37,909 nt of DNA from the NCBI GenBank assembly GCA_025929185.1, contig JAICMO010000011.1, forward strand, positions 1 to 37,909. Direction: 5' to 3'. Below the pieces are notes generated by a model. It saw only the letters and a program-made list of their open reading frames with translations. It was not told where the DNA came from and ran no database searches. Every line of letters starts with the position of its first letter. Within the stretch, counting starts at the first letter, position 1. Below are positions 1-37,909 of this stretch, piece after piece. The stretch comes from Pseudolabrys sp. GTDB lineage: Bacteria > Pseudomonadota > Alphaproteobacteria > Rhizobiales > Xanthobacteraceae. A program made the translations under genes and the position numbers.

Positions 1-992
1 AGCAATGTGCGCGCATTTCCCGAAAAGATTTGCTCACGCTCGGCGTTACCGATCTCCAGCGCCTCGACGGCGCCGATCGTGTTGCGAATGAGGCCACGCC
101 CGCTCTCCGCATCGAACGGCGCATCCGTCGCAAACAGCGAGAATTTGGTGCCAAAGAAATCATAGCCGCAACGCGTGGCGGCCGGCGCGCCGTTGAGCGC
201 GGTGTCGGCATAAAGCATTTTGAAGTAATCGAGCGGCGGCTTTTTCAGTCCGCGCTCCTCGGCAACGGGATTACGCTCGGGAGTGCCGTAGAAAATCTGG
301 CGGAAGCCAAGGCTAATCTTGCCGGAGAAATAGGGGATCATGCCGCCCATGTGATGCGTGATGATCTTCAACCCGGGCAATTCATCAAAGAGTCCCGAAT
401 AGATGAGCCGGGTCATGCAGGCGGTGGTTTCATAGGGCCAGCCGAAGCTGAACCAGATTTCGTCTTCCGAGCTTTGCTCGCTCGCATAATCCGCGAATTG
501 GGGGCCGCGCATCGGATGCACCCATACCGGCAGATCGTGCTCGGCCATGCGGCGGAATACCGGACGGAATTCCGGACGGCTCAGCGGCTTGCCGGCAACG
601 TTGGTAAAAACCTGCACGCCGCGCGCCCCAAGAGTCGTCACGGCCCGATCGATTTCGGCGACGCTCGCCTCAATGTTGTTCATCGGCAATGCAGCGATGA
701 AAGCCGGAAAGTGATCCGGGTACTTCGCACACAATTCCGCAAGCGCGTCATTGGCGATGCGCGCGAGATCGGGCGTGACGTTGGGCGGGCCGATCAGCTC
801 GAGCGGCGGATTGGCCAGCGACAGCACATGCTGCATGCCGTCGAACTCGTCAATGAGCCGCAGCCGCGCCTCGACGTCGACCAGCGGCTCGATGCGGGGA
901 AAGGCGTTCAATACGACATGACCGGGGATGAGGTCGCCAAGGCGGCTGAAGTAGGCCTTGGGCATGAAATGATTGAAGATGTCGATTTTCAT
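1..992 (-). CDS. Amidohydrolase (ACMSD/decarboxylase-like, PF04909), 3' end cut by window
   Basis: This TIM-barrel amidohydrolase of the amidohydrolase-2 family (aminocarboxymuconate-semialdehyde decarboxylase, gamma-resorcylate decarboxylase and relatives) reads for 330 codons and runs off the window at GNARTL, close to the expected C-terminus. The start is ATG at 992, preceded by GAGAGG. The N-terminus reads MKIDIFNHFMP, where most relatives have D-x-H-x-H, so the first metal His is replaced by Phe6 while His8 remains. Other expected ligands are visible: His159 (WVHPM), His213/214 (ITHHMGG) and Asp290 (FATDAP). It is divergent from the alpha/beta hydrolase at 1088. A C-C bond-cleaving decarboxylase or hydrolase role on an aromatic or keto acid is inferred, and the substrate is unknown. 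Confidence 0.88.
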   Translation of the reverse strand, partial: MKIDIFNHFMPKAYFSRLGDLIPGHVVLNAFPRIEPLVDVEARLRLIDEFDGMQHVLSLANPPLELIGPPNVTPDLARIANDALAELCAKYPDHFPAFIAALPMNNIEASVAEIDRAVTTLGARGVQVFTNVAGKPLSRPEFRPVFRRMAEHDLPVWVHPMRGPQFADYASEQSSEDEIWFSFGWPYETTACMTRLIYSGLFDELPGLKIITHHMGGMIPYFSGKISLGFRQIFYGTPERNPVAEERGLKKPPLDYFKMLYADTALNGAPAATRCGYDFFGTKFSLFATDAPFDAESGRGLIRNTIGAVEALEIGNAEREQIFSGNARTL

Positions 993-1087
993 TTGCACAA
1001 GCCTCTCAGGCCGGATTTGCCTACGGCACCCAGGTCGCATTTGATAGAGCAAAGGCTTAGCGAGCATCAAGAACGGGAATTTGTCGA

Positions 1088-1858
1088 ATGGGCGGACTGG
1101 ACGCAAAAGGCCTCACGCTGCACCGCGCGGGCTCCGGCCCGCCGCTGGTGCTGCTTCATTGCCTGGGCGTCGATCACCGTTTCTGGGATTTTGCCGCCCC
1201 GCTTTCAAACCGCTTCACGCTTGTGCGCTATGATCTGCCCGGGCATGGCGCGACGCCGGTGCCGAACGGTCCGTACACGATCGCCGACCTGTCGGATCAG
1301 CTCGCAGCCATTCTGACACTCAACGGGATTGCGCGCGCCCGCATCGCGGGTATTTCGCTCGGCGGGCTCATTGCGCAGCACTTTGCGGCGCATCGGCCGG
1401 AAAGCGTCGACCGACTCGTGCTGGTCGACACCACGCCGCGCTACAGCGATGAAATTCGCGGCATGTGGGCCGTGCGCGCGCAAACCGCGCGTACGAAAGG
1501 CGTCGGCGCGATGGTATCCGACCTTCTCAAAATCTGGTTCTCCGACGATGCGCTCGCGCGCGATCGAGCGGGCGTGCGCTACGTACGCGAGACGTTGAAA
1601 AATACGTCCGGCGAAGGTTATGCGCTCGCCTGCGAGGCCTTGGCCGCGGCCGATCTGCGCGCCGATGCCGCGCGGATTCAAGCACCGACTTTGGTTATTT
1701 GCGGCGAAAATGACATTCCGAGTTTTCTTGAATCAGCGCGTTGGCTTGCCGGAAACATCAAGGGTGCGAAGCTCGCCTGGATTCCGCAGGCGCGGCATGC
1801 GTCCGTCATCGAATGCCCGGAACAGGCACTGGACCTGCTGCGCGATTTTCTCGACTGA
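1088..1858 (+). CDS. Alpha/beta hydrolase, 3-oxoadipate enol-lactonase-like
   Basis: This 256-residue alpha/beta hydrolase is the usual length for PcaD-type enol-lactonases and related small esterases. The nucleophile elbow GISLGG places Ser90. Asp209 lies in VICGENDIPS and His237 in QARHASVIE, which completes the triad. The oxyanion-hole segment reads LLHCLGVDH, as in enol-lactonases, and the PGHG turn is at 51-54. There is no signal peptide, so it is cytoplasmic. It is divergent from the amidohydrolase at 992 across 95 bp and convergent with the MFS gene. Neighbouring ACMSD-like decarboxylases and an aromatic-acid-type transporter fit a ring-cleavage product pathway, but the substrate cannot be read from sequence. 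Another small-ester or lactone hydrolase is possible. Confidence 0.88.
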   Translation: MGGLDAKGLTLHRAGSGPPLVLLHCLGVDHRFWDFAAPLSNRFTLVRYDLPGHGATPVPNGPYTIADLSDQLAAILTLNGIARARIAGISLGGLIAQHFAAHRPESVDRLVLVDTTPRYSDEIRGMWAVRAQTARTKGVGAMVSDLLKIWFSDDALARDRAGVRYVRETLKNTSGEGYALACEALAAADLRADAARIQAPTLVICGENDIPSFLESARWLAGNIKGAKLAWIPQARHASVIECPEQALDLLRDFLD

Positions 1859-1871
1859 TTGCCGAAAACGG

Positions 1872-1893
1872 CCCGGCGCCCGCAGACGCCGGG
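1872..1893. terminator. Candidate bidirectional hairpin between convergent genes
   Basis: CCCGGCG (1872-1878) and CGCCGGG (1887-1893) form a 7-bp G+C-only stem with an 8-nt loop in the 59-bp gap between the stop of the hydrolase and the stop of the MFS gene. No long T-run follows on either strand, so it would be a weak intrinsic terminator at best. Confidence 0.35.
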
Positions 1894-1917
1894 GCAAACT
1901 TCTTGCGTTCGCGCTTA

Positions 1918-3294
1918 TTAGGCCATCGCCGGCTTCACTTCCGTAATCTCTTCGAGCACGCGGCCTTTGGTTTCGATTCCGACCGCCAACAAGGCAAAGG
2001 AAGCCACCAAATAGGCGAAGGCGAACGTGTACAGCGTATAGGCGCCCAATCCATACGCCAGCATGAGGCCGACGACCGTCGGCGCGAGGAATGATCCAAC
2101 CCGGCCGATGCCGAAGAACCAGCCGACCGCCGTCGAGCGGATGTGGGTCGGGTGCAGCTCGCTGACGTAAACGCCGGTCGGCCCGAATGCGCCGGGATTG
2201 ACCCAGCCCACCAGGAACGCAGCGATGAAGGTTGCAAAGCCGGTGGACATCGCAAACCACAGATGAAAGAACGCGCCGATGAAATAATAGAGAAACAGCA
2301 CCGGCCGCCGCCCGTACCGATCGATCAGGAAGCTGCAAACCGAATAGCCGAAGACGCCGCCAATGGCCTGAACCAGCAGAAACGTCAACGCGCGCGTCAG
2401 CGGAATCCCGCGTTGCAGAAGGATCGTCGGCAGCATGAACAGGATTCCATTCGATGCCCATAAAAACCCGAACGAAACGATCCAGACCAAGATCGTCGTC
2501 CGCGCGCGGCCCACCTTGAACAGCTCGAAAACCGTGACGCCCGACGGCACGGCAACCTCCGGACGTACCCGAGCGACACCGCGAAGCTCCTCCGCCGTCA
2601 GCGCACGGCCGAGCGCTTGTTTTTCGATATTGGCAACCGTCTGCTCGGCTTCCGCAACACGCCCCTTGCTCAGCAGATAGCGGACCGACTCCGGCATGTA
2701 GCGCCGTACGAAGAAAAGAATGAAAGCTGGCAGGATGCCGACCGCAAACAGCGCGCGCCATCCGAATGCTGGAAGAACGGTGAGGCTGAGAGCTGCCGCA
2801 ACGACGAGCCCGACAGGAAACGCGGCGAGGATATTTCCGGTCATGGCCCCGCGGATGCGGCCGGGGCTGAATTCAGCGGAAAGCGTCGTCGTCACCGGCA
2901 CCTCGCCGCCCAGCCCGAAATTTGACAGGAATCGGAAAACGGCGAGCGAAACGACGTTCCACGAAATCGCGACGATGGCGGTAAATACCGCGAAAATTCC
3001 GACCGTCGCCTGGAACGATGTGCGCCGGCCGATGTAGTCGGACACGGTGCCCCAGAACAGCGCGCCGAGAAACGCGCCCACCAGCCCTGCCGTGGCCAGA
3101 AGCCCCGCCTGCGCCGGGCCGAAGTGAAATTCCTTTGCGATCGGAGGCAAGGCGGCGCCGAACAGGGCAAAGTCGGCCGCGTCCAGCATGATGCCGATGA
3201 AAGCGAGAATGAAGAAATGGCGGTGCCATTTCGAGAACGGCAGGCGTTCCAATCTTGCGACGAGTTCAGCCGATTTTACCTCATCGACGTTCAT
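1918..3294 (-). CDS. MFS transporter, aromatic acid:H+ symporter-like
   Basis: This 458-residue major facilitator protein has about 12 hydrophobic segments. The first membrane segment begins after LPFSKWHRHFF and carries an acidic pair (MLDAADF) typical of the aromatic acid:H+ symporter and NiaP-like groups. MFS motif A appears as GTVSDYIGRR after TM2, with a pseudo-repeat FLIDRYGRRP in the second half. ATG 3294 is chosen because GGGGAGG lies just upstream. A longer in-frame extension to 3465 gives a low-complexity, non-membrane leader and would lose this ribosome site. The gene is divergent from the amidohydrolase at 3516. Uptake of a carboxylated aromatic or heteroaromatic substrate for the adjacent hydrolases is inferred. 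Confidence 0.92.
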   Translation of the reverse strand: MNVDEVKSAELVARLERLPFSKWHRHFFILAFIGIMLDAADFALFGAALPPIAKEFHFGPAQAGLLATAGLVGAFLGALFWGTVSDYIGRRTSFQATVGIFAVFTAIVAISWNVVSLAVFRFLSNFGLGGEVPVTTTLSAEFSPGRIRGAMTGNILAAFPVGLVVAAALSLTVLPAFGWRALFAVGILPAFILFFVRRYMPESVRYLLSKGRVAEAEQTVANIEKQALGRALTAEELRGVARVRPEVAVPSGVTVFELFKVGRARTTILVWIVSFGFLWASNGILFMLPTILLQRGIPLTRALTFLLVQAIGGVFGYSVCSFLIDRYGRRPVLFLYYFIGAFFHLWFAMSTGFATFIAAFLVGWVNPGAFGPTGVYVSELHPTHIRSTAVGWFFGIGRVGSFLAPTVVGLMLAYGLGAYTLYTFAFAYLVASFALLAVGIETKGRVLEEITEVKPAMA

Positions 3295-3456
3295 GCGTTT
3301 CCTCCCCGAATGAGCAGGCTTCTGACCGAGCTGCCCTACCCCGCGATCCGGTATCTTAGCACCCGACCCGACGCGCACAATCGCAGTCCACATATTTCGC
3401 GGCTGACATTCTTTCGCGGCAGCTAACGAGGAACGCACGTTGCTCAACTTTTCTTT

Positions 3457-3492
3457 GTGATCCATAAGTGACGCAGTGCTGAGTCACATCAC
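3457..3492. promoter_or_regulatory. Candidate operator: nested inverted repeats in divergent promoter
   Basis: The 221-bp divergent gap between the MFS gene and the amidohydrolase contains GTGAC (3468-3472) and GTCAC (3483-3487), perfect inverted arms 10 bp apart. They are flanked by GTGAT (3457-3461) and ATCAC (3488-3492). The element sits just upstream of ATG 3516 and could serve a dimeric repressor. No regulator gene is adjacent, and the assignment is by symmetry only. Confidence 0.3.
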
Positions 3493-3515
3493 TTGACGCT
3501 CGCGGAAATCCCAAA

Positions 3516-4523
3516 ATGCCTATCGACGTTCATGCCCATTACATTCCACAAGCCCTGATTGCATGCGCGCGGGGGCGGGGCGCGCAAATGGGCGTGCAGG
3601 TGATCGACAGCGCGGGCACGGCGCCGGCGCTGGCGTTCTCTTACGGCTACAAAGTCCGCCCATTTTTTCCCAAATTGATCGAGAGGACGGCGCAACGCAT
3701 CGCATGGCTCGACTCGCAGCGGCTCGATCGCCAGTTCGTGGCGACCTGGCCCGACATTTACGGGTACGGATTGCCGCGCGGAGACAGCGCCGCGTGGCAT
3801 CGCTTGCTCAACGACACGCTGGCGGAATGGTGCGCGGAGAATGCCGCGCGCATGTCGTTCGTTGCTTCCGTGCCGTTGCCGAACGCCGAGGATGCAGCAG
3901 CCGAGCTCGGGCGCGCCGCGACGCTTGGCGCAGTGGCCGTGATGCTGGCTTCAAATATAGAAGGGCAAAACATCGGCGAGTTTGCGCTCGATCCGCTTTG
4001 GGCGCGCGCGGAGCAACTGAATATGCCGATAATGATTCATCCGACGGCGACGACGCCTTTTCCGCGCGCGGAAAAATTCGGCCTGAGGCAAAGCGTGAAT
4101 TACACCTTCGACACGACGCTCGGTGTCGCCTCCTTGATTTTCTCCGGCGTTCTCGATCGCTTTCCGAAGCTTACGTTCGTGCTTTCACATGGCGGAGGCG
4201 CGTATCCTTATCTCGCCGGCCGTTTCGACATCATGCACGCGCGTATGGACAAGGCGGCGCAGGGCGACGTCGCGCGAAAGGCTCCCTCGGCTTACGCGCC
4301 GCTGATGGCCTACGACACGATCGTGCATGCGCCGAAGCCACTCAGATTTTTGGCAGACCTTGTCGGGATAGATCGCCTCGTGCTCGGCAGCGACTATTCC
4401 TTTCCACCCGCCGATCTCGCTCCGCTCGACAGCCTGCGCGCGGCGGGCTTCGGCATAACGGACATGGACTTAATTACGGAGATAAATCCGCGACGCCTGT
4501 TCTCCCGCCTTGACCGGAAATAG
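3516..4523 (+). CDS. Amidohydrolase, ACMSD-like decarboxylase/hydrolase
   Basis: This 335-residue amidohydrolase-2 family protein is close to the length of 2-amino-3-carboxymuconate-6-semialdehyde decarboxylase. All metal and catalytic positions are visible: His6 and His8 (DVHAHYIP), His175 (MIHPT), His225 (LSHGGG) and Asp293 (GSDYSFPP). Unlike the amidohydrolase at 1-992 it keeps the full H-x-H. The start ATG has only a weak upstream purine stretch. Divergent pairing with an aromatic-acid-type MFS transporter suggests a transporter-enzyme pair for a carboxylated aromatic or muconate-type compound. The real substrate is not determinable here; relatives also include hydratases and amidases. 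Confidence 0.9.
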   Translation: MPIDVHAHYIPQALIACARGRGAQMGVQVIDSAGTAPALAFSYGYKVRPFFPKLIERTAQRIAWLDSQRLDRQFVATWPDIYGYGLPRGDSAAWHRLLNDTLAEWCAENAARMSFVASVPLPNAEDAAAELGRAATLGAVAVMLASNIEGQNIGEFALDPLWARAEQLNMPIMIHPTATTPFPRAEKFGLRQSVNYTFDTTLGVASLIFSGVLDRFPKLTFVLSHGGGAYPYLAGRFDIMHARMDKAAQGDVARKAPSAYAPLMAYDTIVHAPKPLRFLADLVGIDRLVLGSDYSFPPADLAPLDSLRAAGFGITDMDLITEINPRRLFSRLDRK

Positions 4524-4755
4524 GCACTCATGAAAAGCAACGCGCCGACGGCCCAACTATCACATAGGTGTTTCTGCTGAGGCGGCCTCCGCCTTTAATC
4601 GCACAGCGGGCATGGCGAAAATCCTGATTATTTGTGAGCTTATCCCCGCCCACTTTGGCAAAAAAATTACGTCAGGGTTGTGGAGCGGCAATCCCACATG
4701 AGGAATGCGGGACGTCAATCAACAAGGCCCTGGCACAAAATCCAGTCGTCAAACG
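4524..4755. other. Non-genic spacer between amidohydrolase and IS end
   Basis: No convincing coding sequence is visible on either strand. The stretch has less coding-like composition than its surroundings and contains the hairpin described separately. It leads into the insertion-sequence end at about 4756. Confidence 0.5.
4580..4596 (+). terminator. Candidate intrinsic terminator downstream of the ACMSD-like gene
   Basis: AGGCGG (4580-4585) and CCGCCT (4589-4594) form a 6-bp stem with a 3-nt loop, followed by TTTAAT, 57 nt after the stop of the amidohydrolase. The T-run is short, so strength is uncertain. Confidence 0.45.
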
Positions 4756-4968
4756 TTAGCAGGCTGCTGAAAAACTTCACTCGACGGCGAGAATGGCATG
4801 TGATTCCGTGGAATTGAAGCCACGGGATGATTTGCCATGCGGGGACGGGACGATCGGTCGGAAGGTCTTTTCTCTTACGTTCGATTGGAGGAACGCATTC
4901 CGGCGGATCATCCGTTGCGACCGATCAGGGCGCTGACGGATGACGCCTTAGAGCGCGTCCGGTCTCAG
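4756..4968 (+). mobile_element. Truncated insertion sequence: left end with transposase N-terminus (IS5-like)
   Basis: GCAGGCTGCTGAAAAACTT at about 4756-4774 looks like the terminal inverted repeat of common IS5-group elements. It is followed at 4837 by an ATG opening a frame with the characteristic transposase N-terminus: MRGRDDRSEGLFSYV, then EERIPADHPLRPIRALTDDAL. The frame continues to 5235, but homology appears to stop near codon 40 (about 4955-4968). Beyond that the frame is antisense to the RidA gene. No DDE catalytic core and no second inverted repeat were seen within the window. The fragment abuts the stop codon of the triple-RidA gene, so a deletion probably removed the rest of the element. 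Confidence 0.7.
4837..4968 (+). pseudogene. Transposase N-terminal fragment
   Basis: About 40 residues of an IS5-type transposase are recognisable (SEGLFSYVRLEERIPADHPL), starting from ATG 4837. The catalytic domain is missing. The frame stays open to 5235 only because it reads antisense through the RidA gene, so a fusion product would be nonfunctional. Confidence 0.7.
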
Positions 4969-6246
4969 CTAACCGGGATGATGAATCCAGATATCCGCGA
5001 CGATGTCGCAACCGGGGATCGGCAGTTTGGTGCGGACCGCACCAAAAGGAATCGGCGCGCCTTTGAGCGTTTCCTGCCAAATGCGCAGCGCGGGGTAGAC
5101 GACATTGAGGTCGCCGACGAAATGATGGACGCGCACGACATTGTCGAGCGAAGTTCCGGCAGTCTTGCAAATTTCCTGCGCGGCATTGAGAACGGCACGC
5201 ATCTGGTGCTGCGCGGGAACGCCGAGATAGTGTAACGCGACAGAGTCACGAGCCGCCGGAATGATGCCTTTGTCATCGGCAGCATAAAGCGCAGATAGGC
5301 ACAGCAGATCGCCCGCGCGCACGGCGGCGGGGCCGAGGCGCATATTGGTCGAGGCCTTGTGCTCAACGATTTGCTTTTTTATTTGGCCGTTATCACGGAC
5401 CCCGAAGATATTAATCTCGATAATCGACTCCAACAGGGCAAGACCTTTGGTCTCGACCACGGTCAGCGCGCATGGATTATCGGCAAAGTGGCTGTTCCAG
5501 ACATCCATGAACTCAGGCAAATCGTTGATGTTGGTCAGATACACCTGCGCCTTGATGGCATTCTTGAGCGAACTTCCGCCGGCTTCCAGACCTGAACGAA
5601 GGCGAGTAACCAGAAGCTCGGTCTGCAAGCGGATGTCCGTACCATTCCACACTGCATTTGGCGGCCGATACGCCCTCGGATCAAGTCCGGTCATCGCCTC
5701 ATTATTCGGCATCTGCCCGGCGACAAAGACGTAATCGCCGCACACCAACGATGCGATGAAGCCGGAGTGTTGCGGCACCGGCACGCCTTCCGGCCGCGCC
5801 GCGCGCGGCTCGCGCCCTTCGCCGGGCAGAACAGCAAGCAGCGACACGTTCATATTCGCGCCGTCGGTGAGCAACTCTTCCATCAGGACGGAGGTACTGG
5901 GCGGCACATACTCTTTGAGCAAGGCTTTGCGCGCACGTTGATACGGATTCACACACTCAGCGCGCGGATAGTATTGATCGACACGCACGATATGCCGCAA
6001 GTCACCACCTTCCGCGGCAATTAGTTTTGCGAAGCGATCGAAAATAAATTTTCCCTCGCGTAAGTACCTTGGCGCGCCGCCGAGCGGCAATCCGGGGATG
6101 CCGGCGACCTCCGTGGCAATTCCATTTTCAAAATCGGTGGCTTCATGCCCGGTAAAGAATAGCCAATTGCCGGCTCGGACGCCCTGCGCATACATGACGT
6201 CGGTCCCGCCGATGCGAACGGGTGCGATGGGTTTGACGTCAGGCAT
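4969..6246 (-). CDS. Triple-domain RidA (YjgF/YER057c/UK114) fusion protein
   Basis: This 425-residue protein is built from three consecutive RidA-like units, about residues 8-138, 156-283 and 298-423. Each shows the family pattern: a GxxLFxxG-type strand (LFFTGHEA, VFVAGQMP, LLCLSALYA), the central helix, and a VRVxxY-type strand (IVRVDQYY, KAQVYLTN, VVRVHHFV). RidA proteins are about 130 residues and trimeric, so this chain could form a trimer-like barrel by itself. The Arg of deaminating RidA enzymes (E. coli Arg105) is not seen at the corresponding place in any unit (PPSTSVLM, DNPCALTVVE, IPFGAVRTK), arguing against standard 2-aminoacrylate deaminase activity. ATG 6246 follows AGGAG at good spacing; a TTG two codons upstream is less likely. 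The function is unknown. Confidence 0.85.
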   Translation of the reverse strand: MPDVKPIAPVRIGGTDVMYAQGVRAGNWLFFTGHEATDFENGIATEVAGIPGLPLGGAPRYLREGKFIFDRFAKLIAAEGGDLRHIVRVDQYYPRAECVNPYQRARKALLKEYVPPSTSVLMEELLTDGANMNVSLLAVLPGEGREPRAARPEGVPVPQHSGFIASLVCGDYVFVAGQMPNNEAMTGLDPRAYRPPNAVWNGTDIRLQTELLVTRLRSGLEAGGSSLKNAIKAQVYLTNINDLPEFMDVWNSHFADNPCALTVVETKGLALLESIIEINIFGVRDNGQIKKQIVEHKASTNMRLGPAAVRAGDLLCLSALYAADDKGIIPAARDSVALHYLGVPAQHQMRAVLNAAQEICKTAGTSLDNVVRVHHFVGDLNVVYPALRIWQETLKGAPIPFGAVRTKLPIPGCDIVADIWIHHPG

Positions 6247-6546
6247 GCACAACTCCTGGCATTGGTGTTGACGATATGAGCGGGTTACGCGAACGGCTCG
6301 TCATCGTGAACTAATACAAATTACGGCGCGTGAGGTAATGCAAATTGGTGGTCAAGTGAGATGCACGCAGCTTTGCAAACGGCGTTTGGCGTGTCCAGCA
6401 CGCGCACGTGAGTCCAGGCGCACAATACGTATGACGACACTGCAACACTTCCGCATTCGACCGCGCGCTTCGCAGGCGTTTGACAGCCATGGGCACCAAA
6501 TCTAACGTGCTTGCAACGCAACGTCTTTTTGCGCTCGGAGGTACGC
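6247..6546. promoter_or_regulatory. Divergent promoter region between triple-RidA gene and ABC importer
   Basis: This 300-bp region has no supported gene. It contains the direct repeat TAATACAAATT (6312-6322) and TAATGCAAATT (6336-6346), starts 24 bp apart, and an 8-bp palindrome ATACGTAT at 6425-6432. The ATACAAA core at 6314-6320 is the complement of TTTGTAT found in the MocR promoter and the molybdenum-hydroxylase promoter. Confidence 0.5.
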
Positions 6547-7329
6547 TTGTTACGCGTCACCGATGTTTGCAAAGTATTCGAGTCGGCGCGCGGAACGTAT
6601 TTCGCACTCGACGGTGTTTCCCTCACCATCCGTGATGGCGAATTCGTTTGCCTGCTTGGGCCGTCCGGCTGTGGCAAGTCTACACTGCTAAATATTCTCG
6701 CCGGTTTTGAGTCCGTTAGCGGCGGAACGGCGACGTTCAACAATACCGCCATCACACGCGCGGACCGCGAGCGCGTGATGCTGTTTCAGGATGCCGGCTC
6801 CGCACTCTTGCCGTGGCTGTCGACTGAAGAAAACGTCCGTTTCGGCCTGCGCGTGCGAAAAGTGCCGAAGGTGGATTGGCCTGCGACCATCGACAAGTAC
6901 CTGAGAATGGTCTCGCTCGACTCGCATCGCGCAAAATTCCCCGCCGAGCTTTCCGGCGGCATGCGCCAACGATTGCAAATCGCCCGCGCCTTGGCGGTCG
7001 AGCCCAAGGTGCTGCTGATGGATGAGCCGTTTGCCGCGCTGGATGCTTTGACGAGGCGGCACATGCACACGGTGCTGCTCGACATTTGGCGGCGTACTGG
7101 AAAGACGATCGTATTCGTGACGCACGATATCGCCGAGGCGATCTCGCTGGCCGACCGGATCGCCGTGATGTCGACCGGCCCGCGTTCAACGATCACCAGG
7201 TTGATCGATATCGGCTTGCAGCGACCGCGCGACATGACCAATCCGAAGGTCGCGCAGCTGTTCAACGAAATAGAGTCCTTGCTGACGCCGGACGTGCTGC
7301 GTTCATCTGAGCGGCTGGAGGTCCATTGA
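6547..7329 (+). CDS. ABC transporter ATP-binding protein (SsuB/TauB type)
   Basis: This 260-residue importer ATPase has Walker A GPSGCGKST at 38-46, signature LSGGMRQ at 135-141, Walker B LLMDEP at 156-161 and an H-loop His193 in VTHDIAEA. The sequence class is the nitrate/sulfonate/taurine group. I chose TTG 6547 because GGAGG (6537-6541) lies 5 nt upstream; an earlier in-frame TTG at 6511 lacks a ribosome site. The Q-loop region reads MLFQDAGSALLPWL, typical of this group. It is first in an operon with permease (7361) and binding protein (8217). Energising uptake of a small organic substrate is inferred. Confidence 0.93.
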   Translation: MLRVTDVCKVFESARGTYFALDGVSLTIRDGEFVCLLGPSGCGKSTLLNILAGFESVSGGTATFNNTAITRADRERVMLFQDAGSALLPWLSTEENVRFGLRVRKVPKVDWPATIDKYLRMVSLDSHRAKFPAELSGGMRQRLQIARALAVEPKVLLMDEPFAALDALTRRHMHTVLLDIWRRTGKTIVFVTHDIAEAISLADRIAVMSTGPRSTITRLIDIGLQRPRDMTNPKVAQLFNEIESLLTPDVLRSSERLEVH

Positions 7330-7360
7330 GCCCCCCTCGCAGATTGAGGAATTTTGCTCC

Positions 7361-8200
7361 GTGGTGAACGTGCCGGACAGCAGGGCGCCCTTCAGCGCCG
7401 CGCCCTTGCGGGGCAAACATACGTGGACAATGTCGCCTGTGTCGCGTTCGGTATTGCTGGCTGGCGCCTCGATCCTTATCGCATTTGTCGCCTGGCAATT
7501 CCTGTCTACAGTCCTGTTCAATCCCTTCCTCATTCCGCCACCGCTCGAGGTGTTCCGCACCGCAATCCCGATGGTTGCGAGCGGCGAAATTCTTGCCGAC
7601 GTTTCGATCAGCATGGTGCGGGTGCTGGTCGGCTTCGTCACCGGCTCGCTCGCCGGCATCATCATCGGAGTCCTGCTCGGCCGCATCCGGCTGCTGCACG
7701 ATGTGCTCGACCCGATTATCGAACTGCTGCGCTACCTGTCGCCGACCGCAATGATACCGATTGCGGTGATCTGGTTCGGAATCGGAGAGCTGTCAAAGTA
7801 CTTTCTCATCTTCTGGGGGACGTTCTTCATCGTGTTGATCAATACGACCGCGGGCGTCTGGCGGGCGCCGATCGCGCGCCAGCGCGCCGCGGAGTGCCTC
7901 GGCGCTAACCGGTTTCAGATATTCATGCTGATCGTCGTGCCCTCCTCTGTTCCCTACATCGTGACCGGCATGCGCGTCGCCATGGCCTCGTCGTTCATGA
8001 GCATCATACCGGCGGAGATTCTCGCCGCGGATTCAGGCATCGGCTATCTGTTGCAGAAATCATCGATGCTCCTGCAGACCAATCGCATCTTTGTCGCGCT
8101 GCTCACGATCTGCGTGCTTGGCTTCATCGTCGATCGCATCTTCCGCATTTTCGTCGACAAAGTGCTCGCCCGCTACATGTCCTTTGTCTCACAAACCTGA
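7361..8200 (+). CDS. ABC transporter permease (SsuC/TauC type)
   Basis: This 279-residue inner-membrane permease has about six hydrophobic segments, beginning with VLLAGASILIAFVAWQFL. The cytoplasmic EAA-like loop (AAECLGANRFQIFMLIVVP) contacts the ATPase. GTG 7361 is preferred because GAGGA (7346-7350) lies 10 nt upstream. An internal ATG at 7430 would remove a hydrophilic leader and remains possible. It lies 31 bp after the ATPase gene and 16 bp before the binding-protein gene, so the three form one transcription unit. Confidence 0.92.
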   Translation: MVNVPDSRAPFSAAPLRGKHTWTMSPVSRSVLLAGASILIAFVAWQFLSTVLFNPFLIPPPLEVFRTAIPMVASGEILADVSISMVRVLVGFVTGSLAGIIIGVLLGRIRLLHDVLDPIIELLRYLSPTAMIPIAVIWFGIGELSKYFLIFWGTFFIVLINTTAGVWRAPIARQRAAECLGANRFQIFMLIVVPSSVPYIVTGMRVAMASSFMSIIPAEILAADSGIGYLLQKSSMLLQTNRIFVALLTICVLGFIVDRIFRIFVDKVLARYMSFVSQT

Positions 8201-8216
8201 CACTAGGGAGGAATCC

Positions 8217-9212
8217 ATGCGTCGCGTTGTGAAAGTGCTCGGTTTCGCCGTGGGCGGATTGCTGCTCGGGCTCGCGGCCGCGCAGGCCCAGAAAGCACCG
8301 CTCAAGATGACCTTGTTCGGCCAGCCGTCGGTCAACAACGATTCGATCTGGATGGCGATCGAACGCGGTTTCTACAAAGCCGAAGGTCTCGACATGACCT
8401 ACCGCCTGTTTCCGTCGGGAACGACCGCCTTTCAATCGTTTCAGACGGGGCAAGGCGACATCATCATGAGCGGCGATCTGCCGAGCGTTCAATATTATTT
8501 CCGCGTGAAAGGCGACTATCGCACCATCGCGGTGATCGAGCGCGACGCCAAGGGCTACGTCGTCGTGGCCGGAAAGGACATCAAGAAGCCGCAGGATCTC
8601 GTCGGCAAGACGGTGGCAACCCGCGTCGGCTCGACCGGGTCGTGGTTCATCTCCGAATATCTCACCAAGAACAAAGTCGATCCAAAGACCGTTACCATAA
8701 AGAATCTCGATACCCAGGTGCTGCCGGCGGCGCTGTGCAGGGGCGAGATCGCGGCGTTCTTCATCTGGCAGCCGATCGGCTCGCGCACGCTCGAAATCTG
8801 TCCCGACAAAGCGCACTATCTGAGCGACGCCACCGGCTATATCCAGGGCTATCTCGTCGCCGGCGCTCGCCCCGAGTGGCTCGCGACGCCGCAAGGCAAG
8901 GAGACCGCGATCCGCTGGTTGCGCGCGACGATCAAGGGACGCGACGTGGCGGAAAAGGACTTCAAGGCGGTCGCGGCTTACGCCGCCAAAAATCTCAACC
9001 TCAGCGAAAAAGCGACCAAGGACCAGTGGGACACGAACATCCGGCCGATGGCGATCGACAAGATCTATTACGACGATTTCTGCAGCCTCAGCCGCTGGGC
9101 CCAGGGCGCAAAGGCGACGACGAGCAAGATCGATTTCAGAACATTGACCTCGGGCGAGCCGCTCAAAGCAATCGACCCGAAGCTCGTCACCCCGCCGCCG
9201 CCGCCCTGCTGA
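8217..9212 (+). CDS. ABC transporter periplasmic substrate-binding protein (SsuA/NMT1-like)
   Basis: This 331-residue binding protein has a Sec signal peptide: MRRVVKVLGFAVGGLLLG, with probable cleavage after AAAQAQ near residue 23. The mature N-terminus (KAPLKMTLFGQPSVNND) and the motif WMAIERGFYKAEGLDM mark the nitrate/sulfonate/taurine and NMT1 binding-protein class. DLVGKTVATRVGSTGS is the usual second conserved stretch. ATG 8217 follows GGGAGGAATCC, an excellent ribosome site that excludes the longer in-frame extension. The Pro-rich end (TPPPPPC) is unusual. The ligand is not known; location in this region makes a heterocycle or ureide as plausible as a sulfonate. Confidence 0.9.
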   Translation: MRRVVKVLGFAVGGLLLGLAAAQAQKAPLKMTLFGQPSVNNDSIWMAIERGFYKAEGLDMTYRLFPSGTTAFQSFQTGQGDIIMSGDLPSVQYYFRVKGDYRTIAVIERDAKGYVVVAGKDIKKPQDLVGKTVATRVGSTGSWFISEYLTKNKVDPKTVTIKNLDTQVLPAALCRGEIAAFFIWQPIGSRTLEICPDKAHYLSDATGYIQGYLVAGARPEWLATPQGKETAIRWLRATIKGRDVAEKDFKAVAAYAAKNLNLSEKATKDQWDTNIRPMAIDKIYYDDFCSLSRWAQGAKATTSKIDFRTLTSGEPLKAIDPKLVTPPPPPC

Positions 9213-9424
9213 TCGCGGACCACGCAAGACCCGACATCGGGCGATTGGCAGGCTCAGAATCGCTCGGTGCCGGGAATAAAGAGCAAGTTCATGTCTGGTT
9301 CGCGCGCGATCGGCGCCTGGTCGCGCAGATTCTTTGCGAGCCGCTGCACTGTTTTTCGATTGACCTCATTGCTCGTAGTCGCCGCCGAAGAGCTCGATTG
9401 TCTGGCTCATCGCGTCCGCTTGCT
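9213..9424. other. Intergenic stretch between convergent binding-protein and MocR genes
   Basis: No gene is supported. On the minus strand a short open stretch ending near 9256 gives a protein-like tail (MNLLFIPGTERF), but it lacks a credible start codon or ribosome site. It may be debris of a longer gene. No clear terminator was found. Confidence 0.4.
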
Positions 9425-10939
9425 TCAGGTGAAGATCGCGCTCGGCGCCCCGCGCGGGCGCATCAGATCGGCCGCCACCGAGCACAGCCTGCTGACGCCC
9501 TCCGCCAGCAACTCATCGGTCATCGAGCCGAAGCTCACGCGCAGCGTGCGCGGATTGACGTGCGAGGCGTAGAACACTTCGCCTGAGATGAACGCGACGC
9601 CGCGCCTCACGGCGCGGTAGTAAAGCTCGGACACCTCCGTGCCCTCGGGCAGATTCAGCCACAAGCTCAATCCGCCTTCGGGCCGGCCGATCAGTGTGCC
9701 CGCGGGCATGCCTTCCGACAGCTTGCGGATCAATTTTTTCTGCATGAGGCCGTAAGACTTCCGCATTCGCTCGAACGGACGCTTGTAAATGCCCCGCTTG
9801 AGAAACAGCGCGGTCGCCTCCTGCATCAGGGCGTTCGTATGCAGGTCGGAGTGCGCCTTGATCGCCAGCAGCGCCCGGCGCGCGCGCGCGGGCGTCACCA
9901 CATAGCCGAGCCGCACCCCCGGCAGAAACACCTTGCCGAAGCTGCGGACGTAGAAAACGGGATCGTCCGGCTCGGCGAGGGCGCGGATCGACGGGACCGG
10001 CGCGCCAGCGAAGCGCAGGTCCGAATTGTGGTCGTCCTCGAGAATGGCGACGCCATACTTGCGCGCCAGCGCCAGCAACGCGCGCCGCTTTTCCGCGCTT
10101 GCCGTGGTGCCGGTGGGATTCTGAAACGTCGGATTGGTGTAGATCAGCCGCGGCCGGTGGCGCGACAAATGGGTCTCGAGCGCCGCGATATCCATGCCGT
10201 CGGGCTCCAGCGGGACCTCGAGGATGCGCGCCTGCGCGGTGCGCAGCGCGTTGATCACGCCATAATATGCCGGCCGCTCGATGATCACCGGCGCGCCGGG
10301 CGGCACCAGGCTGCGGATCACCAGATCGATCGCCTGCTGGGCGCCGGAGGTCACCACAACATCTTCCGGCGGCGTTACCACGCCGTGCTCGCGCAAATAC
10401 GCGGCGATCTGCAAACGTAGTTGGGGCCGGCCCGTCGGCGGATCGTAATGGAAGCATGACGAAATATCGGCCATGACCGCCTCGAGGCAGGCCTTGAACT
10501 CGTCGATACAAGCCTTGTCGATGACCGGGAAGTTCGCCGTGAAGGCGATGACGCCGGGCGCATGCGACAAATCGAATAGGCGCTCCGACAGCAGCGGCCG
10601 ATTTTCGACGTGCTCCCTCGGCGTGCGAACCTTGCGCGATGTGACGCCCGACGGCGTTCGAACGTAGGTGCCGCCGCCGGCCCGCCCTTCCACAAAGCCG
10701 GCATCGGCAAGGTCCTTATAGGCTCGCGCGACCGTCATCTGATTGATGCCAAGCGTCGTCGCAAGCGCGCGGACCGGCGGCAGCCGCATGCCCGGGCTCA
10801 GATCGCCCGCGGCGATCCTGTCGACGACTTGCTCGTGCACTTGCGCGAAGAGCGGGCGCCCATTGCCCCTCACCAGTTGAATCGTGAGGCCCTCGGCCGC
10901 CGCCGCGCGCCGTTTTGCCCGTTTGTTTGCCTCGACCAT
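9425..10939 (-). CDS. MocR-type transcriptional regulator (GntR HTH + PLP aminotransferase fold)
   Basis: This 504-residue protein has an N-terminal GntR winged helix (about 22-95: RPLFAQVHEQVVDRI, LPPVRALATTLGINQMTV, GGGTYV). It is joined by a linker to a fold-type-I aminotransferase domain (about 125-495). The PLP lysine is present as Lys336 in VRSFGKVFLPG, and NPTFQNPTG is intact. The usual EDDYDSEF is changed to EDDHNSDL (301-308), so the Tyr near the cofactor is His. ATG 10939 gives a normal MocR N-terminus; an in-frame extension to 11059 adds a low-quality leader and covers the promoter. MocR proteins sense PLP, amino-acid or amine effectors and often control divergent genes, so the operon at 11185 is the natural target. 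Confidence 0.92.
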   Translation of the reverse strand: MVEANKRAKRRAAAAEGLTIQLVRGNGRPLFAQVHEQVVDRIAAGDLSPGMRLPPVRALATTLGINQMTVARAYKDLADAGFVEGRAGGGTYVRTPSGVTSRKVRTPREHVENRPLLSERLFDLSHAPGVIAFTANFPVIDKACIDEFKACLEAVMADISSCFHYDPPTGRPQLRLQIAAYLREHGVVTPPEDVVVTSGAQQAIDLVIRSLVPPGAPVIIERPAYYGVINALRTAQARILEVPLEPDGMDIAALETHLSRHRPRLIYTNPTFQNPTGTTASAEKRRALLALARKYGVAILEDDHNSDLRFAGAPVPSIRALAEPDDPVFYVRSFGKVFLPGVRLGYVVTPARARRALLAIKAHSDLHTNALMQEATALFLKRGIYKRPFERMRKSYGLMQKKLIRKLSEGMPAGTLIGRPEGGLSLWLNLPEGTEVSELYYRAVRRGVAFISGEVFYASHVNPRTLRVSFGSMTDELLAEGVSRLCSVAADLMRPRGAPSAIFT

Positions 10940-10973
10940 CTTTGCGTACCCGGCACAAGCCGCTTTCGGCACC

Positions 10974-10992
10974 TTTGTATGAGTTTTTGTAT
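10974..10992. promoter_or_regulatory. Candidate MocR operator, direct repeats TTTGTAT
   Basis: TTTGTAT occurs at 10974-10980 and 10986-10992, starts 12 bp apart (about one helical turn), 35 bp upstream of the MocR start codon. The second copy extends to TTTGTATTA, the exact complement of TAATACAAA at 6312-6320. Direct repeats at helical spacing are known for MocR factors such as GabR and PdxR. Autoregulation is inferred. Confidence 0.45.
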
Positions 10993-11098
10993 TACTCCGG
11001 CAAATGCCGAGCAACCAAAAAAACAACGCATGTAGCGGCACAAAAACAGCAAGTTGCAACGGCTGCGACGTTTTGAAAGCGATCTACAATTGACCGAC

Positions 11099-11105
11099 AT
11101 ACAAA
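11099..11105. promoter_or_regulatory. Inverted copy of the candidate MocR site (ATACAAA)
   Basis: ATACAAA is the reverse complement of TTTGTAT and lies on the side facing the LVIVD operon, 80 bp before its start. It sits beside AACGCAATGTAG (from 11104), which resembles AACGCATGTAG near 11035. A two-direct-plus-one-inverted arrangement has been described for PdxR-type MocR regulators. Confidence 0.35.
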
Positions 11106-11184
11106 ACGCAATGTAGTGTTTTGCCGACGTGCTGACATCGCGCGCGCATGCGCGCACCCTTTGTCCAGGTCGAGTTTGAGTCCG

Positions 11185-12294
11185 ATGGCGAGCGCCAAGG
11201 GTCTCAAGGTTGTTGGCTTCATCGATTGCCCTGGGGGCGGCCAGGTCGTTGTGCGCAACAAGCGCGCTTACGTCGGCCACGTGAAGCCGCCGAACGGCAC
11301 CAGCATCATCGACGTCTCCGATCCATCGAAGCCGCGCGAGCTTGCGCGCATCACCGTTCCGGAAGGCACGCTGTCGCACAAGGTCCGCGTCGAAAACGAC
11401 GTGATGCTGGTCAATCGCGAGGTCTTCCCCATCGGACGCGTCGATCCCGATTTCAAAGGCGGCCTGGAAGTCTACGATGTCAGCAATCCGTCGAAGCCGA
11501 CGCGCATCACGACATGGGCCGCGCGTGGCATGCACCGCTTTACATTCGACGGCCGGTACGTGTACGGCTCGCCCGAGCTCGACGGCTACCTCGGCAACGT
11601 CGTTTCCATTATCGACTTTCAAAATCCCGCCCGGCCTGAGGAAGTGGGTCGTTGGTGGATGCCGGGACAATGGACCGCGGGCGGCGAAAAGCCGACCTGG
11701 GAAGGCACCGCGCATCGCTGCCATCACCCGATGCGCGTCGGCAATCGCCTCTACACCAGCTACTGGCACGGCGGTTTTGTCATCCTAGGCATCGACGACA
11801 TCACCAAGCCAAAGTTCATATCGGGCCTGGATTGGAGCCCGCCCTTTCCCTGGCCCACTCACACCGCCCTGCCCGTGCCGTTTCTCGTGCGCGGACGGCG
11901 CATCATGCTGGTCGCCGACGAGGACGTGGTTCGCCTCGGCCCCTCGTTTCCGGCGTTTCTCTGGATCGTCGACATTACCGACGAGACCAAGCCGATTCCG
12001 TTTGCCAGTTTCCAGGTGGCGGAAGAGGACGGCACGCCCAAGCAGGACTATACCGGCCTGCACCAGTTCTGCGAGGAAATCCGCAGCACGGAAATACCCA
12101 TAGCCTGGTTCGCGCACGGCCTTCGCGTGGTCGACATCGCAAACCCGCATGCGCCGAAGGAGGTCGCCTCGTTTATGCCGGACGTGCCGACCGGCGCGAC
12201 GCGCGTGCAGAGCAATGACGTCTGTTTCGACGATCGCGGGCTGATCTACCTCATTGACCGTACCCGCGGTCTGCACATTCTCGAACGCACATGA
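11185..12294 (+). CDS. LVIVD-repeat beta-propeller-like protein
   Basis: This 369-residue protein contains several LVIVD-type repeats, recognisable by recurring V-x-D-x-S-x-P-x-x-P segments: IIDVSDPSKP, VYDVSNPSKP, IIDFQNPARP, IVDITDETKP and VVDIANPHAP. Such repeats form propeller-like surface proteins, and family members are mostly uncharacterised. His and Trp residues cluster in the middle (TAHRCHHPMRVG, SYWHGG), which could bind metal or ligand. ATG 11185 gives no signal peptide. It is the first gene of the operon leading into the deaminase, ABC importer and hydantoinase genes, divergent from MocR. An enzymatic (lactonase-like) or scaffold role is possible, and I cannot choose between them. 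Confidence 0.8.
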   Translation: MASAKGLKVVGFIDCPGGGQVVVRNKRAYVGHVKPPNGTSIIDVSDPSKPRELARITVPEGTLSHKVRVENDVMLVNREVFPIGRVDPDFKGGLEVYDVSNPSKPTRITTWAARGMHRFTFDGRYVYGSPELDGYLGNVVSIIDFQNPARPEEVGRWWMPGQWTAGGEKPTWEGTAHRCHHPMRVGNRLYTSYWHGGFVILGIDDITKPKFISGLDWSPPFPWPTHTALPVPFLVRGRRIMLVADEDVVRLGPSFPAFLWIVDITDETKPIPFASFQVAEEDGTPKQDYTGLHQFCEEIRSTEIPIAWFAHGLRVVDIANPHAPKEVASFMPDVPTGATRVQSNDVCFDDRGLIYLIDRTRGLHILERT

Positions 12295-12341
12295 GGCGCG
12301 TCTGATGAACCGGCGTTACGATCCGTTGGAGAAAGCCACTG

Positions 12342-13577
12342 ATGAGCTTTGTGATTCGTAACGCCCGCATCCGGGGCCACAAGCAGAGCGTCGATATCGC
12401 CGTCGACGGCGAGAAAATTTCCGCCGTCGAGACCAATTTGCCGGCAAAAGGCGCCACAGAAATCGACGCCGTCGGCAGCCTGGTGTTGCCCGGCTTTTTC
12501 AACCTGCACTACCACGCCGACAAGTGCCTGCTCGGCGAGATCATGCGTCCGAACGTGTCCGGCACGTTGCCGGAGGCGATCGAGATCACCAACGAGTTCA
12601 AGCGCAAATACGATCCGGCCGAGGTCGCCGCGCGCGCCGTGCGCACGATCGAAACGGGAGTGAAAAACGGCACGACGTTCTTTCGCTTGTTCTGCGACGT
12701 GGGCACGATCGGTGGCTTGCAAGCCGCCCGCGGCCTTTTGCTCGCGCGCGAAAAAATGAAGAAGTACTGCCGCATCCAGGTGGTCGCGTTCCCGCAGGAA
12801 GGCATTGTTCGCGATCCCGGCGCCGCCGAGCTTATGGACGAAGCAATCAGGGAAGGCTGCGACATTGTCGGTGGTCTGCCTTGGTATGAATACACCGACG
12901 AGGAAGCGCGTCGGCATATCGACATCTGCTTCGATCTCGCCAAGAAGTACGACCTGGACATCCACATGCTGGTGGACGATACCGACGACGCCAATTCGCG
13001 CAGTCTCGAATATCTTGCCCTCAAGACCCTGCGCGAAGGCTTTCATGGTCGCGTTGCCGCGAGCCACTGCGGGGCGATGGCCGGCTACAACGACGTCTAC
13101 GCCGCGAAAATCGTGGACATAGTGGCGAGCGCCGGCGTTACCATCTCGGTCAACGCGCATATCAATCTCGTCTGCTCGGCGCGGCTCGACCGCGAGCCGA
13201 AACGGCGCGGTATCGCGCGGGTGAAAGAACTGCTGGCGCGCGGGGCCAACGTTGTCACCTCGCAGGACGACGTGAACGACCCCTATTACCCGTTTGGCAA
13301 GCCGGATCCACTGGAATGCGCCGCGATGATGGCGCATGTTGCGCAGCTCACGCTGCCGCATGAACTTGAAACCGTCATGGACATGGTGACGGTGAACAGT
13401 GCGCGCGCTGCGCGCGTTGCCGATTACGGCATCGCTCCTGGGATGCGCGCGGACCTCGTCGTCGTTGGAGCCCCCTCCGTGCATGAGGCGCTTCGCGTAC
13501 AGCCACCGCGGCGGCATGTATTCAAGGACGGGCGCGAAGTCGCGCGCGCCACTCTCAATCAGGAGCTGTTGCCTTGA
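12342..13577 (+). CDS. Cytosine deaminase-like amidohydrolase (CodA/AtzC superfamily)
   Basis: This 411-residue amidohydrolase-superfamily enzyme resembles CodA. It has His56/His58 in NLHYHADKCLL, His208 in DIHMLV, a third His near 242 in AASHCGAM, and a metal Asp near 308 in TSQDDVNDPYYPFG, the counterpart of DDVxDPWYPxG in cytosine deaminase. The segment after His208 (HMLVDDTDDANSR) differs from HCDEIDDEQSR: the catalytic Glu seems replaced by Asp213, with about two extra residues. It deaminates or hydrolyses an aminated N-heterocycle by family precedent; cytosine, isocytosine, ammelide-like triazines or creatinine are candidates. It follows the LVIVD gene by 47 bp and overlaps the next ATPase start (TTGA). 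Confidence 0.88.
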   Translation: MSFVIRNARIRGHKQSVDIAVDGEKISAVETNLPAKGATEIDAVGSLVLPGFFNLHYHADKCLLGEIMRPNVSGTLPEAIEITNEFKRKYDPAEVAARAVRTIETGVKNGTTFFRLFCDVGTIGGLQAARGLLLAREKMKKYCRIQVVAFPQEGIVRDPGAAELMDEAIREGCDIVGGLPWYEYTDEEARRHIDICFDLAKKYDLDIHMLVDDTDDANSRSLEYLALKTLREGFHGRVAASHCGAMAGYNDVYAAKIVDIVASAGVTISVNAHINLVCSARLDREPKRRGIARVKELLARGANVVTSQDDVNDPYYPFGKPDPLECAAMMAHVAQLTLPHELETVMDMVTVNSARAARVADYGIAPGMRADLVVVGAPSVHEALRVQPPRRHVFKDGREVARATLNQELLP

Positions 13578-14401
13578 CTCGCCCCGCCGCCACGCTCCTG
13601 AAATTGGACGCGGCGGCGGCGCATCGGGATTGCTTTGTTCGCCTCCAGAACGTGGACAAAGTCTATGCCGGCCGCGGCGGCGGCCTCAAGGCGGTCGACA
13701 ACGTCTCGCTCGATCTGCACGACGGCGAATTCCTCGCCATCGTTGGGCCCTCCGGCTGCGGCAAGAGCACACTGATGATGATGGTCGCCGGGCTAAGCCC
13801 CGTTAGCGCGGGCGAAATCACCATCAGAGCCCAAAACGTCACGGGGCCATACACGGACGTTGGCGTTGTGTTCCAGCGCGACGCGCTGCTCGAATGGCGC
13901 ACGGTGCTCGACAATGTCCTGCTGCAAATCGACGTGCGGCGGCTGCGGCGCGCCGACTACGAAAAGGCCGCGTACACCTTGCTCGAGCGGGTCGGGTTGG
14001 CCGGCTTCGAGAAAAGCTATCCGTGGGAATTGTCCGGCGGCATGCGCCAGCGCGTGTCGCTCTGCCGCGCGCTCATCCACAATCCGTCGCTGCTGTTGAT
14101 GGACGAGCCGTTCGGCGCGCTCGATGCGCTGACGCGAGAGCAGATGAATCTCGATCTGCAAAAGATCTGGATCGATACGCGCAAAACGATGCTGTTCATC
14201 ACGCACAGCATCTGGGAAGCGATTTTTCTCGCCGACCATGTCATCGTCATGACGCCGCGCCCCGGCCGCATAGCCGCCGTCATCAAGATAGACCTGCCCC
14301 GGCCCCGCCGGCTGGCTGTGCGCGAGACCGCCCAATTCGGACACTATGCAGCAATGGTACGCGAACAATTTCAGGCTTTCGGCCTGCTGAAAGAGAGCTG
14401 A
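13574..14401 (+). CDS. ABC transporter ATP-binding protein (NMT1/SsuB type)
   Basis: This 275-residue ATPase has Walker A GPSGCGKST at 58-66, signature ELSGGMRQR, Walker B LLLMDEPFGALDAL and H-loop ITHSIWEA. The TTG start overlaps the deaminase stop (TTGA), indicating translational coupling. It closely resembles the ATPase at 35678-36481 along most of its length, including FGALDALTREQM and MxPRPGRI, so the two are probably paralogues. It operates with the permease two nucleotides downstream. The operon context implies import of the substrate processed by the flanking deaminase and hydantoinase. Confidence 0.93.
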   Translation: MTRPAATLLKLDAAAAHRDCFVRLQNVDKVYAGRGGGLKAVDNVSLDLHDGEFLAIVGPSGCGKSTLMMMVAGLSPVSAGEITIRAQNVTGPYTDVGVVFQRDALLEWRTVLDNVLLQIDVRRLRRADYEKAAYTLLERVGLAGFEKSYPWELSGGMRQRVSLCRALIHNPSLLLMDEPFGALDALTREQMNLDLQKIWIDTRKTMLFITHSIWEAIFLADHVIVMTPRPGRIAAVIKIDLPRPRRLAVRETAQFGHYAAMVREQFQAFGLLKES

Positions 14402-14403
14402 CG

Positions 14404-15225
14404 ATGCATTCGCCGACCGCAAATGTCCCGGAAACGGTGCCCTGGGTTGCGCGCGTCAGCATGTATGCTTATCCGACGGCGACGGCGCTGCTCATTTTCG
14501 CTGTCTGGGAAGCCGTCACCCGCGCGGGCTGGGTGTCCTCGCTGATCCTTCCAGCGCCAAGCATCATTATAGCGACCAGTTTCGAAAATCTCCCGCTGCT
14601 GCTGCAAATGAGCGGCACGACTGCGGCTGAATTCCTGCTCGGCTTTGCGTTAAGCGTCGCGATCGGGCTGCCGCTCGGCGCGCTTGTCGTCTACGCGCGT
14701 CCGATTGAGCTTGCGATCTACCCACTTCTGGTCGCCTTTCAGACGCTGCCCAAGGCGGCTGTCGCGCCGATCTTCATCGTGTGGCTCGGCACGGGCATCA
14801 CCTCGAAGGTGCTGATCGCTTTCTCCATCGCTTTCTTTCCGATTGTTATCGATACCGTCGTCGGCCTTCGCTCCGCCCAGCCCGAAACGATCCATCTGGT
14901 TCGCTCGATGGGCGGCAGCGCTCTTCAGGTGTTCTGGTACGTGCGATTCCCGAACGCGCTGCCGGCGATATTTGCAGGGCTCAAGGTTGCCAGCACGCTC
15001 GCGGTCGTCGGCGCAATCGTGGGCGAATTCGTCAGCTCGGACCGCGGTCTCGGCTACCTCGTCCTGGTGGCAAATGGAGAACTCAAGACGCCGCTGGTAT
15101 TCGCGTGCGTCCTAATCCTGACGATTCTCGGAATCGTTTTCTATTTCCTCGTCGAACAACTCGAGAAGTTCGTGGTGCGATGGCACGTATCGTCCCGGCA
15201 AGTCGAAGCCGTGGGCACTTACTGA
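14404..15225 (+). CDS. ABC transporter permease (NMT1/SsuC type)
   Basis: This 273-residue permease has about six membrane segments. The EAA-like loop IHLVRSMGGSALQVFWYVRFP precedes LPAIFAGLKVASTLAVVGAI. ATG 14404 follows the ATPase stop by two bases, with GAGAG upstream. It shares VALQTxPKxAxAPxxxV-type and FFPIVI segments with the permease at 36478, again suggesting a duplicated transporter pair. It forms the inner-membrane channel for the binding protein encoded next. Confidence 0.93.
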   Translation: MHSPTANVPETVPWVARVSMYAYPTATALLIFAVWEAVTRAGWVSSLILPAPSIIIATSFENLPLLLQMSGTTAAEFLLGFALSVAIGLPLGALVVYARPIELAIYPLLVAFQTLPKAAVAPIFIVWLGTGITSKVLIAFSIAFFPIVIDTVVGLRSAQPETIHLVRSMGGSALQVFWYVRFPNALPAIFAGLKVASTLAVVGAIVGEFVSSDRGLGYLVLVANGELKTPLVFACVLILTILGIVFYFLVEQLEKFVVRWHVSSRQVEAVGTY

Positions 15226-15257
15226 AAAGGCGCAACAAAACCCAGAGGGAGGCGAAC

Positions 15258-16286
15258 ATGGCAAGCGATCGGCAATCGAAGGCATGCGGCCCGTCACGGC
15301 GCACTTTTCTACGCAGCGCGGCCGGCATCGGCCTGGCGGCGGCGACCGGCGCGCGCATCCGTCCGGCCCGCGCGGCGACGGAAAAGATCAATTTCCAGCT
15401 CGACTGGATTCCTTACGGGCGCCACGCGCCCTACTACGCCGCGCTCGAAAACGGCTTTTATTCCGCCAAAGGACTGGATGTGTCCATCGCGCAGGGCCGC
15501 GGCACGTTGCAAGGTATTCGCACGTTGATTGCCGGGCAATCTCAATTCGTGTTTCAGGATCTCGGCGTGATGATGGCGGTGCGCGCCAAGGAGCATGCCA
15601 AGATCATGGCGCTCGCCTGCATGTACCAAAAGTCCCCACACACGGTGTTCTACATCAAGGGCCACGGCATCGCGAAGCCGAAGGACCTGGAAGGCAAAAA
15701 GATCGCCTTCTCCCCGGGGGATTCGCCGAGGCTGATGTTTCCCGCCTTCGCCAAAGCCAATGGAATCGACGAGTCGAAGATCAAGTGGCTGTCGGTCGAT
15801 CCCAACTCGAAGAATGCCGTCCTGCTCAATCACTCGGCGGACGCGATGATCACGTATCTGTTCACGCTGCCGGTTTTGCAGAAGGCCGCGCAGGGCGGCG
15901 ACGTGGTCGAGACCTTCGTCTATTCCGACTACGGCGCGGACTTCTACTCCAATGGGCTCGGGGCGATGGAGGACTACATCAAGGCGAAGCCGGACGTCAC
16001 CCGCAACTTCGTCCACGCCACCATGGAAGGCGTAAAGTTTACCATCGAGCATCCAAAAGAAGCGATTGCGATGCTGAAAAAACACCAGCCGCAGCTCGAT
16101 GTGGATACGGCGATCAAGGAAGTCGCCATCCTGCGCAAGTTGATCGACTACGACCACCACGCCGGTCCGCTGGGCAGCATCACTCAGGCCAAAATGAAAG
16201 AAACGCAGGACCTGATGGTCAAATATCTCGATCTGAAGAACCCGCCGCCGGTGGCGGAAACCTTCACCAACAAGTTCTTGAGTTGA
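15258..16286 (+). CDS. ABC substrate-binding protein, NMT1/THI5-like, Tat signal
   Basis: This 342-residue binding protein has a twin-arginine leader (SRRTFLRSAAGIGLAAA) and likely cleavage near RPARAA. The mature start INFQLDWIPYGRHAPYYAA and ENGFYSAKGLDV are hallmarks of the NMT1/THI5 group, which includes pyrimidine-precursor binders such as ThiY. DLEGKKIAFSPGDS is the second conserved block. ATG 15258 is fixed by GAGGGAGGCGAAC. It is placed between the permease and a hydantoinase, so a cyclic ureide or pyrimidine ligand is a reasonable inference, but the binding residues cannot be assigned from sequence alone. Confidence 0.92.
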   Translation: MASDRQSKACGPSRRTFLRSAAGIGLAAATGARIRPARAATEKINFQLDWIPYGRHAPYYAALENGFYSAKGLDVSIAQGRGTLQGIRTLIAGQSQFVFQDLGVMMAVRAKEHAKIMALACMYQKSPHTVFYIKGHGIAKPKDLEGKKIAFSPGDSPRLMFPAFAKANGIDESKIKWLSVDPNSKNAVLLNHSADAMITYLFTLPVLQKAAQGGDVVETFVYSDYGADFYSNGLGAMEDYIKAKPDVTRNFVHATMEGVKFTIEHPKEAIAMLKKHQPQLDVDTAIKEVAILRKLIDYDHHAGPLGSITQAKMKETQDLMVKYLDLKNPPPVAETFTNKFLS

Positions 16287-16289
16287 GCC

Positions 16290-17708
16290 GTGGCAATGGC
16301 CGCCAACGCAGCTCAAGAATTCGACCTCGTCGTCCACAACGGCACGCTGGTCATTCCCGGTGCCGGCCAGATCAAGGCCGATGTCGGGATTGCCGGCGGC
16401 AAGATTGTCGCCCTCGCAGAGAATCTTTCGGACACCGCGAAGGAAACCTACGATGCCGGCGGACGAACGGTGCTGCCCGGCATATTCGATCCGCATATCC
16501 ACATCGGGAACGAGCAGCCATACGAGTCGGAAGCGGAGACGGAAACGCGCGCCGCCATCCTGGGCGGCGTGACGACCGTCGGGATCTTCCTGCGCAGTCT
16601 CGAGGATTCCTATTTCGATCACCTGCCGGCTTTCCGCAAGGCGATGGACGAGCGCAGCTACGTCGACTCGGTGTTCCACCCGCAAATTTTCACCGAGCGG
16701 CAGATCGCGGAAATTCCGGGATACGCTGAACGGTTCGGCATCCGCTCGTTCAAGTTCTACATGTCGGGGATGCCGGGAATTGTGAAGTCTGTCACCGACG
16801 ACGTCCTGCTGCATGGCTTCCGCACAGTCGCATCGCTCGGACCGGACGCGGTTGCGTGCGTTCACTGCGAGACCGGCGCGTTGATCGACCGCGCGCGCAA
16901 CGAGCTCAAGGTGCGCAAGCCTGAAGGAACGCTTGCTGATTGGGAGGATGCTCATCCCGCCATCGCGGAAGCGCTTGCAATCCAGACGGCGCTCTACCTC
17001 GCGAAGATCGCCGGCGCACATCTCTACGTCGTGCATCTATCGAGCCGTCAGGGGCTTGCCGTCGTGCGCGCCGCTCGGCGCGCCGGCATGCATTTCACGG
17101 TCGAGACGACTACGCCGTACCTCGGCATCAACAGCGGCGATCCGAACGGCTTTCTTGTGAAGATGGTGCCGCCGGTGCGCACGCCCGAGCACCAGGAGGC
17201 ATTGTGGCAAGGCTTGCTCGAAGGGTCGATCAACACGGTCGGCACCGACAATACCTCGCGCGCCCGCGCCACCAAGAAACCCGAGGCCGGCTTGCACGGC
17301 TCGCGGCCCGGCCTGCCGGCGCTCGGCACGCATCTGCCGGCGCTCCTGCACTACGGCCGTTTGCGGGGTGTGCCACTCGAAATTTTGATCGAGCGCGCAA
17401 CCCGCAGTCCCGCGCGCGTTTACGGCATTTATCCGCAGAAGGGCACGATCGCGGTCGGTTCGGACGCCGATCTCGTCGTGGTCGACCTCGAGCTCGAGCG
17501 AGTCGTGCGCGCCGAAGACCTGCAAGGCATGTCGGACTTTTCGCCGTTCGAGGGGAAAAAGCTGCGTGGCTGGCCGGTGGCGACGATCAAGGCCGGCACG
17601 ATCGTTGCGCGCGACGGCAAGATCGTCGGCAAGCCGAACGGACGCTATCTGCCGCGCAAGCCCGCGCCCGCACGGCGCTTCGAATGGTTCAGAAGTGCGG
17701 AAGCTTGA
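16290..17708 (+). CDS. Dihydropyrimidinase/hydantoinase-family cyclic amidohydrolase
   Basis: This 472-residue cyclic amidohydrolase has the complete binuclear centre: His69/His71 (DPHIHIG), carboxylatable Lys155 (SFKFYM), His192 (VHCET), His249 (VVHLSS) and Asp320 (GTDNTS). It hydrolyses cyclic ureides (dihydropyrimidines, hydantoins, allantoin) by family precedent. Start is GTG 16290 or ATG 16296; neither has a strong ribosome site, and the gene lies 3 bp after the binding-protein stop, suggesting coupling. The C-terminus AVGSDADLVVVDLE followed by GWPVATIKAGTIVARDG is typical. It is last in the operon and convergent with the frameshifted amidohydrolase. A second homologue lies at 32355. 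Confidence 0.92.
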   Translation: MAMAANAAQEFDLVVHNGTLVIPGAGQIKADVGIAGGKIVALAENLSDTAKETYDAGGRTVLPGIFDPHIHIGNEQPYESEAETETRAAILGGVTTVGIFLRSLEDSYFDHLPAFRKAMDERSYVDSVFHPQIFTERQIAEIPGYAERFGIRSFKFYMSGMPGIVKSVTDDVLLHGFRTVASLGPDAVACVHCETGALIDRARNELKVRKPEGTLADWEDAHPAIAEALAIQTALYLAKIAGAHLYVVHLSSRQGLAVVRAARRAGMHFTVETTTPYLGINSGDPNGFLVKMVPPVRTPEHQEALWQGLLEGSINTVGTDNTSRARATKKPEAGLHGSRPGLPALGTHLPALLHYGRLRGVPLEILIERATRSPARVYGIYPQKGTIAVGSDADLVVVDLELERVVRAEDLQGMSDFSPFEGKKLRGWPVATIKAGTIVARDGKIVGKPNGRYLPRKPAPARRFEWFRSAEA

Positions 17709-17736
17709 ACTACGGGACGCGACATTGCCGGAACGA

Positions 17737-18701
17737 TCAGAGCCGCAGCAGACGGCGGGCGTTGCCGCCGAAAATCTTGGCCTTGTCTTCCGCCGAGATC
17801 GGCGTGCCTTCCAGCCAGCGCGCGCCCATCGTGTTGGATGCGAACGGCCAGTCGATCGAGAACATGATCCTGTCGACGCCCATTTCCATCATGCTGCAAA
17901 CGAGCGCGTTGGTGGAGAAATTGCCGCTGGTGGTGAGATGAAAATGCGAGCAGAAGGCGTCGCGAAAAGAGCCGCCGCGGTTGCCGGGGCGCGACAAGGT
18001 CTCGTCGATGCGGCTGAGCAGGAACGGCAAGCCTTCGCCGAGATGGCCGAGGATCACTTGCAGCGTGGGATAGGCGTCGAAGACACCGCTGAGCACCATG
18101 CGCACGCCCTGCGTCGCCGCTTCCACCGTGAAGCCGAGCGCAGGACCGACGAATTCCGGAAACTGTGTCAGGTAGTCCTTGTAGTAAACCTCAATTACAG
18201 CCGGGTGCGGAAACGACGGATGCAGATAGATCGGCACGTCGAGCTTCGCGGCGCGCTCGAAATCGGCCAGAACTGCTTGTCATCGATGAACCTGCCGTTG
18301 GTCAAGCCGTGAACCATTGCGCCCTTGAACCCGAGCTTCGTTACGGTGCGCTCAAGCTCGTCGGCCGCGGCTTTGGGATCGGGCGTTGGCAGGATGCCAA
18401 GCGCGGCAAACCGCGTCGGATTGGCTTTGACAATTTCCGCCAGCCGGTCGTTGGCCTGGCGCGAAAGCTGAACCGCTGGTTCCGCTTGCATCTTTTGCGT
18501 GCCGGGCGCGCCATGCGAAAGTACCTGGATATCAATGCCCGCTTCATCCATCTCCTTGATGCGAAGATCGGTGATGTCCTGCAATCGCTTTTCAACCTCG
18601 GACAGGCGCTTGCCCTCGCGCCCCGGAAAATGCGCGACCAGATCGCGATCCCAATAATGCTCCTCGAGCGTGACGACGCACGACGCGAAACGGTTGGCCA
18701 T
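17737..18701 (-). pseudogene. Frameshifted amidohydrolase (PF04909)
   Basis: Two frames together spell one amidohydrolase-2 protein of about 321 residues. The N-terminal part (from ATG 18701: MANRFASCVVTLEEHYWD) runs to FIDDKQFWPI. The remainder resumes in another frame at DVPIYLHPSFPHP and continues through ILGHLGEG and SIDWPFAS to GGNARRLLRL. The break lies at the AAA run 18260-18262 (plus strand), where one additional A would restore ...FWPIFERAAKLDVPIYLH. Metal His residues (YLHP, LGHLGEG) and Asp (SIDWPF) are otherwise intact, so inactivation is recent or the base loss is a sequencing error. It is divergent from the barbiturase-family gene. Confidence 0.85.
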
Positions 18702-18832
18702 AAGCCGATGTCCTTCATGCAAGGCGATGGCCGGTTATACCGACCAGCATATGCGCCGACCATATCCAAATTTGCAGAGCGGATGCGATTCTGAATTTTC
18801 AAAAGCGACAACGGAGAAAACTGGAACGTCCA
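18702..18832. promoter_or_regulatory. Divergent promoter region, amidohydrolase / barbiturase-family gene
   Basis: This 131-bp gap contains AAATTTGCA (18768-18776), which resembles the AATTTGCATTA variant (complement of 6336-6346) but not the full TTTGTAT motif. No other structure was recognised. Confidence 0.25.
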
Positions 18833-19927
18833 ATGGCGATCGAAGTGCTCAAGGTTGAATTGAAGACGGTGCAAGACGCATCGGGACTGGAGGACGCAAT
18901 AAATGCGGGCGTCTTCCAGGCGGACGAAGTCATTGCCGTGATCGGCAAAACCGAGGGAAACGGCGGCGTCAACGATTTCACCCGCATCCTCGCCGATCAG
19001 GCCTATCGCCGCGTGCTCCTCAAACACGGCAAGCGCGACGAAAAAGCGGTTGCGCAAATCCCGATGGTCTGGTCGGGCGGCTGCGACGGCGTGATGACGC
19101 CGCATGCCACGATTTTCGCGCGCAACGGCAAAACGGGTCCGGCATCCGAGTCGCGACTGGCGATCGGCACATCGATGAGCGCGGAATTGCTGCCCGAAGA
19201 TATCGGCCGGCCGGCGATGGTCGAAAAGGTTGCCGACGCCGTAAAAGAGGCCATGCGCGACGCCGGCATCGACGATCCAAACGACGTTCACTACGTGCAA
19301 ACCAAGACGCCGTTGCTCACTATCGATTCGGTGCGCGATGCCGAGTCGCGAGGGCATCACGTCGCCTGCGAGGTGCACGACTCCATGGGAGTATCGAACG
19401 GCACCACCGCGCTCGGCATTGCGATGGCGCTCGGTGAAATCAAGATGCCAAAAGCCGAAGAAATCTGCCGCAATCTGGACCTTTATTCCTCCGTTGCTTC
19501 TTGTTCGTCGGGAGTCGAGCTAACGCAAGCGCAGATCGTTTTGCTTGGCAACAAGCCCGGAGCCGGCGGCCGTTACCGGATCGGCCATTCCGTCATGCAG
19601 GACGCCCTTGATATTGACGGCATTTACGACGCCATCCGCAATGCCGGCCTGAGCCTGCCGGACCGTCCGCGTGCCAGCGATCTCAATGGCAAAGTCGTCA
19701 ACTGTTTCATGAAGTGCGAAGCCGACCGCCGCGGCACGTTGCGCGGCCGACGCCAAATCATGCTCGACGATTCCGACGTCCATCATCACCGGCATTCCAA
19801 GGCGGCGGTGAGCGGAGTAGCCGCAACGGCCATTGGCGACCCGGCCGTGTTCGTCTCTGTTGACGCCATGCATCAGGGGCCGCAAGGCGGCGGCCCGGTC
19901 GTTGCGATCATCGATGCCGGTGAGTGA
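18833..19927 (+). CDS. Ring-opening amidohydrolase: barbiturase / cyanuric acid hydrolase family
   Basis: This 364-residue protein belongs to the small AtzD/TrzD/barbiturase family, which has a threefold internal repeat (Toblerone fold) and three Ser-Lys pairs. All three are visible: Lys39 (IGKTEGNGG) with Ser81 (WSGGCDGV), Lys158 (QTKTP) with Ser226 (SCSSGVEL), and Lys294 ([10 protein letters not shown]) with Ser342 ([13 protein letters not shown]). Family members hydrolytically open barbiturate to ureidomalonate or cyanurate to carboxybiuret, in the cytoplasm. The neighbouring amidase, the deaminase, and the molybdenum hydroxylase 7 kb away favour barbiturate, but key substrate-selecting residues need a structural alignment. 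It is followed after 27 bp by the amidase in one operon. Confidence 0.93.
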
Positions 19928-19954
19928 GCGATCGGATCAAGGGAATTCGCGCCT

Positions 19955-21370
19955 ATGACCGACGATGAACTATGGCGAAAATCGACTTGCGAGCTCGTAT
20001 CGCTCATCCGCAGGCGGAAAATAAGCCCGCTTGAGCTCTTCGATTCGCAGCTCTCGGCCATCGAGCGCTTCAATCCGAAACTCAATGCCATCGTCACGCT
20101 GGCTGCGGATCAGGCACGGGAAGCCGCGCGCCAGGCGGAGCAAGCTGTCATGCGCGACGCAACACTTGGCTCGCTGCATGGCATCCCGATCGGCATCAAA
20201 GACGTGACGCCAACCGCGGGAATTCGCACCACGTATGGCTCACCGCTGTTCAAGGATCATGTCCCGTCCGAAGACGCGGAAGTGGTGAGCCGCCTGAAAG
20301 CGGCCGGCGCCATTGTGCTCGCCAAGACCAACACGCCGGAGTTCGCGGCCGGCGCGAACACAGTCAATCCGTTATTCGGCGCTACACGCAATCCGTGGAA
20401 CACGTTGCTCAGCCCGGCCGGTTCTTCCGGAGGCTCGGCGGCCGCGGTCGCGAGCGGGATGCTGCCGATCGCGCAAGGCACCGATTTCGGCTGCTCCATC
20501 CGGATTCCTGCCGCGTTCTGCGGCATCGTCGGCATTCGCCCCACCCCGGGGCTGACGCCGAACTATCCCATACGGCTCGGCTGGGATCCGGGCCAGGTGC
20601 ACGGCCCCCTCGCCCGCAACGCGGAAGACGCCGCTCTTTTTCTTGATGCAATCGTCGGGTTCACGCGCCGCTCGCCAATCTCGGTTGAGCCGCCTTGGGC
20701 CAGTAGTTTCGATGTCGTCGAGAGAACCCGCGACGCCAAAGGCGTTCGCATCGCCTTCGCACGCGACATTGCGGGTATCGGCGTCGATGTTGAAATCGAG
20801 GCAATCTGCCGCAAGGCTGCCGAGAGGTTGCGTGCGCAAGGAGCAACCGTCGAGGAGATCGATCTCGATCTTTCCGCCGGACGCGACCCATACAAGACTT
20901 GGCGCGGCGTCTGGATGGTCGGGCAGCAGTTTCGCAATCTGCGACGGCTCGAGGAGTTCGGAGAAAACCTCAAGGGCAACGTCAAATCCGGCCTGACGAT
21001 CACCACGCAGGATATCGCCGCCGCAGAAGGAGTGCGCATTGCGCTGTTTCAGAAAATGGCGGAGCTGTTTGAGCGCTACGACGTACTGATGACACCAGCG
21101 GCGCCGGTGAAACCTTATCCGGTGGAGATCAATTTCCCGAATGAGATCAACGGCAGAGCTTTCGATAATTACATTGACTGGATTGCGCCGGCCTTCCTCA
21201 TCACCTTGCTCAGCCTTCCGGCCGCAAGCGTGCCCGCCGGGCTAACTGCTGACAACCTGCCGGTCGGCTTGCAAATCGTCGGACCACGCTTTGACGAGCC
21301 GAGATTGTTGGCGCTCGCCAAACTGGTGGCACAGGCTAACCCGATCGGCTGGCCGCCGATCTCGCGCTAG
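19955..21370 (+). CDS. Amidase-signature hydrolase, candidate ureidomalonase or carboxybiuret/biuret amidase
   Basis: This 471-residue amidase-signature enzyme has catalytic Lys82 (GIPIGIKDVTP), the Ser-rich cis-Ser segment SPAGSSGGSAAAVASG (153-168) and the nucleophile Ser181 in GTDFGCSIRIPA, where Cys180 replaces the common Gly. Family members cleave linear amides, and AtzE/AtzF act on cyanurate ring-opening products. Placement directly after the barbiturase-family gene suggests it cleaves that enzyme's product (ureidomalonate to malonate and urea, or carboxybiuret). ATG 19955 is preceded by AAGGGA. Its stop shares the palindrome CTAG with the stop of the convergent MBL-fold gene. Confidence 0.92.
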   Translation: MTDDELWRKSTCELVSLIRRRKISPLELFDSQLSAIERFNPKLNAIVTLAADQAREAARQAEQAVMRDATLGSLHGIPIGIKDVTPTAGIRTTYGSPLFKDHVPSEDAEVVSRLKAAGAIVLAKTNTPEFAAGANTVNPLFGATRNPWNTLLSPAGSSGGSAAAVASGMLPIAQGTDFGCSIRIPAAFCGIVGIRPTPGLTPNYPIRLGWDPGQVHGPLARNAEDAALFLDAIVGFTRRSPISVEPPWASSFDVVERTRDAKGVRIAFARDIAGIGVDVEIEAICRKAAERLRAQGATVEEIDLDLSAGRDPYKTWRGVWMVGQQFRNLRRLEEFGENLKGNVKSGLTITTQDIAAAEGVRIALFQKMAELFERYDVLMTPAAPVKPYPVEINFPNEINGRAFDNYIDWIAPAFLITLLSLPAASVPAGLTADNLPVGLQIVGPRFDEPRLLALAKLVAQANPIGWPPISR

Positions 21371-22269
21371 CCGCGCAGATAACGGTATGCCGAACGGATA
21401 TTAAACGGCATCCATTCCTTGTAGCGCGGCATCGCCGCGTAATCGGCAAGCATGATGTCATTGACGGCTGCGTCTTCAGAAAGGCCGCCGGTCAGCGCTT
21501 GCTGCACGGCCGAGCGAATTGCCGCCAAAAGATCGCGAAATGCCGCAACTTCCTTCAACGAAGCCGGCTCGCCATGACCGGGAATGACGGTTTTGACGTC
21601 CATCTGGAGAACGCGATCAAGTACGGCAATCCAGCCATTGAGGTCGCAATCGCCGAACCAGGGAAAGCGCCCGTGGAAAAACAGATCGCCGAGAAAAATG
21701 ATGCCGATTTTTTTTACATAAATTGCAAGGTCCCCATCGCAATGCGAGGGTCCCCAATACTCCATGTGAAGCGTGTCTCCTGCCAGCCTGAATTCCATCC
21801 TGTCGGCAAACGTCTCCGACGGCGGCAAGATCGCCATAGGCCTCGTGCCGCCGACGCGATTAAGAAACCACGCGCGTTCACTCTCCGGCACAAGTTCGGC
21901 GAAATTGCCGCCGAAAAAAAGTCGCGCTTTCGAAAGCGGGGCGCTGACGCTCGTCGCGCCCGACGATGGTCCGATCTCGCTTTCAAGGGCACGCAACGTC
22001 TTCTCATGGGCGAGAACAGGCGATCCGGCAAACGCGACGTTCCCGGCCACGTGGTCGAGATGATAATGCGTGTTCACCAGCGCGCGGACAGGGCTTTTGA
22101 GCGACGCTTTCAAGGCGTCGCGGAATTTCTCGCCATATGCACGACTTTGCTGGGCGTCAATGACGATCAGCCCGTTTGGCGTTTCGATGGCTCCTGCGTT
22201 TGAATCGCCTCCCGCCCCGATCCATGCGTAAACGCCGGCGCCAATCTGCCTGAGCTGTGCGTCAGTCAT
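21367..22269 (-). CDS. Metallo-beta-lactamase-fold hydrolase
   Basis: This 300-residue MBL-fold protein has the zinc motif THYHLDH (His68, His70, Asp72, His73), a further His in GPSHCDGD, an Asp in FLGDLFF and the terminal His in IPGHGEPA. There is no signal peptide. The pattern fits the glyoxalase II, lactonase and quinoprotein-relay-related subgroup; the substrate is not assignable. It is last in the minus-strand operon starting at 26746 and lies 25 bp after the RidA gene. Its stop overlaps that of the convergent amidase. Confidence 0.88.
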   Translation of the reverse strand: MTDAQLRQIGAGVYAWIGAGGDSNAGAIETPNGLIVIDAQQSRAYGEKFRDALKASLKSPVRALVNTHYHLDHVAGNVAFAGSPVLAHEKTLRALESEIGPSSGATSVSAPLSKARLFFGGNFAELVPESERAWFLNRVGGTRPMAILPPSETFADRMEFRLAGDTLHMEYWGPSHCDGDLAIYVKKIGIIFLGDLFFHGRFPWFGDCDLNGWIAVLDRVLQMDVKTVIPGHGEPASLKEVAAFRDLLAAIRSAVQQALTGGLSEDAAVNDIMLADYAAMPRYKEWMPFNIRSAYRYLRG

Positions 22270-22294
22270 CGCGGCGCGGTTCGCGGGTTCAATG

Positions 22295-22693
22295 TTACTT
22301 CGGGATAACTGCGATCGCGCTGATCTCGATCAGGAATTCCGGCGATGTCATCTTGCTGACCTCAACCATCGTCGAGGCCGGCAGCGGCGGCGTGAAGTAC
22401 TGCTTTCGCACCTCGTGAATAGCCTGGAAGTGCTCCATGTTGCGAATATAGACGTCAACACGGCAGACGTGGTCGAGCGTGCCGCCGGCGCCTTCCACCG
22501 CCGCTTTGATATTCTCGCAAACCTGCTTGGTCTGCGCGGTGATGTCGCCGATGCCGGCTATCGTGCCGTCCGGCCGGCGGGCGGTCATTCCGGAAATGAA
22601 GACCAGGCGTCCTTCGGCTTCGACCACAGTGGCCTGAGAAAAAATGCCACTTGGTTTGCGGATCTTGTCAGTTGTGACTTCATTCTTGGACAT
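22295..22693 (-). CDS. RidA family protein without the deaminase Arg
   Basis: This 132-residue single-domain RidA/YjgF protein has LVFISGMTARRPDG, the DITAQTKQVCENI helix and VCRVDVYI. The C-terminal block reads PPLPASTMVEV, where active RidA enzymes have PARSxVEV; Ser107 stands in place of the catalytic Arg. EFLIEISAIAV is conserved. It is therefore likely not a canonical 2-aminoacrylate deaminase but belongs to one of the Arg-lacking Rid subgroups often tied to catabolic operons. AGGAAG lies six bases upstream of ATG 22693. It sits between the ABC ATPase and the MBL-fold hydrolase. Confidence 0.92.
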   Translation of the reverse strand: MSKNEVTTDKIRKPSGIFSQATVVEAEGRLVFISGMTARRPDGTIAGIGDITAQTKQVCENIKAAVEGAGGTLDHVCRVDVYIRNMEHFQAIHEVRKQYFTPPLPASTMVEVSKMTSPEFLIEISAIAVIPK

Positions 22694-22742
22694 GTCCGGC
22701 TTCCTGTTGAGATGGTTTTACATCGGCGGCACGCAGACCGCA

Positions 22743-23537
22743 TCAGGTCAGCAAAAGCTGATCGTCGGAGATCTCCGCGCCTTCCTTGCGCCGGAACATC
22801 CGCACGAGCTGTTCGACGGTCATCGAGGCGCGTTCTGCGCCGGTGATGTCGAGGATGATCTGTCCCTGATGCAGCATGATCGTTCTGGTGCCGAATTCAA
22901 GCGCCTGCCGCATGCTGTGCGTCACCATCACCGTCGTGATTCCGAATTTCTGTACGATTTCGCGGGTGAGATTCATCACCAGCTCGGCAGCGGCGGGATC
23001 GAGCGCGGCGGTGTGCTCGTCGAGCAGCAGCACTTGCGTCGTGCCAAGCGTCGCCATGATCAGCGCCAGCGCTTGGCGTTGGCCGCCGGAAAGCAGCGCG
23101 ACGCGATCGTGGAGACGCTTCTCGAGACCCAACCCCAGCATCGAAAGACGCTCGACCGCTATCTGGCGAAGGTCGTTCGTGATCGCGAAGCGAAATCCGC
23201 GCGGCGCGGTGCGTGCCGCCGCGATCGCGACGTTCTCGATGATCGACATGTCCTCGCAAATACCGGCGCGCGGGTCCTGAAACATGCGCGCCAGCACGGC
23301 CGAACGCCTGTGCACCGGCCAGCTCGTCACGTCTACACCGCCGATGAAAATGCGGCCGCTGCCGGGCGAAATTTCTCCGGCGAGCAGGTTGAGCAAGGTC
23401 GACTTGCCGGCGCCGTTCGATCCGATCACGGTGACAAAGTCGCCTTTGCCAATCGACAGGTTGATATCGCGCAAAGCCCGGTTCTCTAGCGCGGTGCCCC
23501 TGTTGAAGGTGACGCCGAGATTTTCGACGCGGATCAT
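22743..23537 (-). CDS. ABC transporter ATP-binding protein, TrpZ-like
   Basis: This 264-residue ATPase has Walker A GSNGAGKST (39-47), signature LLSGGQRQAL, Walker B VLLLDEHTAALDP (His where Pro is common) and H-loop VTHSMRQAL. ATG 23537 overlaps the permease stop (ATGA), ruling out the longer upstream frame. The GSNGAGKS/DEHTAALDP pattern is that of ABC systems paired with ABC_sub_bind (PF04392) binding proteins such as TrpXYZ. It energises the importer formed with genes 23534-25434. Confidence 0.93.
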   Translation of the reverse strand: MIRVENLGVTFNRGTALENRALRDINLSIGKGDFVTVIGSNGAGKSTLLNLLAGEISPGSGRIFIGGVDVTSWPVHRRSAVLARMFQDPRAGICEDMSIIENVAIAAARTAPRGFRFAITNDLRQIAVERLSMLGLGLEKRLHDRVALLSGGQRQALALIMATLGTTQVLLLDEHTAALDPAAAELVMNLTREIVQKFGITTVMVTHSMRQALEFGTRTIMLHQGQIILDITGAERASMTVEQLVRMFRRKEGAEISDDQLLLT

Positions 23538-24430
23538 TTGAACCGGCCCGGCCGCCGCAAAAGCGAGGATTTCCGCACGGGCGTCCACAGAGCGACGGCG
23601 ACCAACACCGCGGTCACGACGTTCACGTCGGACGCGGTCAGCCCGATGGCGTTGCTGCTCAGCGCCAGCGCCAGCGCGATCCGGTAAAGGATCGAGCCCA
23701 ACACGCACGCGAGCGTCAACATTGAAATGGCGCGCGATGGCATCAGCGCGGTGCCGCCGATCACGGCGGCAAGCGCGACAACGATGACACCGATGCCCAT
23801 CGAGACATCGGCGGCGCCCAACATTTGCGCAAACAGAGCCCCGCTCAGCGCCGTCAGCCCGTTGGCGATCGCCAAGCCCACCACGATCATGCGGCCGACC
23901 TGAATGCCGTTCGCCTCCGCCATGCGCGGATTGGCGCCGGCCGCGCGCATCGCCAGCCCAAATCCCGTTCCGAGGAAGAGATCGATCGCGATTTTGGCAA
24001 CGACGACGACGATGGCCAAGAGCACCATCGGCGCGTAAAGCGACGGCACCCCGAGCTGTTCAAACGGCGTGTAGACCGTTGTCATGTTGATGAGCCCGAT
24101 GTTCGGCCGATCCATGACGCGCAGGTTGACCGAATAGAGCGCAATCGCCGTCAGGATGCCGGCGAGGATGTGCAGGATGCGCAGCTTGCGATTGAGAAAG
24201 GCGGTGGCGAAGCCTGCGAGGCAGCCGGTGAGCCCGGCAACGAAGGTCGCCGTCCAGGCGTCGACGCCGCTGACCATGAGCTTGGCGGCGACCGCGGCGC
24301 CGAGCGGAAACGAGCCCTCAACCGTCAGGTCGGGAAAATCCAGCACCCGAAAGGTGAGATAGGCGCCCAACGCGACGAGCGCGAAAGCCAAGCCCGTCTC
24401 GAGAGCGCCGGTGAAAGCGTAGAGACTCAA
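23534..24430 (-). CDS. ABC transporter permease, TrpY-like (BPD_transp_2)
   Basis: This 298-residue permease is very hydrophobic, with eight to ten membrane segments and the conserved stretch RVLDFPDLTVEGSFPLGAAV typical of this permease class. GFGLAMRAAGANPRMAEANG is the cytoplasmic coupling region. The start is TTG 24430, because an in-frame TAA lies two codons upstream and the next Met is well inside the first repeat. It is coupled to the ATPase by an ATGA overlap. Confidence 0.9.
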   Translation of the reverse strand: MSLYAFTGALETGLAFALVALGAYLTFRVLDFPDLTVEGSFPLGAAVAAKLMVSGVDAWTATFVAGLTGCLAGFATAFLNRKLRILHILAGILTAIALYSVNLRVMDRPNIGLINMTTVYTPFEQLGVPSLYAPMVLLAIVVVVAKIAIDLFLGTGFGLAMRAAGANPRMAEANGIQVGRMIVVGLAIANGLTALSGALFAQMLGAADVSMGIGVIVVALAAVIGGTALMPSRAISMLTLACVLGSILYRIALALALSSNAIGLTASDVNVVTAVLVAVALWTPVRKSSLLRRPGRFK

Positions 24431-24459
24431 GTTTTACGTCCGAAGGCTCGTCGTAACCG

Positions 24460-25434
24460 TTAGAAGACCTGCGCCGCCCTTTTCAGCAAAGCCGGCGAGA
24501 GCTTCACGCCCATTTTCTCGGCCGATTCCTTGTTGACGTAGAGCGCAAGCGAGTTCGGCAAGTCCTTCATGTATTGAACGTCCATGTCGCCCGGCTTGGT
24601 GCCTTTGAAGACCTTGTCCACCATATCAGCCGTGCGCTTGCCCATGTCCACGAAATCGAACCCGACCGTGGCGACGGCCCCGCGTTGCACGCTGCGGCGT
24701 TCGGCGGTGAATATCGGCAACTTGGCGTCTTGCGCGACCTTCACCAGCGATTCGAAGGCGCCATAGACCGTCGTGTCGTTAGGCACGAAAATCGCGTCGA
24801 CCTTGCCGACGAGCGCTTGCCCGGCGCTCGGGACATTGTTGAGACCCATTGCCGGCGATTCGACCGTCTTGAAGCCCATCTTCGGCGCCAACGCCTTCAC
24901 ACTCTCGACCGTCGAACGTGCGTTATCGAGACTCGGATCATAGACGAGGCCGAGCCGCTTCAGGTTCGGCACGATCTCCTTGACGATGTCGAGTTGCCGC
25001 TCGGTTGGAACGAGATCCGATATGCCCGACGCATTGCCGCCGGGATGCTTGAGCCGCGGCACGAGCTTCGATTTGAGCGGATCGGTCACGGTCGTGAAGA
25101 TGATCGGGATGTCTTTGGTCGCCGCCACCGCGGCCTGGCTGGTCGGGGTCGTGATGGTGACGATCACATCGGGCTTTTCGCCGATGAACTGGCGCACAAT
25201 TTGTTGCGCTGTGCCGAAATTACCTTGTGCGCTCTTGAAATCGACCTTGAGATTCTTGCCCTCAACATAGCCGTGCGCGGCGAGGCCCTTGATGAGACCG
25301 TCTTTCACCTCGAGCAGCTGAGGCGTGTCGTTCATGGTGATGATTGACATCGTCTTGACATCTGCCGCATGCGCCGACGTGCCGAGCGCAAGGCAGAACA
25401 GTGCGCTTATGAAAGCCAGCAAGGTCTTCCGCAT
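24460..25434 (-). CDS. ABC substrate-binding protein, TrpX-like (PF04392)
   Basis: This 324-residue periplasmic protein has a clear signal peptide (MRKTLLAFISALFCLALG, cleavage after SAHA). The ABC_sub_bind signature blocks are present: IVRQFIGEKPDVIVTITTP, IPIIFTTVTDPL, GNASGISDLVPTERQL and DAIFVPNDTTVYGA. The family includes tryptophan and tyrosine binders and many of unknown ligand. AGGGAGG lies seven bases before ATG 25434. It follows the M20 deacylase in the same operon, so an acylated or amidated amino-acid-like ligand is possible. Confidence 0.93.
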   Translation of the reverse strand: MRKTLLAFISALFCLALGTSAHAADVKTMSIITMNDTPQLLEVKDGLIKGLAAHGYVEGKNLKVDFKSAQGNFGTAQQIVRQFIGEKPDVIVTITTPTSQAAVAATKDIPIIFTTVTDPLKSKLVPRLKHPGGNASGISDLVPTERQLDIVKEIVPNLKRLGLVYDPSLDNARSTVESVKALAPKMGFKTVESPAMGLNNVPSAGQALVGKVDAIFVPNDTTVYGAFESLVKVAQDAKLPIFTAERRSVQRGAVATVGFDFVDMGKRTADMVDKVFKGTKPGDMDVQYMKDLPNSLALYVNKESAEKMGVKLSPALLKRAAQVF

Positions 25435-25459
25435 TTATTTCCTCCCTGATGCCCGGACT

Positions 25460-26746
25460 TCAGCCCGTTGTCGTATTACGATTGCACAACTCCATCGCGG
25501 TCAGCGCGTAAATTTTCGTTGCCTTGATCATGTCCTCGACGGCGAAATACGTGTTGCCGCCGCCGGCGCCCGCGCCGCAGCCATAGGTTAGCGACGGAAT
25601 GCCAAGCTCATTGTAAGGATTGATGTCGCGCCACATGCTGCACTCCGGCGCGCCGGCCGGCTCCGACGGCCTGCCGATGACGGTCTGGTGCGCGATTTCG
25701 AGCGAGTCCTTCAGCGGCTCGATGCCTTCTGCATTGAAGCCCCGCCGATAGAGGAACGGCCGCACCTCGGCTTTCACGCCGAGCTTGGCGACGATGGCTT
25801 CGAGCTCCTCCTTGATGGTCAGCGGCCCCGTATCGGGATTGAGACGGACGTCGAGATAGATCGAGCACAGCTCGGGAATGCGGTAGACCTTGTAGGGAAC
25901 GCCGCCGCGGATCGCGCCGATCACGGCCTTCGGCACAACCGTGCCGCCGCTGTAAGTCTTGGTGTAGCGTTTCTCGTAGCCGTCCGCCCATTCCTCGATC
26001 GCTTCGATGAGCTTCGCCATTCGCACGATGGCATTTGGGCTCTTGAACGCCGGCAGCGGGCGCGGAACGTAAGGCGTATAACGCGAGGGCCCGGCATAAA
26101 CCGTGATCTTCACGTAGACCTTGCCGGCCTCGACCCAGGCGGGCTTGAAGTTGGTCGCCTCTGCGACGAGCGCATAGTGGCTGATTGCCCCGTGCGTGAT
26201 CGCAAATCGCGTGCCGATGTCGTTGCCAAGGTAGTCGTGACCCTGGAATTCGTCGACCGCGTCCCCACACAACTCACCGCACACCGCCGAGAGCACGATA
26301 TCGCCCTTGAGTCTCACCTTTGCGTTTTGCAGCGCCTTGGCGGCAATCAGCCAGCAAGCCATCGGGCCTTTGCAGTTGACCAGCGGATAGCCCCAGATCT
26401 TGCCGTCTTCCAGCCACGCCTCGTGATAAATGCGGTCGTTGGCGTCGGTAAAACGCGCGCTGTCCTCGCGCGACATGATCGTGTCGAGATGGCTGTTAAA
26501 GGAGAGGCTTGGGCCACCACCCGCCCCGGTGACGCGACCGATAACGTTAAAGCGATCCTCGTAGACGCCGATACGCTCCGGCCTGAAGCCGTTTTGCGCC
26601 ATCCATTCGTAAACGTAATTGCCGGCCTCGCGCTCTTTGCCGAGCGGCGCTTCGATATTTCCGAGATCGAGGCCGAGCTTGGTTAGCTCGTCGCACAGCG
26701 CGTCGACGGCGCTGCACACGTGGTCTTTCGCGGACCGATCGAGCAT
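25460..26746 (-). CDS. M20-family deacylase (ArgE/DapE-like) with altered metal motifs
   Basis: This 428-residue M20-type metallohydrolase has His86 and Asp88 (FNSHLDT). Two other landmark motifs depart from textbook. The bridging-Asp block reads YPLVNCKGPMA with Asn124 in place of Asp, and the general-base block reads SAVCGELCGD with a single Glu158. Glu196 (ALVAEATNF) is kept and DEFQGHDY follows, as in a distinct ArgE-like subgroup. It may hydrolyse an N-acyl or N-carbamoyl compound, or may be altered in metal content. First gene of the operon with the TrpXYZ-like importer, divergent from the molybdenum hydroxylase. ATG 26746 has only a weak GGGGAT upstream. Confidence 0.85.
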   Translation of the reverse strand: MLDRSAKDHVCSAVDALCDELTKLGLDLGNIEAPLGKEREAGNYVYEWMAQNGFRPERIGVYEDRFNVIGRVTGAGGGPSLSFNSHLDTIMSREDSARFTDANDRIYHEAWLEDGKIWGYPLVNCKGPMACWLIAAKALQNAKVRLKGDIVLSAVCGELCGDAVDEFQGHDYLGNDIGTRFAITHGAISHYALVAEATNFKPAWVEAGKVYVKITVYAGPSRYTPYVPRPLPAFKSPNAIVRMAKLIEAIEEWADGYEKRYTKTYSGGTVVPKAVIGAIRGGVPYKVYRIPELCSIYLDVRLNPDTGPLTIKEELEAIVAKLGVKAEVRPFLYRRGFNAEGIEPLKDSLEIAHQTVIGRPSEPAGAPECSMWRDINPYNELGIPSLTYGCGAGAGGGNTYFAVEDMIKATKIYALTAMELCNRNTTTG

Positions 26747-26764
26747 TTGCTCATCCCCGAATTA

Positions 26765-26771
26765 TTTGTAT
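26765..26771. promoter_or_regulatory. TTTGTAT site in the M20 / molybdenum-hydroxylase divergent promoter
   Basis: TTTGTAT followed by G (26765-26772) repeats the eight bases at 10974-10981. It lies in the 68-bp gap between ATG 26746 (minus) and ATG 26815 (plus), so one bound factor could affect both transcripts. Only one full copy is visible here. Confidence 0.35.
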
Positions 26772-26814
26772 GCTAACGATCTGAGCGAAGCCGAGTCAAT
26801 TAGAACGTTCACCG

Positions 26815-27693
26815 ATGAAGGCTCCCCGGTTCGAGTACGTGCGGCCGACCCGGTTGGAGGACGCCATCGGATTTCTCGCTCGGCATGGCGGGGACGCCAA
26901 AGCGATCGCCGGCGGGCAAAGCCTCGTTCCGATGATGGCGTTCCGGCTCGCCGCCCCGCGCCTCCTGGTCGACATCGGCCGCATCCCTGGCCTCAACGGT
27001 ATTGCCGTCGACGACGATGGAATTCGCCTCGGCGCGCTCGTGCGATGGCGAGATATCGAACGTAGCGCGGAACTGCAGCGCGCACATCCTTTGCTGGTCG
27101 AGGCGGTGCGGCATGTCGCGCATTACCAGATCCGCAATCGCGGCACGGTCGGCGGCAGCCTCGCCCATGCCGATCCCGCGGCGGAAATGCCCGGGATCGC
27201 AGTCACCTGCGATGCGCAGATCGTCGTCGTCGGCCCGCGCGGGCGGCGGATCATCGCAGCGGCCGAATTTTTTGCCGCAGCACTTTCCACGACGCTTGCG
27301 GCGGATGAATTGATAATCGAGGTGCAGCTTCCGCCGTGGCGCGACAACCGCCGCTGGGCGTTCGAAGAATTTGCGCGCAGGCGTGGCGATTTCGCGCTCG
27401 CAGGTGTCGCGCTGTTTTACGATGGCGGCGCAGACGGCACGGCGACCAACATCCACATCGGAGCTATCGGCGTTGGCGATACGCCGGTGCGGCTCACCGC
27501 CGCCGAGAGTGCCGTCGAAGCCAAACGCATTACCGCATCTATCATCCGCGACGCGGGCGCCGCGGCCGCCGCCAGCGTCAAGCCCGCCGACGACATTCAC
27601 GCTCCTGGCGAATACCGCCGTGCTCTGCTGGGCGTGCTGACTGAACGCGCCCTCGCCCGCGCCGCCGGACTGGCCTTGCGGGAGGACGCATGA
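26815..27693 (+). CDS. Molybdenum hydroxylase FAD-binding subunit (CoxM/XdhB-like)
   Basis: This 292-residue subunit has the two FAD motifs of this family: AGGQSLVPMMAFR from residue 32 and TVGGSLAHADPAAEMP at 110-124. It passes electrons from the Fe-S subunit to an acceptor through FAD. It opens a three-gene cluster in FAD, Fe-S, Mo order (coxMSL order), with its stop overlapping the next start (ATGA). No strong ribosome site was seen before ATG 26815. Confidence 0.95.
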   Translation: MKAPRFEYVRPTRLEDAIGFLARHGGDAKAIAGGQSLVPMMAFRLAAPRLLVDIGRIPGLNGIAVDDDGIRLGALVRWRDIERSAELQRAHPLLVEAVRHVAHYQIRNRGTVGGSLAHADPAAEMPGIAVTCDAQIVVVGPRGRRIIAAAEFFAAALSTTLAADELIIEVQLPPWRDNRRWAFEEFARRRGDFALAGVALFYDGGADGTATNIHIGAIGVGDTPVRLTAAESAVEAKRITASIIRDAGAAAAASVKPADDIHAPGEYRRALLGVLTERALARAAGLALREDA

Positions 27694-28184
27694 GCGGCCG
27701 CGCGACAGTGCAATTCACCGTCAACGGCAAGCACTATGCAGCCGATGTCGAGCCACGTACGACGCTCGTCGATTGCCTGCGTCACGACCTCAAGCTGACG
27801 GGCACGCACGTTGGCTGCGAGCACGGCGTCTGTGGCGCCTGCACGGTCATTCTCGATGGCGCGGCGGTGCGCGCCTGCCTGATGTTTGCGGTGCAGGCCG
27901 AGGGTGCGGACATCGTAACCGTCGAGGGGCTGGCCGACGGTGACCGCTTGAGCCCGCTGCAAGCCTCGTTCCGCAAGCATCACGCGCTGCAATGCGGATT
28001 TTGCACGCCGGGCATCCTGACTACCGCGCACACGCTGCTCAGCGAAGAGCCAGACGCCGATGCCGACCGCATTCGCGAGGTTTTGTCCGGTAATATCTGC
28101 CGCTGTACCGGCTACGTGCAGATTGTCGAGGCGGTGCTCGACGCCCGAGCCGCGTACAAGCAAAAGTGGGCTGCCGCACTGTGA
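27690..28184 (+). CDS. Molybdenum hydroxylase [2Fe-2S] subunit (CoxS/XdhC-like)
   Basis: This 164-residue iron-sulfur subunit has Cys43, Cys48, Cys51 and Cys63 forming the plant-ferredoxin-like cluster (GCEHGVCGAC), and Cys102, Cys105, Cys137 and Cys139 forming the second cluster (QCGFCTPG, GNICRCTGY). Length and cysteine spacing are standard. It is coupled on both sides by overlapping stop/start codons (ATGA at 27690, GTGA at 28181). Confidence 0.97.
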   Translation: MSGRATVQFTVNGKHYAADVEPRTTLVDCLRHDLKLTGTHVGCEHGVCGACTVILDGAAVRACLMFAVQAEGADIVTVEGLADGDRLSPLQASFRKHHALQCGFCTPGILTTAHTLLSEEPDADADRIREVLSGNICRCTGYVQIVEAVLDARAAYKQKWAAAL

Positions 28185-30487
28185 CCGCCGTCCGCAACGT
28201 TTACATCGGCCAGGAGATCGAGCGAACCGAGGATTTCCGATTCCTGACCGGCCGTGGAACGTTCGTGGACGACTACGAACCGACCGGCTTGCTGCATGCC
28301 GCCATTCTGCGTAGCTCCGTCGCGCATGGCCGCATTCGGAAAATCGATGCTTCGGCTGCTATAAAAATGGCGGGCGTACACGCGGTCATTACCGCCGCCG
28401 ATATTGGCGAGAAAATTCCCACCATTCCCATCCGCCTCGCGCCGATCAAAGGACTTGAGCGTTACCTCCAGCCGGTGATCGCGACGGAAAAGGTTCGCTA
28501 TGTCGGAGAGCCGATCGCCGTCGTTCTTGCCGAGACCCGCGCAATCGCAGAAGACGCTACGGCGGAAATCGAGCTTGAAATCGAAACACTCGCGCCGGTT
28601 CCCGACTGGCGAGTTGCCGAAACAGATAGCACACTTTTGGTCGAGCAGAACGGCACCAATGTAGCAACGCGCTACGCCGTCGGCTCTGGCGATGCGGATG
28701 CGGCTTTTGCCATAGCAGATTACACAAGGCGCGAGTTCTTCCACGCGCACCGCCACACGGCCGTGCCGATGGAAACACGGGGCCTCGTGGCCGAATGGGA
28801 TGCGGCTAACGAGCGGCTGGTCGTCACCGGCGCCACCAAGGTCACGTTCTTCAACCGGCGTGCGCTGGCAGCCATGATGCAGATGCCTGAGAGCGCGATC
28901 GATTTCATCGAGATCGACGTTGGCGGCGGCTTCGGCGTGCGGGGCGAGTTTTATCCGGAAGACTTCCTCATCCCCTTCGCGGCGCGCATGACAAGGCGTC
29001 CGGTAAAATGGATCGAGGATCGGACCGAGCATCTGCAAGCCGCCAATCATTCGCGCGAAATCGATTGCGAACTCGAAATCGCCTGCCGCCACGACGGCAC
29101 CATTCTCGCGTTGCGCGGACGCATTCACGGCGACATGGGCGCCTATACCCGCACCAATTCCGGCGTCGTGCCTGCGAAAGCGGCGCAGTTCCTGCACGGC
29201 CCCTATCGCATTCCCGCGGTAAAGTTTGACGTTGCCGCCTACATGACGAGCAAGACGCCAATCGGCACCTATCGGGCGCCGGGACGCTTCGAGGCGAATT
29301 TCTTCCGCGAGCGGCTGATCGACATGGCCGCACGAGACCTGAACATCGACCCGGTCGAATTCCGACGAAAAAATCTGATCGCGACGAACGAGATGCCCTA
29401 CTCCATCGGCAAACTCGTGCCTTACGAAAATGAAAGCGCCTACGACAGCGGGGACTATCACGTCGCTCTCGAAAAGTGCCTCGCGGCGTTCGGCTGGCAA
29501 GAGAAGAAGAATTTGCAAGGCCGCAATATCGACGGGCGGTATCACGGTCTCGCTGTGACGTGCTTCGTCGAAAGCGGCGGCGCCGGTCCGCGCGAAAACG
29601 TGCGCATGCTCCTGGAACGGGATGGCCGCGTCACGGTCGCAATCGGCTCATCGGTGCTCGGCCAGGGTTTGGAAACCGTGTTCGCGCAAATCGCCGCCGA
29701 CGCGCTGGAATTGCCATTCGAGGCGTTTCGGGTCCTGCACGGCTCAACCACGCTGCTCGACGAAGGCTTCGGCACCTACCACTCGCGCGCGGTGGTGATG
29801 GGCGGCTCCGCCATTCTCGACGGCGCCAAAAATCTCTTGAGCGCGATTCGCGCTGCGGCGAGCCTGCAATTCAACTGCCGCGCGGACGAGGTCTCAATCG
29901 ATGGCGGCAAGGCGAAGGGGCCGGACGGCCGGACACTGACGTTTGCCGCGCTCGCGGCGGCAGCCGGGCCGATCTCGGCGAATGGCACATTTGCGAATGC
30001 CCAGCGTACTTTCAGTTACGGCGCGCACGCCGCGCATGTCGCGGTCGACGCGCGGACCGGGCATGTTGCGGTCCTCGATTATGTCGCGGTGGAGGACGTC
30101 GGCCGCGCCATCAATCCCGCGCTCGTGCACGGGCAAACCCTGGGCGCTGTGGTGCAGGGTTTAGGTGGCGTATTTCTCGATCACTTGATTTACGACGCCA
30201 ACGCGCAATTGCTGAATGCATCGCTGGCGGACTACTTGCTGCCCACCGCAACGGACTTTCCGCACATCCGCGGCGTGACGCTTGAGTTGCACCGTTCGCC
30301 GAGCAACCCGCTCGGCGCCAAAGGCGCGGGCGAAGGAGGCATGGTTGCGGTGGCTGCCACCGCAGCAAACGCGGTTGCCGCTGCGCTCTCAAGCTTCGGC
30401 GTTCAGCCGAACGACTTGCCGCTGTCGCCGCCGCGCATCTGGCAACTGCTGCGCGACGCAGCGAGCGGGCGACAGCGCGCCCCGTGA
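28181..30487 (+). CDS. Molybdenum hydroxylase large (molybdopterin) subunit, XDH family
   Basis: This 768-residue Mo subunit has the molybdopterin-contact motif GGGFGVRGEF near residue 247, YRAPGRFEANFF near 364 and the catalytic Glu near 717 in GAKGAGEGG. The YRAPGR segment lacks the Cys of true CO dehydrogenase (AYRCSFR), so CO oxidation is unlikely; hydroxylation of an N-heterocycle or aldehyde fits. GTG 28181 overlapping the Fe-S stop (GTGA) is preferred over GTG 28166. Uracil/thymine dehydrogenase (EC 1.17.99.4) of the oxidative pyrimidine route is classed as a flavin/Fe-S/Mo enzyme, which matches the nearby barbiturase-family gene. Nicotinate, purine or other ring substrates remain possible. 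Confidence 0.95.
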   Translation: MTAVRNVYIGQEIERTEDFRFLTGRGTFVDDYEPTGLLHAAILRSSVAHGRIRKIDASAAIKMAGVHAVITAADIGEKIPTIPIRLAPIKGLERYLQPVIATEKVRYVGEPIAVVLAETRAIAEDATAEIELEIETLAPVPDWRVAETDSTLLVEQNGTNVATRYAVGSGDADAAFAIADYTRREFFHAHRHTAVPMETRGLVAEWDAANERLVVTGATKVTFFNRRALAAMMQMPESAIDFIEIDVGGGFGVRGEFYPEDFLIPFAARMTRRPVKWIEDRTEHLQAANHSREIDCELEIACRHDGTILALRGRIHGDMGAYTRTNSGVVPAKAAQFLHGPYRIPAVKFDVAAYMTSKTPIGTYRAPGRFEANFFRERLIDMAARDLNIDPVEFRRKNLIATNEMPYSIGKLVPYENESAYDSGDYHVALEKCLAAFGWQEKKNLQGRNIDGRYHGLAVTCFVESGGAGPRENVRMLLERDGRVTVAIGSSVLGQGLETVFAQIAADALELPFEAFRVLHGSTTLLDEGFGTYHSRAVVMGGSAILDGAKNLLSAIRAAASLQFNCRADEVSIDGGKAKGPDGRTLTFAALAAAAGPISANGTFANAQRTFSYGAHAAHVAVDARTGHVAVLDYVAVEDVGRAINPALVHGQTLGAVVQGLGGVFLDHLIYDANAQLLNASLADYLLPTATDFPHIRGVTLELHRSPSNPLGAKGAGEGGMVAVAATAANAVAAALSSFGVQPNDLPLSPPRIWQLLRDAASGRQRAP

Positions 30488-30512
30488 AAACGGCAGACGC
30501 AAGCCCCTGATA

Positions 30513-31499
30513 TCAAGCCGTCGCCCCGACTTCGTACAACTCCACCTTCGTGCCGTCGGGGTCCGCGACATAGACGGTGAGCCCGTAAGGTCCGTTGTGC
30601 AAGTCCTGAAAAAAGCGAATGTTGGCCCGCTTGAGCCGGTCGCGCATTTTGCGGACATCGTTCACTTCGAAAGCGATGTGATCGACCTGGCGGTGCCCCT
30701 CCTCCCGGCCCGCGACCAGCGCGATGCCTTGACGAAAAGCGGTAAAAGACCGGCCGTCCGCCAGCGGCTTGGCAGGCCGGATTCTGAAGCCGAGTTGCTC
30801 GACGTAAAAGTCGACCGATTGCTTCATGTCCTGCACCATCAGCAACATGTGGCCGTAGCCAAGCGCACGCGGCGCCGACTGCGCTTCAATCCAGCTTAGA
30901 ACGTCGCTCGAATTGGCGGTCTCGCAGAAATACTGCTTCCAGACCTTTTGCGCGCTTTGCTCCCAATCCGAATTGACGCCGGAAATGCAATCGAGGACGG
31001 CCACGCTGTCGAAGTCGCGCAGGTAAGCTTCGCGGATGCTGGTCTCCACGCACGCATTCGTGGTCGTGCCGACGATGAACAGCGTCCGCGTCCCCAGCAT
31101 GCGCAGCAGCATGTCCAGGCGCGTTTCAAAGAACGCGCCAAACCGGTGCTTGCGCACGACATAAGACGGATTGACCGCGGCCAACGTCTTGAGCTCGTCG
31201 ACGATCTCCTCATCCCACGAACCCGCGAGCGCGGAGACCTGTTTTCGCCGTGCCGTGTGTGCCGCAAGTTTCTTGCGCGCGCGGCTGGCGTCGACCGCGA
31301 AGTGCTCCTGGACGGTCCAGATCACCGGAATGGTTGCGGCCTGGCAGCCTTCGACCAGTTTCCGGACGGCCGGGATGATCGTCGCCAGACGCTTGGTGTC
31401 GACACCGGAGACGCCGAGCGTTCCCTTTTCGTGAATGAACGCGTTCTGCATGTCGATGACAAGCAGCGCGGCGGTCTTAAGTTCGATGTCATCGAGCAT
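30513..31499 (-). CDS. Isochorismatase-like cysteine hydrolase fused to a VOC (glyoxalase-fold) domain
   Basis: This 328-residue two-domain protein starts with an isochorismatase-like hydrolase, residues 1 to about 205, with the triad Asp16 (VIDMQNAF), Lys117 (VVRKHRFGAF) and Cys150 (TTTNACVETS) as in N-carbamoylsarcosine amidase, RutB and biuret hydrolase. Residues about 212-325 form a VOC domain with metal-ligand-like His217 (GYGHMLLMV), His274 (VDHIAFEV) and Glu320 (KVELYEV). ATG 31499 overlaps the tautomerase stop (ATGA). Amide or ureide cleavage is inferred for the first domain and an isomerase, lyase or dioxygenase-type reaction for the second. This fusion is not one I recognise. It is last in its operon. 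Confidence 0.9.
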   Translation of the reverse strand: MLDDIELKTAALLVIDMQNAFIHEKGTLGVSGVDTKRLATIIPAVRKLVEGCQAATIPVIWTVQEHFAVDASRARKKLAAHTARRKQVSALAGSWDEEIVDELKTLAAVNPSYVVRKHRFGAFFETRLDMLLRMLGTRTLFIVGTTTNACVETSIREAYLRDFDSVAVLDCISGVNSDWEQSAQKVWKQYFCETANSSDVLSWIEAQSAPRALGYGHMLLMVQDMKQSVDFYVEQLGFRIRPAKPLADGRSFTAFRQGIALVAGREEGHRQVDHIAFEVNDVRKMRDRLKRANIRFFQDLHNGPYGLTVYVADPDGTKVELYEVGATA

Positions 31500-31693
31500 C
31501 AGTGTCCCTCCTTTTCATTGCCGAGCACGCCGGCGCGCGCCCAATTCTCCTTGGACGACTCGTGAATCACGACGTGAAGATGATCGGGCTTGCAGCCGCC
31601 GTGCTCGATCATCGCGTCGGTGATCGCGCGCGTCAGCTTGCGCTTCTGCTCGACCGTACGGCCTTCCCACATTTCGACAATGACGAACGGCAT
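31499..31693 (-). CDS. 4-oxalocrotonate tautomerase-family protein
   Basis: This 64-residue protein, PFVIVEMWEGRTVEQKRKL after Met, has the catalytic N-terminal Pro and Arg11 of 4-OT, while the position of Arg39 is His39. Length is standard for the hexameric small tautomerases. Its stop overlaps the start of the isochorismatase-VOC gene, indicating coupled expression. It tautomerises an unsaturated keto acid or has a related Pro1-dependent activity; the substrate is unknown. Confidence 0.93.
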   Translation of the reverse strand: MPFVIVEMWEGRTVEQKRKLTRAITDAMIEHGGCKPDHLHVVIHESSKENWARAGVLGNEKEGH

Positions 31694-31708
31694 GATGCTG
31701 CTCCTAAG

Positions 31709-32341
31709 CTAGTGGGCGGCCCAGCGCGGCGCCTGACATGAAAACCCGGTTACGAAATCGTTGCCCGCGCGGTCTGCACCGCGCACGAGCCAAAGCGGCC
31801 GCGTCATATAATTGATGAGCGGCTGCTCTTCCATGGCGATCCAGTTCGCCGGCGCTTTCGGATCGCGGATGAATCGGCTTGTCGCCGGCATGTAACGGAT
31901 CACGTACAGCGGCGCATCTTCCTGACCGCGCGCAAGGTCTTGCGCAGAAAGTGAATGGATGTCCGCAAACTGGAATGTTAGCTCCTCCGAAAAGGCGACC
32001 AGCGCCACGGCGCCCGCGAGCGGCGCAACCGGCCAGTAGCGCCGTTCCCTGCCGACGCCGACAAATTCAAAGTAGCGCGCAGCGCTTAGATACAATTGGC
32101 TGTCCCACAGAATGACATCGGGGCCGATGAGCGCCGCGACGTTTTCGACGACCGCCTCATGTTCGCACAAATCGAGAAATGCCCACGCGTTTGTCGTCGT
32201 TGCGGCGAATCCCCAAGGATTATGAATGCCCGCGAGTCGCTCCTGCCGAGGTCGCGGCCTGCGTCGCGCTAGATCGGAAACGGCAGCGCGCACGACAGCG
32301 AGCTGCCGTTCCTCGATGCGCAATGCCCGTTCCGTCGGCAC
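31709..32341 (-). CDS. PhyH-like (phytanoyl-CoA dioxygenase family) protein, iron motif apparently lost
   Basis: This 210-residue protein has LIGPDVILWDSQLYL (71-85) and YWPVAPLAGAVALVAFS (102-118), which strongly recall the PhyH jelly-roll. Where relatives have W-H-x-D before YWP, this one reads GVGRERRYWPV, so the Fe(II)-binding His and Asp are missing. The distal His is not apparent either, and the protein is shorter than usual (about 270-300). GTG 32341 is chosen because AGGAG lies 10 nt upstream, just after the hydantoinase stop. It may be a degenerate remnant or a non-catalytic binding protein. The assignment is moderate. Confidence 0.65.
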   Translation of the reverse strand: MPTERALRIEERQLAVVRAAVSDLARRRPRPRQERLAGIHNPWGFAATTTNAWAFLDLCEHEAVVENVAALIGPDVILWDSQLYLSAARYFEFVGVGRERRYWPVAPLAGAVALVAFSEELTFQFADIHSLSAQDLARGQEDAPLYVIRYMPATSRFIRDPKAPANWIAMEEQPLINYMTRPLWLVRGADRAGNDFVTGFSCQAPRWAAH

Positions 32342-32354
32342 GAGATCGCCGCTC

Positions 32355-33701
32355 CTACGATGGCAACGTCACACAGCGCCCGCGGCCGAAGCTGCTTTCG
32401 TCGACAGCGCCGTTTTCATAGAGCACCGCGCCGCGCGCGACGGTAAGAACCGGCCAGCCTTTCAGTTTCCACCCCTGGTAGATGCAGGTGCCCTTGCCTT
32501 TGTGCTCGACGGTTCGCTCGGCGTCGAGATCGATCAGAACAAAGTCGGCATCCGATCCGACCTGCAGCGCACCTTTTTTCGGCCAGAGTCCAAATCGCCG
32601 CGCAGGATGATAGGAGTTGAGCTGAACGAGCCGGCTTAGAGATACGCCACGCTGATGAACGCCGAAGTGCAGCATCAGCGGCAATTCCCAGGGAAAGCTG
32701 ACGACGCCGGGCAACTCGGCCCAAAGGTCTTCGCATTTCTTCGGGAAGAACGGCACGTGGTCGGTACCAAGGCTGTAGACGGAACCGTTCATGATTCCGC
32801 GCCACAAACCTTCCTGTTCCTCCTTGTCGCGCAACGGCGGCGAAATCTTCGCCGTCATATCGAGATCGGCGTCGTAGCAGGTCCTCGTCAGATAATGCGG
32901 GCAGGTCTCGACCGTGATATCGAGGCCACGGCCCTTTGCTTCCGCGGCGAGCACCGGCCCCATGCCGACTGACGTATGCACGAGATGAAGCGGGCAACCG
33001 GTACGCTCTGCCAAAAAAATCATGCGCCGGATCGTTTCGACTTCGCAAAATGCCGGACGTGACTCCGTGTACGCACCGAGGTCCTGCCGGCCGGTCGCCT
33101 TCATCTCGTTCTTCATCCAGGTTGCGATTTGCGTGTTCTCGCAATGGACGTTGATGACCGCGCCCGGAATCTTGCTGAGGATTCGCATTGCGGCGTAAAC
33201 CCAGCCGTCGGTCGCCGGAACGATGCCGATCGGATTGTCCGGCTCGTAGCCGAAATAGCACTTGAACGACCGCACCCCGGTCTTGGCGACAACTTCCGGA
33301 ATTTCAGCGATGTGCTCTTCGCGCTGGATGCCGAAGTGAAAACCGAAATCGATCAGCGAATTCTGTTCACCGGCGGTTTTACGTTCTTCGTAGAACGGGA
33401 TGTAGGATGGCTTCAGGTTGCGGATGTAGAGGATAACGGTTGTCACGCCACCGGATGCCGCCACCGCGGTTTCGGTCCGCATGTCTTCTGCGTAAGGGTA
33501 TTTGACGCCTAAGTGGCAATGCGGGTCGATGATGCCCGGCAGCATAACTTTTTCTTTTGCATCGATCTCTCGCGTGCCCTCGGGCAGGGCTTCGTCCGAT
33601 CCAACGGCGACGATCAATCCATCCTTTACGGCCAGACCGCCGCGGGTCTCGCCGTCGTGGCGGACGATGCGCGCATTTCGAACAACAAGATCTGCTTTCA
33701 T
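32355..33701 (-). CDS. Dihydropyrimidinase/hydantoinase/allantoinase-like cyclic amidohydrolase
   Basis: This 448-residue enzyme has a full binuclear metal site: His61/His63 (DPHCHLG), Lys147 (SFKCYF), His186 (NVHCEN), His242 (LVHTSV) and Asp314 (GTDHVP). It is a second cyclic-ureide hydrolase in the window, distinct from that at 16290 (for example CHLGVKYPYAEDMRTET against HIGNEQPYESEAETET). ATG 33701 overlaps the stop of the DpaA-like gene (ATGA); a longer upstream frame would read into that gene. It probably hydrolyses the imported or oxidised cyclic substrate of this operon, whose identity is unknown. Confidence 0.92.
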   Translation of the reverse strand: MKADLVVRNARIVRHDGETRGGLAVKDGLIVAVGSDEALPEGTREIDAKEKVMLPGIIDPHCHLGVKYPYAEDMRTETAVAASGGVTTVILYIRNLKPSYIPFYEERKTAGEQNSLIDFGFHFGIQREEHIAEIPEVVAKTGVRSFKCYFGYEPDNPIGIVPATDGWVYAAMRILSKIPGAVINVHCENTQIATWMKNEMKATGRQDLGAYTESRPAFCEVETIRRMIFLAERTGCPLHLVHTSVGMGPVLAAEAKGRGLDITVETCPHYLTRTCYDADLDMTAKISPPLRDKEEQEGLWRGIMNGSVYSLGTDHVPFFPKKCEDLWAELPGVVSFPWELPLMLHFGVHQRGVSLSRLVQLNSYHPARRFGLWPKKGALQVGSDADFVLIDLDAERTVEHKGKGTCIYQGWKLKGWPVLTVARGAVLYENGAVDESSFGRGRCVTLPS

Positions 33702-34588
33702 TGCCGTGCCTTTACAATTTCTTCGATCCGTCTGCGAATTCCGCCCCATTGGCTGCGGCCGACGGTGACCGGTGCGCGGCTGCCGAGCCCCCGCGCCCAA
33801 ACGAATTTCAGCCCGAGCACCGCCGCGGCGTCACGATCGATGCCTCCTGGCGGCGCGGCCAGATCGACCAGGAGCGCGTGTTTGGGGAGCCGCCCCAGCG
33901 CGTCGCGGCCGACAATCTGGGACGGAACGCTTGAAATAACGATATCCGTGTCCTTGAAAACATTACCGAGCTCATGGAGCTCGTGCGGCTGCGCGCCGGC
34001 TGCATAGGCCGCCGCACGTTGCACCGGATTGCGGGCGGCGACATGAACCCTCGCACCGAGCGCATAAAGCGTTCGCGTCGCGAGCGAGCCGATCGTGCCT
34101 TGGCCGACAAGACAAATTTTCGCGTTATGGATTGTAATGTCCGTGTTCTCGATCACCGCTTTCAGCATGCCCTCGACGATGGCCGGGCCGCGCAGAAGCA
34201 TCAGATCGTCATCCCATTCATATTCATGCAGGCCGATGCCGAGCGGCTCGCACGCCGCCTTGAGCTTGGCATCCGCCCATCCGAGAATGATGTTGGCAGG
34301 ACGTCGCATCGCACGAAGCATTGCGTGGTCTGGAACGATCCGCTCCGGGCATTGCGGGGCAAACAGCGCTCCATCCGGAGCGATGCCCGGAATCGGAAAC
34401 AGCGCAAAATCGGCGCCGTGCAAGCATGCCGCGGCGCTTTCCTGCTTGGCGACGCCATCAATCCCGCCCGCCGGCCACGGAAAGCCGTAGGCTTTGACAG
34501 CGGCGCCGGTGGCTGCCGCGCAACGCGCAATTTCCTGCTCACGCCTGTCGCCGGCGACGACCGCAATGACTAAGTCCTTCCAATTCAT
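33698..34588 (-). CDS. Dipicolinate synthase subunit A-like (DpaA/SpoVFA) dehydrogenase
   Basis: This 296-residue protein resembles the Bacillus dipicolinate synthase A subunit. The N-terminus carries IAVVAGDRREQEI, the middle has HEYEWDDDLMLLRGPAIVEG, and a Rossmann domain follows, with TIHNAKICLVGQGTIGS (151-168), SVPSQIVG and LVDLAAPPGGID. DpaA oxidises dihydrodipicolinate-type precursors to dipicolinate in sporulating Firmicutes; a proteobacterial copy outside sporulation is unexpected, and no DpaB-like flavoprotein is adjacent. It overlaps the opine-dehydrogenase-like gene upstream and the hydantoinase downstream by ATGA at both ends, so it is tightly coupled. The substrate may be a pyridine or cyclic imine acid. 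Confidence 0.85.
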   Translation of the reverse strand: MNWKDLVIAVVAGDRREQEIARCAAATGAAVKAYGFPWPAGGIDGVAKQESAAACLHGADFALFPIPGIAPDGALFAPQCPERIVPDHAMLRAMRRPANIILGWADAKLKAACEPLGIGLHEYEWDDDLMLLRGPAIVEGMLKAVIENTDITIHNAKICLVGQGTIGSLATRTLYALGARVHVAARNPVQRAAAYAAGAQPHELHELGNVFKDTDIVISSVPSQIVGRDALGRLPKHALLVDLAAPPGGIDRDAAAVLGLKFVWARGLGSRAPVTVGRSQWGGIRRRIEEIVKARQ

Positions 34589-35670
34589 CCGTGCCTCACC
34601 TTTCGCAGCAACTCGGCCTTGCCGAGTCCCTCGATCCCCATGCTTTCGGCGGTGCGCCCTCGCTGGGAGAAATCGACGCCGCACAGGCTTTCGCCGAGCG
34701 CGAGGAGCGAGGCTGCAATAGGCGTCCGCACGCCGGCGATCCTTGCCAGCGCCAGAAAAGGCACCAGCCCGTGGCCGAAATCCTCGCGATAGTAGCGGTG
34801 ATTGAGAGAATCCGGCGCCTTGATGTTGCGGTTTGCCTTGCCACCCGCGATTGCGCCGACGTAGTCTTCGGTATCGCCACCGTCCTCGACGGTTCCAATC
34901 CGTTGCATCTCCTCGATCAGATTGGGCAGTTTGTGTCCAAATGCATCGGCAACAGCGCGCCGCTCGTCATCGAGCTGACGCATGACGCGCGCGACTCCGG
35001 GCGTCATGCCGTCCACATAGAATGTGAAATCCCCCGCGCGCGCCTCTACCCAAGCGGCGCCCAAAATCGCGCCCGGCGGATGAAGCACCAGGTTCACATT
35101 CGAAAGATCTGCGGCGAGAACGTCACGCACGGGCTCGCCGCCCGGAAAAAGCGTGCAGGCCGCCGCCAGCGCGCTTGTGCCGCCCGGCAACGCGGCAACC
35201 GGCACGCGCTTTGCGCGCCCGCTGACAGTGACTTCGCCCGGCCGATATTTGCGGGCGACGTAAGTTAGCGTCGAAAATTCGGCGACGGGGGGCACGTCGT
35301 CGCGAATCTGCGCGTACGCGTGGGCAAACTCCAGCGCGCCGCCGGTATGGCCGGGATTGAGGATGATCGGCGCATCGGAAAGCCAATCGGCCTTGGCCAA
35401 CGTCTGCGCGACCGATGCATGCGAGAAAGTCGGCAAGGTCACGACCGCGACGTCGGCGCCCTTCAGCGCCTCCAGGATATCGGCAGTCATCGCGCGTGGC
35501 CGCGCCAAACCTGACCCCAACACGCCTTCGTAGGCGATGCCGCCACGCTTCAGGAAAGGAGAAAGCGTATCAGCGGACCGATTCCATAAACTCACGTCGT
35601 GACCCGCGGCGGTCAACTCGACTACTGCGGCGGCGCCCCCCGCACCCGCGCCGATGACGACAACGTTCAT
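34585..35670 (-). CDS. NAD(P)-dependent octopine/nopaline dehydrogenase-family protein
   Basis: This 361-residue dehydrogenase has an N-terminal Rossmann fold (VVVIGAGAGGAAAVVEL, about 3-19). The C-terminal opine-dehydrogenase domain includes NVNLVLHPPGAIL and FTFYVDG, then an EDFGHGLVPF segment, with HR residues (NHRYYREDFG) in the usual catalytic neighbourhood. Opine dehydrogenases reductively join an amino acid to a keto acid or reverse this. ATG 35670 has GTGAGG upstream and lies 7 bp after the ATPase gene. A longer in-frame extension reads antisense-quality sequence within that gene and is rejected. It is coupled to the DpaA-like gene. Confidence 0.88.
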   Translation of the reverse strand: MNVVVIGAGAGGAAAVVELTAAGHDVSLWNRSADTLSPFLKRGGIAYEGVLGSGLARPRAMTADILEALKGADVAVVTLPTFSHASVAQTLAKADWLSDAPIILNPGHTGGALEFAHAYAQIRDDVPPVAEFSTLTYVARKYRPGEVTVSGRAKRVPVAALPGGTSALAAACTLFPGGEPVRDVLAADLSNVNLVLHPPGAILGAAWVEARAGDFTFYVDGMTPGVARVMRQLDDERRAVADAFGHKLPNLIEEMQRIGTVEDGGDTEDYVGAIAGGKANRNIKAPDSLNHRYYREDFGHGLVPFLALARIAGVRTPIAASLLALGESLCGVDFSQRGRTAESMGIEGLGKAELLRKVRHG

Positions 35671-35677
35671 CACAACC

Positions 35678-36477
<800 letters not shown>

Positions 36478-36481
<4 letters not shown>

Positions 36482-37257
36482 TTCGCAGCCTCCCGGCGAT
36501 AAACCGTTTTGCGCTCGATGAATGCGACAATGAAATAGAGAAAAACACCCAAAACCGAGATGACAACCACTGTCGCAAAGTTCAAGGCGGTGTCGAATCT
36601 TGCATTCGCCTGCAGCTGCAAATAACCCAGCCCGCGTTCTGCCGCGACATACTCGCCGATGATTGCGCCAATCACCGCAAGGCTAATCGCAACCTTAAAG
36701 CCGCCAAACACACTGGGAAGCGCCGCCGGCAACCGGACTTTGAAGAACGTCTGCCATTCGTTAGCCCCCATCGAACGAACCAGATTTACCAAGCCCTTTT
36801 CCAACGATTGCAGTCCGACGACGGTCGAAATCACGATCGGAAAAAAAGAAATAAGAAACGCAAGGCTGATCTTGGGAGCCCATCCATATCCCAGATAAAC
36901 CACCAGCAAAGGCGCCAGCGCCACCTTTGGGATCGTTTGCAGGGCGACCATCAACGGAAATACCGCGCGCTCAAAGGGCCGCCAGTAGAAAACCGCAAGC
37001 GCCAGCGGAACGCCGATCGCCACGGCCAATCCAAATCCGGCCACAACTTCAAATGTCGTATAAGACAACTGCGCCATCATCAGCGGAAAGTCGGTCACCA
37101 GGCGCTTGCCGATGGAAAATGGCGTCGGCAGAATGAATTCCGACAAGCCCGACAGCGGTACCGCTACTTGCCAAACGATGATGACGGCAAGGGCAGTCGC
37201 GGGCGCCGCCAGCTTTTCGATGAAACTATCGTGCCGGCGGCGCCGCTTCTTTGCCAT
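36478..37257 (-). CDS. ABC transporter permease (NMT1/SsuC type)
   Basis: This 259-residue permease has a basic N-terminus (MAKKRRRRHD) and about six membrane segments. The EAA-like loop VNLVRSMGANEWQTFFKVRLP precedes LPSVFGGFKVAISLAVIGAI. It is a close relative of the permease at 14404. ATG 37257 lies 39 bp after the binding-protein gene, and the stop overlaps the ATPase start. Confidence 0.93.
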
Positions 37258-37296
37258 TGCCTGCGGAATTCCTGAGCGGGAGTCTGGGACCGTTCC

Positions 37297-37909
37297 TTAG
37301 CTACCCGATTTCTTCGGCAGCAGATCGTTCGTAAAGAAGTCTTTCGCGGGCCTCGGCGCGCCGATCTTTTCGTCGGTCTTGAGCAGGTCGAGAGAAGACG
37401 TGATTTCCGACGGCTCGATCCAGCCCGCGGGGTGGCCGGGAGGAACTTCGATCGCGTCGATCGTCGCCTTGATCTGCGCTTCGACGATTCCCACCGACGG
37501 TCCCGCCGTCCAGTGCTTGAGCATCGCTTTCGCCGCGCCTTCGGGATCTTTTCGGGTCGCGTCGATGCCCTTGTCGACGGCGGCGAGGAAGCGCTTCAGC
37601 ACATCGGCTTTTTTTGCGATGACGGCGTCGCTGCTGACGGCGGCAAGGCCCGGAATTGCCAGCCCGTACTTGGCCATGTCGATCGTCGGGAATTTATGCC
37701 CGACCTTCTGCTCGAGGGCCGGCAAATCGTTGCTGCGGTAGACGGTGACGAGATCGACCTGCTTCTGCAAAAAATAATTGACGCGCGATTGCGCCGCGAC
37801 CTGCACCTTCTTGATCTTGTCGCAATCGATATGGTTGATCGCGCAAAAGGTGCTGAGATAGGTCGTGCCGGTCTCGCCGACTGACGTGACGATCGATTTT
37901 CCTTCCAGG
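37297..37909 (-). CDS. ABC substrate-binding protein, NMT1-like, N-terminus beyond the window
   Basis: The C-terminal 203 residues of a binding protein are present. The partial start LEGKSIVTSVGETGTTYL is the DLxGKxIxxxxG block, followed by VQVAAQSRVNYFLQKQVDLV and the terminal helices ending in LPKKSGS. About 120-130 N-terminal residues, including the signal peptide, lie upstream of the window. It is the first visible gene of the operon running to 30513. Confidence 0.9.
   Translation of the reverse strand, partial: LEGKSIVTSVGETGTTYLSTFCAINHIDCDKIKKVQVAAQSRVNYFLQKQVDLVTVYRSNDLPALEQKVGHKFPTIDMAKYGLAIPGLAAVSSDAVIAKKADVLKRFLAAVDKGIDATRKDPEGAAKAMLKHWTAGPSVGIVEAQIKATIDAIEVPPGHPAGWIEPSEITSSLDLLKTDEKIGAPRPAKDFFTNDLLPKKSGS

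Follow-up and report, generated by a model that had tools for sequence, protein, structure and literature searches.

The barbiturase route is an uncommon way of using pyrimidine bases. As far as the accessible text of the 2013 survey goes, its barbiturases (Group VI) come only from actinobacteria, and they carry the signature N, H, K, V and S/A where the AtzD type of cyanuric acid hydrolase has R, T, R, G and G (Peat 2013, PMC3758960). In AtzD numbering the barbiturase residues are N195, H321, K325, V345 and S/A346. Cyanuric acid hydrolases are further described, in the available part of PMC9118981, by two conserved arginines (AtzD 195 and 325) and the motif SGGxExQGPxGGGP. Among the matches listed in our literature searches, which covered few subscription papers, there was no proteobacterial barbiturase gene cluster and no sequence for a uracil dehydrogenase or a ureidomalonase.

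Here we describe a 37,909-nucleotide stretch of Pseudolabrys sp. (GCA_025929185.1, contig JAICMO010000011.1), hereafter the window, for which the original prediction proposed a complete oxidative pyrimidine degradation set. Profile searches placed the four enzyme classes that it named where it had located them (Table 1), and the surrounding hydantoinase-type proteins, NMT1-type ABC importers and MocR regulator are also present. With moderate confidence, we read the core of the window as a pair of a barbiturase and an amidase, with the LVIVD-CDA-HYD cassette and the Mo hydroxylase serving other substrates.

Table 1. Features of the window discussed in the text
Feature	Position	Strand	Remarks
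MocR-type regulator	9425..11059	-	GntR and aminotransferase domains; divergent from the LVIVD gene
LVIVD-repeat beta-propeller protein	11116..12294 (likely start 11185)	+	PF08309
Cytosine-deaminase-like amidohydrolase (CDA-like)	12342..13577	+	Amidohydro_3/1; CodA H214 -> Leu, E217 -> Asp
ABC importer	13574..16286	+	ATPase 13574-14401; permease in ORF 13894-15225; NMT1-type binding protein in ORF 14781-16286
Hydantoinase/dihydropyrimidinase-family protein (HYD)	16290..17708	+	Member of the LVIVD-CDA-HYD cassette
Amidohydrolase-2 gene remnant	17737..18340	-	C-terminal half, frame broken; between HYD and barbiturase
Barbiturase-type ring opener (Toblerone fold)	18833..19927	+	PF09663, identity to 5hwe, tree, signature
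Amidase-signature protein, candidate ureidomalonase (N-malonylurea hydrolase)	19955..21370	+	PF01425
Three-subunit XDH-type Mo hydroxylase	26815..30487	+	FAD 26815-27693; 2Fe-2S 27690-28184; Mo 28166-30487
Separate conserved cassette	30513..37806	-	Isochorismatase-VOC fusion, orf31709, HYD2 (hydantoinase-like), DpaA-like, octopine-dehydrogenase-like, ABC importer

A predicted barbiturase outside the actinobacteria

The ring opener matches PF09663 with 470 bits, and its alignment shows all three Ser-Lys pairs to be complete (K39, K158 and K294 with S81, S225 and S342). Its closest solved relative is the barbiturase in PDB entry 5hwe (495 bits, vs. at most 325 bits for cyanurate hydrolases), which we take to be Bar of Rhodococcus erythropolis and treat as actinobacterial. 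Sequence identity is 65.0% to 5hwe vs. 47.0%, 45.8%, 42.5% and 39.9% to four cyanurate hydrolases. In a tree with 5hwe as the sole barbiturase reference and a long-branch warning among the cyanurate hydrolases, the window protein falls on one branch (support 100/98) with 5hwe, two actinobacterial sequences and 81 others, and the four cyanurate hydrolases occupy another branch (95/83) together with 14 paralogues from the genus.

The signature residues point the same way. Four of the five barbiturase residues are kept (N189, H319, K323 and V343) and the fifth is an Asp (D344), whereas all 14 cyanurate-type genus paralogues show R, T, R, G, G. Both arginines of the cyanurate hydrolases are replaced, by Asn at AtzD 195 and Lys at AtzD 325, and the motif SGGxExQGPxGGGP is absent from the protein, which has a different 14-residue sequence there. 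At the position of Arg188 in AcCAH, 5hwe and all barbiturase-type sequences have Asn, in agreement with Peat 2013 and unlike the Gln given for the barbiturase group in the accessible part of PMC4051656. The window enzyme therefore has in common with 5hwe (Group VI in the available text of Peat 2013) all six Ser/Lys residues as well as Asn195, His321, Lys325 and Val345 in AtzD numbering, and differs in the Asp that replaces Ser at 346 and in the non-actinobacterial hosts of its type. With the Azorhizobium cyanuric acid hydrolase 4nq3 (42.5% identity) and the genus paralogues, it shares the fold family and the Ser-Lys pairs, but these carry R, T, R, G, G and branch separately.

A cyanuric acid hydrolase is nevertheless what automatic annotation may well call such enzymes: the NCBIfam equivalog for cyanuric acid amidohydrolase, NF052395, is passed by the window protein (456 vs. 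a cut-off of 360). The same model accepts the barbiturase 5hwe (478) and so passes both types. In addition, genus-mates possess a separate cyanurate-type paralogue; the one tested, from L014, has the Azorhizobium enzyme as its best solved relative. With tree, identity and signature all siding with barbiturase, we reject the cyanurate identity, which we consider very improbable. Placement relative to the cyanurate clade had been set by the original prediction as a test of the ring opener, and the protein grouped with barbiturase, in favour of that prediction. Opening of the barbiturate ring by this predicted barbiturase is well supported, and would convert barbiturate to ureidomalonate (3-oxo-3-ureidopropanoate).

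Position 346 separates the hosts: it is Asp in 82 of 82 non-actinobacterial sequences (the window and 81 others), whereas the three actinobacterial ones, 5hwe among them, carry Ser or Ala. Judged by sequence, the Asp-bearing proteins form a distinct clade, found mainly in Proteobacteria, that is sister to the barbiturases of actinobacteria. Because the accessible text of Peat 2013 (PMC3758960) counts position 346 among the active-site differences, the substrate may differ from barbiturate itself.

The barbiturase type was found in 14 of 40 genus genomes, counting the window's own (G015 has only a fragment), and in 23 of 198 family genomes. One scan of species genomes yielded 100 relatives, and the 80 best were retained. 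Frequent in Alphaproteobacteria, the Asp clade also turns up on contigs from metagenome bins labelled Beta- and Gammaproteobacteria, Rokubacteria, Acidobacteria, Spirochaetota and Chloroflexi, the host names of such bins being uncertain. The expectation that the pathway lies mainly in actinobacteria agrees with Group VI in the available text of the 2013 survey, but the proteobacterial gene is no rarity. The breadth of the Asp clade suggests a much wider occurrence of barbiturate ring opening in soil and water than could be seen from that text.

The adjacent amidase as a candidate ureidomalonase

A gap of 27 bases separates the barbiturase-type gene from the downstream amidase, a feature of the window for which 5hwe, compared as a protein alone without its gene neighbours, offers no counterpart. 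To describe the neighbourhoods, 110 loci were gathered; removal of 12 duplicates and of the odd locus L026 left 83 non-redundant barbiturase-type loci and 14 cyanurate-type loci, the latter from the window's genus. In raw counts over loci of unequal length, with kinship ignored, relatives of the amidase (at least 45% identity) occur in 33/83 barbiturase-type loci, of the CDA-like protein (at least 35%) in 24/83 and of the Mo large subunit (at least 30%) in 15/83, vs. 0/14 cyanurate-type loci in each case. Among the 59 barbiturase-type loci of at least 12 kb, the counts are 25, 22 and 13, respectively. The enzymes are thus grouped beyond chance, and these conserved neighbours provide testable gene candidates for uracil dehydrogenase and ureidomalonase.

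The amidase scored far below the curated cut-offs of the models for AtzE-type carboxybiuret hydrolase (204 vs. 426) and allophanate hydrolase (174 vs. 511), and both assignments were rejected. From its family and neighbourhood, ureidomalonase is the best inference, making the amidase a plausible partner of the barbiturase that would most likely cleave ureidomalonate, giving malonate and urea. Neither of the two actinobacterial loci examined (L120 and L121) showed an amidase resembling that of the window, which may therefore not be a general ureidomalonase. In the window's own genome, which is 90% complete, the best score for urease alpha was under the cut-off (23 vs. 680), which weighs against the reading of the pair, and a search for the Rut pathway likewise gave no hit above the cut-off (RutA, 40 bits vs. 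498).

The cytosine-deaminase-like protein and its cassette

The CDA-like protein is nearest to the cytosine deaminase subfamily models, yet stays under their cut-offs (355 bits vs. 438). It belongs to one amidohydrolase subfamily with E. coli CodA (1k6w), sharing H61, H63, Q156, H246 and D313, but alignment places Leu at the catalytic position H214 and Asp at E217. Together with H61, H63 and D313, we take these two residues to have roles in cytosine deaminase. The protein is probably no canonical cytosine deaminase, and the deamination step proposed for it is unsupported.

The neighbouring LVIVD protein, whose gene regularly accompanies those of the CDA-like protein and HYD, is kept at 81%–87% in nine other family genomes; its predicted structure (pLDDT 92) has the phosphotriesterase 5hrm as top fold match. 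A 53% relative of the MocR-type regulator adjoins the cassette in L168. An intact gene was considered for the 1.1 kb that separates HYD from the barbiturase, but this interval proved to contain the broken amidohydrolase-2 remnant instead. Within the family, the LVIVD gene co-occurs with the barbiturase (6/9 vs. 22/197, p 7e-5), and the LVIVD-amidohydrolase-hydantoinase cassette is also found on contigs lacking a barbiturase. Its probable substrate is a related cyclic amide or ureide.

These observations bear on the idea that the Asp clade opens another ring, for example that of a barbiturate with a substituent or of some other 2,4,6-oxygenated pyrimidine, made by LVIVD-CDA-HYD or HyuAB partners. 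The invariant Asp, the altered catalytic residues of the CDA-like enzyme and the presence of HyuA in 31/83 barbiturase-type vs. 1/14 cyanurate-type loci would fit this, but the four remaining barbiturase signature residues are kept and HyuAB is absent from the window, leaving it a minor possibility beside barbiturate itself.

The molybdenum hydroxylase and the origin of barbiturate

Among solved structures, the Mo subunit matches best to 6-hydroxypseudooxynicotine dehydrogenase (7dqx) and quinoline 2-oxidoreductase (1t3q); unlike these entries, the window enzyme adjoins hydantoinase-like genes. Aerobic CO dehydrogenase was rejected, as the subunit fell under the cut-offs and reads YRAPGR, at a place where CO dehydrogenases carry a Cys motif. 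In the large-subunit tree, 12 of the 14 barbiturase loci entered form one clade (100/99), whose members neighbour barbiturase genes on contigs from three phyla; the window's subunit lies outside it. This linked clade would be a better uracil dehydrogenase candidate than the window's Mo hydroxylase, whose genes face the cassette at 30513-37806. The window enzyme more likely works with this HYD2/isochorismatase cassette or on a different N-heterocycle. Like the substrates and the amidase step, the choice of a Mo hydroxylase that would supply barbiturate in this organism, supposing there is one, is a matter of inference. We regard as doubtful the combined proposal that the Asp344 clade is a distinct opener of a modified barbiturate or related pyrimidine acting with HyuAB or LVIVD-CDA-HYD, and that the barbiturase-linked Mo clade (in L046, L078, L121 and others) represents the uracil/thymine dehydrogenase gene.

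Across the genus, window-type Mo hydroxylases do tend to accompany the barbiturase type (7/9 carriers vs. 13/39 genomes, p 0.003; 6/9, p 0.014, when the fragmentary G015 is removed), and for that reason an oxidation step is kept as a possibility. In L065 the two are less than 10 kb apart. A complete pathway, in which the CDA-like protein converts cytosine to uracil and the Mo hydroxylase uracil to barbiturate ahead of the barbiturase and amidase, could draw on this association, on that of the LVIVD gene, on the clustering of all enzyme classes inside 18 kb and on five other non-redundant loci that jointly hold barbiturase, Mo hydroxylase and CDA-like genes (L065, L048, L078, L087 and L121). 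It is countered by the loss of H214 and E217 from the CDA-like protein and by the position of the Mo hydroxylase, outside the linked clade and beside a different conserved cassette, and we judge it unlikely. Of the complete set first proposed, the barbiturase step is well supported and the amidase is plausible; deamination and oxidation by the window's enzymes are unsupported. The preferred reading remains the barbiturase and amidase core.

For the adjoining cassette, the isochorismatase-VOC fusion showed no clear link to barbiturase in the family (2/5 carriers vs. 22/197, p 0.10). The fusion, orf31709, HYD2 and the importer ATPase and permease are kept in six other genomes, in four of which they are accompanied by the DpaA-like and octopine-dehydrogenase-like genes.

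The ring opener groups with barbiturases

Gene calls and family scans confirmed, at the positions originally given, the four enzyme classes from which the original prediction had assembled an oxidative pyrimidine degradation pathway, and the sequence comparisons lend good support to barbiturate ring opening as one of its steps. The solved relative closest to the ring opener is the barbiturase 5hwe (495 bits, 65.0% identity), followed by cyanurate hydrolases at 325, 319, 307, 244, and 239 bits (39.9%–47.0% identity for four cyanurate hydrolases) and the "ring-opening amidohydrolase" 5hy0 at 184 bits. A tree was built from 105 distinct rows (111 tblastn segments, references, and the window protein, with identical rows removed). 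One branch (support 100/98) unites the window protein with 5hwe, two rows from actinobacteria, and 81 further rows, in agreement with the predicted barbiturase; a second (95/83) contains four cyanurate hydrolases and 14 paralogues of the same genus. The tree tool warned of long branches meeting among the cyanurate hydrolases, which leaves their split from the barbiturases unaffected. As the top solved relative of the one paralogue checked (L014) is the cyanuric acid hydrolase of Azorhizobium, the genus has both ring-opener types. Two very divergent rows are separate from both branches; they represent adjacent family members in genome G018 (locus L026, 8435 and 11394) with 34% identity to the window protein, very long branches, and the signatures RDRGG and KDRAN.

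Features of the window and their positions
Feature	Position	Strand	Description
RidA-type protein	4969-6252	-	Two RidA-type (Ribonuc_L-PSP) stretches in one protein
Importers	6511-37806		Four ABC importers; the binding proteins are of the NMT1/THI5 type in three and of the PF04392 family in the fourth
LVIVD	11116-12294	+	LVIVD protein
CDA	12342-13577		Cytosine-deaminase-like protein
HYD	16290-17708		Hydantoinase/dihydropyrimidinase-family protein of the LVIVD-CDA-HYD cassette
Remnant	17737-18340	-	Amidohydrolase-2 gene remnant between HYD and barbiturase; C-terminal half, frame broken
Ring opener	18833-19927		Barbiturase type
Amidase	19955-21370		Candidate ureidomalonase
Mo hydroxylase	26815-30487		FAD, 2Fe-2S, and Mo subunits
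Conserved cassette	30513-37806	-	Adjoins the Mo genes
Fusion gene	30513-31499	-	Isochorismatase domain fused with glyoxalase/VOC domain
orf31709	31709-32341	-	No Pfam match

Peat and co-workers (PMC3758960) linked specificity to five residues, which are N,H,K,V,S/A in barbiturases; the AtzD (cyanuric acid hydrolase) type has R,T,R,G,G. The window protein carries N,H,K,V,D, as do all 81 other distinct non-actinobacterial rows, while both actinobacterial loci have N,H,K,V,A and all 14 genus paralogues R,T,R,G,G; relative to that survey, the clade of the window protein is new. The hallmarks of cyanurate hydrolases described in PMC9118981, the motif SGGxExQGPxGGGP and two arginines, are absent from the window ring opener. 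The protein does pass NCBIfam's cyanuric acid amidohydrolase equivalog model (NF052395; 456 bits, cut-off 360), but so does 5hwe (478 bits). Thus, this model cannot tell cyanurate from barbiturate activity, and public annotation may label barbiturases as cyanuric acid amidohydrolases.

The amidase and other neighbours

The amidase starts 27 bases past the ring opener, and relatives with at least 45% identity are found in 33 of the 83 non-redundant barbiturase-type loci vs. 0 of the 14 cyanurate-type loci of the genus, which makes the predicted amidase step plausible; the two actinobacterial loci have no such relative. Its more specific assignment comes from the known pathway, in which ureidomalonase acts after barbiturase (PMC3758960), making the window amidase, by natural inference, a candidate ureidomalonase. 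Scores far under both cut-offs led us to reject AtzE and allophanate hydrolase as identities.

HyuA (hydantoinase/oxoprolinase type, Pfam) is encoded in 31/83 barbiturase-type vs. 1/14 cyanurate-type loci. HyuA, HyuB, barbiturase, NMT1-type importer, and amidase often follow one another in this order, e.g. in L040; in L022, a LysR gene precedes them. Within 29 kb, the locus of the actinobacterium Embleya (L121) combines an apparent HyuB (judged by its first residues) and a CodA-type deaminase with a barbiturase and a Mo hydroxylase. HyuAB are absent from the window's annotated genes, and neither urease alpha nor RutA was found over cut-off in its draft genome (281 contigs, 3.63 Mb, 90% complete). 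A relative of the RidA-type protein lies upstream of the barbiturase in L070. All 14 cyanurate-type loci (among L014–L038) contain members of two ORF clusters, one from the hydantoinase family and one tentatively labelled SDR.

The deaminase-like gene belongs to a recurring cassette

The predicted deamination step is unsupported, because the CDA-like protein, although aligned with E. coli CodA along its length (238 bits), has Leu at CodA H214 and Asp at E217, and its gene is part of the LVIVD-CDA-HYD cassette. This change is common to the six nearest orthologues of the alignment. Among 24 CDA relatives in barbiturase-type loci, 20 have both CodA residues and four have Leu and Asp; canonical CodA motifs occur near barbiturase elsewhere, e.g. 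in Embleya and a Rokubacteria bin (L078). The cassette recurs with 78%–86% identity in five loci, of which only L070 has a barbiturase beside it; none is present on the stretches L165, L166, L168, and L169 (15.4, 7.2, 19.9, and 16.9 kb, respectively). At genome level, 6/9 carriers of a close LVIVD orthologue have the barbiturase type vs. 22/197 family genomes (own genome excluded; p 7e-5, ignoring relatedness). The LVIVD protein is modelled as a beta-propeller (pLDDT 92), with the phosphotriesterase 5hrm as top match in fold and sequence, and may be an enzyme of the cassette. Many of its His, Glu, and Asp residues are invariant, and it has numerous paralogues in the family genomes that were surveyed. 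L070 also has an open amidohydrolase-2 gene a short way upstream of its barbiturase.

Two clades of Mo hydroxylases

A Mo large subunit is encoded in 15/83 barbiturase-type loci, 14 of which were placed in a 31-row tree (the L072 sequence was too short). Twelve of these 14 form one clade (100/99), with hosts among Alphaproteobacteria, Rokubacteria/Acidobacteria bins, and Embleya. In L046, the gene order is FAD, FeS, and Mo subunits, NCS2 uracil/xanthine-type permease, and barbiturase; this arrangement points to uracil as the putative substrate. As loci had been picked by barbiturase, 198 family genomes were surveyed, scoring the best five candidates per genome. Orthologues of the L046 Mo subunit (75%–79%) were found in 10 genomes, six of which also have the barbiturase type (p 1.5e-4, own genome excluded); the barbiturase type is present in 23 genomes in all, the window's own among them. 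In four genomes (G134, G046, G217, and G222), the Mo subunit is present and no barbiturase matched at the threshold applied, which makes the link strong rather than strict. The window's genome has no L046-type orthologue at the survey threshold.

Oxidation by the window's own Mo hydroxylase, also predicted originally, is left unsupported by mixed evidence. Its Mo subunit and that of L065 fall in a separate 13-row clade (100/100), and six stretches with rows of this clade (L132, L133, L135, L136, L137, and L141; 15–20 kb each) have no barbiturase; several other rows are on short contigs, for which a nearby barbiturase is possible. Against this, 7/9 carriers of the window-type subunit have the barbiturase type vs. 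13/39 genus genomes (p 0.003), or 6/9 (p 0.014) without the fragmentary copy of G015, itself of barbiturase type. The nearest solved relatives, 6-hydroxypseudooxynicotine dehydrogenase and quinoline 2-oxidoreductase, would fit N-heterocycle oxidation, without naming a substrate. The two Mo subunits of L115 are placed outside both clades.

The conserved cassette adjoining the window's Mo genes is found in six other genomes, all with the fusion gene, orf31709, a hydantoinase-like gene (HYD2), and the importer, and four with DpaA-like and octopine-dehydrogenase-like genes; we recognised no match to a known pathway. The window's arrangement, with the fusion gene facing a Mo hydroxylase, is repeated in G015 and G001 (L180 and L181; 38% identity for the Mo hydroxylase). 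Both genomes additionally have a member of the window's Mo clade ~7 kb past the importer end (L135 and L133). The fusion is conserved over its full length in five others of the 198 genomes (67%–79%) and in G001 (78%), and orf31709 is 44%–57% conserved in the six cassettes.
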